From Roseateles saccharophilus (GTDB lineage: Bacteria; Pseudomonadota; Gammaproteobacteria; Burkholderiales; Burkholderiaceae_C): DNA of 64,000 nt. The stretch spans positions 1 to 64,000 of the forward strand of contig NZ_SMBU01000016.1 of the NCBI RefSeq assembly GCF_004342485.1, written 5' to 3'. How positions within the stretch are numbered: position 1 is the stretch's first letter; each line of letters starts with the position of its first letter. Under the pieces are notes generated by a model. That model did not search any database. It was not told the origin of the DNA and was given only the letters and a program-made list of their open reading frames with translations. A program made the position numbers and the translations under genes. Shown here piece after piece: positions 1 through 64,000 of the stretch.

Positions 1-136
1 GCGCGGGCCAGCTCCAGTCGAAGTCGGCCAGCGGCTTGAACTGACCGATGTGGGCCTCGCGCAGGCGGCGCTCCAGGCTGCGGCGACTGCGCTCCGGGGT
101 GATCTCGGTTTCGGTGCAGGAACTGGGGTTAAGAAC
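1..136 (-). pseudogene. Truncated IS21-family istB (ATPase helper) fragment
   Basis: On the minus strand, bases 1-117 encode a stretch containing [15 protein letters not shown], preceded by an Arg-rich [14 protein letters not shown] segment. This resembles the middle of IstB, the AAA+ helper of IS21-family transposition. The frame runs off the window at base 1. On its upstream side it enters a foreign sequence (the repeat at 101-138) and meets a stop at 137-139. The N-terminal half of IstB and any istA are therefore absent. It is a remnant, not a working gene; the family call rests on the FKPLADFDW-type motif only. Confidence 0.55.
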
Positions 137-138
137 CT
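101..138 (+). repeat. Tn3-type terminal-repeat-like motif, copy 1
   Basis: Contains a variant (GTGCAGGAACTGGGGTTAAG, 114-133) of a motif repeated at 1391-1425 and 1477-1511 in the same direction. Tn3-family terminal repeats end on their inner side with (C/G)TTAAG or GCTAAG, which this matches, but a complete 38-46 bp repeat starting with GGGG is not visible. It sits exactly where the istB frame breaks, so it may mark an insertion or deletion junction. Confidence 0.45.
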
Positions 139-259
139 AGGGTAAGCCCGCGCAAAACACTGCCTCCTTCTCAAGGTGGCCGCCGTGGCCGGCGACGCCT
201 TGCTGGACCTCGGCAATCGGTTTGCGAGCAAGCGCCAGCGGCGCCGAATGCCGCGGCTG

Positions 260-1264
260 TCAGCTCGGCTCCCTCCAAATAGTCCGCTTGTACTCCGGTC
301 TGGCGGAGATTAGCCCCGCTTCCCTGATGAGCCTCGCCACCTCCTCCTGGCTCAGCTGGATGCGGCGCTCAAGGAAGAGTCTGGGTTCAGGAGCTCTGCG
401 GAAGAACGCTGGCCAAGGCGCCTTGTCCTGGACCCACGAAATGTCGAGCTGTTCCGTCCAGACTCGATCGCGCGTCGGCGTCACGGTCAGCACGCCAGCT
501 AGGCAGTGGGCCAGTTCCCGCAACGGTCCTGGCAGCAAATGCCACATGACGCGTGTCAGGGCCGCGTTTTCGCCACCGAGCGTGCCCGGCATGTTCTCGT
601 CAAGCGTGATGAGGCACCAATACCGACAGTCCGCCGGACGATGAGCGAACTCCGGCACCACCTGCCAATACGCCATGCCTGCGCCGCCCTGGCGCGTGTC
701 GATTGCGATCGACGACCACCCCGAGGCAGTCAGTCTTGCGGAGTCGGCGACCGTCGCTGCGCTCGCATGCCACGGCTCCCATCGTCCGGTGATCGCGTCG
801 AAGACTTCCACGTGCTCCAGCAGCACCCCGCCGACATGGAAGTCGCTGCTGTCCTCTTCGACGCCGCCCACCTTCCAGATCAGCTCGGCTCGGCCGGGCA
901 AGTGATCGTCCTCAGCGAAGGTCCATCCCTCAAGGGACCGATGAACGGTGCCGCGAGGGACCCTCATCAAGACCATTGGATGCTCCGATGCCCGAGTGCG
1001 CCAGTCCTGAAGGCCGTCCTTGAAGGTGCGCCAGAAGGACAGACGGAAGATGGCTTGGTGGGGCGCGCGGCGCTCATCGGCGGCGAGCAGCTCAACGTGC
1101 GGGTGCCGGTCGCCTGTGTCCCAGCGTCTGGGCCGAAGCAACGTATCTCGCCGGATGGTGCGTACTCCCATCAACGAATCGACCCTGTAGAAGAAGTCGT
1201 CGGGTTGTTCGGTATCGACGTCTTGAATCTGGCGCCAGAACTGAGCTTCGGCGTTGGTCCTCAT
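260..1264 (-). CDS. Hypothetical protein, 334 aa
   Basis: I do not recognise this protein. It is rich in Trp, Arg and acidic residues, with no signal peptide, membrane span or obvious catalytic motif. The ATG at 1264 is the first start in a long frame with normal codon use, and the competing plus-strand frames over the same bases look like shadows. It lies alone between terminal-repeat-like copies 1 and 2, which suggests it entered as cargo of a small transposable unit. It is probably a soluble cytoplasmic protein. Confidence 0.6.
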   Translation of the reverse strand: MRTNAEAQFWRQIQDVDTEQPDDFFYRVDSLMGVRTIRRDTLLRPRRWDTGDRHPHVELLAADERRAPHQAIFRLSFWRTFKDGLQDWRTRASEHPMVLMRVPRGTVHRSLEGWTFAEDDHLPGRAELIWKVGGVEEDSSDFHVGGVLLEHVEVFDAITGRWEPWHASAATVADSARLTASGWSSIAIDTRQGGAGMAYWQVVPEFAHRPADCRYWCLITLDENMPGTLGGENAALTRVMWHLLPGPLRELAHCLAGVLTVTPTRDRVWTEQLDISWVQDKAPWPAFFRRAPEPRLFLERRIQLSQEEVARLIREAGLISARPEYKRTIWREPS

Positions 1265-1390
1265 GTCCTAAATCCCATGACCAAGTCAGTCCCCCGGAGG
1301 GCGTCGGAATGACGCCGTGGCAACGATAACGCCGCGCGCATCGCTTCGGACCACGGGCATCACGATGTGCGAGGACCGCTCGGTAAATAG

Positions 1391-1425
1391 CCCGCGTCGT
1401 TTTCGGTGCAAAAACTGGGGTTAAG
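1391..1425 (+). repeat. Tn3-type terminal-repeat-like motif, copy 2
   Basis: Reads CCCGCGTCGTTTTCG at 1391-1405 and ends GTGCAAAAACTGGGGTTAAG at 1406-1425. It shares its first 14 bases with copy 3, 86 bp further on. The TTAAG end points right, toward the KfrA/TnpT-like gene. Confidence 0.5.
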
Positions 1426-1476
1426 ACGGCGCAGCTTCTAATTAAATCAACAACTTACGATATTTGCCAAAAACCG

Positions 1477-1511
1477 CCCGCGTCGTTTTACGTGCAAAAC
1501 ATGGGGTTAAG
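1477..1511 (+). repeat. Tn3-type terminal-repeat-like motif, copy 3
   Basis: Near-identical to copy 2 (CCCGCGTCGTTTT, then CGTGCAAAACATGGGGTTAAG-like sequence) and in the same direction. It lies 18 bp outside the stop codon of the TnpT/KfrA-like gene, the place expected for a transposon end. An AT-rich stretch (1428-1470) separates copies 2 and 3. Confidence 0.5.
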
Positions 1512-1529
1512 GTCACCAGCAATGAGGTG

Positions 1530-2576
1530 TCAGCCGGTCGACGCGGCCTTGCCTTTGGACTTGCTCGCCGGCGACTGCCCGATGCGTTCCAGCACGCCCT
1601 TCACGACGTCGGCTTGCGTCTGGGCGGCTGCCTCGGCGGCCGCCAACAACCGCTCAAGCTCGCCGTTTCGGCGCTCGAGCGCCTCGGCCGTTGATTGGAG
1701 GGTTTCGTACTGCCGCACGGCTTGAAGGGCTTGGGCGCGGAGGTCTTCGACGAGCTGGTTCTGGACCGCCAGGCGCTCACCGGCCGTCTTCAGGTCACGG
1801 AGTTGCTCATCGAGCTGCCTGCGCTCAGCACGCGCGGCGGTCAGCAGCGCCAAGGCGTCTACCTTTTCCTGCAGCGCCGTCCGAAGTTCGCCCTGTTTGC
1901 TGGCCAGCGCTTCAGTCGCCGTCGCTACCTCTCGCTGCAGGTACTGCAACTGTTGCTCGTGCTGACGTGCTTCGCGATCCCGCTGCTCCTTCGATGCCGC
2001 ACGGAAGTGGTCGAGCGCCTGGTGGGCGTGCTCGTGTTGCTTGCCGAGCTCCACGGCATGGGCCTTGGCGGCAGCAAGCTGTTCCTGCAGCGCGGTCACC
2101 TGCGTCGTCAACTGTCCCGTCGTCTGAGCGTGCTCAAGGCGAAGGACATCCAGCTCGCCCTGAACGCGCAGCCCCGCTGCCTTGGCGTCAGCCGCCTCTA
2201 CTTGTCGGGCTTCAGCCTGGCGCAGTGAGGCTTGTGACTCGGCCAGCGCTTTCTCACGCGCCTCGGTGAGGCGCTTGACCTCTGCAGCGTGCCCTTCCTT
2301 CAGCACGTCGAAGCGCTCTTGCGATTCGAGCTCCAGACGGGCTGCCAGGTTGTTGACCAATGCCTGCAGCTGCTCGCTGACGGAGGTCCGTGGTGCCTGA
2401 CTACCCCCGCCACCTTCTTCGTCCTCGATTTCCTTGACCAGGCGCGAGATGGTGCTTTTTGAGCCGGTGTTACCGAGGTGAATGCGGATGGCATCAATGG
2501 ACGGGTGGTGCCCGGCCTTCAACAACGCCAGTCTCGCCGCCTGCACTTCGCGCTTCGTGATGCCTGATCTCGCCAT
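1530..2576 (-). CDS. KfrA/TnpT-like DNA-binding coiled-coil protein
   Basis: The 348-residue product starts MARSGITKREVQ and continues with a winged-helix-like segment typical of KfrA N-terminal domains (key stretch SIDAIRIHLGNTGSKSTI). A very long Glu/Gln/Ala/Leu coiled coil follows, from about residue 80 to the end, and the tail is Lys-rich. KfrA proteins are plasmid nucleoid/partition proteins that repress their own promoter. TnpT, the cointegrate-resolution accessory factor of Tn4651-type transposons, has the same build. The repeat-like transposon end just past the stop favours TnpT. The ATG at 2576 is preferred to a TTG at 2588, which lies in the operator repeats. Confidence 0.75.
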   Translation of the reverse strand: MARSGITKREVQAARLALLKAGHHPSIDAIRIHLGNTGSKSTISRLVKEIEDEEGGGGSQAPRTSVSEQLQALVNNLAARLELESQERFDVLKEGHAAEVKRLTEAREKALAESQASLRQAEARQVEAADAKAAGLRVQGELDVLRLEHAQTTGQLTTQVTALQEQLAAAKAHAVELGKQHEHAHQALDHFRAASKEQRDREARQHEQQLQYLQREVATATEALASKQGELRTALQEKVDALALLTAARAERRQLDEQLRDLKTAGERLAVQNQLVEDLRAQALQAVRQYETLQSTAEALERRNGELERLLAAAEAAAQTQADVVKGVLERIGQSPASKSKGKAASTG

Positions 2577-2881
2577 GTCTGCCACCAATTACGTATGTGG
2601 TACGTAACGACAGTATTACGTAACACGAAATGCACGTCAACGGCGAATCGTCCTCCTGGCCGGCACGTTAGATAATTGGAAGTTATCTGTTCTGCTAGGA
2701 CTCGGACTCCATCAGCGGGCGCTTTGGACGCACGAAACCCTGAAAATCTCAAGGTTGAGAAGGCGGGGCGAACGGCATGGGGAGTCCGCTGCCATCAACG
2801 CGGCAGCGCAGACGGCGCTCAGAACTGATGAGACCTGGAAAAGGTGCCGGGCCCGCGGGACTCGCCTGCTGCCGCCAACGT
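2577..2881. other. Intergenic region: operator repeats and a 6+6 inverted repeat
   Basis: No convincing gene was found here. The stretch holds the TACGTA repeats near 2600 and a perfect inverted repeat, AGATAA-N7-TTATCT, at 2670-2688. That repeat has the size of a tyrosine-recombinase core site, such as the rst site that lies beside tnpT in Tn4651-type transposons. The tnpS recombinase gene that would normally lie across this site is missing; the next gene belongs to an unrelated operon. Confidence 0.4.
2588..2623 (-). promoter_or_regulatory. TTACGTA operator repeats upstream of kfrA/tnpT-like gene
   Basis: Three copies of a TACGTA-centred palindrome lie within 36 bp: TTACGTA at 2589-2595, TACGTAA at 2601-2607 and TTACGTAA at 2616-2623. 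They start 12 bp upstream of the ATG, where a self-repressor of the KfrA class would be expected to bind. The role is inferred from position and symmetry. Confidence 0.6.
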
Positions 2882-3619
2882 TCAACCGACGTTTTCCTGG
2901 TGCGTCTTGACGGCGCTGTAGACCTTCATGCAGACAGCTTGAATGGCCTCGATCGCCTGGTTCCTGTCGGGGGGTGGAGGAGTTCCCTGGTTTGTCACCG
3001 AGTGCTGAAGCGCGCCGCAGTACTCGGCCAGCACGTCGTCGATCTCTTCCAACATCCCGGTTATCGACGCGCGCAACGGCTGATCGATGAGGTTGAAGGC
3101 CATGAAAGCGACCGAGAGCTTCCCGCTCTCTTCCATCTGATCAGTCCAAAAGCTCTGCACGGCGTTGGCGGCCCACTTGCTGTCCGGCAGTGTCGCGCAC
3201 AGCGTGGTTGTGGACTTTAGGAAAGGCTCGATGGACACCGGTGCCACGACCTTGCGCAGCCAGAAGTCATCAACGATCGATTGACGTCGGGCCCGGCCGT
3301 CCTTTTTGCGGTTGTAAAACAGAGTGCCCAGCGACACTGCCAAGGCAAGCACGCTGACCGACAACGCCGGAACCGTCGGCAGCATCTTGTCCCAAGCGCT
3401 CTCCCGGGCCGGCTGACAAATGACCACCTGCTGGGCGCCACCGCCAACGGTCGAACAGCCGTCCGGCAGGACGAGCTGGGCTGGCGATGTGGGAGTGGAT
3501 GCCGCTGCCGCGGGGACCGCAGTTGGAGCTGGCGGCGCGGGGCTCGTTGCGGATTGAAGACCTGGGTTGGGCGCTGCAGCTGTGGCGGGCTGCGCGGCTG
3601 GCGCCGCAGCTGTCGTCAA
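2882..3619 (-). CDS. Single-pass membrane protein of the STAS/ATPase triad
   Basis: The 245-residue product has a Pro/Ala/Thr-rich, low-complexity N-terminus (residues 1-60) and a short Cys-containing stretch (GCSTVGGGAQQVVIC). One hydrophobic span at about residues 82-104 is followed by the basic cluster NRKKDGRARR, and then a soluble helical C-terminal domain. No known family was recognised. It is the last gene of a three-gene minus-strand operon, 9 bp downstream of the DUF4325 gene. The basic residues after the span suggest a cytoplasmic C-terminal domain, so it could be an output or sensor subunit at the membrane. Function is unknown. Confidence 0.6.
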   Translation of the reverse strand: MTTAAAPAAQPATAAAPNPGLQSATSPAPPAPTAVPAAAASTPTSPAQLVLPDGCSTVGGGAQQVVICQPARESAWDKMLPTVPALSVSVLALAVSLGTLFYNRKKDGRARRQSIVDDFWLRKVVAPVSIEPFLKSTTTLCATLPDSKWAANAVQSFWTDQMEESGKLSVAFMAFNLIDQPLRASITGMLEEIDDVLAEYCGALQHSVTNQGTPPPPDRNQAIEAIQAVCMKVYSAVKTHQENVG

Positions 3620-3628
3620 GACGGCGCC

Positions 3629-3949
3629 TCAGCTGAAGAGGTTACGGCTCTGAAGCGCGCGAAGGACGTACCCGTCCATCACCTCACGCAGAAACTCGGG
3701 AGAATCGAAATGGAACCGGCGGTAGAAGGCTTCCTTCGTACCAGCACGGACCACGCTCGGGCCGAACAGGCCGAGGAAGAAAGAACTGCTGATGGTGTAC
3801 GTCGACGTCGGGATGCGGACCTCCACGGGCGAACCGTTGGAGTCCAAGGTATCCAAGTCGAGGTCGCGACGAAGCGACGCGCCCCTGTCCCGGCCTGTGT
3901 AGACCGGGCCTTCAATGCGGCCGAAATCGATCAAGTTTGCGGTTGTCAT
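3629..3949 (-). CDS. STAS-like protein (DUF4325)
   Basis: The 106-residue protein contains TYTISSSFFLGLFGPSV followed by REAFYRRFHF-like sequence (FYRRFHF), the hallmark of the DUF4325 STAS-like family. STAS folds work as anti-sigma antagonists or phospho-switches next to GHKL kinases. Its start overlaps the upstream ATPase stop as ATGA (3946-3949), so the two are translationally coupled and very probably form a functional pair. Members of this family often sit beside such ATPases in variable islands; their role is not established. Confidence 0.75.
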   Translation of the reverse strand: MTTANLIDFGRIEGPVYTGRDRGASLRRDLDLDTLDSNGSPVEVRIPTSTYTISSSFFLGLFGPSVVRAGTKEAFYRRFHFDSPEFLREVMDGYVLRALQSRNLFS

Positions 3950-5292
3950 GTTGCGTCTCCCGTGCTAGTGGCCTGTGTGCTCTTTGCTGTCGAGAGGGGG
4001 AACTTCACGCTGATGAGCGTACCAGGGAAGGATACCCCGGCAAGCTGACGGACATATGTAGGATCGGGCCGCTCTCGCAGATCGTTCTTGTCGTTGAAGG
4101 CAATCGTCCTCAAACCGGTCTCGCTCGTGAGCATCTTGTACTTGCCGTCGAAGGCGATGTAGGTCGATCCGGACAGGATGATCATGCGGGCCTGGGCCGA
4201 GTCGCCGTTCGAACATTCCGAATGTACGCGCTGGAAAAACTCGATCAGATCCCCTGAGCCGTTGCCCCGGGTGCTGTCGGCGGACACGTTCTTGGTGCTG
4301 ACCCCGCCCTGCAGCGACAGCAAGGTGTACAGGTCTTCCTTACGCCAGGTTTTCCCGAAGAGCCGCTTCTTGGTGTGCAGGTCCATGTAGGTCTGAATCT
4401 GGTCGCGCGTCCAGTGGCCGTCGGGCAACCGTTCGAACGTCTCAGCAATGCTCGCCCCGAAATTGAAGATCGTGATCTCACACATGGGGGTGGCGAGCTG
4501 GGTATCCAAGTACCCCTGGATGGACCAGTCGAACATGCCGGAGTGCTCCTCGACGTTGTCCAGGATCTCGCCGACGTAGTTGCACAGCCGGCCGCGCGCC
4601 GCCGGCGTCATGGTGCGGCCGATGGTTTTGAGGCACTTGTTGATGTGGTCGGAGAACCTCACCGTGACCTTCGTCTTGCGGTCGGCTTCCCGCGGGCGCA
4701 TGGCCCGCACGTAGTGCTTGCAGCGCTCATCGAACAGCAGCAGCCGGTCGCCGTCGACTTTGGAGAGGTACTCGTGCTCGACCTTCAGCCGTTTGATGAC
4801 GCCGAGCGCCCGGACGAAGCGGACATGGGCCGGGTCACTGGGAAAGTTGCCGCGCCACCGGATCACCCGCTTGCTGCGCCGAGCCTGCGTGTCCAGTTCG
4901 TCGACGAGGACATCCAGCAGCGCGTTGGCGCCCAGGTCGTACTGGGTCAACCGGCTGAAATCGATGTAGACGTCGTTCAGCCCCTCGTACGCCATGGCCC
5001 GAGCGAGATGAGACAGGCTGCCCAGCGCCTGTTCGGGCGACTCCATGACCGAGAAGCCCGGCGGCAAGCGGAAGCCGACGCGGCGCTTGATCTTCGTGGG
5101 CTTGGCGGGCTGCGGTGCCATGCCAGCGACCATCCGCACAATCACGGAACGTCGGCCGAAGGCCGCACTCAGCGCCAGGTCGGACTGCAGCGCGCGGACA
5201 AGGGTCTTGGCGCGGCGACGCAGCCAGCGGGCATCCTTGTTGGCCCGCTTGTTCCGTAGGTAAAGCGGTATGTTGCGCTTGGCGAGATGCAT
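3946..5292 (-). CDS. GHKL-type ATP-binding protein with STAS-like N-terminal region
   Basis: The 448-residue product has a basic N-terminus and a STAS-like beta-alpha segment near residue 115 (VYIDFSRLTQYDLGANALL). Its C-terminal half carries histidine-kinase-type ATPase motifs: the N box GEILDNVEEHS at about residue 250, a degenerate G1-like FNFGASIAETF, and the Gly-rich RGNGSGDLIEFF at about 340. No phospho-accepting His domain or receiver is present. It therefore resembles an anti-sigma-type or stand-alone GHKL switch rather than a sensor kinase. It is the first gene of the triad and overlaps the DUF4325 gene by 4 bp. Confidence 0.7.
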   Translation of the reverse strand: MHLAKRNIPLYLRNKRANKDARWLRRRAKTLVRALQSDLALSAAFGRRSVIVRMVAGMAPQPAKPTKIKRRVGFRLPPGFSVMESPEQALGSLSHLARAMAYEGLNDVYIDFSRLTQYDLGANALLDVLVDELDTQARRSKRVIRWRGNFPSDPAHVRFVRALGVIKRLKVEHEYLSKVDGDRLLLFDERCKHYVRAMRPREADRKTKVTVRFSDHINKCLKTIGRTMTPAARGRLCNYVGEILDNVEEHSGMFDWSIQGYLDTQLATPMCEITIFNFGASIAETFERLPDGHWTRDQIQTYMDLHTKKRLFGKTWRKEDLYTLLSLQGGVSTKNVSADSTRGNGSGDLIEFFQRVHSECSNGDSAQARMIILSGSTYIAFDGKYKMLTSETGLRTIAFNDKNDLRERPDPTYVRQLAGVSFPGTLISVKFPLSTAKSTQATSTGDAT

Positions 5293-5472
5293 GCGATGAA
5301 AAGGCGCGGCGGTCGGGCGTTCAGACTCTGCCGGCTTTTTCCTCCCTGCCTGGCATGCCTGTCGCCGGCATCAGGTGCGATGCCTGACGCCTGACCTTGT
5401 TCTAGGGGTGGCCGAGTGTAGGACCGCCGGCATCGATGCCTGGTGGCGCGCGCCTAGGCATTTCCCGATGCC

Positions 5473-6153
5473 CTAGTAGGTGCCGTACGCGACCCTGGTC
5501 AGGTGGTCGCTCAGCAACGCGATGCCGTCGGGCTGGTCGACGAGGTCCAGCGGCGTGCAGCCCAGGGTGACCGCAGGCTGGATGAGCCAGTCAGCCAGCC
5601 ATGCCTCAGTGTCGTGGGCGCCGAGCATCCTGGACACATTGAGCAACTGCGCATAAGCAGGGGTGGCAGCGAACGCCTCCAGCCGGCGCATCAGCGAGCG
5701 CTGGGCAACCAAGAAGGTACGGATCTCGCTGGAGATGGCCGGCTTGGGCCTGTTGCGGCGAATCCTGCCAGCGCAGGCGCGGGTCGAGCGGCGCGGTCCA
5801 CGGGCCGCGCGCAGCTTCCTGACGTCGGCCTTGAGCTCGAGTCGTTCGCTGAAGGACAGGCGCTGGGTCGCAGGCCGCCAGAACTGCTCGGCACCCACGG
5901 CGCGCATGGCGTCCCAATCGACCTCCTCCCTACGCTCGGCGATGGCTGCCTCCCAGACTTGCAAAGACCCCAGCGACACCGCGCGGCGGGCGCCGACGTG
6001 CTCGAGCAGCGCGCCCAGCAAAAGCGCCCGCTGGGTGTCGTCAAGACACAGCTTGCCACCGACGATCTCCAGCCGCCCGGGCAAGTCGTGATGGCGGTGC
6101 ATTTCTTCGGCGCTCCAGGGTCGGCCCAACAGGCGTATGTCGAGAGGTTCCAT
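5473..6153 (-). CDS. DUF2384 (MbcA/ParS toxin-binding)-like two-domain protein
   Basis: The 226-residue protein ends in TPLDLVDQPDGIALLSDHL-RVAYGTY, matching the toxin-binding tail of MbcA/ParS/Xre antitoxins. Residues 1-90 form a separate domain around LPGRLEIVGGKLCLDD and ALLEHVGARRAVSLG that I do not recognise as an HTH. A strong AAGGAG lies 8 bp before the ATG. It is the last gene of a three-gene operon and has no RES toxin beside it; the nearest one is 3.3 kb away on the other strand. Confidence 0.6.
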   Translation of the reverse strand: MEPLDIRLLGRPWSAEEMHRHHDLPGRLEIVGGKLCLDDTQRALLLGALLEHVGARRAVSLGSLQVWEAAIAERREEVDWDAMRAVGAEQFWRPATQRLSFSERLELKADVRKLRAARGPRRSTRACAGRIRRNRPKPAISSEIRTFLVAQRSLMRRLEAFAATPAYAQLLNVSRMLGAHDTEAWLADWLIQPAVTLGCTPLDLVDQPDGIALLSDHLTRVAYGTY

Positions 6154-6185
6154 GTCCTCAACTCCTTGAAGTAGCTATTGAGTGT

Positions 6186-6557
6186 TCAAGTAGCGACTCG
6201 TCTGATCATTTCTTCCCAAGTGGCGTCGCTGACATCGAGGGTGTCAGTGCGGCCGAGGAGCTGCGCGGCAGCAGCTTGCAGCACGCCCCTCTCCAGTTGG
6301 CCAGCTTCTGGCGGCGCAAGGAGCGAGTACAGACGGCCGGACGTCGTGGTCACGGTACGGCTCGCAAGGTCGACGGATTCGACGGCCGACGTCACGCGGG
6401 CGATCCCGCCGTTTCTCAGGGTGACGAGGTGCCGGTCTCCACAAGGCAGTCGCACCAGCCGCCAGGATTGCACCTTCATGTCCGGCTGCTCCTCGACCGG
6501 TGGCACGTCACGCTCGTTGACGAGCATGAATCCTAGGCCGCGGCTTTCTGAGGGCAT
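6186..6557 (-). CDS. Hypothetical protein, 123 aa
   Basis: I do not recognise this small soluble protein. It contains LRNGGIARVTSAVESVDLAS and ends DATWEEMIRRVAT. A clear GGAGG stands 7 bp before the ATG. Its start is 2 bp beyond the stop of the upstream gene and its stop is 32 bp before the DUF2384-like gene, so the three genes form one operon. A role alongside the DUF2384 protein is possible, but nothing in the sequence shows it. Confidence 0.6.
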   Translation of the reverse strand: MPSESRGLGFMLVNERDVPPVEEQPDMKVQSWRLVRLPCGDRHLVTLRNGGIARVTSAVESVDLASRTVTTTSGRLYSLLAPPEAGQLERGVLQAAAAQLLGRTDTLDVSDATWEEMIRRVAT

Positions 6558-6559
6558 CG

Positions 6560-7093
6560 TCAGGCCTCCGGGTTACGGGCGCGGCTAGCCGGACGCGAAC
6601 CTCGAGCCCTGGGAACCGGTGGGCTCGCGTTGGCGACGCCCACCTTCAGCAGCAACTCCCTTTGGACAGGTTCAACGTGCTCGGGGATGAGCCCACAATC
6701 AAACGTCTCCCCCGAAACGTCGTACAGGGCGACGTGCTGACCACTGACGGAGCGATGCAGCCAGACCTCTCGGACCTCCCGTGAGGACCACTGGCCCGAC
6801 GGTGATTGCCAGGCCGGCATCATGCAGACGATGCCCTTGACCTGCGAGGCATCCAGTGATCGCAACAGCTCTGCCAGGTCGATATCCCAGGCGATGCACA
6901 AGGTGCGGGTCATGCGGCACTCGGGTTCGTCTGCGTCGGCGATCTCCATCGACAGCAAGAACCAAGGGGCATGGAGCGTCAACTCGACCATTCGCCAGTG
7001 CTGTGAGCCGGGACGATCCAGGGCCGGCGGCATCGGAAACTGGTACTCGGGGTGGGAGACAAACATGCAGGAAGCAGCGGCGGATGGTGCCAT
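6560..7093 (-). CDS. Hypothetical protein, 177 aa
   Basis: I do not recognise this protein. It has acidic and aromatic patches (LTLHAPWFLLSMEIADADEP, IAWDIDLAELLRSLDASQ) and a disordered Arg/Pro-rich tail. No signal peptide or membrane span is visible. A second in-frame ATG at 7066 is possible because neither start has a strong ribosome site. It heads the three-gene operon that ends with the DUF2384-like gene and is divergent from the Xre gene at 7204. Confidence 0.55.
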   Translation of the reverse strand: MAPSAAASCMFVSHPEYQFPMPPALDRPGSQHWRMVELTLHAPWFLLSMEIADADEPECRMTRTLCIAWDIDLAELLRSLDASQVKGIVCMMPAWQSPSGQWSSREVREVWLHRSVSGQHVALYDVSGETFDCGLIPEHVEPVQRELLLKVGVANASPPVPRARGSRPASRARNPEA

Positions 7094-7154
7094 CCGTCGG
7101 TGGAAGGGTTGAGCTGGCGCGCATTGTTCGGACGTCGTGGTCAGATTCAGTTTC

Positions 7155-7181
7155 CGAATACGGTTGAACTTCGAATACGGT
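7155..7181 (+). repeat. Tandem direct repeat CGAATACGGT, candidate operator
   Basis: CGAATACGGT occurs at 7155-7164 and again at 7172-7181, a 17-bp period. The repeats lie 23 bp upstream of the Xre gene start, in the divergent promoter region. They are well placed as the binding site of that regulator or of the operon on the minus strand. Confidence 0.5.
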
Positions 7182-7203
7182 GTCGCCGCTCAAAAGCGTC
7201 CCC

Positions 7204-7539
7204 ATGGCCAAGACCCTGCACACCCGACACAACAAGATCTTCCTGAAGATGCTCCGGGAGCTGCGCGAGTCCCGCGGCCTGCGCCAGACTGACCTGGCGG
7301 ACCTGCTCGGCCACAGCCAAGCCACGGTGAGCAACGTCGAACGCGGCGAGAGGCGGCTCGATGTCATCGAGTTGCGCGACTGGCTGGATGCGTTGAACGA
7401 GAAGTTCGCTGATTTCACGTCCAAGTTGGACGACGAGCTCCTTCGCCTGGGTGGACCGCGGCTGCGGATCGTGCACCCGAAGGGCAACCGTGCACGTCAT
7501 GTGCTGAGTCAGATGCTGAGGGTGGTGCGGTCGAAGTGA
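7204..7539 (+). CDS. Xre-family helix-turn-helix regulator
   Basis: The 111-residue protein has an Xre HTH at about residues 16-60: LRQTDLADLLGHSQATVSNV with the following ERGERRLDVIELRDW. The ATG at 7204 (MAKTLHTRH) is preferred to the upstream in-frame start at 7180, which lies inside the direct-repeat operator. Its HTH and following LDV-EL-W segment align with the protein encoded at 7561-7827, so the two are diverged paralogues. It probably represses its own promoter through the CGAATACGGT repeats. Confidence 0.8.
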   Translation: MAKTLHTRHNKIFLKMLRELRESRGLRQTDLADLLGHSQATVSNVERGERRLDVIELRDWLDALNEKFADFTSKLDDELLRLGGPRLRIVHPKGNRARHVLSQMLRVVRSK

Positions 7540-7560
7540 GCCGCTGGAAAACGCCGATGG

Positions 7561-7827
7561 TCAGTGCAGCCGGTCGGGTCTGCGGCCGACGCACTCGTCC
7601 AGCCTGCCCATAAACTCGGTGAGGGATGACCCACAGGCGAACGCCCATCGCTGAAGCTCAAGGACGTCAACGCGACGCTGGCCGGCCTCACCCGCAGCTA
7701 CGTTGGCTGCCGGCACACCGAGTCTGCCGGCCAGCGCTTGGTGACTGAGGCCGGCTTGCTCACGAAGCTGAATGAGCGCTTCCAGAAACGCCGCGTAGGC
7801 TGCACGGGACCTGCGCGCCGGTGTCAC
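7561..7827 (-). CDS. Xre-family HTH protein (GTG start)
   Basis: An 88-residue protein starting at a GTG that overlaps the upstream stop as GTGA (7824-7827). Its HTH region reads LREQAGLSHQALAGRLGVPA followed by EAGQRRVDVLELQRW. It is paralogous to the protein at 7204-7539 (shared LRE-x2-GL, RRLDV/RRVDV, EL-x2-W). The longer frame upstream of this start is antisense or out-of-frame sequence over the neighbouring gene and is not used. It is translationally coupled to the Xre gene before it. Confidence 0.65.
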   Translation of the reverse strand: MTPARRSRAAYAAFLEALIQLREQAGLSHQALAGRLGVPAANVAAGEAGQRRVDVLELQRWAFACGSSLTEFMGRLDECVGRRPDRLH

Positions 7828-8156
7828 GCTACCGAGCGGGGACGCCGCTGGCGCATGTCCAACCGCAGCTTGTCGAACGAGGCGATTTCGTCGCGGACGC
7901 CTGACAGCAACCGCTCGACCTCGGCCGGCGTGCCCTTGTTGCAGAACGTCAGCGTCAGCAGGGTCAACGGGTGAACGTCCAGGACTTGCGCCAGCTGGAC
8001 CGTCTTGGCCAAGGTGGGATCGGCGCCGTCGTTCTCGAGCCGACTGACGTAGGTGCGGCCGGACACCTCGTAAAAATCTTCCTGCGACAGGCCGCGCTCG
8101 ATCCTCACGGCGCGCAGCGCCTGGGCGAATTTGGGTGCTGTTGCCTTGGGACTCAT
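7824..8156 (-). CDS. Xre-family HTH regulator
   Basis: The 110-residue protein has an N-terminal Xre HTH (residues 10-65): RIERGLSQEDFYEVSGRTYV, then SRLENDGADPTLAKTVQLAQ. This is the classical form seen in phage- and island-type repressors. The C-terminal part is charged and helical. It is the first gene of a two-gene Xre operon and is preceded by a long-armed inverted repeat at 8189-8223 that could be its operator. Confidence 0.8.
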   Translation of the reverse strand: MSPKATAPKFAQALRAVRIERGLSQEDFYEVSGRTYVSRLENDGADPTLAKTVQLAQVLDVHPLTLLTLTFCNKGTPAEVERLLSGVRDEIASFDKLRLDMRQRRPRSVA

Positions 8157-8188
8157 CGCGGGTCGTTTCCGGCCCGCATTGGCTCATC

Positions 8189-8223
8189 ACGCACCTCAAA
8201 GGACTACACCCGATAAGGTGCGT
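8189..8223. promoter_or_regulatory. 8+8 inverted repeat upstream of the Xre pair
   Basis: ACGCACCT (8189-8196) and AGGTGCGT (8216-8223) are perfect inverted arms with a 19-bp spacer. They lie 33-67 bp upstream of the Xre gene that starts at 8156. Position and symmetry suggest an autoregulatory operator. Confidence 0.5.
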
Positions 8224-8405
8224 TAGCACGGCATCAGTCGATCTTGGGTACGCCAGCTGGCGGCGTGGTGGGCGTTGCATGCGCCTTGAGCACCGTAGCT
8301 GCGGCCGGTCAACGTCACCACTACCAATCTCCGTAGGCGGTGACCGCTCGTCCAATTTGGCTTGCGAACTTTACGAGATAACCGAAATAACCTAGACTGC
8401 CAGTC

Positions 8406-8930
8406 ATGGACATCAGTCTCCGCCATTGCTTTGCCGAGCACGACGCCCGTCTTGACGACGTGCTGCTCCTGCTGCGTGGTGAGAGCCGCCATGGCGACGG
8501 CCGGCGGGCGCGCGGCTTGGCAGCCCGAGCGCTCCAGCAGGTAAAGCGCCAGCGCCACATCTTCAGCCTGGACGGAGTCGAGTTGGACGATGTGGCAAGG
8601 CGCGTGGCCAGAACGTCCTTCCGCCAGGAAGGCCGGCGGGACATTGAGTTTTGGATTGGCGGTCAGGCCAAGCAGCTTCGGCTCAACCCCGTCATGGAGG
8701 CGCTCGACGCGACGTGGCACGCCGTTGAAGAGCGCCGCGTTGTCCGTCATCTGCTGGTCTTCCACCTCAGTCAGGCCGCCAAGGTCGCCAGCAAGTCGGC
8801 GCTCTTGATCTGGGCGTTGGCGCGGGACGTCTGGCGCAAGCTGGCGGCGCAGGCACGCATCCGGTTCCCCAAATTGAGAGCCAACGGCTTCTTCGGCGCG
8901 GACAAGGTCGATGGCCGAAATCTTCCATGA
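8406..8930 (+). CDS. Hypothetical protein, 174 aa (uncertain)
   Basis: I do not recognise this product. It is Arg/Leu-rich, with DIEFWIGGQAKQLRLNP in the middle and a helical hydrophobic stretch (SALLIWALARDVW). It is preceded by AT-richer, promoter-like DNA (8350-8405) and ends 18 bp before the antitoxin gene, consistent with an operon. An opposing frame at 8223-8765 (minus) is an alternative, but it runs through the AT-rich promoter-like stretch using rare TTA codons. No clear ribosome site is present. Confidence 0.4.
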   Translation: MDISLRHCFAEHDARLDDVLLLLRGESRHGDGRRARGLAARALQQVKRQRHIFSLDGVELDDVARRVARTSFRQEGRRDIEFWIGGQAKQLRLNPVMEALDATWHAVEERRVVRHLLVFHLSQAAKVASKSALLIWALARDVWRKLAAQARIRFPKLRANGFFGADKVDGRNLP

Positions 8931-8948
8931 CCCCTTCAGGGCGAAATC

Positions 8949-9413
8949 ATGAAGCAGACCGCAACCACTACCTCCGCGACGCGGCCCCGCACGGGGTCGC
9001 CGACAGCAAGACAGTCTCCCTATGTGTCAGCAGCAGCAACCAAGGCGCTCCTCTCGGGCAGCCTGGCGTTCCGAACGGAGCGCCTGAGTGCTGAAGACAT
9101 GGTGAACACCGACGAGGCAGCCAAATTGGCCGGCACGACCCGAGTCACGATCAACGCATGGATTGCCAAGGGACGAGCCATCGGCTTGACCCAAACGCGC
9201 CGCGGCTTCCGGCTGCCGCGCTGGCAATTCGAGCCTGCGCTCTGGGATGCGATCCCGAAGCTCGGCGCCGCGCTGGCGACGACGGACGGCTGGGCCCTGC
9301 TGGGCTTCCTCGAAAGCCCGTTGGGCAGCCTGAACGGGCGCACGCCCCGCCAGGCCATCGAACAGGGCAAGTTGGCACGGGTGCTGGAGTTGGCTGGAGC
9401 GGAGGGCACCTGA
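8949..9413 (+). CDS. MbcA/ParS-type antitoxin (DUF2384)
   Basis: The 154-residue protein has a disordered Thr/Arg-rich N-terminus and an HTH-like segment at residues 50-90 (DEAAKLAGTTRVTINAWIAK). A DUF2384-type C-terminus (GWALLGFLESPLGSLNGRTP, then RQAIEQGKLARVL) follows. The gene lies 7 bp before a RES-domain gene, the standard order of ParST/MbcAT-type toxin-antitoxin pairs. There the antitoxin blocks the toxin active site and represses the operon. Confidence 0.8.
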   Translation: MKQTATTTSATRPRTGSPTARQSPYVSAAATKALLSGSLAFRTERLSAEDMVNTDEAAKLAGTTRVTINAWIAKGRAIGLTQTRRGFRLPRWQFEPALWDAIPKLGAALATTDGWALLGFLESPLGSLNGRTPRQAIEQGKLARVLELAGAEGT

Positions 9414-9420
9414 GCCCTCA

Positions 9421-10008
9421 ATGAATCTCACAGACCTTGAGTACGCGCCAGCCTACGTGCTGCCGCCCTCCTTGGCCCTGTACAGGGTCCAACGCTTCGC
9501 CCCGCGGCGCGGCGACAAGAAGGCTGGTCGAATCCGGCTGGCACCACCCGGCACGCTGAGCGGCCGATTTGATCTTCCGGATGAACTGGTCGGCTACTTT
9601 GCCGAGCGGCCCGAGACCGCCGGCTACGAATGCCTCGCGCGGCGCGAGTTCGAGACGATGGATTTCGCCTCGCTGGCCCAGCGGGAACTCTTGTGCCTGA
9701 CGGTCCAACGCCACATCCGGCTGCTCGACCTGCGGGCGCAGGCGCAGTCGTGGCCGGTGCTGCAGTCACTGCGCTTCAACCTCACGCAGGAGCTGGCTGC
9801 GAGCGCGAGGGACGGTGGTTTCGAGGGGATCATCTACAAGTCCGCCCAGCAGTTCGGCATGGATTGCATGGCCGTCTTCGGTCCGGCGCTGGCACGACTT
9901 CGCTACGAGTGGGCCGAGCGCCTGGTCGAGCCAGGCACCGGCAACCTTCATTCAGTGGTGGCTGAGGTCGCTCGTGGTGCGCAGATCAAGGTGTTGCCGC
10001 CGGCGTAG
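9421..10008 (+). CDS. RES-domain toxin (NAD-targeting, ParT/MbcT type)
   Basis: The 195-residue protein shows RES-domain landmarks in order: ALYRVQRF near residue 23, SGRFDLPDE near 48, then GYFAERPETAGYE near 62-70 and GIIYKSAQQFG near 140 followed by CMAVF. RES toxins degrade NAD+ or ADP-ribosylate a target, using conserved Arg, Tyr and Glu residues; candidates are visible in these motifs. It follows its DUF2384 antitoxin by 7 bp. It is full length for the family. Confidence 0.8.
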   Translation: MNLTDLEYAPAYVLPPSLALYRVQRFAPRRGDKKAGRIRLAPPGTLSGRFDLPDELVGYFAERPETAGYECLARREFETMDFASLAQRELLCLTVQRHIRLLDLRAQAQSWPVLQSLRFNLTQELAASARDGGFEGIIYKSAQQFGMDCMAVFGPALARLRYEWAERLVEPGTGNLHSVVAEVARGAQIKVLPPA

Positions 10009-10067
10009 CCGGCTGAAGGCCGCGGGGCATTTGCTGCGGCCATGGTGCTTTCTGCGAAAGTTCACGC

Positions 10068-10340
10068 ATGAAACGAGTTCGCATTGCCCCAGGCAAGTTC
10101 GTCGCCATCTCCCCCGACTTGGCGGAGAAGGCCGAGCGGGTCTTGGCAACGGGCCTCACCCGCGAACAGGTTGCCGAGCTGAGGGCAACAGAGCCGAAGC
10201 GTTTCATCGGAGCCATGGCGGGCTCGCCCAAGCCGCTCGCCATTGCCAAGCCCAGAGCCAACGTTCTGGCCAAGGCTGCTGCCGCGTCGCCTGCGAGCGA
10301 GATTTCGGCATCAGGCGCCCAGCGTCGCAAGAGCGGGTGA
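10068..10340 (+). CDS. Small hypothetical protein, 90 aa
   Basis: A basic, Ala-rich protein starting MKRVRIAPGKFVAISPDLAE, with a short helical LTREQVAELRATEPKRF segment and a disordered tail. I do not recognise a family. It follows the RES toxin by 59 bp in the same direction and could be part of that operon. There is no strong ribosome site, so it is less certain than its neighbours. Confidence 0.45.
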   Translation: MKRVRIAPGKFVAISPDLAEKAERVLATGLTREQVAELRATEPKRFIGAMAGSPKPLAIAKPRANVLAKAAAASPASEISASGAQRRKSG

Positions 10341-10379
10341 AGCGCCGGCGGGGCCGGCGGCCTCACGTCGTCGCTTTGA

Positions 10380-10398
10380 ATATCAAGAGTGTTGATAT
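10380..10398. promoter_or_regulatory. Perfect inverted repeat ATATCAA-N5-TTGATAT
   Basis: ATATCAA (10380-10386) and TTGATAT (10392-10398) flank a 5-bp spacer, 51 bp upstream of the BPSL0761-like start. This AT-rich dyad is unusual in the local GC-rich DNA and is a good candidate operator for an Xre-type regulator. Confidence 0.5.
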
Positions 10399-10449
10399 GG
10401 GCCTGAGCACAGATATGTTGAGGTGCTCAAAGCTTTCCATGGAGGCCGC

Positions 10450-10749
10450 GTGACGACGCCGGACGAGCGCAGAAGAAACTTGATCTGGGGGCGTGAAACG
10501 CTCGACGAGTTCTCCAGGGACTCCTCGCTGCCATCGTCTTGGCGAGAGGAAGCAGCTCAGCTCCTGGACGGCTATCCGACGGTCGAGTACCTGCAGCGTT
10601 TCAACGCCTGGGATTTGGCCGAGCTTGATGAATACGCGGCGCTGCTGATGAAGGCGCGGCTGCTGTTCCTGCGCGTTCGGACGAGCGCAGATTGCTCCGA
10701 GCAGCGTCGATACAGCCTGGGCGTCGTGCTCAGGCACTTCTATGGGTAG
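10450..10749 (+). CDS. BPSL0761 family protein
   Basis: The 99-residue protein starts VTTPDERRRNLIWGRETLDE and continues with an SLPSSWREEAAQLLDGYPTV-like segment. This matches from memory the small BPSL0761 family of Burkholderiales, whose function is unknown. The GTG at 10450 is chosen over a GTG at 10423 because GGAGG stands 4 bp before it and family members begin M/V-T-x-PDER. The gene ends about 170 bp before a strong terminator. Confidence 0.65.
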   Translation: MTTPDERRRNLIWGRETLDEFSRDSSLPSSWREEAAQLLDGYPTVEYLQRFNAWDLAELDEYAALLMKARLLFLRVRTSADCSEQRRYSLGVVLRHFYG

Positions 10750-11048
10750 GCGTTTCAGCTTGGGGCAAGGTCGTTGCGCAACGCGCACGAAACTCGGCTG
10801 CGGGATGCCCCGTTTGGATTCGTGGTGGCGTGGCTGCTAGAGTCGCCATCGAGGCCGGCACTGCTGGCCTCCCTGCTTACCTCCCTGGCAGGCTTCAGCG
10901 CCGACAGCGATGAAGGTTCAGCCCTCGGCCAAAACCGAGGGTTTTTTTCTTGCGGGGCCGGGTCGCATTGCAGTCCGGGGGCGCCATGCGATCGCGGCAT
11001 CTTCAAGGGGAACACCCTAGGTAGACAGGGCCATGCACGCTTGGTGCA
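10750..11048. other. Intergenic region with terminator; boundary of the accessory block
   Basis: No gene was recognised in these 299 bases. They contain the terminator at 10922-10948 and then a GC-rich leader to the Cys-rich protein gene. The stretch 10800-10921 could be transcribed as an untranslated 3' end or a small RNA ending at the terminator; nothing specific identifies it. Confidence 0.4.
10922..10948 (+). terminator. Rho-independent terminator
   Basis: CCCTCGG (10922-10928), loop CCAAAA, CCGAGGG (10935-10941), followed directly by seven T. This is a textbook intrinsic terminator reading rightward. It closes the accessory block before the metal genes. Confidence 0.9.
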
Positions 11049-11498
11049 ATGCAGCATCCCGTGACCTTCTCCATGAAACTCCTCGGCTTCTGGCTCCTGA
11101 TCGTGCTCGCGGTGCTCGTCCCCGCGACTGCCAGCGTGGCCACGTCGCTGTTCTGCCCCACCGTCGCGGTTGCGAAGGCGAAGCTGTCTGGACAGGTCGC
11201 CGAAGCGAAGACCCTGAGCAAGCATGCGGCGCTCTCGGGCGCCCATGCAAGAGCGCCGATCACCAAGGCGGCTGGCAAGAAGCCGGTTGCCACAGAGTCC
11301 GATGCACAGACGCAGCACTGCTGCGATGCCTCGCCTTGCAACCACTGCACGAGCTGCGGTTCCTGCGTGTCCATGGTGACCGAACTCGCCATGGTGGCGG
11401 CTGACCATCCGCTGGCCGATCTGGTCCTGCCGGATCCTGGTGGACCGCGCGCTGAGTTCCTGCGCTCCGGGCAGGAACGGCCACCCCGAACCAGCTGA
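11049..11498 (+). CDS. Exported Cys-rich putative metal-binding protein
   Basis: The 149-residue protein has an N-terminal hydrophobic span (LLGFWLLIVLAVLVPATA) and a Lys/Ala linker. A dense Cys cluster, HCCDASPCNHCTSCGSC, lies at about residues 90-107. Start at 11049 or at the ATG 11073; the second gives a more usual signal peptide. It resembles the small exported Cys/His proteins that precede copper operons (CopL or DUF2946 type) but is not close enough to name. It leads a co-directional set with the TonB receptor and PepSY reductases, so periplasmic metal binding or sensing is likely. Confidence 0.6.
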   Translation: MQHPVTFSMKLLGFWLLIVLAVLVPATASVATSLFCPTVAVAKAKLSGQVAEAKTLSKHAALSGAHARAPITKAAGKKPVATESDAQTQHCCDASPCNHCTSCGSCVSMVTELAMVAADHPLADLVLPDPGGPRAEFLRSGQERPPRTS

Positions 11499-11724
11499 CT
11501 CAGCACGACCGCCAGCCGGCGGCCTGCGCGAACGCGCATGCCGAGACGAGCTGGCCACGCGTCGGCTGAGTGGCATGCGGTGGCTGCCGGAGCTCCTGAT
11601 CCCCACGGGTTCCCCGTCAAACGACTCTTCTCGTGTCCATCGCCATGTGCTCGCCGGCGAACCTCGGTTCGAAGGTGCCTGATCCGTTTTCGCCCTTGGT
11701 GGCGGCAGGACGGCACCGTACTGG

Positions 11725-14445
11725 ATGCACCCAATGTCTACACAACTCCCGCGCACCGCCGTTGCGACGGCCGTCCTGCTCTTCGTCAGCCATGCATTCG
11801 CGCAACAGAGCGCTCCTCCCTCCTCTGATGCCCAGCCTGCCTCCCTTGAGAAGGTCCAGATCACCGGCAGCCGGATCAACCTGAAGCAGGCGCAGATCTC
11901 AGGCGTGGGGCCGGTCACCGTCATCGATGCGGAGACCATCCAGCGCACCGGCGCCATCTCCGCGGAGACGCTGTTGCAGCGCCTGCCTGCATCCGCCGGC
12001 ACGGCCGGCAACCAGACCAGCGCCTACTGGACGGGCAACGGCTACGGCACGACCCAGGTCAACCTGCGCGGCCTGGGCATCAACCGCACCCTGGTCCTGC
12101 TCAACGGCCGCCGCGTCGTCAACGGGGGCACCGGCGCCAACAGCTCGGTCGACCTCAACATGATCCCCGTGGCCATGATCGAGCGCGTCGAGGTGCTCAA
12201 GGATGGCGCCTCGGCGATCTACGGCGCGGACGCCGTCGCCGGCGTGGTCAACATCATCACCAAGAGCGGCATCAAGGGCGGCGAGGCCTCCGTGCGCTAT
12301 GGCCAGACCAGCCGGGGGGACGGTGAAGAGATGGCCGTCGACCTCGCGTATGGCCTTCAAGGTGCGGCGGGATCCCTCGTCACCGGCATCAACTATTCAG
12401 AAAGCGGCGCCATCAACATGGCCACGCGCGCGCCTTGCGGCCTGGCCGAAGTGGACGGCAAGCTCGCATGCGTGGGCAGCTCCTCTACCATTGGTGGCCG
12501 GGCGCGGCTCGCCGACGGGCGGCGCGTCAACTTCAAGCAGACGCTGGGTGGCGACCCCAACTTCTACGAGACGTACTCGGCCACCAAGCACAACTACAAC
12601 AGCAATCCGACGCTCAATGCCGTCAACCCGATCAAGCGGTTGAACCTGAGCGCCTTTGGCACGGTAAATCTGGCGGAGGACACGCAGCTGTTCACAGAAG
12701 CGCTGTTCTCGCATCGCGAGTCCAACCAACTCGCCACACCGGGTGCGCTGGGCGTCTACCGCCCGATCAACATCGCGGCCAACCACCCGACGAACCCGAC
12801 TGGCCAGAGCCTGGTGCTGGAGCGCCGGCGTCTCGAAGAAGGCGGTACGCGCACCTTCGGCCAGGAATCCAACATCTTCCGGATCGTGGCCGGCGCCAAG
12901 GGCAGCTTCGGCAAGAGCTGGGACTGGTCGGCGGCTGTGAACTGGGGGCGCAACACCGGCGTGGACAGCACCACGAACGTGGCCAACCTGGACCGCGTGG
13001 ACCAGACGCTGGACCGCAGCAAGTGCAGCACCACCGCCGGTGCCGCCATCCCCTGCGGCAACTACCTGGGCTATGGCAACGTGACGCCGGAGGTGCTTCG
13101 CTACATCATGATGAAGACCCGGGACACCGGCGGCAACGACCAGAAAGGCGTCAGTGCCAACATCAGCGGCGAGCTCTTCGACCTGCCGGCCGGCACGGTC
13201 GGGTTCGCTGCCGGCACCGAGGTGCGCAAGGAAAGTGGCTGGCGAGACCCTGACAACCTGACCGTCCTCGGCGTGGCCAACACCAACCGCCAGGACCCGA
13301 TCGCCGGCAAGTACACGGCGCGCGAGGTGTATGCCGAGCTGGCCGTGCCGCTGCTCAAGAAGCTGCCGTTCGTCGAGTCGCTGCAGTTCAACACCGCGGC
13401 GCGCTATTCCGACTACAGCCTGTTCGGCTCCAAGAGCACCTACAAGGCCGGCCTGGACTGGCAGGTGCTGCCCGGCCTCAAGGTGCGCTCCAACGTGTCG
13501 TCGGCGTTCCGGGTGCCCAACATCCCCGAGCTGTACGGCGGCGTGTCGGAAGGCAACCTGACGACGACGGACCCGTGCAGCAACTGGAGCACCTTGCCGA
13601 CGTCGTCCGTGGTCTCGAAGAACTGCCAGGCCGCCGGCGTGCCTGCCGGCTACAAGCAACTCGGCAACACCATCCTCACCACGGTGGGCGGCAACCCGAC
13701 CCTGAGCCCGGAAGACGCCAAGACGATGACCGCCGGTGTCGTGTGGTCCCCGACGAAGGCGCTGACGCTGACTCTGGACTACTACAACATCAAGATCACC
13801 AACGCGATCCAGAGCGTGGCCGGGTCGACCAAGCTGGCCGTTTGCTACAACACGCCCGGCTTGGCGCACATCTTCTGCAGCCCGTCGAGCTTCACCCGCA
13901 ACAAGACGACCGGCGAGATCGATTTCCTCTCTTCACAGCCCGTCAATGCGGCGGACGAGAAGATCTCCGGCTTCGATGTGGGCGCGCTCTACGAGTTCAA
14001 CGTCGCGGGGTTCATGACGACGCTCAACGCCGAGGCCTCCTACCTGAAGAACTACCAGGTGCGGCCGTTCCCAGGGGCTGATGCGATCGACTACACCGGC
14101 AAGATCACCGGTGGCCGTGGCAGCTACACGCAGTGGCGCTCGCTCAGCTCGGTGACGGTGGCCAAGGGGCCGTGGTCAGGGTCCTACACGTTGCAGTACA
14201 TCGGCGCGGCGGATGACATCAACGCCGCCCCGACGGACATCGGCGCCAAGGCACCCACCGTCACCTACCACTCGGCGCAGGTCAAGTACGCGTTCAACAA
14301 GCAGCTCGACTTTGCAGTCGGCGTCGACAACCTCTTCGACAAGAAGCCGCCGTTCATCCAGTCGTATACCGACGCCAACACGGACACGATGACCTACGAC
14401 CTCCAGGGGCGCCGTTGGCATGTTCGCGCCGGCTATCGCTGGTAG
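11725..14445 (+). CDS. TonB-dependent outer-membrane receptor
   Basis: The 906-residue protein begins with a signal peptide (cleavage after SHAFA). A plug domain follows with VQITGSRINLKQAQISG, GINRTLVLLNGRRVV and VEVLKDGASAIYGADAVAGV, then a long beta-barrel ending RRWHVRAGYRW with a C-terminal aromatic residue. This is a full-length receptor for energised uptake of a metal chelate or other ligand. An alternative start is the ATG at 11734. Its neighbours (Cys-rich exported protein upstream, PepSY and flavin reductase genes downstream) point to metal-complex uptake followed by reduction. The ligand cannot be read from the sequence. Confidence 0.9.
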   Translation: MHPMSTQLPRTAVATAVLLFVSHAFAQQSAPPSSDAQPASLEKVQITGSRINLKQAQISGVGPVTVIDAETIQRTGAISAETLLQRLPASAGTAGNQTSAYWTGNGYGTTQVNLRGLGINRTLVLLNGRRVVNGGTGANSSVDLNMIPVAMIERVEVLKDGASAIYGADAVAGVVNIITKSGIKGGEASVRYGQTSRGDGEEMAVDLAYGLQGAAGSLVTGINYSESGAINMATRAPCGLAEVDGKLACVGSSSTIGGRARLADGRRVNFKQTLGGDPNFYETYSATKHNYNSNPTLNAVNPIKRLNLSAFGTVNLAEDTQLFTEALFSHRESNQLATPGALGVYRPINIAANHPTNPTGQSLVLERRRLEEGGTRTFGQESNIFRIVAGAKGSFGKSWDWSAAVNWGRNTGVDSTTNVANLDRVDQTLDRSKCSTTAGAAIPCGNYLGYGNVTPEVLRYIMMKTRDTGGNDQKGVSANISGELFDLPAGTVGFAAGTEVRKESGWRDPDNLTVLGVANTNRQDPIAGKYTAREVYAELAVPLLKKLPFVESLQFNTAARYSDYSLFGSKSTYKAGLDWQVLPGLKVRSNVSSAFRVPNIPELYGGVSEGNLTTTDPCSNWSTLPTSSVVSKNCQAAGVPAGYKQLGNTILTTVGGNPTLSPEDAKTMTAGVVWSPTKALTLTLDYYNIKITNAIQSVAGSTKLAVCYNTPGLAHIFCSPSSFTRNKTTGEIDFLSSQPVNAADEKISGFDVGALYEFNVAGFMTTLNAEASYLKNYQVRPFPGADAIDYTGKITGGRGSYTQWRSLSSVTVAKGPWSGSYTLQYIGAADDINAAPTDIGAKAPTVTYHSAQVKYAFNKQLDFAVGVDNLFDKKPPFIQSYTDANTDTMTYDLQGRRWHVRAGYRW

Positions 14446-14463
14446 GCCTCGGCAAAGCGGCAC

Positions 14464-14491
14464 GGCGCTGCAGACTTCGGTCTGCGGCGCC
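14464..14491 (+). terminator. Intercistronic C(UUCG)G hairpin
   Basis: GGCGCTGCAGAC (14464-14475), loop TTCG, GTCTGCGGCGCC (14480-14491) form a stem with one internal mismatch, capped by the very stable C-UUCG-G tetraloop. There is no T-run, so it is more likely a partial terminator or an mRNA-stability element between the receptor and the PepSY genes. Confidence 0.6.
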
Positions 14492-14524
14492 TCACGAACG
14501 AATGAACGCAGTGAGACAACCTCT

Positions 14525-15217
14525 ATGAACCTGCCCTTCTGGGTACGCCGAGCCCATAAATGGATCGGCCTCGTCATCGGCGTCCAGGCCTTGCTCTGGA
14601 TGCTCAGCGGCGTCTACATGACGGCCATCTCCCTCGAAGTGATCCATGGCGACCATCTCGCCCACGTCTCGGACGCACCGCTGGAGCGGCAGGCTGAGCG
14701 GCTGGACGTTGCGCAGCTCGCCCAGATCCGCCCAGGCTTCGAATCGTTCAAGCTCAAACGCTTTCTCGGCAAGGAGGTCTATGAGCTCAAGGGTGGCGGC
14801 AAGGCCAGCCTCGTGGACGCGCGCACGGGCGACGTGCTGAGCCCGCTGCCGCGCGAGCAGGTGGTGGCGCGCGCCAAGGACATCTACCAGGGTGAGGCCG
14901 AGATCCGCGAGGTCACGTGGATCACCCAGGCACCGCAGGAGGTGGCCAAGCGCCCGGTGCCCATGTGGGCGGTGCGCTTCGATGACCGGGCCAACACCAC
15001 GCTGTACTTCTCCCCGGACACGGGCGACCTGCTCGCCCGTCGTCATGACCTGTGGCGCTGGTTTGACTTCCTGTGGATGTTCCACATCATGGATTACGAC
15101 CAGCGGACCGATGTCAACAACAGCTTGCTGCGCGTCGCCGCGGGTGTCGGCCTGGTCTTCGCGCTGAGCGGCGCGTGGCTGGTGTTCTACAGCTTTCGCC
15201 GGAGGGCTCAGCCATGA
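14525..15217 (+). CDS. PepSY-associated membrane protein
   Basis: The 230-residue protein has the PepSY-TM layout: an N-terminal span preceded by RRAHKWIGLVIGVQALLW and a periplasmic domain of about 150 residues. A second span near the C-terminus follows FDFLWMFHIMDY and ends in FYSFRRRAQP. Conserved His residues flanking the spans could bind haem or carry electrons, as in ferric-reductase-like proteins. The ATG at 14525 is chosen because the family starts with this RxxHKWIG motif. Its stop overlaps the next gene by 4 bp, and the two share the fold, suggesting duplication. Confidence 0.75.
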   Translation: MNLPFWVRRAHKWIGLVIGVQALLWMLSGVYMTAISLEVIHGDHLAHVSDAPLERQAERLDVAQLAQIRPGFESFKLKRFLGKEVYELKGGGKASLVDARTGDVLSPLPREQVVARAKDIYQGEAEIREVTWITQAPQEVAKRPVPMWAVRFDDRANTTLYFSPDTGDLLARRHDLWRWFDFLWMFHIMDYDQRTDVNNSLLRVAAGVGLVFALSGAWLVFYSFRRRAQP

Positions 15218-17037
15218 CGCCCTGGATGCGCAAGATTCACAAATGGATTGGCCTGCTGATCGGGCTGCAACTGGTGCTGTGGATGTCCAGCGGCTTCGTC
15301 ATGAGCCTGCTGGACGCCGAGAAGGTGCGGGGTCGCGAGTTCCGGGCGCCGGCGCCAGCCAAGCAGCCGTGGCCATCCGATGTCGTCGCGGTAGGACCCC
15401 TGTTGGCATCGGCACGCGATCAGGCGGCGGCGGTTACGACGGGCTGGTTGCTGGACCGCCCTGTGTACCGGCTGACCGGCGAGAAGTCGACGGTGCTGAT
15501 CGATGCAAGAAACGGTGAACGTGTCGAACTTGATGCATTGCTGGCACGGCGGCTCGCGCAGGCGTCGTACACCGGCACCGGCACGGCCCGTCCAGCCCAG
15601 CTCGTCGAGCCATCGCTGGAGACGCGCGCGCATGAAGGCAAGGTGTGGCGAGTGGCGTTCGCGGATGGGCAGGACACGACCGTCTACCTGTCCCAGCAGG
15701 GCGACGTGCTCGAGCATCGCAACAGCACCTGGCGGTTGTTCGATGTGTTCTGGATGCTGCATATCATGGACTACACCGGGCGCGAGAACTTCAACAACCC
15801 GCTGGTGGTCACGGCGGCCGTGGGCGGTTTCTGGCTGGCGCTGAGCGGCATCTGGCTGCTGTTCACAAGCTTCAGCCCGGCGGAGTTCATCCCGAAGCGC
15901 TGGCGATCGACCCGGGTGCTGATGGTCCATGCCCCCGATGGCAGTCGCCTGCGCAGCCTTCGCGCCCATTCAGGTGATACGGTCTTCGTCGCACTCGCTC
16001 AGCAGGGCCTGCAGCTGCCATCCAACTGCGGCGGCGGACAGACCTGTGGCCTGTGCGAGGTGCGGGTTCGGGGTTCAGCGCCAGACGCGACCGCGGCGGA
16101 TCGAGCGCTGATCTCGCCGCCCCGGATCGAAGCCGGCTGCCGGCTCGCATGCAACCTCAAGCTGGACCGCAACCTCGATGTGGAGGTCAAAGGCGGTGCT
16201 GAGCTCGGCACCGTCAAGGAGGCCGAGGTGGAACGGGTTCGTGCCTTGTCGCCCTTCCTTCGCGAAGTGGTGCTGCGGCCTAAGGGCAAGCCAGGTCCTG
16301 AGTACCGCCCAGGCGCCTATATCCAGATCCATGTGCCGGCCTACCGCATGGCCAAGCACCAGATCGAGACACCCCAGGAGCACCACTCGGCCTGGGCCGG
16401 CCTGCACCTGCCGGCGCAATGGTCCAGCGGCTCCCTGTTGCGCAGGTCGTATTCGCTGTCGACGCCGGTGCAACAGGCTGACGGGCGTCTGACGCTGCTG
16501 GTGCGTTTCTGCCATGGCAAGCACAGCGGTGGCAAGAACCACCCCCCGGGCAAGGGCTCGGCCTTTGTTTTCGGGCTCAAGGCCGGCGACCGGCTGCAGT
16601 ACAGCGGGCCGTTCGGTGAGTTCGCGATCCAGCACGGCCAGCGCGAGAAGGTCTTCATCGGTGGCGGGGCTGGCATGGCGCCGCTTCGCGCCATGATCCT
16701 CGACCTGCTGGAATCGGGCGCGACCGAGACCATCCACTTCTGGTACGGCGCACGAACGGCGGCCGAGGCGCCCTATGTGGAGGAGATGCAGGCGCTCGCT
16801 GAGCGCCATGAGAACTTCCACTGGCAGTTGGTGCTGTCGGAAGAGCGTGGCGCAGAGCTTCCCGCAGGCATGGTCCACGACGTGGTCAGGGAGCAGTTGT
16901 TGAAATCCCACCCCGACTTGCAGGGATGCGACTTCTACCTGTGCGGCCCTCCGGTGATGCTCACGGTGACGCGGACGATGCTGAGGGAACTGGGCGTCTC
17001 CGACGACCATGTCGCGTTCGACGACTTCAAGATCTGA
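15214..17037 (+). CDS. PepSY membrane domain fused to NqrF-like 2Fe-2S/FAD/NADH reductase
   Basis: The 607-residue protein has four parts in order. A PepSY-TM region (1-220) has spans at both ends and IHKWIGLLIGLQLVLW at the start. A plant-type 2Fe-2S domain has NCGGGQTCGLC near 271 and a fourth Cys in AGCRLAC. An FAD-binding domain carries RRSYSLSTP near 411. An NADH-binding domain has GGGAGMAPLRAM near 483 and CGPPVML near 577, ending VAFDDFKI like NqrF. It should carry electrons from cytoplasmic NADH into the membrane PepSY module, probably to reduce a periplasmic metal. The start overlaps the upstream stop as ATGA. Confidence 0.85.
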   Translation: MTPWMRKIHKWIGLLIGLQLVLWMSSGFVMSLLDAEKVRGREFRAPAPAKQPWPSDVVAVGPLLASARDQAAAVTTGWLLDRPVYRLTGEKSTVLIDARNGERVELDALLARRLAQASYTGTGTARPAQLVEPSLETRAHEGKVWRVAFADGQDTTVYLSQQGDVLEHRNSTWRLFDVFWMLHIMDYTGRENFNNPLVVTAAVGGFWLALSGIWLLFTSFSPAEFIPKRWRSTRVLMVHAPDGSRLRSLRAHSGDTVFVALAQQGLQLPSNCGGGQTCGLCEVRVRGSAPDATAADRALISPPRIEAGCRLACNLKLDRNLDVEVKGGAELGTVKEAEVERVRALSPFLREVVLRPKGKPGPEYRPGAYIQIHVPAYRMAKHQIETPQEHHSAWAGLHLPAQWSSGSLLRRSYSLSTPVQQADGRLTLLVRFCHGKHSGGKNHPPGKGSAFVFGLKAGDRLQYSGPFGEFAIQHGQREKVFIGGGAGMAPLRAMILDLLESGATETIHFWYGARTAAEAPYVEEMQALAERHENFHWQLVLSEERGAELPAGMVHDVVREQLLKSHPDLQGCDFYLCGPPVMLTVTRTMLRELGVSDDHVAFDDFKI

Positions 17038-17161
17038 ACCCTGTCGCAACTTGGTTCAATTCCTTCAGGACGGTAGCGCCCGCGCGTTGGGGCATTGGCG
17101 CAGCATGGGCTTGGGCGGCGCAAGCGCTGCCTGTCCCGGGTAACCCGAGCGAGGTGATCGG

Positions 17162-17713
17162 ATGGACCTCAGTACCGAGCAAGTGCACTGGTTGGGTGGC
17201 GCGTTCTTCACGGCCACTGCCTTGTTGCTGTTGCTGCGCCGCACCGCGGTGCTTCACTGGCGTTGGCTCGACTTCCTGCTGCCGCTGCTGTTCGTGGGCT
17301 ACGGACTGGAGAGCGCTGCCGACGTCTGGCTACACGGCAGTGCCGTGCCGCAGAACTATGCCGGCGAAGCGCGGCAGCACCTGATGCAGGGTAGCGCCAT
17401 GATGATCGCAGGCGTCGTGCAGGGCTTGATCGAATGGGGCAAGCTGAAAAACCGCTGGTGGCAGCTGGCGGTGCCGGTCGCGCTTGCGTTCACCGGGGCG
17501 GTGTTCTGGATGCACGCCCACGAGAACATGGCTGGGTCCATGGCGTTGGTCATGACGGAGCACCGGTTCTTTGCGGCGTCGCTGTGGGTCGCGGCCAGCG
17601 CGAAGGCCTTGGCGGTTCTGGGCGGCCAGCGAGCCCAGGCATTGGAGGTGGCGTGGCTGCTGCCGCTGCTGCTGTTCGGCCTGCAGTTACTGCTTTACAC
17701 CGAACAGGCGTAA
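17162..17713 (+). CDS. Polytopic membrane protein, 183 aa
   Basis: I do not recognise the family. The protein shows about five hydrophobic spans (for example ALLLLLRRTAVLHWRWLDFL and LALVM-type stretches). His-containing motifs (RQHLMQGSAMM, WMHAHENMAG, MTEHRFF) occur at several span ends, spacing that could serve haem or metal ligation. It follows the PepSY-reductase gene by 124 bp in the same direction and probably belongs to the same unit. Confidence 0.65.
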   Translation: MDLSTEQVHWLGGAFFTATALLLLLRRTAVLHWRWLDFLLPLLFVGYGLESAADVWLHGSAVPQNYAGEARQHLMQGSAMMIAGVVQGLIEWGKLKNRWWQLAVPVALAFTGAVFWMHAHENMAGSMALVMTEHRFFAASLWVAASAKALAVLGGQRAQALEVAWLLPLLLFGLQLLLYTEQA

Positions 17714-17726
17714 GCGCCTTTAGGCC

Positions 17727-17894
17727 TCACCGGCGGCTGCGGCGCTTTGGCCGGGTCGCCGGGGCCCGTTTGGACGGCCCGCTCTTCCATCGCAGGCGCC
17801 ACACGATCACCGCGACGATGCAGATGCCGACGAGCCAGATCAGAATCAACTGCCCGAGCAGGTCTTTGGAGAACCAGTGGCCTTCAATCCACAT
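17727..17894 (-). CDS. 55-aa single-span membrane protein downstream of cueR
   Basis: Starts MWIEGHWFSKDLLGQLILIW, continues through one hydrophobic span (about residues 13-33), and ends in a very basic tail (KRAPATRPKRRSRR). AAGGGA lies a few bases before the ATG. The stop is TGA at 17727-17729. It begins 38 bp after the cueR stop in the same direction, so it is probably the third gene of a copA-cueR transcript. The amphipathic, basic-tailed one-span build recalls small modulators of transporters. No family is known to me; it is below the usual gene-calling length. Confidence 0.6.
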   Translation of the reverse strand: MWIEGHWFSKDLLGQLILIWLVGICIVAVIVWRLRWKSGPSKRAPATRPKRRSRR

Positions 17895-17932
17895 ACCGTC
17901 CCTTGCGCAAGGTGAACAAACGGGTTCCCACC

Positions 17933-18400
17933 TTATTGAAACTGCGTCTTCCTGCGCCGGCCCAGTGGCGCATCGGATGCCGGTTCTGGCTCCGGGGCAG
18001 CGACATCAGCCGCCAGCGTGTCGATGATGGGGCAATCGGGCCGTTCGTCACCGTGGCAGCAATGAACCAGGTGCTCGAGCGTCGCCTTCATCGCGAGCAA
18101 CTCCTGGGCCTTGGCCTCCAGCGCCTGGATGTGCGACTCGGCCAGCGCCTTCACGACGCGGCTGGAGCGGCGGCGGTTCTGCCACAGGCTGACCAGTTCG
18201 GTGATCTCGGCAATGGAGAAGCCCAGGTCGCGAGCCTGGCGGATGAACCGCAGCGTGTGGACCTCGTTGTCGCCGTACTGGCGGTAGCCCGCCTCGGTAC
18301 GCCGCGCAGCCGGCAGCAGGCCAACCAGCTCATAGTGCCGGATCATCTTGGCGGTCACGCCCGACGCTTCTGCCGCCTGGCCGATGTTCATGCCTTGCAT
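17933..18400 (-). CDS. cueR: CueR-type copper-responsive MerR regulator
   Basis: The 155-residue MerR protein has an N-terminal winged helix (MNIGQAAEASGVTAKMIRHY) and a long dimerisation helix. The Cu(I)-binding loop reads CHGDERPDCPII; the C-x7-C spacing and following PII are those of CueR. CueR activates copA-type promoters with 19-bp spacers, and such promoters are present at 20864, 20942 and 30684. The ATG at 18400 has AAGGAG about 7 bp upstream. It lies 29 bp after copA in the same operon. The C-terminal tail (DAPLGRRRKTQFQ) is longer than in E. coli. Confidence 0.9.
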   Translation of the reverse strand: MQGMNIGQAAEASGVTAKMIRHYELVGLLPAARRTEAGYRQYGDNEVHTLRFIRQARDLGFSIAEITELVSLWQNRRRSSRVVKALAESHIQALEAKAQELLAMKATLEHLVHCCHGDERPDCPIIDTLAADVAAPEPEPASDAPLGRRRKTQFQ

Positions 18401-18429
18401 CGAATGCTCCTTGTTCCTTGATCTGCGAC

Positions 18430-20832
18430 TCAGCGCGCCTGCCAGCGGCGCAGTGTCAGCGCGTTGGCGACCACGCTGACACTGCTGAGCGCCATCGCTG
18501 CCCCGGCCATCATCGGATTCAACCAACCGAATGCCGCCAGCGGGATGCCGACGAGGTTGTAGATGAAGGCCCAGAACAGGCCGCGCTTGATGGTGGCGTA
18601 GGTCCGCCGGGAGATGTCCAGGGAAGCAGCGACCAGCGTCGGGTCACCACGCATCAAGGTAATGCCGGCCGTTTCCATCGCCACATCGGTGCCAGTCGCC
18701 ATCGCGATGCCCACGTCGGCCGCGGCCAGGGCCGGCGCATCGTTGATGCCGTCGCCGACCATGGCCACCGTCCTGCCGCTGGCGCGCAGCCGCGTCACGG
18801 TGTCGGCCTTGTCGCCGGGCAGGACTTCGGCTTCGATCTGACGGATGCCAAGTGCCTGACCGACCGCCTGGGCGCTGCCTCGGGTGTCACCAGTCAGCAG
18901 CACGGTATCTATGCCCAGCGCATGCAGGCGGTCCACGGCCTGTTTGGCGGTGGCCTTGATCATGTCTCCGAAGGCCAGCAGGCCGAGCAGCACATTCGCG
19001 CCGTCGGTTTCGCGGATGAGCCACGAGATGCTGCAACCCTCACCCTCGAGGCGTCGGGCTTGTTCCCCGAGCGCGCCGGGTTCCAGGCCAAGTTCACCCA
19101 GCAGCCGGTTGCTGCCGATGGTGACTCGCTGGCCTCTGACGGTGGCTTGCATGCCGCGTCCGGGCAGCGCCTGCGTATCGCGGGCTTCCGGCACCGGGAG
19201 GCGATCAGCGCGCACCCGCTCGATGACAGCATGTGCCAAGGGGTGCTCGCTGTGGCGCTGCAGCGCCGCCGAAAGGCTGAGGACCTCCGTCTCTTCCACC
19301 CCCGGAGCACCACGGACCTCGACCAGCGTGGGGCGCCCCACGGTCAGCGTGCCCGTCTTGTCGAAGACGACCGTGTCGACGGAGTGCGCGACTTCCAGGG
19401 ACTGTGCGTCCTTGATCAGCACACCATGCTGCGCGGCGACGCCGGTGCCGGCCATGATCGCGGTAGGAGTGGCCAGTCCCAGCGCGCAAGGGCAGGCAAT
19501 GACCAGCACCGCGACGGCGTTGATGAGCCCCTGTTCCCAATTGCCCGTCGCCAGGACCCAGCCGAGGAGGGTCAGCAAGGCGATGCCCAGCACCACCGGC
19601 ACGAAAACCGCGCTGACCCGGTCGACGACGCGCTGGATCGGCGCCTTGGCGGCCTGGGCGTTCTCGACCAGCCGGATGATGCGCGCCAGCGTGGTTTCTG
19701 CGCCGACGGCCAGGGTCCTGAGGGTGAGCACGCCTTCGGCATTGACCGACCCGCCCGTGACGTGGTCGCCCACCGACTTGGCGACGGGCAGGCTTTCTCC
19801 GGTGATGAGCGCTTCGTCGACGTGGCTGCTGCCTTCGACGATTTCACCGTCTACAGGCAGGCGGTCGCCGGGTCGCACACGGACCAGGTCACCCACGCGG
19901 ACCAGCCCGATCGGCAGCTCGGACTCGACGTCGGCGCGCAGTACCCGCGCAACGGCTGGCCGCAGTTCGTTCAGCGCCTGCAGCGCTGCCGTGGTGTGGC
20001 GCTTGGCTCGCGCCTCGAGCCACTTCCCAAGCAGGACCAGCGTGATCACGGCGGCCGACGCTTCGAAGTACAGGTGCGGCATGCCGTGCTGGCCGTGACG
20101 AAGCAGCAGGTAGGCCGAAAGACCGAACGCAGCGGAGGTGCCCAGGGCCACGAGCAAGTCCATGTTGCCGCTGCCGGCGCGCAGCGCCTTCCAGCCGGCA
20201 CGATAGAAGCGCGCGCCGAGCCAGAACTGCACAGGCGTGGCGAGCGCGAGCTGGACCCAACCGTCCAGCATCCAGTCAATGCCAAACAGCTGCAACAGCA
20301 TGGGCGCCACGAGCGGCAGGGTCAGCCCGGCGCCAAATGCGACAGGCAGCCAATCGGGCGTTGCACGTGCTGGCTGCGTCGGCAACGAAATGTCGGTCAC
20401 CGGGCTGGCGTTGTAGCCGGCCTTCGCGATGGCGGCGACGAGCGTCTCGTCGCTGACCGACGTTACTGCGCCGATATTGGCGCGCTCGGTGGCGAGGTTG
20501 ACCGAAGCGCTCAGCACGCCGGGTACCTTGAGAAGTGCCTTCTCGACACGTGAGACGCAGGAAGCGCAAGTCATGCCTTCGATCTGCAACGCGACGTCGC
20601 GGGTCTCGACGTCATACCCCGCCTTCTGAACGGCGGCCGTCAACTGGGCGGCGCCGACCGAAGGTGCGGCTGTCACGGAGACCTTCTCGGTGGCCAGATT
20701 GACGGTCGCGTCCTGCACCCCCTCGACGGCCTTGAGGGACTTCTCGACACGCATCACGCAGGATGCGCAAGTCATGCCACGGACCTGGAAGCTGAGGGGT
20801 GCTATCCCCGGAGTGGTGATGGAAGTGGACAT
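18430..20832 (-). CDS. copA: Cu(+)-exporting P1B-type ATPase CopA
   Basis: The 800-residue ATPase has two N-terminal HMA domains, each with GMTCASC (about residues 20 and 87). The A domain carries ALITGESLP; the transmembrane metal site is [12 protein letters not shown] at about 446, the phosphorylation site FDKTGTLT at about 492, and the hinge motif [10 protein letters not shown] is near 690. It pumps Cu(I) from cytoplasm to periplasm. The ATG at 20832 (MSTSITT) follows a CueR-type promoter at 20864-20894. The upstream in-frame start at 20880 lies inside that promoter and is rejected. It heads the operon with cueR and the 55-aa membrane protein. Confidence 0.95.
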
Positions 20833-20863
20833 TTTTCTCTGACCGGGTGGTGGCGATGGCGAG

Positions 20864-20894
20864 ATGCTCCAGCTTCCCATCGTGGCAAAGTCAA
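20864..20894 (-). promoter_or_regulatory. CueR-type promoter of copA
   Basis: On the minus strand TTGACT (-35) and GAGCAT (-10) are separated by 19 bp containing TTGCCACGATGGGAAGCTG. The long spacer and this dyad are the signature of MerR/CueR-activated promoters. It ends 31 bp before the copA start. Confidence 0.8.
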
Positions 20895-20941
20895 GCGTGG
20901 GCGATCACCCAAACGCAATTGTGTCCATCCGCAAACAGGCC

Positions 20942-20972
20942 TTGACCCTCCCACGGTGGCAAGCTTGACAGT
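20942..20972 (+). promoter_or_regulatory. CueR-type promoter of the copZ-like gene
   Basis: TTGACC (20942-20947) and GACAGT (20967-20972) are separated by the 19-bp spacer CTCCCACGGTGGCAAGCTT. It faces away from the copA promoter, so one regulator can serve both genes. Confidence 0.8.
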
Positions 20973-21001
20973 GAAGACTCAGATTCACCAGGAGATTCAC
21001 C

Positions 21002-21256
21002 ATGATCACGTTTGAAGTCAGCGACATGACCTGCGGCCATTGCGCCAGCACCATCACCAAGGCAGTGAAGAGCGTCGACCAGGGCGCTCGGGTGGCGATC
21101 GATGTGGCATCGCATCGCGTGCAGATCGAACCTACCGAGGCGGACGCGACGGAGCTGCTCGAGGCCATCAAGGAAGCGGGCTATTCGCCCGTGGAGGTTG
21201 CTCAGCCCGCGGAAGCTGCACCTTCCACCGGCAAGAAGGGTTGCTGCTGCGGCTGA
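21002..21256 (+). CDS. copZ: CopZ-like HMA copper chaperone with Cys tail
   Basis: The 84-residue protein has a single ferredoxin-like HMA domain with the metal site MTCGHCAS at residues 9-16. The fold ends near residue 68, and the tail finishes KKGCCCG. It should carry Cu(I) in the cytoplasm to CopA, which is transcribed divergently under a matching CueR promoter. The three-Cys tail is an addition to the basic fold and recurs in the second chaperone at 48333-48650. Confidence 0.85.
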   Translation: MITFEVSDMTCGHCASTITKAVKSVDQGARVAIDVASHRVQIEPTEADATELLEAIKEAGYSPVEVAQPAEAAPSTGKKGCCCG

Positions 21257-21279
21257 GCCCGACTGGCGGTGAGCGAAAC

Positions 21280-21307
21280 GGGGCGTCGGACTGCGGTTCG
21301 ACGCCCC
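21280..21307. terminator. Hairpin between copZ-like gene and copK
   Basis: GGGGCGTCG (21280-21288) and CGACGCCCC (21299-21307) form a 9-bp GC stem with a 10-base loop. It lies between two convergent genes. There is no long T-run, so it may act as a bidirectional barrier. Confidence 0.6.
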
Positions 21308-21401
21308 TGACTCATTGGGGATGTGCAAAAGCGGCTCGGGCCGGCTCTGGGCCGGCTCCGCGGTCGGCCGGCGCGGAGCGCCAGCCTGCGTGCGCGCGGC
21401 G

Positions 21402-21698
21402 TCAGCCGTTGTGGCCTTCCTTCAGCAGCGCGTCCAGTCGGGCGACCTCGTTGCCGACGGCGACGATCTTGGAGCCGTCGACGGTGGTGAGGGTCTCGCC
21501 ACGCTTGAGGAACACGGCGCGGCCGAAGCGGTCTTCCCGAGCCATCTTTCCGTCTTTGAAGACATAGAGAGTGCTGCCGTCCACCAGCTGAACTTTGGAT
21601 TTGACAACGCCGGAAGTTTCCAGCGCATCGTGGGCGAAGGCAGGGGCTGCGGCGGTGGCAGCTGCGGAAATCGCGAGAGCGATGGCGAATGACTTCAT
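21402..21698 (-). CDS. copK: CopK family periplasmic copper-binding protein
   Basis: The 98-residue protein has a signal peptide (cleavage after PAFA-H). The mature domain aligns with CopK: VDGSTLYVFKDGKM near the start, then GSKIVAVGNEVARLDALLK and a GHNG end. CopK of Cupriavidus metallidurans binds Cu(I) through several Met residues and Cu(II) at a second site. Here only the Met of KDGKM remains; the other family Met positions are Arg, Leu, Leu and Val. The ATG at 21698 gives a normal signal peptide. A CopR-like box lies 82 bp upstream. Confidence 0.8.
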   Translation of the reverse strand: MKSFAIALAISAAATAAAPAFAHDALETSGVVKSKVQLVDGSTLYVFKDGKMAREDRFGRAVFLKRGETLTTVDGSKIVAVGNEVARLDALLKEGHNG

Positions 21699-21779
21699 GG
21701 TGGGATCCTTTCGTGGAAGCAGTGCCTTGAGCACGCTGCAACTCTAGAAATCCGACCCCGACATGCGACGGTCCGCTAC

Positions 21780-21795
21780 ATGACAGTTTCGTCAT
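21780..21795. promoter_or_regulatory. CopR-like box upstream of copK
   Basis: ATGACAGTTTCGTCAT is an inverted repeat (ATGAC-N6-GTCAT) resembling the CusR/CopR consensus TGACA-N-TTGTCA. It matches the motif at 25226-25243 in front of copR. It could control copK and the divergent nuclease-like gene. Confidence 0.65.
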
Positions 21796-21873
21796 CTCAA
21801 CATGCGGCCCGGGTACCGCGCGACTGCCTGTGACAATCTGCCTATCTCAGCCTCTGATGCCAGCCCTGACACC

Positions 21874-23136
21874 ATGACGGACAGCCTCACCCGCCTGATC
21901 GACCACTGGAAGGCCGACCCGCACAGCAGCTTCAACAGCTGGTTCCTCTGGGAGGAGCGGCTCAAGAACTTCCGTTCGATCCGGCGCGGCATCGGTCAGG
22001 TGGTTCGCGACATCGACGCCGGGACCTTCGGCAACCAGTACCGCGGCTCCTCGTTGGAGACGGTGGTGGGGTCGGTGGCCGAGCAGCGCCAGATCTTCAA
22101 GGGCGCTGACCATGCGTTCCTGTGGAAGCCCAAGCTGCGAATTCCCGACATCTACGAGAACGGCGACAACCAGAGGGCGTTCTCGCGCCTGCTCAACGCC
22201 TGCGATTGCTGCGACACCGCCGAGGCGGTCATCGCGGCGATCCAGCGAATCGACGCGTCCAAGATCAAGGGGCTCGGGCCGGCGGTCGCCAACCTGCTGT
22301 ATTTCATTCACCCGACGCTGGTCATGCCATTCAACACGGCGATCGTCAGGGGCTACAACGCGATCACCGGCGGCAACGTGAAGCTGGGACGCTGGGACCA
22401 CTATCTGTCCATGCGGGAAGGCGCAATCCGACTCAACAGCCAGCATCGGGCCCAACTGTCCAACGACTTTGGCGCCATCGCGGGGTTGCTGTTTGACGTG
22501 GGCAGCGGCCGCTACCCGGCGCCGCCGCGCGCGGACGACGTGGACGGCTTGCGGGCGTGGGAGGCGGACCTCGACAAGGTCCGGCAGGAGTCCGCCGCGG
22601 CGCAGAAGCAGTGGGTCGCGGACCGGGAGAGCGACACAGGCCATACCGAGATCCAGAGCTGGTTGCGCGACATGGGCCGGTCGCTGGGCTATGCGGTGTG
22701 GATCGCCTCCAACGATCGCGGCCGCCTCCACCAGGGTGTGCCCCTGGGAGACGGATGCCTGACGCAGCTGCCGGTCGGCGCCCAGGCCGGCGCCGAGGCG
22801 GTCAAGCTGATCGATGTGGTCTGGGTCGATCCGGCAACGCAGTCGGTCGCCGCAGCGTTCGAAGTTGAGCACTCCACCTCCATCTATTCCGGCATCGTGC
22901 GCATGCTGGACCTGGCCTTGGGCACGGAGGTCGGTGCCAAGAGCACGCTGTTCCTGGTTGCGCCCGACAACCGCCGCGACGAGGTGGCGCAGCAGCTGCG
23001 TCGGCCTGCATTTTCCCGCGTGTCGGAGCTGGGTATCCGCTACCTGCCTTACAGCCAGCTGCAGCAGCACCGCGAGTCGATCGCGCGCTTTGGCACCGGC
23101 TTGAAGCCGCTGATGGAGATCTCCCAGACGCTGTAG
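21874..23136 (+). CDS. Type II restriction-endonuclease-like protein with HhH motif
   Basis: The 420-residue protein has a helix-hairpin-helix-like segment (KIKGLGPAVANLLYFIHPTL) near residue 135. A C-terminal region containing IDVVWVD and AAFEVEHSTSIYSGIVRMLD follows; the D...ExE spacing matches PD-(D/E)xK nucleases, and EVEHST with IYSGI is shared by a group annotated as type II restriction enzymes. No methyltransferase is nearby, which is unusual for a restriction enzyme. The ATG at 21874 (MTDSLTRLI) is chosen over the upstream 21802, whose extension covers the CopR-box region. It sits alone between copK and copRS. Confidence 0.65.
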   Translation: MTDSLTRLIDHWKADPHSSFNSWFLWEERLKNFRSIRRGIGQVVRDIDAGTFGNQYRGSSLETVVGSVAEQRQIFKGADHAFLWKPKLRIPDIYENGDNQRAFSRLLNACDCCDTAEAVIAAIQRIDASKIKGLGPAVANLLYFIHPTLVMPFNTAIVRGYNAITGGNVKLGRWDHYLSMREGAIRLNSQHRAQLSNDFGAIAGLLFDVGSGRYPAPPRADDVDGLRAWEADLDKVRQESAAAQKQWVADRESDTGHTEIQSWLRDMGRSLGYAVWIASNDRGRLHQGVPLGDGCLTQLPVGAQAGAEAVKLIDVVWVDPATQSVAAAFEVEHSTSIYSGIVRMLDLALGTEVGAKSTLFLVAPDNRRDEVAQQLRRPAFSRVSELGIRYLPYSQLQQHRESIARFGTGLKPLMEISQTL

Positions 23137-23145
23137 GTGGTCGCG

Positions 23146-24501
23146 TCAAGGGTCGCGGGGCGCCTGCTGCATTGTCAAACCGACGCGGGTCTTCTCATCG
23201 CTGGACTCGGCGAACGGCTCGCCGCCGTGCATGCGGGCGATGGCGGCGACGATGGACAGGCCCAGGCCATGGTTGACGCTGGCCTGGGAGCGCGAAGGGT
23301 CGGCACGGTAGAAGCGGTCGAACAGGCGAGGCAGGTGTTCCGCTGGAATGCTTGGACCGTGGTTGGCCACGGACAGCTCGAGCATGCCGGACTGCGGCGC
23401 CGCGATGCGCACGATGACTGTGGAGTTCGGGGCCGCGTAGCGGGTGGCGTTTCCCAGGAGGTTGGAGAGCGCGCGCTTGAGAAGGGACGCGTCAACCTGG
23501 CCGGCACCGTCGCCCTGGACCTCGACGGTCAGGCCAGCCTCGGCGAGTGCGGCCTCGTGGTAGTCCACTACGTCGCCGGCAAGAGCCGCAAGGCTGGCCA
23601 CCGGTTGGCGGCGGGCGACGGCGCCACTGTTCGCATGCGACAGGAAGAGCATGTCGTTGACGATGCCGGTCATGCGGCGCAGCTCCTCGAGGTTGGAGCC
23701 CAGCAGGTCGGCCGTGGCATGCGGCAAGGACGGATCCCGCAGCGCGACCTCGGTGCTCGTGATGAGGGTGGCCAGCGGCGTGCGAAGTTCATGCGCGACG
23801 TCCGCGTTGAAGCCTTCGAGCTGGGCGTAGGCGCGGCTCAGGCGGGCGAGCAAGGCGTTGAACTGGTCCACCAGGGGCTGCAATTCCTGCGGCTGCATGG
23901 AGCCGTCCAGCCGTTCATGCAGCTTCTCTGCGGCCAGGCGGCGCGTCTGGTCGACCAGGTGGCGGACAGGTCCAAGGCCGCGGCGCACGAGCAGGAAACT
24001 GCCTGCCGACACGATTGCGGCGCCGATCATGGCGGCCGTCATCAGCGTAAATCCGAGTCGGCGCAGGAACTTCTGGTCTGGCGAGATGTCCAGCACCATC
24101 TCCGCGGCCAGCATTGCGCCACCGGGTTCCCAGTAGGCCAGCTCGAACGTGTTGCGCTTGATCCGTCCGAAAGCATGCGCCGAGGCGGCGTTGTCATAAA
24201 GGATGCTGCCGTCAGGATGGCGCAGGGTCAGCGCCAGGTCTCGGTGGCCGAGGAAGAAGTCGTCGAGCTTGTGCTTGAGCGTTGCAAGGTCCCGGTCACT
24301 GCGGGCCTCCGAGAGCACATGCTCGATCAGCTCGCGCTTTTGCTGCAACGATTCGGTCTGCCGGTTGTCCAGGTCAATGGCGGTCAGCAGGTAGACCACC
24401 GTGGAGACCAGCGTCAAGCCCAGGAAGGTCTGGGCCGCAAGCCACAGGGACAAACGCTGGCCGAGCGCGCGAGGCGCGTTGTGAGCGAGCGGCAAGGTCA
24501 C
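23146..24501 (-). CDS. copS: Copper-responsive sensor histidine kinase CopS/CusS
   Basis: The 451-residue kinase has two spans (about residues 15-40 and 155-180) around a periplasmic sensor domain, and a HAMP domain after the second span. The H box is DVAHELRTPLA and the N box LSNLLGNATRYAA; G boxes include HGLGLSIVAAI. This is the layout of CusS/CopS heavy-metal sensors. The GTG at 24501 is chosen because AGGAGAG stands just before it; it lies 10 bp past the stop of copR. The longer in-frame extension overlaps copR and is rejected. Confidence 0.85.
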   Translation of the reverse strand: MTLPLAHNAPRALGQRLSLWLAAQTFLGLTLVSTVVYLLTAIDLDNRQTESLQQKRELIEHVLSEARSDRDLATLKHKLDDFFLGHRDLALTLRHPDGSILYDNAASAHAFGRIKRNTFELAYWEPGGAMLAAEMVLDISPDQKFLRRLGFTLMTAAMIGAAIVSAGSFLLVRRGLGPVRHLVDQTRRLAAEKLHERLDGSMQPQELQPLVDQFNALLARLSRAYAQLEGFNADVAHELRTPLATLITSTEVALRDPSLPHATADLLGSNLEELRRMTGIVNDMLFLSHANSGAVARRQPVASLAALAGDVVDYHEAALAEAGLTVEVQGDGAGQVDASLLKRALSNLLGNATRYAAPNSTVIVRIAAPQSGMLELSVANHGPSIPAEHLPRLFDRFYRADPSRSQASVNHGLGLSIVAAIARMHGGEPFAESSDEKTRVGLTMQQAPRDP

Positions 24502-24511
24502 CGCCTCTCCT

Positions 24512-25192
24512 TCATGGCCGGTCTTCAAGCACGTAACCCATGCCCCTGACGGTGTGCAACAGGGGTCGCTCGAATGGCACGTCAATCTTGCCGCGCAGCC
24601 GCCGGATCGCGACTTCCACGACGTTGGTCTCGCTGTCGAAGTTCATGTCCCAGACCTGCGAGGCCAGCTCGGTGCGCGACAGCACCTCACCCTGGCGCCG
24701 CAACAGCAGCGTCAACAGATTGAACTCCTTGGCCGTCAGGTCCAGCCGCTGGCCGGCGCGGGCCGCCTTGCGCCTGAGCAGGTCCACCTCCAGATCGGCG
24801 AGTTGCAAGGTCGTGGACTCGACGCCGCCGCGCGGGCCGGCACGTCGCAGCAGAACCTGGATGCGGGCCAGCAGTTCCGAGAAGGCGAAGGGCTTGCCCA
24901 GGTAGTCGTCCGCGCCGGTCTGCAGGCCTTGCACCCGGTCGTCGACGGCCGAGCGAGCCGTCAGCATGAGCACGGGCGTCTGCTTGGTGCGGCGCAGGGT
25001 GGCGAGCAGGCTCAGCCCGTCAATGCCTGGGAGCATGCTGTCGAGCAACAGCAGGTCGTGATCACCTTCCAGGGCCAGATGCAGGCCTTCAATGCCGTCG
25101 TTGGCGACCTCCACGACATAGCCCGCTTCGGTCAGGCCCTTGCGAAGGTAGTCCGCCAGTTTGACCTCGTCTTCGATCACCAGCAGCTTCAT
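24512..25192 (-). CDS. copR: OmpR-family response regulator CopR/CusR
   Basis: The 226-residue regulator has an N-terminal receiver ([20 protein letters not shown]) with the phospho-acceptor Asp in [14 protein letters not shown] conserved Lys is seen in [11 protein letters not shown], and the OmpR-type winged helix ends [16 protein letters not shown]. It partners the kinase downstream. The ATG at 25192 is the conserved family start; an upstream extension covers the promoter. A CopR-like box lies about 35 bp before the start, indicating autoregulation. Confidence 0.92.
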
Positions 25193-25225
25193 CCAGGCAT
25201 TTTGCGAGGAAGCGCATCCGCCATA

Positions 25226-25243
25226 GATGACAAATTCGTAATG
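25226..25243. promoter_or_regulatory. CopR-like box in the copR promoter
   Basis: GATGACAAATTCGTAATG shares TGACA-N2-TTCGT with the box upstream of copK, with one change in the second arm. It lies in the 202-bp space between copR (minus) and the exported protein gene at 25395 (plus) and could serve both directions. Confidence 0.55.
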
Positions 25244-25394
25244 TGCGGGACGGCCGGCAGTCTGCGGCTTGTCCTTACAGTTCACTCCATCGCGCCGGCT
25301 TCCGGCGCCTCACTGCCCCGGAGGACGGCAAGTCCTCGGATGGTCATGTTGACCACGACAGTGTCTTTCCGTTTTTAGACCTTAGACTCCGGAA

Positions 25395-25814
25395 ATGAGC
25401 AAACTCTTGCGCATCGTGCTGACGTGGGTCCTTGCAGTGGCGCTGCCACTGCAGGGCTACGCCGTCCATGCCATGACAGCCTGCGGGCCCGCTCACAATC
25501 AGGGCAAAGCCGCCGCGGCTCAAAGTTCCGCTCAGCATCTCGACAAGGCGGCGGCTGATCACGGTCGTCATGGTCACGACCATGTCAGCTCTACAGATGG
25601 TGCCCATGCCGAGGTTGCCAAATCCGGCACGGCCGGTCATGCGGACAAATGCAGTGCCTGTGCCTCGTGCTGCCATTTGACGGCCATGGCGTCGACGGCG
25701 GTGCACTTCGACGTGATCCCCTCGCGCCCCGTGGGTGTGGCCACGACGCCGACCGCGCATGACCGCGTATTGCTCGGCAGGCTGGACCGCCCCCCTCGAT
25801 CCCTGCACGCCTGA
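25395..25814 (+). CDS. Exported His/Cys-rich copper-cluster protein (DUF2946-like)
   Basis: The 139-residue protein has a signal peptide (LTWVLAVALPLQGYAVHA), a His-rich middle (DHGRHGHDHVSS) and the Cys motif CSACASCC at about residues 86-93. It resembles the small exported proteins, some in DUF2946, that open copper operons in this group. It starts the long plus-strand copper operon and is divergent from copR. Periplasmic metal binding is likely. Confidence 0.65.
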   Translation: MSKLLRIVLTWVLAVALPLQGYAVHAMTACGPAHNQGKAAAAQSSAQHLDKAAADHGRHGHDHVSSTDGAHAEVAKSGTAGHADKCSACASCCHLTAMASTAVHFDVIPSRPVGVATTPTAHDRVLLGRLDRPPRSLHA

Positions 25815-25929
25815 GCACGGCTTGCCGCTGCATTGGCAGCGTGCGTGCTCGCTTTGAACTTCCCCAGACGATGAAGTCCGCGCGAGCGTGAATCCTCGTC
25901 GCCCCCCGCCGTTCAACAGCAGGATCACC

Positions 25930-26337
25930 ATGACCGAAATTTCTACGCGACAGCGCGTGGCCGTGGCGTGCGCCATGCTGGCCACCGCCCTGTCGGCCAC
26001 CGCGCAAGCTCAGCCCCCAAATCCGGCCGCCTCAGCCGTGCAAGCCGCCCCAGGGCAGCGTGGCGACCCGACCGACGCCCGCTCCGACGTCCCGCTTCTC
26101 GTCTACCGCTCGCCGCTCCAGGGCTACCGCCCGTATGCAGACACGGAGCCGGCCTCGTGGGTCGAGACCAACAAAACCGTGGCGACGGTTGGCGGCTGGC
26201 GGGTATATGCCAAGGAAGCTCGCCAACCGGATGCGCCCGACGCTGCCAGCGCGCCAGCGTCCGGTACCAAGTCCGATGCCAAACCGGACGCAGGCAAGCC
26301 GCAGCCAGCAGGCCATGCAGGCCACAAGATGAAATGA
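25930..26337 (+). CDS. Periplasmic hypothetical protein of copper efflux operon
   Basis: The 135-residue protein has a signal peptide ending near ATAQAQ, a central conserved-looking stretch (YRSPLQGYRPYADTEPASW, then VGGWRVYAKEA) and a His/Lys tail (GHAGHKMK). I know it only as the type of protein that precedes outer-membrane factors in metal operons; function is unknown. The ATG at 25930 is chosen because the signal peptide begins there. It ends 11 bp before the outer-membrane factor gene. Confidence 0.65.
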   Translation: MTEISTRQRVAVACAMLATALSATAQAQPPNPAASAVQAAPGQRGDPTDARSDVPLLVYRSPLQGYRPYADTEPASWVETNKTVATVGGWRVYAKEARQPDAPDAASAPASGTKSDAKPDAGKPQPAGHAGHKMK

Positions 26338-26348
26338 GGACCCGCCGC

Positions 26349-27746
26349 ATGAGCACAACAAACCCGTCTTACCCCGTCCTGCGACGGCTGCGAAATGTGG
26401 CGCTGGCCGCCTCCCCGCTGCTGCTCGCCGGTTGCGCCACCCTGAGCGCCGATGGCGGCATGCAGCCGGTGCAGTCCGCCGCCCAGCAGCACCTCGGCCA
26501 AAACGTCGAGGTCGTCAAGACAGCCGCCGACCAGGACCGCGTCGCCACCCGTGTGGCGGAACTCCTGGCTCGGCCACTGAACGCCGACAGTGCGGTGCAG
26601 ATTGCGCTGCTGAACAACCGCGGCCTGCAGGCGAGCTTCCAGGAGCTGGGCATCGCCGAGGCCGAACTCGTCCAGGCCAGCCGGCTGCCGAACCCGGGAT
26701 TCAGCTTTGCCAAGGTCCGCCAGGGGGATACCCGCGAGATCGATCGCAGCTTTTCTTTCGACCTGGCACACCTGATCGCGCTGCCACTGACGCGCCAGCT
26801 CGAGGCACGGCGGTTTGCCGCCACGCAGCGTGCCGTGTCGTCGGAGATGCTGTCGCTGGCTGCCCAGACCCGCAAGGCGTTCTACGCCGCCGTGGCTGCC
26901 GAGCAGACCGCCCGCTACATGCGCGACGTCCGCGAAACCGCCGACGCCGGCGCCGAACTCGCCAAGCGCCTCACCCTGGCGGGCAATTGGAGCAAGCTGC
27001 AACAAGCCCGTGAGCATGGCTTCTTCGCGGAGGCCGCGTTGAATTTTGCGCGTGCCGAGCAGAACCGCCTCGGCTCGCGAGAGCACCTCATCCGCTTGTT
27101 GGGCCTGTGGGGCACGCAGACGCAGTTCACGCTGCCCGAGCGCCTGCCGGACCTGCCGGCAGCGCTGCAGGACCAACCCGACATCGAGAACGTCGCGATG
27201 GCGCAGCGCCTGGACGTGCAGGCCGCCAAGCTGCAAGCTGAGGCGACCGCCAAGAACCTGGGCCTGACCAAAGTCACGCGCCTGATCAACGTACTGGAGT
27301 TCGGCTACCAGCGCAACACCTTCAACGACGCTCCTCGCCAAACTGGATACGCAGTCAGCTTCGAGTTGCCGCTATTTGATTGGGGCACGGCACGCGTCGC
27401 CCGTAGTGAGGCGCTCTATATGCGCAGCGTTCAGCGGGCCGCACAGATCGCCATCGAAGCGCGCTCCGAAGTCCGCCAAGCTTATCTTGGGTATCACAGC
27501 AGCTATGACGTCGCGCGCCACTATCGCGACGACATCGTGCCGACGGCAAAAAGGATCTCCGAGGAGAACGTTCTTTTGTACAACGGCATGTTCATCAGCG
27601 TGTTCGAACTGCTGGCCGATGCACGAGCCCAAATCTCGGCCGTTAACGGCGCAATTGAAGCTCAGCGGGATTTCTGGATGGCTAAGGCCGACCTCGACAT
27701 GGCTCTCGTAGGCAAGCCCGTATCCGACAGCACTGCTGTCAACTGA
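26349..27746 (+). CDS. TolC-family outer-membrane factor (lipoprotein)
   Basis: The 465-residue protein has a lipobox (SPLLLAGC) at residues 18-26. Two TolC/OEP repeats of long helices and barrel strands follow, with LLNNRGLQASFQELGIAEAE in the first and YNGMFISVFELLADA in the second. It should be the outer-membrane channel of a tripartite efflux system, but no RND or adaptor gene is adjacent. It may supply CusAB encoded at 35565-40213 or work with the multicopper oxidase set. From about base 27,340 onward its G+C drops below that of the neighbouring DNA. Confidence 0.85.
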   Translation: MSTTNPSYPVLRRLRNVALAASPLLLAGCATLSADGGMQPVQSAAQQHLGQNVEVVKTAADQDRVATRVAELLARPLNADSAVQIALLNNRGLQASFQELGIAEAELVQASRLPNPGFSFAKVRQGDTREIDRSFSFDLAHLIALPLTRQLEARRFAATQRAVSSEMLSLAAQTRKAFYAAVAAEQTARYMRDVRETADAGAELAKRLTLAGNWSKLQQAREHGFFAEAALNFARAEQNRLGSREHLIRLLGLWGTQTQFTLPERLPDLPAALQDQPDIENVAMAQRLDVQAAKLQAEATAKNLGLTKVTRLINVLEFGYQRNTFNDAPRQTGYAVSFELPLFDWGTARVARSEALYMRSVQRAAQIAIEARSEVRQAYLGYHSSYDVARHYRDDIVPTAKRISEENVLLYNGMFISVFELLADARAQISAVNGAIEAQRDFWMAKADLDMALVGKPVSDSTAVN

Positions 27747-27762
27747 ATCAGGAGGATTGACG

Positions 27763-29172
27763 ATGGTTTCTCGACGCGATTTTTTCCGCAATGCCGGGGT
27801 GGTTACTGCGGCCGTATCAGCAGCCTCCGTGAGCCGCGTGGCCATGGCTGCACTGCCCGAGCCAGTGCTACAGACGACGCCAGACACAGGTGCCCCGCTG
27901 CTGCCTGAGACCGGGCGCCCGTACAACCCTGTCGTGACCCTCAACGGTTGGACCTTACCTTGGCGAATGAACCAGGGTGTCAAGGAGTTTCATCTGGTGG
28001 CCGAGCCTGTTGTGCGCGAGTTAGCCCCTGGGATGAAGGCGCACCTGTGGGGCTACAACGGCCAGTCGCCCGGCCCCACGATTGAGGTGGTCGAAGGTGA
28101 CCGCGTGCGAGTGTTCGTCACCAATAAGTTGCCTGAACACACGAGCATCCACTGGCATGGGCAACGCCTGCCGAATGGTATGGATGGAGTAGCCGGACTG
28201 AATCAGAAGTCGATCCAGCCGGGCAAGACGTTCGTCTATGAATTCGTTGCGCGGCGTCCAGGCACCTTCATGTACCACCCCCATGCCGATGAAATGACGC
28301 AAATGGCGATGGGAATGATGGGCTTCTGGATTACCCATCCGAAGGCCAAGCACCCGCTGATAAGCACTGTTGACCGAGATTTCTGCTTTCTGCTCAACGC
28401 CTTTGACATCGATCCTGGTACGGCCACACCCAAGATCATGACGATGTTGAATTTCAATCTGTGGTGCTGGAACAGTCGAGTATTCCCCGGCATTGACACG
28501 CTCAATGTACGCAAGAACGACAAAGTGCGCATTCGGGTTGGCAACCTCACCATGACAAACCATCCGATACACCTGCATGGACATGAGTTCCATGTGACAG
28601 GTACTGACGGGGGGCCCACACCCATCAGCTCGCGCTGGTATGAGGTAACGACCGATATCGCCGTCGGCCAGATGCGCCAGATCGAGTTCCTTGCCGATGA
28701 GGAAGGCGATTGGGCCTTCCATTGCCACAAGAGCCACCACACGATGAACGCGATGGGGCACGAAGTCCCCACCATGATTGGAGTCGATCACCGTAGTGTT
28801 TCCAGAAAGATCACCAAACTGGTGCCCGATTACATGGTCATGGGGGAACGGGGTATGGCAGACATGGCAGAAATGGAGATGCCGCTACCCGACAACACGA
28901 TCCCCATGATGACCGGCGAAGGTCCGTTCGGCGGCGTCGAGATGGGCGGCATGTTCTCGGTCGTGAAGGTGCGCAAGAACCAGAAGCCGGGCGACTACAG
29001 CAACCCAGGCTGGTACCAGCACCCCAGGGGTGAAGTCGCGTTCGAGTGGACCGGTGCACTGCCTGAGCCGGCGCGGTTCGCGGCCGAGGGCGGGCAGTCC
29101 ATGCCGCGCAAGAAGCCATCGCCGCCTGCCGAAGTCACCGTCCGAAAGCCCACGGGTCATTCTGAGCACTGA
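27763..29172 (+). CDS. Tat-exported multicopper oxidase
   Basis: The 469-residue enzyme begins with a Tat signal (SRRDFFRNAG). It carries all four copper-ligand motifs: HWHGQRLPNGMDG near residue 130, YHPHADEM near 170, HPIHLHGHEFH near 267, and HCHKSHHTMNAMGH near 320. Such enzymes oxidise Cu(I) to Cu(II) in the periplasm. The ATG at 27763 follows GGAGG; a TTG at 27757 also reads in frame. The last ligands lie unusually far from the C-terminus, leaving a Met/Pro-rich tail of about 140 residues. The first three quarters are lower in G+C than the rest. Confidence 0.9.
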   Translation: MVSRRDFFRNAGVVTAAVSAASVSRVAMAALPEPVLQTTPDTGAPLLPETGRPYNPVVTLNGWTLPWRMNQGVKEFHLVAEPVVRELAPGMKAHLWGYNGQSPGPTIEVVEGDRVRVFVTNKLPEHTSIHWHGQRLPNGMDGVAGLNQKSIQPGKTFVYEFVARRPGTFMYHPHADEMTQMAMGMMGFWITHPKAKHPLISTVDRDFCFLLNAFDIDPGTATPKIMTMLNFNLWCWNSRVFPGIDTLNVRKNDKVRIRVGNLTMTNHPIHLHGHEFHVTGTDGGPTPISSRWYEVTTDIAVGQMRQIEFLADEEGDWAFHCHKSHHTMNAMGHEVPTMIGVDHRSVSRKITKLVPDYMVMGERGMADMAEMEMPLPDNTIPMMTGEGPFGGVEMGGMFSVVKVRKNQKPGDYSNPGWYQHPRGEVAFEWTGALPEPARFAAEGGQSMPRKKPSPPAEVTVRKPTGHSEH

Positions 29173-29227
29173 TCTTTTCCCTGTCTTTGATTCAACAGCC
29201 GTGCACACGGCGCTCCCAAGGAAAACC

Positions 29228-29752
29228 ATGAAACTGAAGTCCCTTTCCGTCATCACCGCTCTGACCCTTGCCGTTGGCTCAGGCGCGGCATTTGCCAGTG
29301 GCAACCATCCCGGTGGCCACGGTCACGACAGCGACGCCATCGGCAAGCCCGGCGTTGCGGCCAAGGCCACCCGAACCGTGCAGATCGACATGACGGACGC
29401 GATGCGCTTCACGCCGTCAAGCGTGGACGTGAAGCAAAACGAAACCGTGCGCTTCGTCGTGAAGAACTCGGGCCAGCTCAAGCACGAGATGGTGCTGGGC
29501 ACCGAGAAGGAGCTCAAGGAACACTACGAGGTCATGAAGAAGAACCCGGAGATGGAGCACGCGGATCCCAACATGGTCACCGTCGCCCCGGGCAAGACCG
29601 GCGAGATCGTGTGGCAGTTCACCAAGGCGGGCAAGATCGACTTTGCGTGCCTGCAGCCGGGCCACTACGACGCCGGCATGAAGGGTGCCGTGAACGTGGC
29701 CGGCAAGGCCGGCGCTGCCAAGCCTGACGGCCATGCCGACCACAAGCACTGA
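29228..29752 (+). CDS. Periplasmic cupredoxin
   Basis: The 174-residue protein has a signal peptide (cleavage after AAFA), a His-rich mature start and a cupredoxin fold. The type 1 copper ligands are visible: His in QLKHEMVLGT, and Cys, His and Met in FACLQPGHYDAGM. The tail is Ala/His-rich. It follows the multicopper oxidase by 55 bp and may exchange electrons or copper with it. Its stop overlaps the next gene by 20 bp. Confidence 0.85.
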   Translation: MKLKSLSVITALTLAVGSGAAFASGNHPGGHGHDSDAIGKPGVAAKATRTVQIDMTDAMRFTPSSVDVKQNETVRFVVKNSGQLKHEMVLGTEKELKEHYEVMKKNPEMEHADPNMVTVAPGKTGEIVWQFTKAGKIDFACLQPGHYDAGMKGAVNVAGKAGAAKPDGHADHKH

Positions 29753-30212
29753 AAGCCGGCGCCAGATGCTGCTGTGCGGCGTGGCTTTGGCCATGCTTCC
29801 TCGATTCGCATGGGCGCAGGCCGCTTCGCAGTCGCCGATGGTGACGGTCTGGAAAGACCCGAATTGCGGCTGCTGCAAGCTCTGGGTGGAGCATCTGCGT
29901 GCCAACGGCTTGAGCGTGCAAGTACGCGATACCGGGAACATCGGCGCAAGGCGCCGCCTCGGTGTGCCGTCTGGCCTGGCGTCCTGCCACACAGCCGAAG
30001 TGGCTGGCTATGTCGTCGAAGGCCACGTGCCGGCACGCGAGATCCAGCGCCTGCTCAAGGAAAAGCCCGACGCCCTGGGCTTGGCTGTTCCCGCCATGCC
30101 CATCGGTTCACCCGGTATGGATGGTCCCGTCTACGGCGGCCGCAAGGACGCCTATGAAGTGCTGCTGATGACCAAAGACGGCGGCACCCGTGTTTATCAA
30201 CGCTACCCCTGA
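29733..30212 (+). CDS. DUF411 periplasmic metal-binding protein (CopG-like)
   Basis: The 159-residue protein has a signal peptide with an Arg pair (ESRRQMLLCGVALAML), then KDPNCGCCKLWVEHL, SCHTAEVAGYVVEGHVPA and AMPIGSPGMDGP. These are the defining motifs of DUF411, present in copper and arsenic clusters and in CopG. The Cys triad and His/Met residues suggest Cu(I) binding. The start lies inside the cupredoxin gene (20-bp overlap), so the two are translationally coupled. Confidence 0.88.
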   Translation: MPTTSTESRRQMLLCGVALAMLPRFAWAQAASQSPMVTVWKDPNCGCCKLWVEHLRANGLSVQVRDTGNIGARRRLGVPSGLASCHTAEVAGYVVEGHVPAREIQRLLKEKPDALGLAVPAMPIGSPGMDGPVYGGRKDAYEVLLMTKDGGTRVYQRYP

Positions 30213-30222
30213 AGGAGATCCC

Positions 30223-30582
30223 ATGAAAGCATCCAAGAAACTCACCCTGTCCACCCTCGCTGGCCTTGCCCTGGCCGTGGGCGCAACGCTGAGCCTGCCG
30301 GCGCGGGCGCAGGCCATGGACCACAGCAAGATGCCGGCGGCCAGCGCCGCAGCGACCGAGATGACCGACGGCGAGATCAAGAAGGTCGACAAGGACACCA
30401 AGAAGATCACCATCAAGCATGGCGAGATCAAGAACCTGGAAATGCCGGGCATGACGATGGTGTTCCAGGTCAAGGACCCGGCCATGCTCGACCAGGTCAA
30501 GACGGGTGACAAGGTGCGCTTCAAGGCCGAGAAGGCCAACGGCGCCATCGTGGTCACCGAGATCCAGCCTGCCGGCAAGTAG
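30223..30582 (+). CDS. cusF: CusF-type periplasmic copper chaperone
   Basis: The 119-residue protein has a signal peptide (cleavage near ARAQA) and a CusF OB-fold. It carries the Cu(I) ligands His in KHGEIKNLEMPGMTM, the Met pair of PGMTM and the aromatic context in VFQV. The usual Trp of E. coli CusF (W44), which stacks on Cu(I), is not seen; the position appears to be Glu/Met here. CusF hands Cu(I) or Ag(I) to CusB. AGGAGAT stands just before the ATG. Confidence 0.88.
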   Translation: MKASKKLTLSTLAGLALAVGATLSLPARAQAMDHSKMPAASAAATEMTDGEIKKVDKDTKKITIKHGEIKNLEMPGMTMVFQVKDPAMLDQVKTGDKVRFKAEKANGAIVVTEIQPAGK

Positions 30583-30683
30583 TCCACGCGAGCGCCCTGG
30601 CTCGCTCTTCGAACGCCGTTTCACCGTCCTGAACGGTCGGTTGAAGCGGTGCAGGAGTCGACGACACGCGCGCAAACGAATGG

Positions 30684-30714
30684 TTGACCTTGCCACGTTG
30701 GCAAGGTCCACAGT
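30684..30714 (+). promoter_or_regulatory. CueR-type promoter of the second copper ATPase
   Basis: TTGACC (30684-30689) and CACAGT (30709-30714) with a 19-bp spacer TTGCCACGTTGGCAAGGTC that holds a strong dyad. It closely matches the promoters at 20864 and 20942 and lies 40 bp before the ATPase gene. Confidence 0.85.
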
Positions 30715-30753
30715 GGAGCTGGACGCCACTTCACACAGCGACAGGGGAGCCGA

Positions 30754-33177
30754 ATGAAGCACCAGCATCACCATCCCGCTGCGGACACCGGGCCGGGCGC
30801 GAGCGGCGTCACCGCTGGCCAGTCCGCCCCGGTCTATACCTGCCCGATGCATCCCGAGGTCCGGCAAGACCAGCCGGGGCGTTGCCCGACCTGCGGCATG
30901 ACGCTCGTGCTCGCCGGGGCTGGCGAGCCATCGACGGCGCAGATGCATCCCGCGCACGGTTCTGAGCCTGCACATCACGGGCATCACGGTGACCATGTCC
31001 GCCATCCGCCCGCCGCGGCAGGCCACGTGCCGGCCGAGCCACCGCCCCACTCGGGGGGCGACGGCACTCAAACCCAGGACGGCGCCACGACCTACACCTG
31101 CCCGATGCACCCGGAGATCCGGCAGGACCACCCCGGCAACTGCCCCAAGTGCGGCATGACGCTGGAGCCGCTGCTGCCGAGCCTCGAGGACGATGGCAAC
31201 CCGGAACTCCACGACTTCCAGCGGCGTTTCTGGGGCACGTTGCCGCTGACCGTGGTGGTGACGGTGCTCGCGATGCTCGGCCACCGGCTGCAGTGGTTCG
31301 AGATGAGCACCCAGAGCTGGATCGAGCTGGTGCTCACATTGCCCATCGTGCTGTGGGCGGGTTGGCCGTTCTTCCAGCGCGGCTGGCAGTCCCTGGTCAA
31401 TCGCAGCCTGAACATGTGGACCCTGATCAGCCTGGGAACCGGCGCAGCGTTCGTCTACAGCGTCGTGGCCACCGTCGTGCCCGAGGTCTTCCCGCAGTCG
31501 TTCCTGGCGATGGGACGGGTGGCGGTGTATTTCGAAGCGGCGGCCGTCATCATCTCCCTGACGCTGCTCGGGCAGCTGCTGGAACTGCGGGCCAGGTCGC
31601 AGACCTCTGGCGCGATCAAGGCCTTGCTCGGCTTGGCGCCCAAGACGGCGCGACGCATCGATGCAAAGGGCAACGAGAGCGACATACCGCTGTCCCATGT
31701 CCACGTGGGTGACCTGCTGCGGGTGCGGCCGGGCGAGAAGGTGCCGGCGGACGGTTTCGTGGTCGAAGGCAGCAGCTCGGTTGACGAGTCGATGCTGACG
31801 GGTGAGCCGATACCCATCGTCAAGAAGGCGGGGGATCGCGTCATCGGCGCGACGCTCAACACGAGCGGCACCCTGGTCATGCGGTCCGAACGCGTCGGCG
31901 CCTCCACCATGCTGTCGCAGATCGTCCAGATGGTGACCGAGGCGCAGCGATCACGAGCCCCCATGCAACGCATGGCCGACCAGGTGGCCGGCTACTTCGT
32001 CGCGGCGGTGCTGGGCGTGGCCGTGCTGACGCTCTTGGCCTGGGGCATCTGGGGGCCGGAGCCCAGCTGGGTGTACGGCCTGATCAATGCGGTGTCCGTC
32101 CTGATCATCGCCTGCCCCTGTGCGCTGGGATTGGCGACGCCGATGTCCATCATGGTGGCCACGGGACGTGGCGCGGCCAACGGGGTGCTGTTCCGCGACG
32201 CGGCGGCCATCGAGAACCTGCGCAAGGTGGACACGCTCATCATCGACAAGACCGGGACGCTGACCGAAGGCCGTCCGGTCTTCGACAAGGTGGTGCCCGC
32301 TGCGGGCATCGAGGCGGAAGAGGTCTTGCGGCTGGCAGGCAGCCTCGACCAGGGCAGCGAACACCCGCTGGCGGATGCCATCGTGCGGGCGGCGCGCGAC
32401 CAGGGGCTGGCGCTCGAGAAGGCAGAAGAATTCGAATCCGGGTCCGGTATCGGCGTGCGGGGCCGGGTTTCGGGCCGCACGCTGGCGCTGGGCAACACCG
32501 TGCTGATGGAGCAGTCGGGCGTCAGCGTCGAGGCGCTGAAAGCGCAGGCCGAATCGCTGCGCAGCCAGGGCGCGAGCGTGATGTACCTTGCCGCCGACGG
32601 CCAGTTGCTGGGCCTGCTGGCCGTTTCCGACCCGGTCAAGGCCAGCACGCCGGAGGCCCTGCAGCAGCTCCATGCCGCCGGCCTGCGCATCATCATGGCG
32701 ACGGGCGACGGCATGACCACCGCGCAGGCGGTCGGCACCCGGCTTGGCATCGACGAAGTCCACGGCGAGGTGAAGCCGGCCGACAAGCTGGACCTCGTCA
32801 ACCGGCTGCAGGCCGAGGGCCGGGTGGTTGCGATGGCGGGCGACGGCATCAACGACGCGCCGGCGCTGGCCAAGGCGGATGTCGGGATCGCCATGGGCAC
32901 CGGCACCGACGTCGCCATGAACAGCGCCCAGGTGACCCTGGTCAAGGGCGACCTGCGCGGCATCTCCGTGGCGCGTGACCTGTCGGAGGCGACGGTCGCC
33001 AACATGAAGCAGAACCTGATGTTCGCCTTCCTCTACAACGCGCTGGGCATTCCCCTCGCGGCCGGGCTGCTGTATCCGGTGACCGGCTGGCTGCTGTCGC
33101 CGATGATTGCCGCTCTCGCGATGAGCCTGAGCTCCGCGTCGGTGATCGGCAATGCCCTGCGCCTGCGTCGCGGCTGA
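30754..33177 (+). CDS. P1B copper ATPase with two N-terminal Cys-ribbon metal-binding domains
   Basis: The 807-residue ATPase has two copies of a short domain: [20 protein letters not shown] near residue 28 and [20 protein letters not shown] near 113, each followed by GMTL. They are separated by a His-rich linker. Core motifs are [22 protein letters not shown] near 452, [11 protein letters not shown] near 497 and [10 protein letters not shown]. Classical HMA domains are absent. The CPC motif and CueR promoter point to Cu(I)/Ag(I) export; the layout is that of CopF of C. metallidurans. Most relatives I recall have one such domain. Confidence 0.93.
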
Positions 33178-33236
33178 CACCCGATCTCACACCGGATCTG
33201 ACACCCGACGATCCCATCTACAACGAAGGAGACCCC

Positions 33237-33620
33237 TTGAAGATCACCATGATTCCCACCCTCCTGGCAGGCGCTGCCATGTTGATGATCGCCGTGCAGG
33301 CACGGGCAGAGCTTGTCGAGATCCGCTTCAATGAGCAGGGCCGCTTCGAGCACAGCGCGACGGTGGCGGCCGGCAAGTTCGTCGAGATCTGCAGCAAGCT
33401 GACCAAGGGGCAGGCGCTGCCCTGGACCTTCAAGTCCGACCAGCCGATGCAGTTCAACATTCACTATCACGAGGACAAGAAGGTCGAGTTCCCGGCGAAG
33501 CTGCAAAGCGCGACCTCTGCCGAGGCGCGCCTGGAGGTACCAATCGATCAGCACTACTGCTGGATGTGGGCCAACAAGGGCAGCACGGACGCCCAGCTGA
33601 CGTTCTCGGTGCAGAAGTGA
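33237..33620 (+). CDS. Periplasmic protein of copper cluster (TTG start)
   Basis: The 127-residue protein has a signal peptide (cleavage near VQARAE). The mature part contains FNIHYHEDKKVEF and IDQHYCWMWANKG, whose His, Cys and Met residues could bind metal. I do not recognise a named family. GAAGGAG stands 6-7 bp before the TTG at 33237, so TTG is preferred to the ATG at 33249. It lies 60 bp after the ATPase gene and is probably cotranscribed. Confidence 0.7.
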   Translation: MKITMIPTLLAGAAMLMIAVQARAELVEIRFNEQGRFEHSATVAAGKFVEICSKLTKGQALPWTFKSDQPMQFNIHYHEDKKVEFPAKLQSATSAEARLEVPIDQHYCWMWANKGSTDAQLTFSVQK

Positions 33621-33649
33621 CGCTTGCCTGCCACTCGTTCGCCCGGATC

Positions 33650-33663
33650 TTGATCTGTAGCAA
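33650..33663 (+). promoter_or_regulatory. Weak FNR/Anr-like box before the Cx3C protein gene
   Basis: TTGATCTGTAGCAA matches the FNR dyad TTGAT-N4-ATCAA with one mismatch. TAGGCT at 33686-33691 lies exactly where the -10 of a class-II promoter would be, which puts the start of transcription at about the ATG (33698). Confidence 0.4.
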
Positions 33664-33697
33664 ATCCGGCTGTTCTCGGCCGCGCTAGGCTACGCCC

Positions 33698-34150
33698 ATG
33701 TTCGCCGCAAGACGCATCGTCAAAGCCTGGGGACGCCGGATCATCGGCGGCTTCATTGCGACCTTGCTGCTCAGCCAGCTTGCGCTGGCGGCGTACGCGT
33801 GTCCGAAACTCGGCGCCAGCCACGCGGCCGCGATGCAGGCATCCGGCATGGCGATGAGTGCTGCGGCCGAGATGGCCTCGATGCCGGACTGCCATGCGAT
33901 GCCGGGCACGATGGACGAGAAGGCGCCGCAGCTGTGCCGCGCGCATTGCAGCAACGACGGGTCCGCGGCCTCGGTGCCGCATGCTAAGGACTTCAAGCCC
34001 AGCGCCGTGCAGCTGATCGGGTTGGCCTATGTGGCGGCGCCCGTCCTGATCGTGCCGGAAGCAGCCGAGCCTGGCCGCTTCACGCTCCAGCCGGACGAGC
34101 GATCCGGCTTCCCACCGCGCTACCTCACCCTGCAGGTCCTCCGAAATTGA
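33698..34150 (+). CDS. Small exported Cx3C/Met-rich protein, copy 1
   Basis: The 150-residue protein has a basic N-terminus, a hydrophobic export segment (GGFIATLLLSQLALAAYAC) and a Met-rich stretch (GMAMSAAAEMASMPDCHAMP). The pair CRAHC is followed by SNDGS and a hydrophobic C-terminal half. It resembles the proteins at 43431 and 51287: same export segment, early Cys, and a C-x3-C pair in the middle. No named family was recognised. The motif recalls the C-x3-C of Sco copper proteins, so periplasmic Cu binding is a fair guess. No ribosome site is visible. Confidence 0.65.
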   Translation: MFAARRIVKAWGRRIIGGFIATLLLSQLALAAYACPKLGASHAAAMQASGMAMSAAAEMASMPDCHAMPGTMDEKAPQLCRAHCSNDGSAASVPHAKDFKPSAVQLIGLAYVAAPVLIVPEAAEPGRFTLQPDERSGFPPRYLTLQVLRN

Positions 34151-34224
34151 CGCCTTGAGACGCGTCTGCCGCGCCGTTGTCGCGGTAGGCGGGCTGTTTG
34201 CGGCTTTCAGTTTCGAGGACCACC

Positions 34225-35553
34225 ATGAACATCTCTTATCCCGCTGCGATGGCGCGGCGGTGCTGCGGCCAACGGGCCAAACCGTTCCCGCCTGCGTTCC
34301 CGTCCACGTGCCCATCAGCTACCCGTGCGCGGCGAGTCCCGGGCCTGCTGCTGGCCACCTTTCTGGCATGTTTACCGGCCGCATCCCAAGCTCTCAGCTT
34401 CAGTGAGGCGGTCGCATTGGCGCAGGGCCAGAGCCCCGCACTGTCGGCACAGCAGCTGCAGATCGCTGCAGCGGCCTCGGTTCAGGTGTCAGCCGGCGCT
34501 CTGCCTGATCCGAAGCTGTCGGTCGGCGTCGAGAGCCTGCCGGTCAGCGGCATGGATCGCTGGAGCCTGACGCGGGACTTCATGACGATGCAGCGCATTG
34601 CGCTGATGCAGGACGTGCCCAACGCGGCCAAGCGAGAGGCGCAGCGGCAGACCGCCCAGGCGCGCACCGAACGCGAACGGGCCTTGCTGGTGATTCAGCG
34701 GCTGCAGCTTCAGCTCGATCTCAGCCTGGCATGGATCGCTGCGCAGTCGGCCGACCAGCGCAAGTCGCTGCTGGATGAATTGCTGGCCGAAAACCAGCGA
34801 CTTCAGGAGAGCCTGCCCGCGCGCATCGCCGCCGGCAGCGCCCAAGCGACGGACCTGTTGATGGCACGTCAGGAAGCCCTGGGCCTCAAGGATCGGCAGG
34901 ACGAGCTGGCACGAGATCGCCTCAAGGCGCGGTCCGCGCTGCGCCGCTGGCTGGGCGCCCGCGCCGACGAACCGCTCGCGGACCCGCCGCCAACCCTGCG
35001 CATCCCTTTGGAGCAGCTGCGTGCCAATCTCGACCGGCACGCCGAGCTGGCGCTGTACCCGGCGATGCGGCAGATGGCGCAGGCCGAAATGAGCGAAGCA
35101 CAGGCGGAGAACCGCGGTGATTGGGGCTGGGAGGTGGCCTACAGCCGGCGCGGCCGGCAATGGGGTGACATGGTGTCGGTGCAGTTGAGCTTCGACCTGC
35201 CGTGGCAGAAGGAGCGCCGGCAGCAGCCGCAGATCCGGGCCAAGCAGTTGGAGGCGCAGCGTGTCGAGGCGGAGCAGGAAGACGTGGCCCGTCGCCACCT
35301 GCAGGAGTTGGATGACGCCGCTGCAGAGCTGTCCACCTTGGAGCGCCAGATCGAACGGCTGGTGTCCACCGGCATCAGCCTGAGCCGTGAGCGCGCCTCG
35401 CTGGCACTGACCAACTACCAAACCGCCAAGGGTGACCTGAGCAACGTGCTCGGCGCGCGAGCCCAGGTGCTGGAGAGCCGACTGCGGCTGATTGACCTGA
35501 CCGCGCAGCGCGATGTCCTCATCGCCCGCCTGAACAGCCTGACCGCGCCCTGA
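34225..35553 (+). CDS. cusC: CusC-type outer-membrane factor
   Basis: The 442-residue TolC-family protein has a long N-terminus with the export segment LLLATFLACLPAASQALSFS. Two helical OEP repeats follow, with ALPDPKLSVGVESLP in the first and LTNYQTAKGDLSNVLGARAQ in the second. There is no lipobox Cys after the signal. It heads the CusCBA operon (gap of 11 bp to cusB) and should be the outer-membrane duct for Cu(I)/Ag(I) efflux. The ATG at 34225 is chosen; an upstream start at 34198 lies too near the previous stop. Confidence 0.88.
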   Translation: MNISYPAAMARRCCGQRAKPFPPAFPSTCPSATRARRVPGLLLATFLACLPAASQALSFSEAVALAQGQSPALSAQQLQIAAAASVQVSAGALPDPKLSVGVESLPVSGMDRWSLTRDFMTMQRIALMQDVPNAAKREAQRQTAQARTERERALLVIQRLQLQLDLSLAWIAAQSADQRKSLLDELLAENQRLQESLPARIAAGSAQATDLLMARQEALGLKDRQDELARDRLKARSALRRWLGARADEPLADPPPTLRIPLEQLRANLDRHAELALYPAMRQMAQAEMSEAQAENRGDWGWEVAYSRRGRQWGDMVSVQLSFDLPWQKERRQQPQIRAKQLEAQRVEAEQEDVARRHLQELDDAAAELSTLERQIERLVSTGISLSRERASLALTNYQTAKGDLSNVLGARAQVLESRLRLIDLTAQRDVLIARLNSLTAP

Positions 35554-35564
35554 GGAGCACGACC

Positions 35565-37049
35565 ATGAACACGAAGAAGATCATCGCCGGGCTCACGCTG
35601 CTGGCCGCCGGCATCGCGATCGGCTATGGCGCCTCACAGTGGCGCAGCTCACACTCGACGGGCGATACCCAGGGGCCGGGCGCCTCGGAAACCCCTGACC
35701 GCAAGGTGCTGTACTGGTACGACCCCATGCAGCCGACACAGAAGTTCGCCAAGCCCGGCAAGTCGCCCTTCATGGACATGCAGTTGCAGCCCAAGTACGC
35801 CGACGAAGGCGGTCAGGCCGACAACGGCGTGACGGTGTCCGGGCAGACCATTCAGTCGCTGGGCCTGCGCACTGCACCTGTCGAGCGCGGCCGGTTCGCC
35901 GCCAGCGTCGATGTGGTGGGCACGGTGCAGCTCAACGACCGCGATGTCAGCATCGTGCAGGCCAGGTCCGGCGGCTTCGTCGAGCGCGTCTACGCCCGGG
36001 CGCCCGGCGACGTCATCGCGGCAGGCGCGCCCCTGGTGGACCTGCTCTTGCCGGAGTGGATCGGCGCGCAACGAGAGTTCCTCGCCGTGCGCGCCCTGAA
36101 AGACGAAACCCTGCTGGCAGCGGCCCGGCAGCGCCTGCAGTTGCTCGGCATGCCGGCGACGGTCATCGACCAGGTCGAGCGCAGCGGGGATGTCCAGGGC
36201 CGGTACACGGTGACGGCGCCCCAGGGTGGCCTGATCGCCGAACTGATGGTTCGCCAGGGCATGACGGTGTCTGCCGGCATGAGCCTGGCGCGCATCAACG
36301 GACTCTCGACGGTCTGGCTCGAGGCGGCCGTGCCGGAGGCGCAAAGCGGGACCACCCAGGTCGGGCAATCCGCCGAGGTCCGGCTGGCGGCGTTCGCGGG
36401 CGAGACCTGGCGGGCGCGTGTCGTGAGCATCCTGCCCGAAGCCAACAAAGAGTCCCGCACGGTGCGGGTGCGCCTGGAGGTTCCCAATCCGGGGCAGCGC
36501 CTGAAGGCCGGCATGACCGGTCAGGTGAGCCTCCAGGGCCGCGAGCTTGAAGCCCTGCTGGTTCCGAGCGAAGCCGTGATCCGTACCGGGCGGCGCGCAG
36601 TCGTCTATGTCGTCGACGCGCCGGGCAAGTTCCACCCGGTCGAGGTGCAGCTGGGCGCGGAGGTCGACGACAAGCTGGCCATCCTGGGAGGGCTGACGGC
36701 CGGGCAGCAGGTGGTGGCCTCCGCGCAGTTCCTGATCGACTCCGAGGCCAGCCTCAAGGGCATCCTGCCCGCAGCGGCTGCCGCGTCGGCGGCAGGTGGT
36801 GCGGCATCGGCCGCCACGGTGCCGGCGGCGTTCTCGGTGACCGGTGTCATCCAGAACGTCTCGCCGACGGAGATGACTTTGGCGCACGAGGCTGTGCCTG
36901 GCTTGAAGTGGCCGGCGATGACCATGGCCTTCAAGCTGGCGGATCCCAAGCTGGCCCAAGGCCGCAAGCCCGAACAGAAAGTCCGGTTCACATTCGAGCA
37001 GCGGGGGGACGACTACGTCATCACGCGCATCGAGGAGGTGTCGCGATGA
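35565..37049 (+). CDS. cusB: CusB adaptor fused to a C-terminal CusF domain
   Basis: The 494-residue membrane-fusion protein has an N-terminal anchor and a metal-binding loop with Met55, Met70 and Met72 (YWYDPMQ then KSPFMDMQL). The 15- and 17-residue spacings equal those of E. coli M49, M64 and M66. The usual barrel-sandwich and helical-hairpin domains follow. From about residue 420 the protein continues into a CusF-like domain ([20 protein letters not shown], then [10 protein letters not shown], which includes the Trp and Met ligands). The chaperone is thus tethered to the pump. It overlaps cusA as ATGA. Confidence 0.93.
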
Positions 37050-40000
37050 TCGCCCGCCTGATTCGCTGGTCGGTCAAGAGCCGCTTCCTCGTGCTGCTGG
37101 CGACGCTGATGCTGACCGCCTGGGGCATCTGGGCGGTGCGCAGCACGCCCGTCGACGCCTTGCCCGACCTGTCCGACGTCCAGGTCATCATCCGCACGAC
37201 CTACCCGGGGCAGGCGCCGCAGATCGTCGAGAACCAGGTGACCTATCCGCTGGCGACGACGATGCTGTCCGTGCCGGGCGCGAAGACGGTGCGCGGCTTC
37301 TCGTTCTTCGGCGACTCTTTCGTGTACGTGCTGTTCGAAGACGGCACGGACTTGTACTGGGCACGGTCGCGCGTATTGGAATACCTCAACCAGGTGCAGG
37401 GCCGGCTGCCTGCCACGGCCAAGGCCAGCCTCGGGCCCGATGCGACCGGGGTGGGATGGATCTTCCAGTACGCGCTGGTCGACCGCAGCGGCAAGAACGA
37501 CCTGGCACAGCTGCGTGCGCTGCAGGATTGGTTCCTGAAGTTCGAACTGAAGAGCCTGCCCAATGTGGCAGAGGTCGCCTCCGTCGGCGGCATGGTCAAG
37601 CAGTACCAGGTCGTGGTGAACCCGATCAAGCTGGCGGGCTACGGCCTGAACCAGGCGCAGGTCCGCGACGCGGTGATGCAGGCCAACCAGGAGTCGGGCG
37701 GCTCTGTGCTGGAGCTTGCCGGCGCCGAGTACATGGTGCGGGCCAGCGGCTACCTGAAGACGCTGGATGATTTCCGCGCGATCCCGCTGGTGTCGCGTGG
37801 CGGCGTGCCGGTCAGGCTGGGTGACGTCGCGGTCGTACAGCAGGGACCCGAGATGCGCCGCGGCATCGCGGAGCTGGACGGCGAAGGCGAGGTAGCGGGC
37901 GGCGTGGTGATCCTGCGCTCGGGCAAGAACGCCCAGGAGACCATCGCCGCGGTCAAGGCCAAGCTTGCAGAACTGCAGAGCAGCCTGCCCAAGGGCGTCG
38001 AGATCGTCACGACCTACGACCGCAGCGCGCTCATCGAGCGCGCCATTCGCAACCTGACGACCAAGCTGGGCGAGGAATTCCTGGTGGTGGCGATCGTCTG
38101 CGCCATCTTCCTGTGGCATTTGCGCTCGGCGCTGGTCGCCATCATCTCGTTGCCGCTGGGTGTGATGACGGCCTTCCTCGTGATGCGGTACCAGGGCATC
38201 AACGCCAACATCATGTCGCTGGGCGGCATCGCCATCGCCGTCGGCGCGATGGTGGACGCGGCCGTCGTGATGATCGAGAACGCGCACAAGAAGCTGGAAG
38301 CCTGGCAGCACCAGAACCCTGGGAAAACGCTCCAAGGCGCCGAGCACTGGGAGGTCATCACGCAGGCGGCCGAGGAGGTTGGGCCGGCGCTGTTCTTCTC
38401 GCTGCTCATCATCACCTTGTCCTTCGTGCCCGTGTTCACGCTGGAAGCCCAGGAGGGGCGCCTGTTCGGGCCGCTGGCGTTCACGAAGACCTATGCGATG
38501 GCGGCGGCGGCGGGCCTGTCGGTCACGCTGATACCGGTGCTGATGGGCTTTTGGATCCGCGGCCGCATCCCCAATGAGCACAAGAACCCGATCACGCGGG
38601 CGTTGATTGCCGTCTACCGGCCGTGCCTGGAATGGGTGCTCGGGCGTCCGAAGACGACGCTGATCGTCGCTGTGCTGACACTGTTGACGACGGCCTGGCC
38701 GCTCAGCCAACTGGGCGGAGAGTTTCTGCCGCGGCTGGACGAAGGCGATCTGCTCTACATGCCGTCGGCGCTGCCGGGCCTGTCCGCCCAGCGGGCCACC
38801 GAGCTGCTGCAGCTGAGCAACCGCATGATCAAGACCGTCCCTGAGGTGGAGCGAGTCTTCGGCAAGGCCGGCCGCGCCGAAACCGCGACCGACCCTGCGC
38901 CCCTGGAAATGTTCGAGACGACCGTCAAGCTCAAGCCGCGCGAACAGTGGCGCGCCGGCATGACGCCGGACCGTCTGGTCGAAGAGTTGGACAAGGCGGT
39001 CAGGATTCCTGGCCTGTCCAACATCTGGATCCCGCCCATCCGCAACCGCATCGACATGCTGGCCACCGGGATCAAGAGTCCCATCGGCGTGAAGGTGACC
39101 GGCAGCGACCTGCGCGTCATCGACCGGATTGCGAGCGAGGTCGAACAGGTGGCCAAGGGCATCCCCGGTGTGACGTCGGCCCTGGCGGAACGGCTCACGG
39201 GCGGGCGCTACATCGACGTGCGTATCGACCGCGTGGCGGCTGGCCGCTACGGGCTCAACATCGCCGAAATCCAGTCAGTGGTCGCGGGTGCAGTGGGCGG
39301 CGAGAACGTCTCGGAGACTATCGAGGGCCTGGCGCGATTCCCCATCAACATCCGCTACCCCAGGGAGTGGCGGGACTCGCCCGAGCGGCTGACGCAACTG
39401 CCGATCTCCACGCCGATGGGCCAGCAGATCACGCTGGGGACCGTGGCGACCGTCGTCATCACGGACGGTCCGCCGATGCTCAAGAGCGAGAACGCGCGGC
39501 CCTCCGGGTGGGTCTACGTCGACGTGCGTGGCCGGGACCTGGCGTCAGTGGCGAACGAACTGCGGGCCGCCGTTGCCCGGCAGGTGAAGCTGGAACCGGG
39601 TGTCAGCGTCGCCTATTCGGGCCAGTTCGAGTACCTGGAGCGAGCCAACGCCCGGCTCAAGGTCGTCGTGCCGGCCACGCTGCTGATCATCTTCGTGCTG
39701 CTGTACCTGACCTTCGGCCGATGGGACGAGGCGGCACTGATCATGGCGACCTTGCCGTTCGCGCTGACGGGCGGCATCTGGTTCCTGTACCTGCTGGGCT
39801 ACAACCTCTCCATCGCGACGGGCGTCGGCTTCATCGCGCTGGCGGGCGTGGCGGCCGAGTTCGGCGTCGTCATGCTCATCTACCTCAAGCATGCCGTCGC
39901 GGACCGGCGCCCCGACGGCGCGGCGCTGACGTTGGCTGAACTGCTGGATGCGATCCGCGAGGGCGCGGTGCTTCGGGTGCGACCCAAGGCCATGACGGTG

Positions 40001-40213
40001 GCGGTGATCCTGGCCGGCCTGGTGCCCATCGTCTGGGGCAGCGGAACAGGTTCGGAGGTGATGAGCCGCATCGCAGCGCCCATGCTGGGCGGCATGGTGA
40101 CGGCGCCGCTGCTGTCCCTGTTCGTCATTCCAGCGGCCTACCTGCTGATGCGTCGGCCGCGCAGGAAAGCAGCCATGGCCGGCGCGCCGGCCGGGCAAGG
40201 CCCCGCCGCCTGA
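37046..40213 (+). CDS. cusA: CusA heavy-metal RND efflux pump
   Basis: The 1055-residue HME-type RND protein has the start [18 protein letters not shown]. Twelve predicted spans and two large periplasmic loops are present. Three Met residues form the copper path: Met572 ([10 protein letters not shown]), Met622 (APLEMFETT) and Met671 ([18 protein letters not shown]), matching E. coli M573, M623 and M672. The proton-relay region includes [18 protein letters not shown]. It expels Cu(I)/Ag(I) with CusB and CusC. The start overlaps cusB by 4 bp. Confidence 0.96.
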
Positions 40214-40219
40214 AAGGAA

Positions 40220-40242
40220 GAAGCCCTGCGGCGCAGGGCTTC
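40220..40242. terminator. Hairpin terminator after cusA
   Basis: GAAGCCCTGC (40220-40229), loop GGC, GCAGGGCTTC (40233-40242): a perfect 10-bp stem 7 bp past the cusA stop. There is no T-run on either side. It separates cusA from the oppositely oriented DUF305 gene. Confidence 0.7.
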
Positions 40243-40391
40243 GAAGAACTGGGAGCTTGAGCCATCCGGCGTCGGCAGCGTGGAGCTGCATCTGCCATCC
40301 GGGTCGCGCTCCGCTAGACGGAGGGTCGACTGACCGATGGCGAATGATATTTCAGCGGGCTGGCATGGATGAGTGCAAGCCGGCTAGTGCG

Positions 40392-40802
40392 TCACGGATG
40401 CTTCTTCATCCACGCGTCGAGCTGCGCGATTTCCTTGGTCTGATCCTTGATGATCTTGCGCGCCATCGCCTTGAGCTCCGGCGACTTGCCATGCTCTGCT
40501 TCGGGCTTGGCCATGTCGATGGCCTGCTGATGGTGCATCTTCATCATCATGGCGAAGTCCTTGTCGAGGTCGCCGCTCATCGGCATGTTCTTCATGCTCT
40601 CCATGCCGCTCATCATGGTGCCGTGCATCTCCTTGGACACGTCCGCGTGAGAGCCCGTCATGGGCTTCTTGTCCATCGGTGCGCTGGCGGATGCTGCCGG
40701 CGAGGCGGTGCTCTGTGCGCTGGCGCTGCCAGCGGACAGGGTTGCGAGAACTGAAACGCTCAGGCCGACGGCAAGGCGGATACAACGGCGGGTCGGGTTC
40801 AT
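40392..40802 (-). CDS. DUF305 periplasmic protein
   Basis: The 136-residue protein has a signal peptide (cleavage near GSASA) and a Met/His-rich middle (MHGTMMSGMESMKNMPMSGD). The DUF305 core carries MMMKMHHQQAIDMAKPEAEH and ends DQTKEIAQLDAWMKKH. DUF305 proteins are common in copper clusters and carry His/Met ligands on a four-helix-like fold; their exact role is open. The ATG at 40802 has GGAGAGC before it. It is the last gene of a minus-strand pair with the multicopper oxidase. Confidence 0.85.
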   Translation of the reverse strand: MNPTRRCIRLAVGLSVSVLATLSAGSASAQSTASPAASASAPMDKKPMTGSHADVSKEMHGTMMSGMESMKNMPMSGDLDKDFAMMMKMHHQQAIDMAKPEAEHGKSPELKAMARKIIKDQTKEIAQLDAWMKKHP

Positions 40803-40867
40803 GGTGCTCTCCTGGGGTGGTTGGAAAAACTTGGCCAGGAACCTGCTGCGCAGCCTGGCCGGGATGC

Positions 40868-42634
40868 TCAGCTGGCGGGATCGCCTTCGACGTCGATGTG
40901 CATCATCAAACCGCCACCGCCTTTCGTTTCCACGTTGTTGTTCGTGGTGTGGTGGGAGATGTGGCAATGGATCATCCACTTGCCCGGCTTGAGCGCCGTC
41001 CAGATCACGTCGTAGCGCTGGCCGGGACCGACGTTGACGGTGTCGGCCTTGTAGCGGGCGGCAGGCGGCAGTGTTTCACCGTCGCGAGCCACGACGACGA
41101 ACGGCCCGCCGTGGATGTGCATCGGATGGATGAAGCCGCTGTTCGAGCCGATGAAGCGCACTTTGAGCGTCTCGCCGACCTTCATCTTGATCGTGTCGGT
41201 CTCGGGAAAGGCGCGCCCGTTGATGGTGAAGTAGTTCGGCATGCCACCTTCCATCGGCATCGCCGGGTAGGTCAGCCCTTCGCGCTTGAGCCATTCCTGC
41301 AGCATCAGCGTGTACTCGTGGTCCGCGGGGATCTCGTCCTTGGGGGTTGCCGGGTCGATGATGAGCGCGCCATACAGACCCAGCGCCTGCTGCCGGTCCA
41401 CGTGGTCGTGCGAGTGATAGAAGTAGGTGCCGGACTGGACGGCGGTGAACTCGTAGCGGTAGAGCTCGCCGTTCCCGATCGGCATTTGCGTGACGCGCGC
41501 CGGGCCGTCCATGACATTGGGAAGCACCAGTCCGTGCCAGTGCACCGTGGTGGACTCGGGCAAGCGGTTGGTCACGTTGATGCGTACCCGGTCACCCTGC
41601 TTGAAGCGCAGTCGCGGGCCCGGGACCTGGCCGTTGAAGGCGAAGGCCTCCATCGAGACGTTCGGCAGGATCTGCCATCGGATGACGGAGGTCTCCAGGT
41701 CGAAGACCTTGACGCCGTCCTCGATGCGAGGCGTGAGTTCCTGGTCACCGCGCTTGTCGAGACCGTAGGTTGCCGTCACGAAGCGCGGCGGCACAGCGGC
41801 CATGTCGCGCATCGCTTCGCCCGGCGTGTCGCGGTCCATGATCATGCCCGGCGGCATGATGGCGCCGCCCACGTCGCGCGCACTGAGGCTCATGTTGACG
41901 AAGTTCGCTGGAGCCGCCATGCCTGTGAGGAGCAGCAACACGGAGATCCCGCCCACCGCCGCGAGTTGTGGGCGGGTCAAGTCGGTGGACATGGCGCCAT
42001 CGTGCCCGCCATGCTTGCCGCCGCCGTGCTTCATGCCTGCGTGCCCGCCAGCAGGCTTGCTTTTATCTGCGCCGTCGTGCGGCTTGTCAGCCTCGGCCAT
42101 GGCCATGGCGGGCGCGCCCGAGTGACCGTGATCGGCCGAGTGCGGCGCAGGAGCGGCGCTCGCAGCGTCGTGAGCCGCGTGGGCGGGCATGGCGCCCTGG
42201 TGCCCATGGGCAGAGTGGTCCTCGTGCTCGGCCATCTTGCCCGCACTCTCGCCGGCCTTCTCGCCCACCTCAAACCGGCTGCCAGGCTTGCGCTCGGTCA
42301 TCAGGCCGTGTTTCATCTTCTGGGCGACCATCCAGACATTGACCGGGTAGGCCAAGGCAAAGCCGGCCATCACGCCCAGGGACATAACGCCCCAGAACAG
42401 CAGCTCAGTCGGCTCCATCGCGCGCATGTCGCGGCCCATCATCAGCAGGCTCATGACTGGCGCCATCCCGGCCATCATGAAATTCATGCTGATGAACTCA
42501 GGGACGAAGCTTTTGCGGACGTTCTCCCAGTAGGTGCCGCCCATCATGCTTTTCATGAAAAGCGACTGGAAGATGAAAAGGCCGAATGCAAAGCCGGCGA
42601 CATACTCGACGATCAGATCGACCCACATCGGCAA
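40868..42634 (-). CDS. Membrane-anchored multicopper oxidase with DUF4396 region (5' part cut off by TGA)
   Basis: The reading frame encodes 588 residues from the TTG at 42634 (ATG at 42628). It has DUF4396-type membrane spans at 10-95 (EYVAGFAFGLFIFQSLFMKS), a long His/Ala-rich linker (130-210) and one more span. The multicopper oxidase domain has TTVHWHGLVLPNVMDG, FYYHSHDH-like FYHSHDH, HPMHIHGGPF and HCHISHH. In the same frame, 19 sense codons upstream, is a single TGA (42692-42694), beyond which the frame continues as the upstream fragment. There is no ribosome site at 42628, so independent translation of this part is doubtful. Confidence 0.75.
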   Translation of the reverse strand: MPMWVDLIVEYVAGFAFGLFIFQSLFMKSMMGGTYWENVRKSFVPEFISMNFMMAGMAPVMSLLMMGRDMRAMEPTELLFWGVMSLGVMAGFALAYPVNVWMVAQKMKHGLMTERKPGSRFEVGEKAGESAGKMAEHEDHSAHGHQGAMPAHAAHDAASAAPAPHSADHGHSGAPAMAMAEADKPHDGADKSKPAGGHAGMKHGGGKHGGHDGAMSTDLTRPQLAAVGGISVLLLLTGMAAPANFVNMSLSARDVGGAIMPPGMIMDRDTPGEAMRDMAAVPPRFVTATYGLDKRGDQELTPRIEDGVKVFDLETSVIRWQILPNVSMEAFAFNGQVPGPRLRFKQGDRVRINVTNRLPESTTVHWHGLVLPNVMDGPARVTQMPIGNGELYRYEFTAVQSGTYFYHSHDHVDRQQALGLYGALIIDPATPKDEIPADHEYTLMLQEWLKREGLTYPAMPMEGGMPNYFTINGRAFPETDTIKMKVGETLKVRFIGSNSGFIHPMHIHGGPFVVVARDGETLPPAARYKADTVNVGPGQRYDVIWTALKPGKWMIHCHISHHTTNNNVETKGGGGLMMHIDVEGDPAS

Positions 42635-42691
42635 GCCAAGGGCGGCGGTGATGACGGCGGCGAGGATGATGCCGGTGGCGTCTCCGGCGAC

Positions 42692-42952
42692 TCAGTGGAT
42701 CGTCGATCCGACACCCTGTCTCCATAGAGGGGCCACGAAGGTTTCGTGCGTGCCAGGCCGGGGCTCCTTGTCCGACATCACGTACAGCAACAGGCCGAAG
42801 GGACCCATGTACAGCGTGACGAGGATGAAGCCCCACCGCATGACGGTCGGCTCGGGGTTGTTGCGGAACTGGTCGTACGCCACGAAGAGCGTGGACGCAC
42901 CGGCCAGAAGAAACCAGACAACGAGGAAGTAGTCGATCGGCTGAATAAGCAT
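42692..42952 (-). pseudogene. N-terminal DUF4396 fragment of the same gene, ended by in-frame TGA
   Basis: An 86-residue piece starts MLIQPIDYFLVVWFLLAGAS, has two spans (second VTLYMGPFGLLLYVMSDKEP) and ends WRQGVGSTIH before TGA at 42692-42694. The next codons, in the same frame, read VAGDATGIILAAVITAALG and run into the multicopper-oxidase gene without another stop. In DUF4396 proteins as I recall them the sequence runs unbroken through H-C-V-A-G-D, so the TGA stands where TGC (Cys) is expected. A one-base nonsense change, an assembly error or recoding are the options. Confidence 0.65.
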
Positions 42953-43430
42953 GTGTCGGCGGTCCGTCTGCACGAGCGCGTTGACGTCGATGCGAGGCGC
43001 GAGCGTCACGTCTTCAAGCGCGGGGTCTCGCAAACTGCCGCCAATGCTAGGAGTCGGGTCCCGCGCACCAAGGTGTTGAACGCGCTACGGCCATGTAGGA
43101 AATGACTGATGCGTCGCCTCAGCTGACGCGAAAGACAGTTCATTGATACGCGCTCGCGCGGACAGCAGGTCGAAACTGGTTCTTGTACTAATGCCACGGG
43201 TGCAACGACTCGGGTAACCGCTTGTCATGGGCGATCTCGTTCGGGCCCCGGCGCACCAAGCGCGAAAGGAAGCTGAACCCATGGGTCAGCACGTTGGTCA
43301 AGCGGGCACGACAGCCGGAGCCGCATACCGGCCTGCAGGCATTCGACGCGAGTTGATCTTCATCAACGTCGGGAACCAGCGTGCCTCCTAAGCTCGGTCC
43401 CATGCTCACCTGATTTGCCACGAGACTTCC
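42953..43430. other. Intergenic region with FNR box; no clear gene
   Basis: These 478 bases separate the divergent multicopper-oxidase and Cx3C genes. Short frames exist on both strands, but none has a domain, ribosome site or consistent coding signal. The stretch near 43188-43330 on the minus strand could be an old gene remnant that I cannot identify. The FNR-type box and its -10 lie at 43353-43394. Confidence 0.5.
43353..43366 (+). promoter_or_regulatory. FNR/Anr box and class-II promoter
   Basis: TTGATCTTCATCAA is a perfect FNR/Anr dyad. TAAGCT at 43389-43394 is at the -10 position of a class-II promoter centred at -41.5, giving a start near 43401, 30 bp before the next gene. Confidence 0.7.
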
Positions 43431-43823
43431 ATGTTTAGCCACCGACGACAGCTACGCCGCTGGGCAGCCCGCCTGCTGCTGGTGTGGCTGTTCGGCGTGG
43501 CGACGGGTGTGGCGAACGCGTGTGCAATGGGCTTCTCTCCGGGAGCTGAAGCGGTAGCCCAAACTGCGTCGTCGCATCATCACGATGGGGATGAAGGCGA
43601 CCACGCCAAGGGAAATTGCCAGGACTTTTGCCAGAAGGCTTCGGTCACCGTGCCGAGTGCGCAGTCCGCGCCCGACAAGGTGACTCTGGCGGCACTGCCC
43701 TTGTTCGCGAGCATCGCGCCGGCGCCCGTGCTGCCGCAGATCTCCGCCTTCTGGCCGGCCATGCCGCCCGACCGGCAAGGCGCGCCGCCAATCTCGATCC
43801 TCTTCCTGCGACTGGCGCTATAG
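43431..43823 (+). CDS. Small exported Cx3C/His-rich protein, copy 2
   Basis: The 130-residue protein has a basic N-terminus, an export segment (LLLVWLFGVATGVANAC) and a His/Asp stretch (SSHHHDGDEGDHAKGN). CQDFC is followed by QKASVTVP and a hydrophobic Pro-rich C-terminus. It is a relative of the protein at 33698: both have an early Cys after the export segment, a C-x3-C pair, then Ser/Val-Pro. It is first in the plus-strand copper unit that leads to copA, directly under the FNR-type promoter. Periplasmic metal binding is inferred. Confidence 0.65.
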   Translation: MFSHRRQLRRWAARLLLVWLFGVATGVANACAMGFSPGAEAVAQTASSHHHDGDEGDHAKGNCQDFCQKASVTVPSAQSAPDKVTLAALPLFASIAPAPVLPQISAFWPAMPPDRQGAPPISILFLRLAL

Positions 43824-43983
43824 CGCCTCCGAGGTCCATTTCCTCGCGGACTGCCCTTGGGGCTGCGCCGCACAGGCACCCGTGGCTGCGCGCCACGTGC
43901 GTGACCGACAAAGAAGCCCACCCAACCGTCGGCGTGCTGCGTATGCAGTCGCATCGACATCGCTTGTCCTTTGGAGATCAACC

Positions 43984-44286
43984 ATGAAGAACCTTCACAC
44001 TCTTTCGTTCGTCCTTGCTGTCGCTGCGTTTGCCGTGCCGGCTCTGGCCCAGGAACGCGCCGCGTCCGCGCCCATGCCGGCGATGGCCGCGTCGATGCCG
44101 ATGACGTCAGGTGACTGCGCCAAGAGCGCGATGAAGCGACACGATCACGGCGCCGAGCGCAACACGGGCACGAGCGCGACCGCCACGACGATGCCTTGCG
44201 CCGCGGATGGTGCCGCTTCCTCGGCAAGCACGAGCAAGAAGAAGGCGGGGCACGACCACGCCAAGTTCCACAAGAACCAGGGGTGA
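43984..44286 (+). CDS. Small periplasmic His/Met protein
   Basis: The 100-residue protein has a signal peptide (FVLAVAAFAVPALA), a Met/Ala stretch (APMPAMAASMPMTSGDC), scattered Cys and His residues, and a tail KKKAGHDHAKFHKNQG. Low complexity and metal-ligand residues suggest a periplasmic metal buffer. I do not recognise a family. The ATG at 43984 follows GGAGATCAACC. It lies between the Cx3C gene and the DUF2933 gene in one direction. Confidence 0.6.
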   Translation: MKNLHTLSFVLAVAAFAVPALAQERAASAPMPAMAASMPMTSGDCAKSAMKRHDHGAERNTGTSATATTMPCAADGAASSASTSKKKAGHDHAKFHKNQG

Positions 44287-44324
44287 GCCAGAGGTCCGTC
44301 CTCGGCTTCCCAAGGAGCAACGTA

Positions 44325-44609
44325 ATGACCACGCATCACCAACACCCCGAGTCCCCAGGCGGGCCGAACTGGTCGCGCATCAACCAATGGCTGCTATGGA
44401 TTGGCCTCGCAGTCGCGGTGGGCTGGCTGTTCTTCGGCCATAGCGCGCATTTGCTGCAGATCGCGCCGTTCCTGATCCTGCTCGCCTGCCCACTGATGCA
44501 CCTCTTCGGGCACGGCGGCCACGGCCACGGCGGGCATCAATCCGACGAACAGCCCGTACCGCCCACACGCGCCGAGCCAAAACAGGACCCCGGCGGCCAT
44601 ATGCATTGA
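44325..44609 (+). CDS. DUF2933 small membrane protein, copy 1
   Basis: The 94-residue protein has two short spans (WLLWIGLAVAVGWLFFGHSA, then LLQIAPFLILLACPLMHLFG) and a His/Gly tail (HGGHGHGGHQ, ending GGHMH). The CPLMHLF motif and His tail define DUF2933, found beside copper and other metal genes. The His tail probably binds metal at the membrane face. AAGGAGCAACG precedes the ATG. It ends 27 bp before copA. Confidence 0.8.
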   Translation: MTTHHQHPESPGGPNWSRINQWLLWIGLAVAVGWLFFGHSAHLLQIAPFLILLACPLMHLFGHGGHGHGGHQSDEQPVPPTRAEPKQDPGGHMH

Positions 44610-44636
44610 GCGCCGTCCAACCACAAGGACAACATC

Positions 44637-46400
44637 ATGAAACCTTCCCCTGCTGCGGCGACCCTGACGCCGCCCACGCTCAGCCGCCGCACGCTGCTCG
44701 GCGGACTCGGCGCCGGCTCGCTGGTGGCGCTCGCCGCGCTGCCGCGTCGCGCCTTCGGCATGCCCGTATTCGACCTCACGCGGCTCGTGCCTCAGACGGT
44801 GGTCGAGCTGACGATCGAAGAGACCGACCTTGAGTTCGGCGGCATTCGCCGCAAGGCCAAGACCATCAACGGCACGGTGCCCGGGCCGACGCTGTGCTTC
44901 CACGAAGGCGACGCCGTGACCGTGCGCGTCACCAATAAGCTGAGCGAGGACACTTCGATCCACTGGCACGGCCTGAAGGTGCCGGCGAACATGGATGGCG
45001 TGCCCGGTGTCAGCTTTGCGGGGATCAAGCCCGGCGATTCCTTCGAATACCGCTTCACGGTGCAGCAGAGCGGCACCTACTGGTACCACAGTCATTCGGG
45101 CCTGCAGGAACCGGAGGGCATGTATGCGCCGTTGGTGATCCTGCCGCGCCATCGCGACCCGTTCCAGTTCGACCGCGACTACGCAATCCTGATCAGCGAG
45201 TGGACGCCCGACGCACCGCCTGCCGTGTACCGGAACCTAAAGAAGATCGACGGCTACTACAACTACCACAAGCGCACGCTGATCGACTTCTACCGCGAGT
45301 TGCAGAACGCTCCTGATAACGCGGCACGCCGTCGTGTGATGGACGAGCGACTCGCCTGGATGCGTATGCGCATGGATCCGACCGACCTCTCGGACGGTCC
45401 CGAGGACACGGTGTTCTTGCTGCAGGGCAACGACGCAGACCAGAACTACACGGCGCTGTTTGAACCCGGCGAGCGGGTGCGCTTGCGCCTGATCAACGGC
45501 ACCGCGCTGACCTTCATGGACGTGCGCATTCCGGGACTGCGCATGACGGTGGTGCAGGCCGATGGCCAGAACATCGAGCCGGTGGTGGTCGACGAACTGC
45601 GCATCGGCAACGGCGAGACCTACGACGTGATCGTGCAGCCTTATGAGATGCGCGCCTACCCGATCGTTGCCGAGGCGATGGCACGCACCGGCATGGCGCT
45701 GGGCACGCTGGCTCCGCGCGCGGGCATGCGTGCTGAGGCACCGCCGCTGCGCGAGCGGCCGCTGCGCACGCTGGCGGACATGGCGGGCCACACCGGGCAT
45801 GGAGAGGCGTCGGGCGTAGCGCCGGCCGCCACCGGACCGCATGCCGGCCCCGGAGCGAAGACCGCGCCAACAGGTGCGACCGACCCACATGCCGGTCACG
45901 ACATGCCAATGGTGATGGGCGACACGATGCAGCCCGCTCACGCGATGCCGCCCGCCGCGCAAAGCGCGTATCGCAAGCTCTCCTACGCCGATCTGCGTTC
46001 GCTAGCCTCCAGTCACGAATCTGCTGAGGCGCCGCTGGAAGTGGGCGTGCGCCTGACCGGCGTGATGTGGCGCTACATCTGGACCCTCAACGGCGAGAAG
46101 CTCGGCGAGGCGCAGCCGGTCAAGCTCAAGCGCGGGCAGCGCGTGCGCCTGTCGATGGTCAACGAGACCATGATGGAGCACCCGATGCACCTGCACGGCT
46201 TCTTCGCCCGTCTCGTCAACGGGCAAGGCGATCGGGGCGCGCTGAAGCACACCTTCATCGTCAACCCGGGGCAGACGGTAGTGGCCGATTTCACCGCCGA
46301 CGAGGCCGGTGCCTGGGTCTTCCACTGCCACCTTTTCTATCACGCGATGGCCGGCATGGGGATGGCATTCCTCGTCGACGGCCTGCCGGCGAGGAGCTGA
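44637..46400 (+). CDS. copA: CopA/PcoA copper-resistance multicopper oxidase
   Basis: The 587-residue enzyme has a Tat signal (SRRTLLGGLGAGSLVALAAL). Copper sites are SIHWHGLKVPANMDGVPG near residue 103, YWYHSHSGLQEPEG near 145, HPMHLHGFFARL near 515 and FHCHLFYHAMAGM near 562. The Met/His-rich insert between 380 and 440 (HDMPMVMGDTMQPAHAM) is typical of CopA. It oxidises Cu(I) in the periplasm together with CopB, which follows within 2 bp. This gene is distinct from the P-type ATPase also called copA at 18430. Confidence 0.93.
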   Translation: MKPSPAAATLTPPTLSRRTLLGGLGAGSLVALAALPRRAFGMPVFDLTRLVPQTVVELTIEETDLEFGGIRRKAKTINGTVPGPTLCFHEGDAVTVRVTNKLSEDTSIHWHGLKVPANMDGVPGVSFAGIKPGDSFEYRFTVQQSGTYWYHSHSGLQEPEGMYAPLVILPRHRDPFQFDRDYAILISEWTPDAPPAVYRNLKKIDGYYNYHKRTLIDFYRELQNAPDNAARRRVMDERLAWMRMRMDPTDLSDGPEDTVFLLQGNDADQNYTALFEPGERVRLRLINGTALTFMDVRIPGLRMTVVQADGQNIEPVVVDELRIGNGETYDVIVQPYEMRAYPIVAEAMARTGMALGTLAPRAGMRAEAPPLRERPLRTLADMAGHTGHGEASGVAPAATGPHAGPGAKTAPTGATDPHAGHDMPMVMGDTMQPAHAMPPAAQSAYRKLSYADLRSLASSHESAEAPLEVGVRLTGVMWRYIWTLNGEKLGEAQPVKLKRGQRVRLSMVNETMMEHPMHLHGFFARLVNGQGDRGALKHTFIVNPGQTVVADFTADEAGAWVFHCHLFYHAMAGMGMAFLVDGLPARS

Positions 46401-46402
46401 AC

Positions 46403-47125
46403 ATGCGTCTTTCCAAATCGGTAGGGCGCACGCTTGCGCCAGTCTTGCCCGTCTTGTTAGGGCTGTCGCTCGCAGCCGTGGCTGCAGGCGCGCGGGCCGC
46501 CGACTGGCTCAGCTACACGCGCATCGAGGCGGGTTTCGGTCGCGCTGGCGGCGAAAGCCAGCGCTCGGTCGAGGCCGAAGGCTACGTGGGCGGCGATACC
46601 CATCGCCTGCGCTGGCAACTGCTGGGCGAGTCGCCGCGCTCGGTGGCCGAGCCGACCTCGGGCCGCCTGATGTATGGCTACCGCATCGCCGACTACTGGG
46701 ACGCAGTGGCCGGCGTGCGTGTCGATCGCGCGATCGGCGGCGTGTCGCGCAACTACGCCGTGTTCGGCTTCAACGGCCTGGCGCCGTACCTGTTCGACCT
46801 CGACGCGACGCTGAGCGTTGGCGATGGTCGTGCGCTGTTCGACATCGAAGGCCGGCACGAGATGCTGCTGACGCAGCGCTGGATCGTCTATCCGTTTGCG
46901 GCGCTCGGTGCGGCATCGCGCAGCGATACGCCGATCGGCCTGGGCAGCGGCATCAACCGCACGCAGTTCGGTCTCGGCTCCCGCTACGAGTTCACGCGCC
47001 AGGTCGCGCCCTTCGTCGCGCTCAGCCGCGTCAACCTGCATGGCGGCGCAGCAGATGCGGCGCGCAGCGCAGGTGAACGCGCGAACGAGACCGTCGTGCG
47101 TGCCGGCGTGCGGCTGGTCTTCTGA
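46403..47125 (+). CDS. copB: CopB/PcoB outer-membrane copper protein
   Basis: The 240-residue protein has a signal peptide (cleavage near ARAADW). The CopB beta-barrel shows SYTRIEAGFGRA, GRLMYGYRIADYWDAVAGVR, GLAPYLFDLDATLSVGDG and GLGSRYEFTRQVAPFVA. It lacks the long Met/His-rich N-terminal extension of many CopB proteins, so it is a short form. It follows copA by 2 bp. Confidence 0.9.
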   Translation: MRLSKSVGRTLAPVLPVLLGLSLAAVAAGARAADWLSYTRIEAGFGRAGGESQRSVEAEGYVGGDTHRLRWQLLGESPRSVAEPTSGRLMYGYRIADYWDAVAGVRVDRAIGGVSRNYAVFGFNGLAPYLFDLDATLSVGDGRALFDIEGRHEMLLTQRWIVYPFAALGAASRSDTPIGLGSGINRTQFGLGSRYEFTRQVAPFVALSRVNLHGGAADAARSAGERANETVVRAGVRLVF

Positions 47126-47152
47126 ACACGCGGCGGCAAAGGGAGGAACGTG

Positions 47153-48298
47153 ATGCAACGCTGGATCCGGTTCACCGGCCAGACCGTGGCCGCCGGCGTC
47201 CTCGCCTGGAGCCTGCTGTGGCTGACCCGGCCGGACGCACCACCGGCCGGCCCTGCGGTCGACCTGAGCCTACCCGTGGCGTCGCCGGTCGCGCAGCAGC
47301 CCATGCCCGCGTCGGACGCCCACGCCAGCTACAGCGCAGCAGTGCGCATCGCGATGCCGTCGGTGGTCAACATTTACACCGCCAAGCAGATGCCGCGCGG
47401 CCGCGGGTGGCTCGACCAGCGGCGCCACGACTACGGCGAAGGCGTGCCGCAGCGTGCCACCAGCCTGGGCTCGGGCGTGATCTGGCGTCCCGACGGCTAC
47501 ATCGTCACCAACTACCATGTGGTCGAAGGAGCGGACGAGATCGCGGTCGTGCTGCCCCAGCGCGCGCCGCTGCGTGCGCGTGTGGTCGGGGCCGACCCTG
47601 AGAGCGACCTCGCGGTGCTGCGGGTCGAGGCGCGCGAGCTGCCAGCGATCCAGCGCCGCGGCGGCAACTCGCTCGACATCGGCGACGTGGTTCTGGCCAT
47701 CGGCAACCCGTTTGGCGTCGGCCAGACCGTCACACAAGGCATCGTCAGCGCTACCGGCCGCAACCACCTGGGCATCAACACGTTCGAGAACTTCGTGCAG
47801 ACCGATGCGTCGATCAACCCCGGCAACTCCGGCGGCGCGCTGGTCGATACGGCGGGACAGCTGGTCGGCATCAACACCGCGATCTACACCCGATCAGAAG
47901 GGTCGGTGGGCATCGGCTTCGCGATTCCTGTCGATCTGGTCGACACAGTGGCCGAGGCGTTGATGGCCGGCGGCCGCGTGCGCCGTGGCTGGCTGGGCAT
48001 CCAGGCGCAGGACGTCGATACAGCGCTGGCCGACAACCTGTCGTTGCCGGTACGCGGCGGCGTGCTGGTGGCGGCCGTGGAGCCGCGTGGCCCCGCGGAT
48101 CGTGGTGGCCTGCGGCCGGGCGACGTGATCAAGGCGGTCGACGGCCGACCCGTGACCGACAGCGCCGCGCTGACGCAACTCGCGGCGGCCGGCAAACCCG
48201 GCAGCTCGATACAGCTGGACATCGAACGACGCGGCGCGAGGGTGACGCTGGCCGTCACGCTCGGCCAGCGCCCGGCGCTGCGGCGCATTGAAGACTGA
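47153..48298 (+). CDS. DegP/DegQ-like periplasmic serine protease
   Basis: The 381-residue HtrA-type protease has an N-terminal anchor. The catalytic triad is His in IVTNYHVVEGADE, Asp in ESDLAVLRV and Ser in NPGNSGGALVD. One C-terminal PDZ domain follows (GVLVAAVEPRGPADRGGLRP, then GDVIKAVDG). One PDZ domain and a membrane anchor are DegS-like, while the loops look like those of DegQ. It may remove proteins damaged by copper. The ATG at 47153 has GGAGG 6 bp before it. Confidence 0.88.
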   Translation: MQRWIRFTGQTVAAGVLAWSLLWLTRPDAPPAGPAVDLSLPVASPVAQQPMPASDAHASYSAAVRIAMPSVVNIYTAKQMPRGRGWLDQRRHDYGEGVPQRATSLGSGVIWRPDGYIVTNYHVVEGADEIAVVLPQRAPLRARVVGADPESDLAVLRVEARELPAIQRRGGNSLDIGDVVLAIGNPFGVGQTVTQGIVSATGRNHLGINTFENFVQTDASINPGNSGGALVDTAGQLVGINTAIYTRSEGSVGIGFAIPVDLVDTVAEALMAGGRVRRGWLGIQAQDVDTALADNLSLPVRGGVLVAAVEPRGPADRGGLRPGDVIKAVDGRPVTDSAALTQLAAAGKPGSSIQLDIERRGARVTLAVTLGQRPALRRIED

Positions 48299-48332
48299 AG
48301 GAACTCCCGCTCCAACCTCGAAAGGGCATGAC

Positions 48333-48650
48333 ATGGAAACGATTGAACTCGAAGTGAAGGGCATGACCTGCGGCTCATGCGTCGACTCGGTGAAGCGCGT
48401 GCTGCAGCGTGTCCCGGGTGTCAGTGGCGTGGATGTGAGCCTGTCGCTCGGCCGCGCGCGCGTGACCACGACCGCGAATACTGCTGCGACGCTCGCCGCC
48501 CTGACTGCGGCCCTGGACGCAGCCGGCTATCCGGCCGCCCCTGCTGCGGCCATCGCAGCAGGGGGCCCGCCGTCATCTGACCACGCGCACGCCGGCGGTT
48601 GCGGTCACGCCGCAGGTCCGAAGAAGCCGGGCGGCTGCTGCTGCGGCTGA
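48333..48650 (+). CDS. HMA-domain copper chaperone, copy 2, with Cys tail
   Basis: The 105-residue protein has an N-terminal HMA domain with GMTCGSCVDS near residue 10 and an Ala-rich linker. The His/Cys tail is SSDHAHAGGCGHAAG, ending GGCCCG. It shares the CCCG end with the CopZ-like protein at 21002 although the linkers differ. A cytoplasmic metal chaperone, probably for one of the three P1B ATPases. The ATG at 48333 begins the HMA fold. Confidence 0.85.
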   Translation: METIELEVKGMTCGSCVDSVKRVLQRVPGVSGVDVSLSLGRARVTTTANTAATLAALTAALDAAGYPAAPAAAIAAGGPPSSDHAHAGGCGHAAGPKKPGGCCCG

Positions 48651-48673
48651 GCCGCGCCACCAGGAACATCGAA

Positions 48674-49462
48674 ATGAACAAGAAGAACGAGAGCAAGGCC
48701 CAGGCGAGAAACGACGCGCCCGACTACGACGCGCAACTGCACCTGCTGCAGATCGAGCTGGTGAAGCTGCAGCGTCACTTCATCGGCTGCGGCGACCGCA
48801 TCTTGCTGCTGCTCGAGGGACGCGACGCGGCGGGCAAGGACGGCACCATCAAGCGCATTGTCGAGCACCTGAGTCCGCGCGAGACCCGTTTCATCGCACT
48901 GGGCAAGCCGTCCGATCGCGAACAGGGACAGTGGTACTTCCAGCGCTACGTGCCGCTGCTGCCGACGCGCGGCGAGTTCGCGCTGTTCAACCGCAGTTGG
49001 TACAACCGCGCCGGCGTCGAGCGGGTGATGGGCTTCTGCACCGCCGAGGAGTACGAGGAGTTCATGCAGACCGTACCGGCCTTCGAACAGATGCTGGTGC
49101 GATCCGGCGTGAAGCTGCTGAAGTACTACCTCGACATCTCGCGCAAGGAACAGGCCCGGCGCCTCGAGGACCGGCGCAGCAATCCGCTCAAGCAGTGGAA
49201 GCTCAGCCCCATCGACGAAGTCGCGCAGAAGAAGTGGAAGGCCTACGGCAAGGCGCGCGACGCGATGCTGCGCCACACCCACCACGCGGCCGCACCGTGG
49301 GCAGTGGTGCGCGCCGACGACAAGGAGCAGGCGCGGCTGAACCTCATGCGGCACGTGCTGCGGCGCCTGCACTACCCCGACAAGAACCCGGAACTGCTGG
49401 CGGTGGACGAGGCGGTGGTCCTCGACTGGGCCGTCGATGCGGCGCCACCTGCCTTGGCCTGA
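48674..49462 (+). CDS. ppk2: Polyphosphate kinase 2
   Basis: The 262-residue enzyme has the PPK2 P-loop LLLLEGRDAAGKDGTIKRI near residue 48. The lid and core motifs RGEFALFNRSWYNRAGVERV and KYYLDISRKEQARRLEDR follow, and the length is standard for one-domain PPK2. It makes nucleoside triphosphates from diphosphates with polyphosphate, or the reverse. Polyphosphate is a known intracellular metal store, which fits a metal island. It lies between the chaperone and DUF3141 genes. Confidence 0.92.
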   Translation: MNKKNESKAQARNDAPDYDAQLHLLQIELVKLQRHFIGCGDRILLLLEGRDAAGKDGTIKRIVEHLSPRETRFIALGKPSDREQGQWYFQRYVPLLPTRGEFALFNRSWYNRAGVERVMGFCTAEEYEEFMQTVPAFEQMLVRSGVKLLKYYLDISRKEQARRLEDRRSNPLKQWKLSPIDEVAQKKWKAYGKARDAMLRHTHHAAAPWAVVRADDKEQARLNLMRHVLRRLHYPDKNPELLAVDEAVVLDWAVDAAPPALA

Positions 49463-49474
49463 TGCGAGAACACC

Positions 49475-51163
49475 ATGAATACACGCCTGATCGATAGCAA
49501 CCCGTCCACGCCCGCACCCGAGCCTTCGCCTTGGCCACTGGATGCCTGGACACGCTACGCGGCCGATGCGTGGTGGCGCGGGGTCGCGGCGATGGACACG
49601 CTGCGCCAGCGCGCCGACAACATGCAGGCGCACGAGGCGGCCGGGATGCCGCCGCTGCTGCACTTCGAGGCCGAGGTGGCGGCGGACGCCCACACGTTCG
49701 ACCCACCATCAAACTACCGGCTTTTGCGCGTCACGCGCTGCGGCAGCGACCACTTCGAGGAGCATGTGAAGCGCGGCGCTGCGCCAGTATTGGTGGTCGA
49801 TCCGCGCGCCGGCCACGGCCCTGGCATTGGCGGCTTCAAGCGCGACTCCGAGGTCGGGATGGCGCTGCTCGAAGGCCACCCGGTTTACTTCGTCGTGTTC
49901 GACCCCGAACCCGTCGAAGGCCAGACGCTCGGCGCCGTCATCGGATCGCTGGCGCGCTTCATCGACATCGTCGCGCAACGGCACCGTGGCAAGCCGCCGA
50001 TCGTCTACGGCAACTGCCAGGGCGGCTGGGCGGTGACGATGGCGCTGTCGCATTGCGAGCGCCGCGCGGGCCTGGCGGTGCTTAACGGCTCGCCGCTGTC
50101 GTACTGGGCCGGCGAGGCGGGCGTCAACCCGATGCGCCTGGCCGGCGGCTTCACCGGTGGTGCGTGGGCGACGCATCTTCTCGCCGACCTGGAAGGCGGG
50201 CGCTTCGACGGTGCCTGGCTGGTGCAGAACTTCGAGACCTTGCGCCCCGAAGGCGTGTTCAAGAAGTACGACACGCTGTTCGCGCGCCCGGATGCCGAGC
50301 GCGAGCGTTTCCTCGAGTTCGAGCGCTGGTGGAACGGCTACTACTTTCTCGGTCGCGAAGAGATCCTCTCGATCGTGCGAGACCTGTTCATCGGCAATCG
50401 ACTCGAGAAGGGTGAAGTCGTCGTCGACCACGGCTGCCGCGCTGACCTGACGCGCATCCGGACGCCTATGCTCATCTTCAGCTCGGAGGGCGACAACATC
50501 ACGCCGCCTCACCAGGCGCTGGGCTGGCTGCGCGCGGTGTATCCGTCGACCGAGGCGCTCGTCGCGGCCGGGCAGCGCATCGTCTACCTGATCAACCCCA
50601 AGGTCGGGCACCTGGGCATCTTCGTATCGGCCGACGTGGCGCGCCGAGAGCACCGAGCGATCCTGCACCACAGCGCGGCAATCGAGGCGTTGCCACCTGG
50701 CCTGTACGAAATGAAGCTCAACGCCCCGGCTGGACCGGACGACGTGCCGGGCGCTCAGTTCGAGCCGCGCCGGCTGGAGCAGATCCACTTCGAGGCGAAC
50801 CCGCCCGGGTTCGAGCGCGTGCAGGCGCTGTCAGAGCGGCTCGATGCGCTCTACGGCACGTGGCTGTCTCCGCTGGTACAGCAACTGGCCGCTCCGCTGC
50901 TGGCGCTCGGCATGGAGCGGCTACACCCGATGCGAACCAGCCGCATCGTCTGGTCCGAGCACGTGGTGCCGGTGCTCGCGCTGCTGCCGTGGCTGCGCAC
51001 GGCGATCGAAGCCAGCGGGATGCGCGACGTGCAGCGCGACGCCAATCCGTGGTATGTCGCCGAGCGCGCTGTTGCACATGCGACCGAGCAGGCGATCGAA
51101 TCGTGGCGCGTCGCCCGCGACCAATGGGCCGAGGCGGCCTTCAGGCGCCTCTACCCGGCGTGA
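49475..51163 (+). CDS. DUF3141 alpha/beta hydrolase (PhaC-like nucleophile)
   Basis: The 562-residue protein matches DUF3141. The alpha/beta-hydrolase core has the nucleophile elbow YGNCQGGWAVTMAL, whose G-x-C-x-G-G form is that of PHA synthases. The acid residue is in FSSEGDNITPPHQALGW and the catalytic His is in KVGHLGIFVS. DUF3141 proteins often accompany PHA or polyphosphate genes; their substrate is unknown. It follows ppk2 by 12 bp. Confidence 0.85.
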   Translation: MNTRLIDSNPSTPAPEPSPWPLDAWTRYAADAWWRGVAAMDTLRQRADNMQAHEAAGMPPLLHFEAEVAADAHTFDPPSNYRLLRVTRCGSDHFEEHVKRGAAPVLVVDPRAGHGPGIGGFKRDSEVGMALLEGHPVYFVVFDPEPVEGQTLGAVIGSLARFIDIVAQRHRGKPPIVYGNCQGGWAVTMALSHCERRAGLAVLNGSPLSYWAGEAGVNPMRLAGGFTGGAWATHLLADLEGGRFDGAWLVQNFETLRPEGVFKKYDTLFARPDAERERFLEFERWWNGYYFLGREEILSIVRDLFIGNRLEKGEVVVDHGCRADLTRIRTPMLIFSSEGDNITPPHQALGWLRAVYPSTEALVAAGQRIVYLINPKVGHLGIFVSADVARREHRAILHHSAAIEALPPGLYEMKLNAPAGPDDVPGAQFEPRRLEQIHFEANPPGFERVQALSERLDALYGTWLSPLVQQLAAPLLALGMERLHPMRTSRIVWSEHVVPVLALLPWLRTAIEASGMRDVQRDANPWYVAERAVAHATEQAIESWRVARDQWAEAAFRRLYPA

Positions 51164-51196
51164 TGGGCACACGCATGTCGGCATCTCGTCGCTGGG

Positions 51197-51210
51197 TTGA
51201 TCTCCGTCAA
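51197..51210 (+). promoter_or_regulatory. FNR/Anr-like box before the third Cx3C gene
   Basis: TTGATCTCCGTCAA has one mismatch to TTGAT-N4-ATCAA. TAACCT at 51232-51237 is within one base of the expected class-II -10. The start of transcription would be about 42 bp before the gene at 51287. Confidence 0.6.
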
Positions 51211-51286
51211 GGGTTTGTTCCCATGAACGCTTAACCTGGTTCTTAGAGCACATCCACCACACGGACCACTGGCGCACCCACCGATC

Positions 51287-51796
51287 ATGAGCACGATGAA
51301 GTCGACCTGGCGACGAATCGCTTGCAGCGTGATCCTCGCGCTTTTCACGGCGAGCGTGATTGGCGGCACGGTGTGCACCGGACACATCGCGCCGCATGCC
51401 TCGCACGCGCACGGTTGGATGTCGCTTCCATCGCATTCGTCCGAGGCGCAGCATTCGCATGCGGAACCGGATCGCATCGCAGCCAGCGCACGCCAGGACG
51501 GCGCTGCGGGTGCGATTACCAATACGAGCACAGAGCAGGCAGGCGACCCGTCATCCGACGATGACGATTGCGACGCGGGCTGCAACCCGCCCGTCTACGT
51601 CACGGCAACCACGGCAGCGGACGGTACCAAACAGATCGACCCTGGGTCGTCGGTGCAACTCGATGTTGTCCCTGTTCAGTGGGTGCTCGAGGTCCGGGCC
51701 GCTGCGCCCGATGAGCGCTGGCTGCATGCGCCACCCGCTGCGGCGGCCCCGCCCCCGCAAAACCTGTTCTCCGTCTCGGCGCGCCTGCGCATTTGA
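51287..51796 (+). CDS. Small exported Cx3C/His-rich protein, copy 3
   Basis: The 169-residue protein has a basic N-terminus, an export segment (SVILALFTASVIGGTVC), a His-rich stretch (HIAPHASHAHGWMSLPSHSS, then EAQHSHAE) and an acidic run SSDDDDCDAGC before NPPVY. Its layout repeats that of the proteins at 33698 and 43431: early Cys after the export segment, a C-x3-C pair, then a hydrophobic Pro-rich C-terminus. Periplasmic metal binding is inferred. An alternative start is the ATG at 51296. Confidence 0.65.
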   Translation: MSTMKSTWRRIACSVILALFTASVIGGTVCTGHIAPHASHAHGWMSLPSHSSEAQHSHAEPDRIAASARQDGAAGAITNTSTEQAGDPSSDDDDCDAGCNPPVYVTATTAADGTKQIDPGSSVQLDVVPVQWVLEVRAAAPDERWLHAPPAAAAPPPQNLFSVSARLRI

Positions 51797-51967
51797 CACG
51801 GCATTCGACGCGCTGACGGCCACCGCATGCGGTCGGCCGAGCCTTGCGCGAACCCATCGGGCTGGCCGGCGCTGGTGCCTGCTTGACCTGTGTGTCGCAC
51901 CTGGGTCCAAGCTTACAGGCTTGCTTAGGTTGGGTATTGCGCCCCACCGCACGCACACGAGACGACG

Positions 51968-52417
51968 ATGAAACTGAACGAATGCGCCCGCATGGCGGGC
52001 ATCACGGCGGACACGCTGCGGCACTACCTGCGGCTCGGACTGATCGAGCCGCAAGCTCGCACGGCCAATGGCTATCGCCGCTTCGGCGACGACGCCCTGG
52101 CGCGCGTGCGCTTCATCCGCAGCGCGGTCGGGCTCGGCTTCAAGCTCGGCGACGTTGCGGAACTGCTAAGCATGAGCGAGCAAGGCCATCTGCCCTGCCC
52201 CCGGGCGCGCGAGCTTCTCAGCGAGCGCATCGCACGGCATCGACAAGAACTGGACGCGATGGCCGATCTGTACATGCGCATGCAGCGGGCGCTGCACGAA
52301 TGGCAGCAGATGCCCGACGGGGCGCCCGATGGGACCCTAGTGTGCGGCCTGATCGAAGGCGTGGCCGCAGATATGCCGCCCGATCGCGCCAGGCGCGCCG
52401 CAGCGCCACGGCGCTGA
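51968..52417 (+). CDS. MerR-family metal-responsive regulator
   Basis: The 149-residue protein has the MerR winged helix (MKLNECARMAGITADTLRHY, then YRRFGDDALARVRFI) and a dimerisation helix. Cys residues sit at HLPCPRARELL and LVCGLIEG, where metal-sensing MerR proteins bind their ligand. The spacing does not match the C-x7-C loop of CueR, so it probably senses a different metal or geometry. TTGACC at 51883, with an imperfect element 19 bp later, could be a MerR-type promoter. It is first in line to the DUF2933, ICMT-like and later genes. Confidence 0.82.
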   Translation: MKLNECARMAGITADTLRHYLRLGLIEPQARTANGYRRFGDDALARVRFIRSAVGLGFKLGDVAELLSMSEQGHLPCPRARELLSERIARHRQELDAMADLYMRMQRALHEWQQMPDGAPDGTLVCGLIEGVAADMPPDRARRAAAPRR

Positions 52418-52462
52418 TCGCAGGCTTTCCCAAGCAAGTTCCACCACTTCAAGGAGCCGACC

Positions 52463-52765
52463 ATGAAACGAAATCGATCTCATCCCACCGGTCGCCACAT
52501 GCGCGGCGCAGCCGCGCCCTGGGTGTTGGGTGGCTTCGCAGCCATCGCCTTGTACTTCTTGCTGACCGAGCACCGGGCCCATCTGCTGGGCGCATTGCCA
52601 TTCCTGCTGTTGGCCGCGTGCCCGTTGCTGCACATGTTCCATGGCCATGGCGACCATGGCGGTCATGCCGGGCACGCACCCGACGACGCCCCGGCGCCGG
52701 CACCGGCCAAGGATCCGCCGCCCGCATCGACCGGCACGCCGCCGGCCGCCCATCACCATCACTGA
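52463..52765 (+). CDS. DUF2933 small membrane protein, copy 2
   Basis: The 100-residue protein has two spans (WVLGGFAAIALYFLLTEHRA, then LLGALPFLLLAACPLLHMFH), a His-rich stretch (GHGDHGGHAGHAP), a Pro/Ala linker and a final HHHH. It is paralogous to the proteins at 44325 and 57814. The paired spans with CPL-HMF and His clusters suggest metal binding at the membrane. Confidence 0.8.
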   Translation: MKRNRSHPTGRHMRGAAAPWVLGGFAAIALYFLLTEHRAHLLGALPFLLLAACPLLHMFHGHGDHGGHAGHAPDDAPAPAPAKDPPPASTGTPPAAHHHH

Positions 52766-52786
52766 ATCTCCCCAAGGAGGATAGCC

Positions 52787-53452
52787 ATGGAGCATTCCAC
52801 CTCAACGCCGGCCTACGGGCTGTGGTCGCTGGTGATCATCAATTCGCTGGTGTTCATCATCTTCGCGTTCAGCTTCGCCAAGCCCCAGAGCCCGCGCGAC
52901 TGGCGCTCGTTCGGCGCCTTCTCGGGCTTCCTGGTCGCGCTGTTCACGGAGATGTACGGCTACCCGCTGACCATCTACCTGCTGTCGGGCTGGCTCGGCA
53001 CGCGCTTCCCCGGCGTCGACTTTCTGTCGCACGACGCCGGTCACTTGCTCGAGGTGATGTTCGGCTGGCGCGCTAACCCGCACTTCGGGCCCTTCCACAT
53101 GCTGAGCTTCGTGTTCATCGGCGGCGGCTTCTGGCTGCTGTCGGCGGCCTGGGCCGTGCTTTACGCGAACCAGAAACGCGGCACGCTGGCCACGACGGGC
53201 GCCTATGCGCGCGTGCGCCACCCGCAGTACATCGGCTTCGTGTCGGTCATGTTCGGCTTCCTGCTGCAGTGGCCGACGATCCTGACGCTGGCAATGTTCC
53301 CGATCCTGTGCTTCATGTATGTGCGCCTCGCCATCAACGAGGAGAAGGACGCGCAGCGTGTCTTCGGCGCCGGGTGGGAGAGCTACGCGGCCCGGACGCC
53401 GCGCTGGATCCCGCGCTTCGGCACGGCGCCCGCCTCGGGAGTGCAAGGATGA
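52787..53452 (+). CDS. Isoprenylcysteine carboxyl methyltransferase-like membrane protein
   Basis: The 221-residue protein has about five spans. The C-terminal PEMT/ICMT signature is GAYARVRHPQYIGFVSVMFG followed by VRLAINEEKDAQRVFG. These residues bind S-adenosylmethionine in the family. The N-terminal extension is longer than in short ICMT proteins. It follows DUF2933 in one operon, and this pairing is common in metal islands. Its substrate in bacteria lacking prenylated proteins is unknown. AAGGAGGAT precedes the ATG. Confidence 0.85.
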   Translation: MEHSTSTPAYGLWSLVIINSLVFIIFAFSFAKPQSPRDWRSFGAFSGFLVALFTEMYGYPLTIYLLSGWLGTRFPGVDFLSHDAGHLLEVMFGWRANPHFGPFHMLSFVFIGGGFWLLSAAWAVLYANQKRGTLATTGAYARVRHPQYIGFVSVMFGFLLQWPTILTLAMFPILCFMYVRLAINEEKDAQRVFGAGWESYAARTPRWIPRFGTAPASGVQG

Positions 53453-54810
53453 AACTCAGCTTTCTCGGTGCCGCCGGCACCGTCACCGGTTCCAAGTACC
53501 TCGTCGAGCACGAGGGCCGCAAATTGCTGGTCGATTGCGGCCTCTTCCAGGGCTACAAGCAGTTGCGCTTGATGAACTGGGAGGCGCTGCCCTTCGAGCC
53601 GCGCGATGTCGATGCCGTCGTGCTGACCCACTCCCATCTCGACCATTCCGGCGCGTTGCCGCTGCTCGTGAAGCGCGGATTCAGCGGGACGGTGTTCGCC
53701 ACGCCATCGGCCATCGAGTTGTGCCAGCTGCTGCTGCCCGACAGCGGGCGGATCCAGGAGGAGGATGCGGAATACGCCAACCGCCACCAGACCTCGAAGC
53801 ACCAGCCGGCGATGCCGCTGTACACGGAGGAGGACGCCGAGCGTGCGCTGCGCCGCTTCGAACCGCTGCCGTTCGAGCAATCCCGCGAGGTCATTCCCGG
53901 TATTGCCGTAACGCTGCGACCGGCCGGTCACATCCTCGGGGCAGCATCGATCGAACTGAAGGTCGGCGGTGAGACGCTGCTGTTCTCGGGAGATCTCGGC
54001 CGGCCAGACGATCCGATCATGCGCGCCCCCGTGGACATCTGCGCTGCCGATCACGTCGTCGTCGAGTCCACCTACGGAGACCGCCTGCACGAGGCGCATG
54101 CCACCGAGGCGGTGCTGGCGGAGACCATCACGCGCACTGCCTCGCGCGGCGGCATTGTCGTGGTGCCGGCGTTCGCGGTCGGACGAGCCCAGTTGCTCTT
54201 GTACATGCTCTACCGGCTCAAGACACGCGGTGCGATTCCCAATCTGCCTGTGTTCCTGAACAGTCCGATGGCGATCGACATGACCGAGATCTACCACCGG
54301 CACCGTGTCGAGCACCGGCTGTCGCCCGAGGAGTGCGATGGCATGTGCAAGGTGGCGAAGATGGTGCGAACCGTCGAGGAGTCGCGCGCGCTCAACACGC
54401 TGCGCTACCCGGCCGTCATCGTTTCCGCGAGCGGGATGGCCACCGGTGGACGCGTGTTGCATCACCTCAAGACGCTGGCGCCCGAACGCCGCAACACAGT
54501 CGTGCTCGCGGGGTACCAGGCCGGCGGGACACGCGGCGCGCGGCTGCAGAACGGCGAGCGCAGTCTGCGCATCCATGGCGAGGATGTTCCAGTGAACGCG
54601 GAAGTGGTATCGCTGCAAGGGCTGTCGGCGCATGCCGACGCACAACAAATCGTGAGCTGGCTCGGCAGCGCGCCGAAGGCGCCGCGCGGGGTGTTCATCA
54701 CGCACGGCGAGCCCGGTCCGGCGGATGCACTGCGCCAGCGCATCGAGCGCGAGCTCGGATGGACGGCCACGGTGCCGTCGCTCGGGCAGACGGTGGAGAT
54801 CCCGTCGTGA
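53449..54810 (+). CDS. MBL-fold beta-CASP ribonuclease-like hydrolase
   Basis: The 453-residue protein has the metallo-beta-lactamase metal motifs [12 protein letters not shown] near residue 62 and [13 protein letters not shown]. The beta-CASP domain follows ([29 protein letters not shown]), then the C-terminal His in [14 protein letters not shown]. This is the architecture of CPSF73-like RNA nucleases. Each end overlaps its neighbour (ATGA at the start, GTGA at the stop), tying it to the ICMT-like gene before and the phosphorylase after. Confidence 0.92.
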
Positions 54811-56339
54811 GCCAGCCAGTCCTGCCGACACCTCGTGGCGACGGCAGCCTGCTGCTGCGGCGCATCGGCATCGATACGCTCCAGGAGTCCGTGGTCTACA
54901 TGCACGCCGACTGCCACGTCTGCCGGTCCGAGGGATTTGAGGCGCAGGCGCGGGTCGAGGTGCATCTGAACGGCCGCGCGATCATCGCCACGCTCAACGT
55001 CGTCGATCCTGGACTGCTCGCCGTCGACGAGGCCGGCCTGTCGAACAGTGCCTGGCGGGCGCTGAACGCCGCTGCCGGCGACCGCGCCACGGTCTCGCAC
55101 GCGCCGGCGCTCGATTCGATGAGCCAGGTGCGCGCGAAGATCTATGGCAATCGCCTCGACGCGCCGGCGTTCGACGCGATCGTCGCCGACGTGGCTGCCG
55201 GCCGCTATCCAGACATCCATATCGCCGCCTTTCTCAGCGCCTGCGCGGGCGGGCGCATGAACGTGCAGGAAACGATCGCGCTCACCCGAGCCATGGTCGC
55301 AGCCGGCGAACGGATCGATTGGGGCCGCGCGCCGATCGCCGACAAGCATTGCGTTGGCGGCCTGCCCGGCAACCGCACGACGCCGATCGTCGTGGCCATC
55401 GTCGCGGCAGCCGGGCTGACGATGCCGAAGACATCGTCACGGGCGATCACGTCGCCCGCGGGTACTGCCGACGTGATGGAGACGCTGACCCGCGTCGATC
55501 TCGACGTGACCGCCATGCGCCGCGTGGTCGAGCGCGAGGGCGGCTGCCTGGTTTGGGGCGGCGCACTGACCCTGAGCCCGGCCGACGACGTGCTCATCCG
55601 TGTCGAGAGGCCGCTCGACCTCGACAGCGATGCCCAACTCGTCGCGTCGGTGCTGTCGAAGAAGATCGCTGCCGGGGCCACGCATGCATTGATCGACATC
55701 CCGGTCGGACCGACCGCCAAGGTGCGCAGCGACGAGGACTTCCTTCGTCTGCAACGCCTGATTGAACAGGTGGCCGATGCGAACGGGTTGAACTTGCGGG
55801 TGCTGCGCACGCACGGCGGCCAGCCGGTCGGCCGCGGCATCGGTCCGGCGCTCGAAGCGCACGACGTGCTCGCCGTGCTGCGCGGCGCGGCCCACGCGCC
55901 GGTGGATTTGCGCATGCGCGCACTGGCCCTGGCCGCCCACCTGCTTGAGTTCTGCGGCCACTCACGGCCAGGCCAGGGGCAGTCCGAGGCCTGGAGATTG
56001 CTCGACAGCGGCGCCGCCTGGGCCAAGTTCCAGGCCATCTGCGAGGCCCAAGGGGGCCTGCGCGAGCCGGCGTTGGCTCCGCTGCGAGAGCCGGTGCTCG
56101 CGGCCTCGGCCGGCTACGTCGCCGCCATTGACAACCGGCGCCTTGCCCGCGTCGCGAAGCTCGCCGGCGCGCCGTCGGCAGCCGCTGCCGGGCTCGAGCT
56201 CCACGTGCGTTTGGGCGACGACGTCGAAGCCGGCCAACCGCTGTTTACCCTGCATGCCCAGGCGCCCGGTGAGCTTGCGTATGCACGCCGCTATCACGAC
56301 GCGCACCCGGCGATCGCGTTGGAGGGCCATCCCGCATGA
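54807..56339 (+). CDS. Thymidine/AMP phosphorylase-like enzyme (GTG start)
   Basis: The 510-residue protein has an N-terminal barrel-like domain of about 90 residues absent from bacterial DeoA. The phosphorylase core follows: [20 protein letters not shown] near residue 180, [17 protein letters not shown] near 212, and a [17 protein letters not shown] segment near 335. The extra N-terminal domain and the core motifs match archaeal-type AMP phosphorylase and its putative thymidine phosphorylase relatives. The GTG start overlaps the upstream stop. The enzyme would release a base and a ribose phosphate. Confidence 0.88.
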
Positions 56340-57262
56340 AGCCCATCGTGATTTCGATGCCGGGCAACGAGGCGATGGCGGCCGAACTGGTGCAGCGCCT
56401 GGACGGGGAATGCGGGGCGGCGACGGTGCGGCGCTTCCCGGACGGCGAGTCCTACGTGCGCGTGGAATCCGCGCTGGAGGGGCGGCACGCCGTCATCGTG
56501 TGCACGCTCGACCAGCCGGACGACAAGCTGGTGCCGCTGTTGCTGCTGGCATCAGCCGCACGCGACAGCGGGGCCCGATCGGTCGGGCTGGTCGCGCCCT
56601 ACCTCGCCTACATGCGCCAGGACACGCGCTTCCATCCCGGCGAGACGATCAGTGCGCAACACGTGGCGGCGTGGATCTCCAGCCGCTTCGACTGGCTCGT
56701 CACCGTCGATCCGCATCTGCACCGCATCAATGAGCTGTCGCAGGTCTACACCATCCCAGCGTTCGCGGTGCACGCTGCCGACAACCTGGCGCAATGGCTG
56801 CGTACGCACGTGCGGCAGCCATTGCTGATCGGCCCGGACGAGGAAAGCATGCAGTGGGTGGAGCAGGTGGCGGGCAGCGCCGATGCGCCGTTTGTGGTGC
56901 TGCGCAAGACGCGCCGCGGCGATCGTGACGTGCAGGTGTCGGTGCCGGACGTCGAGCGCTGGCGCTCGCACACGCCGGTGCTGGTCGACGACATCGTCTC
57001 CACCGGCCGCACGATGATCGAAACCGTCGTCCATCTGCGGCGCGCCGGGCTGGCCGCACCGGTGTGTCTGGCCGTGCACGCGGTGTTCGCGCAGACCGCG
57101 TTCGACGACCTGCGCGCGGCCGGCTCAGCCGACATCGCGAGCTGCGACACGATCGCTCACCCCTCGAACCGCATTCGCCTCGGCGCCTCGCTCGCCGCGG
57201 CGGTGCTTCCCCTGTTGAAGCATGCCGGGCAGCGAACCAGCCTTGCCTTCCCATCCCTATGA
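56336..57262 (+). CDS. prs: Ribose-phosphate pyrophosphokinase-like protein
   Basis: The 308-residue protein has the PRPP-synthetase layout: [12 protein letters not shown] near residue 32, [15 protein letters not shown] near 85, DPHLHRI near 125, and the PRPP loop [12 protein letters not shown] near 216. It is a divergent paralogue of the housekeeping enzyme. The start overlaps the phosphorylase stop as ATGA. The pair could join nucleotide breakdown to PRPP supply or to ribose 1,5-bisphosphate. Confidence 0.9.
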
Positions 57263-57272
57263 GGAGATCGCC

Positions 57273-57782
57273 ATGTCCGTCCCGAGCTTTTGCTTCGCCG
57301 CGCTGCGGCTAGTCTTGCGCGCACGACGTCTTCCCGCGCTGCTCGCACTCGCCGTGCTGCCGCTCGCCATCCAGCCCGCGATGGCCCAGGCACGGGTGGA
57401 ACGCGACGGCGTCGTCCTGTACTGGGGGCTCGTCCCGGCGGCCATCGTGGCGGAGAAGCACCCGCTCGAGGAGATGCACGGTGTCGTACCCAAGGACGGC
57501 GGGCAGGTCCATCACCTGGTCGCGGCCTTGGTCGACGCAAAGGACGGGCGGCGGATCGGAGACGCAGTCCTGCGAGCCCAACTGCACGAGGTCGGCATCG
57601 TGAACGCCGCACCGAAGTACCTGACGCCGATGACGATCAACGGGCTGGCCTCCTATGGCCAGGTGTTCTCCATGGCCAAGGACGGCCCGTACCAGTTCCG
57701 CATTCTCGCCAGGCTGGCCGATCGGCCGAACGAGGTCGAGTTCCCGATATCGGCCTGGTCCCCGCATCGGGAAAGCCGCTAG
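57273..57782 (+). CDS. Periplasmic hypothetical protein, 169 aa
   Basis: The protein has a signal peptide (LPALLALAVLPLAIQPAMAQ) and a mature beta-rich domain with VVLYWGLVPAAIVAEKHPLE, GQVHHLVAALVDAKDG and PMTINGLASYGQVFSMAKDG. I do not recognise a named family. His residues in VHHL and EKHPL could bind metal. GAGGAGATCGCC precedes the ATG. It lies between the nucleotide genes and the DUF2933-like gene in one direction. Confidence 0.65.
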   Translation: MSVPSFCFAALRLVLRARRLPALLALAVLPLAIQPAMAQARVERDGVVLYWGLVPAAIVAEKHPLEEMHGVVPKDGGQVHHLVAALVDAKDGRRIGDAVLRAQLHEVGIVNAAPKYLTPMTINGLASYGQVFSMAKDGPYQFRILARLADRPNEVEFPISAWSPHRESR

Positions 57783-57813
57783 CCAACAGCTGTCGGTCGA
57801 ACGAGGGGATTCC

Positions 57814-58047
57814 ATGCGCATCGATTCGTCCAAAGCCGCCACCTGGGTGCTGGTCGCGTTCGCGGTCGTGGTGCTGCTTCTACTGCTCGCCGAACACCAC
57901 GCCCACGCCTGGGGACCGCTGCTGATGTTGTCGATCCCCGTGTGTCTGGTCCTGCTGTACGTGGCGACCAGCAACTCCGAGTCGGGCGCCAGCGACGACA
58001 AAGTCGATCGGTCGACACGCAACGAAGAAGAAGGAAAACACCCATGA
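57814..58047 (+). CDS. DUF2933-like small membrane protein, copy 3
   Basis: The 77-residue protein has two spans (TWVLVAFAVVVLLLLLAEHH, then LLMLSIPVCLVLLYVA). The EHHAHAWGP linker matches the TEHRAHLLGA of copy 2. The CPL-H motif has become PVCLVLLY and the His tail is replaced by an acidic tail, so it is a degenerate family member. AGGGGATTCC precedes the ATG. The stop overlaps the next gene as ATGA. Confidence 0.7.
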   Translation: MRIDSSKAATWVLVAFAVVVLLLLLAEHHAHAWGPLLMLSIPVCLVLLYVATSNSESGASDDKVDRSTRNEEEGKHP

Positions 58048-59429
58048 GCATCGTCCTGGACCACCACCCGCAGGCACGCCGGAGTGCGCACGACGAACCC
58101 GCCATCCGGATCTTCGAGCGTTTGATGCGTGGCTTCGACGGCTTTGCCGCTCTGCGCCTGTGGAACGACACGGTGCACGCGCCGAGCGGCGGGACGGCCA
58201 CGTTCACGCTGGTGCTGCGCGACCCGGCGCTGCTTCGGCGCCTGGTGCTCGGGCGCAGCCCGCTGCTGCTGGCCGACGCCTACTTCCACGGGCAGCTCGA
58301 CTTCGAGGGCGACCTCTACAGCGCGCTCACGCTGAAGGATCATTTCCAGCGCGTTTCCCTGAGCTGGCGCGACAAGCTCGCGCTGTTGCGCGACGCCTGG
58401 CGGCTGCCGTCGCGCTCTGACGCCAGCCTCAAGCCCAGCAACACCATGGCTTCGCGCATCGCGCGCAGCTTCTCGCACCGGCATTCGCGCAAGAGCGACC
58501 GAGCGGCCATCTCCTTCCACTACGACGTCTCCAACGAGTTCTACGGGCTCTGGCTCGACGAGCAGCGCGTCTATTCCTGCGCCTACTTCGAGAGCCCGAA
58601 CGACACGCTCGAGCAGGCCCAGCGCAACAAACTCGAGCACATCTGCCGCAAGTTGCGGCTGCGGCCCGGCGAGCGCCTGCTCGACATTGGCTGCGGCTGG
58701 GGTGCCTTGGTGTGCTGGGCCGCCAAGTACCACGGCGTGAGGGCCCACGGCATCACCTTGAGCCGCGAGCAGCACGCCTACGCGCTGCAAAGAATCAGCG
58801 ACGAAGGCTTGGAGGACCGCGTCACCGTCGAGCTGCGCGACTACCGCGACCTCGCCGGCGAGGGGGTGTACGACAAGGTGTCGAGCGTGGGCATGTTCGA
58901 GCATGTCGGGCTCGCCAACTTGCCGGCCTACCTCGCCGCAGTTCAGCGTGTCCTGCGGCCGGGCGGACTGTTCCTGAACCACGGCATCACGCACGACGAG
59001 GAAGGCTGGAACAAGACCATCGCGACCGAATTCATCAACCGCTACGTATTCCCCGACGGCGAGCTCGACTGCGTCAGCAAGATCCAGCTCGGCATGGAGC
59101 GCGCAGGCTTTGAAATTCACGATGTCGAAGCGCTGCGGCCGCACTACGCGCTGACCCTGCGGCACTGGGTCCAGCGGCTCGAGGCAAGCCGGGAGGCCGC
59201 GCTGCGCGAGGTGGACGAACCGACCTACCGCGTCTGGCGGCTGTACATGGCGGCGTGCGCGCTCGAGTTCGAAGCCGGCGGCACCGGTGTCTACCAGATG
59301 CTCGCCTCGCGCCGCGGTCGAGAGCCGCAAGTGCCCCTCACGCGTCGCGACCTGTACGCGGTGGACAGCGGGAAGGCGTTCGGTCTCTTCGTGACCTCGG
59401 CGCAAGCCGCCGCGCTCGGGACTGACTGA
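58044..59429 (+). CDS. cfa: Cyclopropane-fatty-acyl-phospholipid synthase
   Basis: The 461-residue enzyme has an N-terminal lipid-binding domain. The SAM-binding core includes SFHYDVSNEFYGLWLDEQ near residue 155, RLLDIGCGWGALVCWAA near 212, the active-site region SVGMFEHVG and YVFPDGEL. It adds methylene groups to unsaturated phospholipid acyl chains. The gene overlaps the DUF2933-like gene by 4 bp. With oleate hydratase nearby it suggests membrane-lipid remodelling under stress. Confidence 0.93.
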   Translation: MSIVLDHHPQARRSAHDEPAIRIFERLMRGFDGFAALRLWNDTVHAPSGGTATFTLVLRDPALLRRLVLGRSPLLLADAYFHGQLDFEGDLYSALTLKDHFQRVSLSWRDKLALLRDAWRLPSRSDASLKPSNTMASRIARSFSHRHSRKSDRAAISFHYDVSNEFYGLWLDEQRVYSCAYFESPNDTLEQAQRNKLEHICRKLRLRPGERLLDIGCGWGALVCWAAKYHGVRAHGITLSREQHAYALQRISDEGLEDRVTVELRDYRDLAGEGVYDKVSSVGMFEHVGLANLPAYLAAVQRVLRPGGLFLNHGITHDEEGWNKTIATEFINRYVFPDGELDCVSKIQLGMERAGFEIHDVEALRPHYALTLRHWVQRLEASREAALREVDEPTYRVWRLYMAACALEFEAGGTGVYQMLASRRGREPQVPLTRRDLYAVDSGKAFGLFVTSAQAAALGTD

Positions 59430-59430
59430 C

Positions 59431-60129
59431 ATGTGCTTTTCCGCCACCGCCAGTTTCACAGCCGGAGCCGGGCTGCTGCTCGTCGGCGCCGCCACGGCGC
59501 GCCAGGTCCGGCGACGCCCGGAACTGCCGTTCGCGCTGATCCCACTCCTGTTCGCCGTTCAGCAGCTCATCGAGGGCGCGTTGTGGCTGACGTTCCCCGA
59601 CAAGGCGCCGTGGTTGAACACCGCGCTAACCTATGCCTATTCGCTGTTCTCGCACGTCCTTTGGCCGATCTACGTGCCACTTGCGGTACTGCTGATCGAG
59701 CCACCGGGCTGGCGCCGCAAGGCACTGATCGCATTCAGCGTTGCAGGCATCGCAGTCGGCACTTGGCTGCTGTACGCGATGGCGAGATATGGCATCGTCT
59801 CCCGCCCGACCGGACGGCACGTCGAGTACGTCTCGCCGCATTTCTTCGCCGCGGTGGCGATGACGCTGTACCTGCTGTCGACCGGCGTCAGCCTGTTGTT
59901 CTCCGCGCATCGCCTGGTGAAGGTCTTCGGGCTCCTTGCGCTGCTGTCCTTCGCCGCCGCCTACGCGTTCTATGCCCTGTGGTTCATCTCGGTGTGGTGC
60001 TTCTTCGCGGCCGTGCTCAGCGGCGTCGTCTATCTGCACTTGAGGAACCCCAGGGTCGGACTCCACCAGCGCGTGCCCGATACCCGCAGCCATGGTGCGC
60101 GGGCGAGAAGTGCCTCGCAGCTTCATTGA
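59431..60129 (+). CDS. DUF6629-like polytopic membrane protein
   Basis: The 232-residue protein starts MCFSATASFTAGAGLLLVG, the signature of the DUF6629 family, and has about seven spans. It contains LFAVQQLIEGALWL and SLFSHVLWPIYVPLAVLLIE. The family is of unknown function. Its start is 1 bp after the cfa stop, so it is probably cotranslated with it. Confidence 0.75.
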   Translation: MCFSATASFTAGAGLLLVGAATARQVRRRPELPFALIPLLFAVQQLIEGALWLTFPDKAPWLNTALTYAYSLFSHVLWPIYVPLAVLLIEPPGWRRKALIAFSVAGIAVGTWLLYAMARYGIVSRPTGRHVEYVSPHFFAAVAMTLYLLSTGVSLLFSAHRLVKVFGLLALLSFAAAYAFYALWFISVWCFFAAVLSGVVYLHLRNPRVGLHQRVPDTRSHGARARSASQLH

Positions 60130-60154
60130 TCAACGTTTAACAAGAGGGATTGCC

Positions 60155-61741
60155 ATGAAGAATTTCGACAAAGCCAAAGCCTTCATCGTCGGCGGCGGGA
60201 TCGCCGCGCTGTCGGCGGCCGTGCTGCTCATCCGCGACGGCGGTTTGCGCGGCTCCAACATCCGCATCCTGGAAGAGCTCGACGTGGCCGGCGGCGCGCT
60301 CGACGGCTCGGGCGACCCGGTGAAGGGCTACGTCACGCGCGGCGGGCGTATGTGGACGGAAGAAGCCTACGTCTGCCTGTGGGACGTGCTCGACAGCGTC
60401 CCGACGCTGGCCGATCCGGCCAAGTCGGTCAAGGACGATGTGTGGGCCTTCAACGAAGCGTGGCGCTCAGACGCGCACGCGCGCCTGATCGGCAAGGGCC
60501 GCAAGATCGTGGACGCGACCGATCTGGGCTTCAGCCTGCACGACCGGCTGGAGATGATGCGCCTGCTCGCGATGCCCGAGCGGGCCATCGGCACGAAGCG
60601 GATCGAGGACTGCTTCTCGCCGCACTTCTTCACGACGAACTTCTGGGCGATGTGGCGCACGACGTTCGCGTTCCAGAACTGGCACAGCGCGATCGAGCTC
60701 AAGCGCTACATGCTGCGCTTCCTGCAGGAGTTCCCGCGCATCCACACGCTGGCGGGCGTGCGGCGCAGCGCGTTGAACCAGTACGACTCGGTCGTGCGCC
60801 CGCTCGAGAAGTGGCTCACTGAGCAGGGCGTTCGCTTCGAATACGGCACCAAGGTGACCGATGTCGACTTCCTCGAGGCCGCCGACGGCCGCCGCATCGA
60901 GGCGCTCCACGGCACGAGCCGGGGCGAGAACTTCAGCTACCCCGTCGGCCGCGACGACTATGCCTTCATCACGATCGGCTCGATGACCGCCGATTCGCGC
61001 TGCGGAGACGACGATCGTGCACCCGAGCTCGTGCGCGACAAGCGCGACGGCGCTTGGACGCTGTGGGAGAACATGGCGCGCAAGGCGCCCGGCTTCGGTC
61101 GACCCAATGCGTTCAGCGGCAACGTCGACGAGAGCAAGTGGGAGTCCTTCACGCTGACGATGCGCACGCCGGTGCTGGTGCAGCGGATCGAGGAATTCAC
61201 CGGCAACAAGCCCGGCACCGGCGGCCTGATGACGTTCAAGGACTCGAGCTGGCTGATGTCCGCCGTCGTGCCCCACGCACCTCACTTCGCGGGTCAGCCC
61301 GACGACGTGTTCACGCTGTGGGGCTACGGGCTGTTCATCGACAACCCAGGCGACTACGTCGACAAGCCGATGGCGCAGTGCAGCGGCCAGGAGATCCTGA
61401 CCGAGTTGATGCACCACCTGGGCTGCGAAGACATCCTCGATGAGGTGCGCTACGCGACAACGGTGATCCCGGTGATGATGCCCTACATCACCAGCGAGTT
61501 CGAACGCCGCGACGTGACCGACCGGCCGCCGGTGATCCCGCCTGGCGCGAAGAACTTCGCCTTGCTCGGCCAGTACGTCGAGATCCCCGAGGACGTGGTC
61601 TTCACGGTGGAGTATTCGGTGCGCGGGGCGATGCACGGCGTGTACGGCCTGCTCGGGCTGACGCGCGAGATCCCGGCCATCTACCACGGCATCGCCGATC
61701 CCAAGGTCGCTTTCGATGCGCTGCGCACGCTGATCGGCTGA
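60155..61741 (+). CDS. ohyA: Oleate hydratase
   Basis: The 528-residue flavoprotein has the N-terminal FAD motif [20 protein letters not shown]. Family landmarks follow: [63 protein letters not shown] and [17 protein letters not shown]. The enzyme hydrates cis-9 double bonds of free fatty acids to 10-hydroxy acids. The length is slightly below the usual 560-590 residues. AGAGGGATTGCC precedes the ATG. It lies directly before the final P-type ATPase. Confidence 0.93.
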
Positions 61742-61772
61742 CAGCCGAGAACTCGCGGCAACAAGGAATTCC

Positions 61773-64000
61773 ATGAACACCAACAGTACCTTTGAAGTCG
61801 GCAGCCTGCTGTCGTCGATGTCCGCTCGTGGCGTCGAGAAGCAGCTGTCGCAGTTGCCCGGCGTGAGCGCGGTGCAGGTCAACTACGTCGCCGGCTCGGC
61901 AAGCGTCACGTTCGACGTCGACACGATCGGCGCGGATCGCATCCGCGCGGCGATCGAAGAGTGCGGCTACCACTGTCGCGGCGAGGCGACTCCGCGGCAC
62001 CTCTGCGCACCGCACGAGGACGCCGGCCATGCGCACGCGCATGCTCACGCCCATGACCATGGGCACGCAGCGCCCGGGGTGAGCCCCAAGGCGAGTCCCA
62101 AGCCTCCTGCCGCACACGTTCACGACATGGACCACGGCGGCATGGACGCGATGGCCCACGAAATGGGCCATGGCGCCGGCATGGACGCCAAAGGCATGGC
62201 GCGCGACATGCGCAACCGGTTCTGGATCTGCCTCGCGTTCACCGTGCCGATCTTTCTGTACGCGCCGATGGGCATGTCGTTCATCAAGCTCGCGCCGCCG
62301 TTCGGACTCGACCTGAACGTCTGGCTATTCGCGCTCGCGAGTGGCGCGGTGATCTATCCGGCCTGGCCGTTCTTCGTGGCAGCGGGGCGAGCGCTGCGCA
62401 ACGGCGTGCTGAATATGGCGGTACTCGTCGTGCTGAGCGTGGGTACCGGCTATCTCTTCAGCCTGGGGGCCACCTTCTTCTTCAAGGGCGCGCAGTTCTA
62501 CGAAGCCGTGTCGGTGCTGCTAGTCTTCATCCTGCTCGGCCACTGGCTCGAGATGCGCGCTCGCGCGGGTGCCTCGGAGGCGATTCGTGCGCTGATGGAA
62601 CTCGCGCCGCCGAAGGCCACCGTGCTGCGCAACGGGGTCGAGACCACCGTGGCCACGTCCGAGGTGCTGGCCGGCGACATCGTGCTGATCCGCCCGGGCG
62701 ACAAGATCCCGGTCGACGGCGAGGTTCTCGAAGGCGGTTCGCAGGTCGACGAGTCGATGCTCACTGGCGAGTCGATGCCGGTGAAGAAGACGGTGGGCGA
62801 CACGGTGATCGGCGCGACCATCAACAAGAGCGGCAGCTTCCGCTACCGCGCCACCAAGGTCGGCGCGGACACGGCGCTGGCGCAGATCGTCAAGCTGGTG
62901 CAGCAGGCGCAGAACTCCAAGGCGCCGTCGCAACTGCTGGCCGACCGGGCCTCGCAGTGGCTGGTCCTGGTGGCCTTCCTGATCGGCCTCGCGACCTTCG
63001 GGGTCTGGTACTTCGTGCTCGGCCAGCCGGTGCTGCTCGCGCTCACGCTGACGATCACGGTCTTCGTCATCGCCTGTCCGGACGCGCTTGGCCTGGCCAC
63101 GCCGATGGCGGTGATGGTCGGCACCGGGCTGGGTGCGATGAACGGCATCCTGTTCAAGAACGCTTCGGCGCTCGAGGACGCGACCAAGCTCGACGTGGTG
63201 ATCTTCGACAAGACCGGCACGCTGACGCTTGGGCAACCCGACGTCGTCGATCTGGCGGTAGCGCAAGGCACCACGCAGGACGACTTGCTGCAGATTGCCG
63301 GCTCGGTCGAGAAGCTCTCGGAGCATCCGTTGGCGCTCGCCATCCTCAAGCGCGCCGGCAACCTGCCGTTGGAGCCGGTCGAAGGTTTCAACAACGTCGA
63401 CGGCATGGGCACCGAAGCGATGGTGCGCGGCCAGCGCACGCTGCTCGGCAACCGCAAGCTGATGGACGTCAACAACGTCGACCTCAACGGGCTCAGCGCC
63501 GACTCGCGCAATCTGCAGGGCCAGGGGCGCACCGTCGTTCACGTGGCGCACGGCGGACGCCTGATCGGCCTGATCGCGATCGCCGATGCCGTGCGTCCGA
63601 CCTCGGCGGCCGCGGTCGCGGCGCTGCGCGCGAAGGGCGTGCAGGTGGCGATGCTGACCGGCGACAACCGTGCCACCGCGGAGCGCATCGCGCGCGACCT
63701 GCAAGTCGACATCGTGCTCGCCGACGTGCTGCCGGGTGACAAGGCGGCCAAGGTTAAGGAGTTGCAGGCACAGGGCAAGAAGGTCGGCATGGTGGGCGAC
63801 GGCATCAACGACGCGCCGGCGCTGACCCAGGCCGATGTCGGCTTCGCGATCGGCGCCGGCACCGACGTGGCGATGGAAAGCGCCGACGTGGTGTTGATGA
63901 AGAGCGATCCCCTGGACGTCGTCGGCGCGATCGAGCTGTCGCGCGCGACCTTGCACAAGATGCACCAGAACCTGTGGTGGGCGGTAGGCTACAACGTCGT
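61773..64000 (+). CDS. P1B-type ATPase with CPD motif and Cys-less HMA domain (partial)
   Basis: About 742 residues lie in the window; the frame runs off the end. The N-terminal HMA-like fold has lost Cxx[13 protein letters not shown] stands where [13 protein letters not shown] is usual, and Cys is seen only later (EECGYHC, HLCAPHE). A His-rich linker ([16 protein letters not shown]) leads into eight-span ATPase sequence with [25 protein letters not shown] near residue 435, [10 protein letters not shown] near 478 and [12 protein letters not shown]. The CPD motif replaces the CPC of copper pumps, so the transported ion is uncertain. Confidence 0.9.

Follow-up and report, generated by a model that had tools for sequence, protein, structure and literature searches.

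Our analysis of a 64 kb window (the whole stretch of DNA studied) suggests that these bacteria read oxygen first and copper second. Two small genes, P1 and P2, and perhaps a third, P3, are fairly likely to be leader ORFs of the CutF/CruR/CopL kind which, transcribed from FNR class II promoters, would form an oxygen-then-copper gate. Support for this gate comes from sequence and computation. P1 and P2 probably represent an already known type of leader gene that senses copper, and control the copper genes behind them.

The original prediction described three ORFs with an export segment and a C-x3-C pair, each preceded by an FNR dyad and a TAnnnT element. All were found in place, with the TAnnnT element 22, 22, and 21 bp past the dyad (Table 1). 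By eye, each protein has a basic N-terminus and a hydrophobic stretch ending at or near Cys (a predicted export segment), with P1 being Met-rich and P2 and P3 rather His-rich. Each also carries its C-x3-C pair and a Pro-containing tail. Profile comparison showed P1 and P2 to be homologous over their full length (hhalign probability 95.4, E 1.7e-8), excluding the possibility that these two fall into unrelated families. The same approach detected no homology of P3 to P1 or P2, leaving a resemblance in layout only. The idea of three genes of a kind therefore holds for two.

Table 1. Features of the P1, P2, and P3 loci in the window.
Feature	Position	Strand	Remarks
FNR-type dyad TTGATCTGTAGCAA, P1 promoter	33650..33663	+	1 mismatch; pattern search
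-10 element TAGGCT	33686..33691	+	22 bp past dyad; transcript predicted to start at the A of the P1 start codon (leaderless)
P1, candidate CutF-like leader ORF	33698..34150	+	150 aa; CRAHC; tail PPRYLTLQVLRN
5' arm, P1 codons VLRN-stop	34135..34150	+	predicted to pair with cusC Shine-Dalgarno region
3' arm with cusC Shine-Dalgarno (GAGGA)	34207..34221	+	
cusC-type outer membrane efflux protein (OEP)	34225..35553	+	74 nt past P1
cusB-type membrane fusion protein	35565..37049	+	with CusF domain
cusA-type RND pump	37046..40213	+	
FNR dyad TTGATCTTCATCAA, P2 promoter	43353..43366	+	perfect; pattern search
-10 element TAAGCT	43389..43394	+	22 bp past dyad; class II geometry pattern
P2, candidate CutF-like leader ORF	43431..43823	+	130 aa; CQDFC; tail PPISILFLRLAL; UAG stop
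Small exported Met/His-rich protein (by eye)	43984..44286	+	first gene past P2, 160 nt gap; no Pfam match
DUF2933 protein	44325..44609	+	
Multicopper oxidase, CopA/PcoA type	44637..46400	+	
CopB	46067..47125	+	ORF as listed; true start probably near 46400
FNR dyad TTGATCTCCGTCAA, P3 promoter	51197..51210	+	1 mismatch; pattern search
-10 element TAACCT	51232..51237	+	21 bp past dyad; class II geometry pattern
P3, orphan ORF with CutF-like layout	51287..51796	+	169 aa; CDAGC; tail PPPQNLFSVSARLRI
MerR-family regulator	51968..52417	+	171 nt past P3
DUF2933 protein	52463..52765	+	behind P3
ICMT/PEMT-like methyltransferase	52787..53452	+	by eye, similar genes lie behind P2-like leaders of other genomes

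Published rules for CutF-like proteins call for CxxxC in the mature part, PP in the last 15 residues, a length of at most 150 aa, a Sec signal, and a next gene within 1000 nt (PMC9973294). P1, P2, and P3 all contain CxxxC and a terminal PP (beginning 12 residues before the C-terminus in P1 and P2, 14 in P3), and all have a next gene on the same strand within the allowed distance. P2 falls within the length rule, P1 is borderline, and P3 exceeds it (an older rule was <170 aa). The proposal that existing family names do not cover these proteins held for domain models. P2 scored 15.4 bits against DUF2946 (PF11162; cut-off 23.7) in Pfam and 16.4 bits against the CopL family NF033807 (cut-off 40) in NCBIfam, and P1 and P3 matched neither. 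No member of the P2 set (NCBIfam) or P1 set (Pfam) reached a family cut-off. The proposal fails for the kind itself, already in print as CutF-like proteins (PMC9973294).

The only dyads with ≤1 mismatch in the window are the three before P1, P2, and P3, while sites with ≤2 mismatches number 23 versus 7.1 expected. The 5.77 Mb genome contains 114 sites with ≤1 mismatch, compared to 11 for the reversed pattern. Searching for the class II geometry (TTGAY-N6-CAA, 21-22 bp, TAnnnT) gave 19 genome sites, versus 0 for the reversed control, and three of the 19 are the promoters studied here. In these, the dyad is centred near -41.5 relative to the predicted +1, with the -10 element 21-22 bp beyond. 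Of the genes downstream of the 16 other sites, 10 were scanned. Among them are two Usp, PPK2, NorB, a cytochrome c, and a copper nitrite reductase-like protein fused to a cytochrome, together with genes without a known low-oxygen role (e.g. an ArsR-type regulator).

TTGAC half-sites may also suit other members of the Crp/FNR family. The dyads could then be read by a Dnr/NnrR-type NO sensor or a copper-responsive relative, with NO or another signal in place of oxygen, and four genes in the genome match PF00325 (a count of matches to that model). However, only one of these four, L115, carries the FNR Cys cluster (CxxC-x5-C, with ETVSR), and the same motif precedes several typical low-oxygen genes. 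We consider another regulator improbable.

FNR-type control extended to relatives. P2-like genes carried a dyad with ≤1 mismatch in 17 of 21 cases, 8 of them perfect (shuffle mean 0.06). In a second P2-like sample the dyad was present in 18/18, with TAnnnT at 21-22 bp in 15/18. Close P1 relatives were more degenerate: a dyad with ≤1 mismatch was found in only 5 of 18, while 11 of 18 had a ≤2-mismatch dyad with TAnnnT at 21-22 bp (control windows, 0 of 4560). In 16 of these 18, 6-7 nt separate the end of the -10 element from the start codon, which predicts leaderless mRNAs. Dyads with ≤1 mismatch were absent from the FRI subclade, with its putatively CusD/SilD-like tails (0/13; one with 2 mismatches), and from DUF2946-type controls of the same bacterial family (0/30; 2/30 with 2 mismatches). 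The two P1-like paralogues in the genome under study (on C1) also had no FNR box. Enrichment of FNR boxes upstream of homologues had been proposed as a check on the original prediction, and we found such enrichment, with correct spacing. Together with the FNR-like gene, these sequence data strongly support FNR-type oxygen control of the leaders.

Conservation was also seen in the proteins themselves. Both Cys of the C-x3-C pair are invariant in 31 P1-like and 21 P2-like proteins. The distance from this pair to the C-terminus is 61-67 residues in 31/31 P1-like and 61-68 in 21/21 P2-like proteins (52/52 together), while that from the export Cys to the pair varies (27-78 and 32-57, respectively). 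P1-like tails keep R at -2 (31/31) and P at -11 (29/31); in all 21 P2-like tails, R, L, and P occupy -4, -3, and -11, respectively. Stop codon usage was also skewed: UAG ends 20 of 21 genes in the first P2-like set and 9 of 18 in the second (background, 4 of 26). Seven members of the second set, forming a close clade, have UGA instead.

The original prediction read the three as small periplasmic copper ligands, by analogy to the Sco motif. In this reading they would be stable metallochaperones or buffers that bind copper and are induced when oxygen is low, and their place at operon heads would reflect co-expression. A C-x3-C pair within a Met/His-rich mature part would suit this role, and the CusD passages of PMC10304878 interpret Cupriavidus metallidurans CusD, with its C-x3-C motif (CMXHC), in the same way. 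However, the Met/His stretch drifts while the tail and the distance from C-x3-C to the terminus hardly vary, and the end of P1-type leaders covaries with the next Shine-Dalgarno sequence in RNA pairing (below). CutF is degraded after export (PMC9973294), and the passages on cusD report expression in the absence of added metal for this gene alone, the other genes of its operon requiring metal, which is leader-like (PMC10304878). Stable copper binders thus appear unlikely. The fixed distance, the near-invariant P and R, and the P1-type pairing argue instead for leader ORFs which sense copper during synthesis.

Operon context supports P1 and P2 as heads of copper operons. An OEP gene was the next gene in 34 of 50 scanned. 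Further upstream of P1, ORFs 23146-24585 and 24512-25285 resemble two-component genes by eye. A stem-loop hiding the next Shine-Dalgarno sequence, a feature of the CutF mechanism, was predicted for P1, where the computed pairing probability is 0.999. Among 18 close P1 relatives, the leader end pairs with the next Shine-Dalgarno region with a mean computed probability of 0.93, exceeding 0.5 in all 18, versus 0.37 when the arm is shuffled and 0.68 when it is taken from a different member. Duplex energies were -27.6 for true and -20.0 for crossed pairs (0 of 5000 permutations), and compensatory G-C to A-U changes occurred at U-15:R-5 (L053, L067) and U-16:R-4 (L054). Four of the 18 (L041, L056, L057, and L075) were no better than their own shuffles at 5%, although L075, whose gap is 29 nt, carries no information in this comparison. 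Pairing above 0.5 was also predicted in 13/13 of the FRI subclade. No such stem was found for P2: true pairs were no better than crossed ones across 17 P2-like genes, where the gap to the next gene is 125-218 nt.

A stem hiding the Shine-Dalgarno sequence would by itself couple cusC to P1 translation, and the two-component-like genes upstream could supply copper control. Control would then be ordinary translational coupling plus FNR, with copper acting through CusRS/CopRS-type transcription and not through the nascent chain. As this leaves the invariant C-x3-C, the fixed end distance, and the conserved tail residues unexplained, we give it only a small chance.

P3 is less clear. No homologues were found in 149 other genomes of the family or in plasmids, and 19 other genomes of the genus gave one weak partial match (E 0.006). 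A simple codon model picked neither P3 nor P2, and the genes behind P3 are not clearly a copper operon. P3 may be unrelated to P1 and P2, as a lineage-specific exported protein or a non-gene with its own FNR promoter, a reading to which we assign somewhat less than an even chance. Against it, P3 shares the class II promoter geometry, and its CDAGC lies 70 residues before the end, with PPP near the tail and an RLRI terminus, albeit in a different register (PP at -14/-13). Its position-specific GC (0.66/0.58/0.75) fits coding, and genes like its DUF2933 and ICMT-like neighbours follow P2-like leaders elsewhere (by eye). For P3, a single sequence with no relatives, the fold around the next Shine-Dalgarno sequence was no better than shuffles.

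Taking P1 and P2 as leader ORFs, we envisage the following gate. At low oxygen, FNR would switch on leader transcription, and the ribosome would thread the leader peptide into the Sec channel, as suggested by the export segment and by CutF. With the ribosome at the end of the ORF, the C-x3-C pair would sit 61-68 residues from the peptidyl-transferase centre, a distance which probably places it just beyond the membrane. By binding to the pair, copper could hold the ribosome at the conserved P...R...stop tail or close to it; such an effect of copper is in print only for Rhodobacter capsulatus CutF and, in the opposite direction, for Bordetella pertussis CruR. In P1, the held ribosome would cover the VLRN-stop codons which otherwise hide the cusC Shine-Dalgarno sequence, such that cusCBA would be translated only while it is held. 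Pairing and covariation of this stem were computed; its release is a proposal. In P2, the long gap might fit CruR-like Rho control. The expected outcome is a gate in which first oxygen and then copper controls the efflux and oxidation of copper.

A ribosome stalled at PP itself would have its leading edge short of the P1 stem, which makes the arrest site uncertain. UAG, kept in much of the P2 family, would fit release factor 1-dependent arrest. More tentatively, and with the balance against it, FNR may gate a leaderless mRNA whose copper-arrested leader, with the stop codon and not the Pro pair in the A site, frees a self-hidden Shine-Dalgarno sequence.

The first descriptions of nascent chains that sense copper (CutF, CruR) date only from 2022-2023, and no FNR or oxygen control of such leaders was found in the literature searched. 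Our data suggest that FNR-type promoters go with a whole subfamily of leaders, bringing oxygen and copper together within a short stretch of DNA. The gate makes physiological sense, since passages of PMC10304878 on Escherichia coli and C. metallidurans describe copper as more toxic without oxygen and the copper oxidase as needing oxygen. CutO is important for copper resistance whether or not oxygen is present (PMC8456105), so an oxygen gate would not be a general need. The P1 type offers a compact test case, combining a predicted leaderless start, a copper-site-to-end ruler, and last codons hiding the next ribosome site.

Among known systems, Sco proteins share the C-x3-C copper motif with P1-P3, which gave no Sco/SenC or thioredoxin-like match in Pfam (E up to 10). 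CusD/SilD, like P1, is the first gene before cusC. FRI tails are Cys-rich like the CusD motifs quoted in PMC10304878, though this subclade differs from the FNR-boxed leaders in its promoters. CopL of Xanthomonas/Stenotrophomonas, a small gene before a copper oxidase gene as is P2, is reported in PMC9973294 not to act in trans; P2 falls below its model cut-off. CruR of B. pertussis (DUF2946, PMC9426467) is a copper-sensing uORF heading an operon, as P1 and P2 probably are. The spacing between its Cys pair and a Pro motif is conserved, and its gap is long as in the P2 type. It differs in having CxxC, in its RAPP, which lies three residues from the end, in belonging to a family whose cut-off P1-P3 do not reach and whose 30 control genes showed no dyad with ≤1 mismatch, and in that copper shuts its (uptake) targets off. 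The closest system is CutF of R. capsulatus (cutFOG; PMC9973294, PMC8456105), which needs its CxxxC, PP tail, and Shine-Dalgarno-hiding stem-loop (PMC9973294). The export segment, CxxxC, PP tail, and first place in a copper operon are common to CutF, P1, and P2, and the stem-loop, predicted for P1, to CutF and P1; the P2 type differs in having no such stem. FNR is not mentioned in the CutF description (PMC9973294), and cruR, like cutF, was described without it. The P1 type differs from CutF in its target, cusCBA, and in its predicted leaderless mRNA. Its predicted 5' stem arm consists of the leader's own last codons; the CutF stem may be built alike.

The three open reading frames predicted to encode small exported proteins with a C-x3-C pair (P1, P2 and P3) proved to be genuine reading frames at the coordinates claimed. 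Each was also expected to follow an FNR-like box, and exactly three dyads with at most one mismatch were found in the 64 kb, one directly 5' of each frame. The complete genome (5.77 Mb) contains 114 such dyads, compared with 11 for the reversed pattern, a density that predicts about 1.3 per window. When class II geometry was also required, with a TAnnnT −10 element 21–22 bp beyond the dyad, 19 sites remained, those of P1, P2 and P3 among them, and the reversed pattern had no site left.

Positions and predicted features within the window
Feature	Position	Strand	Remarks
P1	33698-34150		150 aa, CRAHC
5' arm of P1 stem	34135-34150		last P1 codons, GGTCCTCCGAAATTGA; predicted pairing
3' arm of P1 stem	34207-34221		TCAGTTTCGAGGACC, holds cusC Shine-Dalgarno; predicted pairing
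Multicopper oxidase fused to N-terminal DUF4396 domain	40868-42634	-	divergent from P2
P2	43431-43823		130 aa, CQDFC
Trypsin-PDZ (DegP-like), PPK2, DUF3141, MBL-RMMBL, pyrimidine-phosphorylase-like, PRPP synthetase run	47150-57262		beside copper genes
P3	51287-51796		169 aa, CDAGC

A Pfam scan covered the genes 3' of 10 of the other 16 sites. Their products include a protein with a NorB domain, a cytochrome-fused copper nitrite reductase-like protein, a cytochrome c, two universal stress proteins (Usp), PPK2, and an ODP-family protein, but a DegP-like protease and a regulator of the ArsR type were also present; one of the ten genes had no Pfam match. The NorB gene and one Usp gene lie 397 and 420 nt from their sites, respectively, such that another ORF could lie between. 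Four genes of the genome matched PF00325, and L115 alone among them carries a CASCNLRELC Cys cluster and an ETVSR helix, which we take to be the marks of FNR. Two further class II sites with perfect dyads are located on the same contig just past the window (66756-66796 and 73450-73491; L153 and L154), one of which precedes a PPK2 gene. Five more occur within 13 kb of contig C30 (6772-19531; L155-L159), before a cytochrome-fused copper nitrite reductase-like gene, Usp genes, and a DegP-like gene, with a Crp-family gene nearby.

The three proteins had been proposed to be kindred, which held for two of them. P1 matched 30 and P2 18 of 150 same-family genomes (E ≤0.001), three genes were matched by both searches, and the two profiles aligned from end to end (hhalign probability 95.4, E 1.7e-8), establishing P1 and P2 as homologous. 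The P3 profile aligned with neither. At the same threshold, P3 was matched only in its own genome among the 150, and a search of 20 genus genomes added one weak partial match (E 0.006). Plasmids yielded one partial match to P1 and none to P2 or P3, while a class-wide P2 profile found matches in at least 3 of 369 genomes (at most 10 candidates scored per genome). By its layout and promoter, P3 may be placed beside P1 and P2.

Searches of P1–P3 against Pfam and NCBIfam returned no model above its cut-off, and only scattered weak matches came back when the P2 set was run against NCBIfam and the P1 set against Pfam. DUF2946 or CopL membership was dropped because scores fell below the cut-offs. The Sco-type ligand analogy was likewise abandoned, as no Sco domain was matched in Pfam. 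The proteins are therefore not covered by family models, as originally proposed, but their kind is already known. PMC9973294 describes CutF-like proteins, which combine an export signal with CxxxC and a tail containing PP and are encoded first in copper operons.

For comparative analysis, the P1 and P2 searches supplied 30 loci each. Weak or broken matches (L025, L032, L033) and second pieces or copies of counted genes (L026, L036, L039, L044, L070) were dropped, leaving 52 loci. Sorted by tail, 31 of these are P1-like (L030 and L041 among them, although the P2 search supplied both) and 21 are P2-like. P1 and P2 are part of the counts, but two P1-like paralogues on contig C1 (215797-216033 and 226368-226583; L079), which end in PPPPHAILHCVxRT and have no FNR-type box 5' of them, are not. 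Near one of these paralogues, an ORF on the reverse strand (L079:8037-8510), whose product has a CADCPC Cys cluster and APPLPLPVRIAFCRWLH as its tail, is perhaps a further leader of the CutF-like kind.

The original prediction regarded these proteins as periplasmic copper ligands. An alternative is that they are leaders of the CutF/CruR/CopL kind, in which the nascent chain senses copper. C-x3-C lay 61–67 residues from the C-terminal residue in all 31 P1-like and 61–68 in all 21 P2-like proteins, while its distance from the export Cys ranged over 27–78 and 32–57, respectively. The spread of the two distances differed in both groups (Levene p 0.002 and 1e-5). Such a ruler would be needed by a chain held between ribosome and membrane and not by a free ligand, which favors the leader. 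The tail was also fixed relative to the stop. In P1-like proteins, R occupied −2 without exception (31/31) and P occupied −11 in 29/31, and every P2-like protein had R, L, and P at −4, −3, and −11, respectively. A second Pro at −12 was looser (24/31 and 14/21). The expected copper-gene neighborhood was found for both P1, which heads cusCBA, and P2, which heads genes for a small Met/His-rich protein, DUF2933, a multicopper oxidase, and CopB. Among the relatives, OEP accounted for 34 of 50 next genes. By eye, P2-like genes often precede similar small protein, DUF2933-, ICMT-, HMA-, or DUF3141-like genes, and others precede OEP-like genes. Together, the ruler, stop-fixed tail, and operon-head position suggest that P1 and P2 are leaders rather than ligands.

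The last codons of P1 are predicted to pair with the cusC Shine-Dalgarno region with a probability of 0.999. In the close P1 relatives (18 members ending in N), mean pairing probability was 0.93 (all >0.5), compared with 0.37 for a shuffled arm and 0.68 for an arm from another member. Mean duplex energies were −27.6 kcal/mol for true and −20.0 kcal/mol for crossed arms, with 0 of 5000 permutations as good. Taken singly, 14 of these members did better than 193 or more of their 200 shuffles; L041, L056, L057, and L075 failed, the last being uninformative owing to its 29-nt gap. Among 11 members in the same register, G-C was replaced by A-U on both sides at U-15:R-5 (L053, L067) and U-16:R-4 (L054); the latter pair was broken in L047, and the seventh pair in 5 of 11. 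As a group, the 13 other P1-like members also paired (0.85 versus 0.46 and 0.67; 3 of 5000 permutations); most of this pairing fell immediately after the stop, and many members were singly no better than shuffles. For L058, L059, L062, and other members of the FRI subclade (P1-like relatives with CusD/SilD-like tails), the next Shine-Dalgarno was predicted to pair behind the leader stop and not with the last codons. The P1 gap itself folded with z = −1.9 (11 of 200 shuffles as good), and no Rfam family matched within the window at gathering thresholds.

A comparable Shine-Dalgarno-hiding stem was rejected for the P2 family (true −16.6 versus crossed −17.5; 4510 of 5000 permutations as good). 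This test omitted L020, L024, L031, and L042, whose next gene was far, misplaced, or missing, and kept L023 and L045 despite doubtful next-gene calls. Structured gaps behind P2 and P3 were also discarded, with z-scores near or above zero. P2-type gaps are 125–218 nt long, and C exceeded G in 17/17. This is the sole sign of Rho control and is common to P1-like gaps (14/18 and 10/13), such that the case for Rho is weak. In the first P2-like set, a UAG stop terminated 20 of 21 genes, against a background of 4/26 in a neighborhood dominated by UGA. In a second sample it appeared in 9 of 18, seven of the nine exceptions being one close clade with UGA, which weakened UAG as a general rule.

Enrichment of FNR boxes before homologues was borne out for the P2 family. 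A dyad with at most one mismatch occurred within 150 bp upstream of 17/21 P2-like genes (8 perfect), versus a mean of 0.06 genes in shuffles; its information content is inflated by selection for the dyad. TAnnnT stood at 21 or 22 bp in 11 of these 17 and elsewhere at 8–39 bp once. Outside the dyad, the upstream stretches were unrelated (median pairwise identity 27%). The second sample, of close P2 relatives, comprised Rubrivivax, Piscinibacter, Azohydromonas, Hydrogenophaga, Roseateles, Aquabacterium, Diaphorobacter, and unclassified Burkholderiales or Pseudomonadota records. Five of its 23 loci were dropped because their genomes had already been used, while L140 (frameshifted tail) and L139 (misplaced start) were kept. 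All 18 remaining loci, seven from one close clade, carried the dyad: 11 had it perfect, none departed from it by more than one mismatch, and 15 showed the 21–22 bp spacing.

Close P1 relatives had such a dyad in 5/18, and 11/18 combined at most two mismatches with 21–22 bp spacing (0/4560 control windows). It was absent from the FRI subclade (0/13; 1/13 with two mismatches) and from DUF2946-type controls of the same bacterial family (0/30; 2/30 with two mismatches), the latter being 30 loci among the matches listed, with 97 genomes having matches. By these counts, the box is a feature of the P2 family and of some close P1 relatives and no general trait of copper leaders. TAnnnT ended 6–7 nt 5' of the start codon in 16/18 close P1 relatives and 6/13 other P1-like genes, and the predicted first transcribed base is thus the start codon or its neighbor. 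In P2-like genes with a class II promoter, 21–43 nt separate the two. Rule-based calls were used for start codons (those of L066 and L067 shifted upstream by hand), −10 elements, and next genes, and relatives are non-independent events.

We propose that low oxygen would cause FNR to switch on leader transcription, and that the leader peptide would be exported during its translation. Copper bound at C-x3-C, just beyond the membrane, would then hold the ribosome near the stop. For the P1 type, the held ribosome would open the stem and free the cusC start. Arrest at the stop codon or close to it would fit this geometry better, as a ribosome halted at Pro-Pro would leave about four bases between itself and the stem. 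For the P2 type, CruR-like shielding from Rho is possible, if weakly supported. Such FNR-then-copper control is physiologically plausible given that, according to PMC10304878, copper oxidase is oxygen-dependent, CusCBA would be of particular importance when oxygen is lacking, and in the C. metallidurans operon cusD alone is expressed unless metal is added. PMC8456105 reports that CutO aids copper resistance with and without oxygen, which argues that an oxygen gate is no general need.

FNR control of such leaders was not found among the listed matches from open-access literature, supplements aside. The term FNR is absent from the available portions of PMC9973294, PMC9426467, and PMC10304878, as is FnrL from those of PMC8456105, and copper goes unmentioned in the main text of a study of FNR in H. 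seropedicae. The window also carries PPK2, DUF3141, MBL-RMMBL, phosphorylase, and PRPP synthetase genes and looks like a low-oxygen island. The set may recall the lxa locus of B. cenocepacia. Related leader kinds include CruR (PMC9426467) and CopL, as told in PMC9973294, and CutF is also treated in PMC8456105. The predicted P1 stem resembles the CutF arrangement, the hiding arm here being formed by codons of the leader itself.
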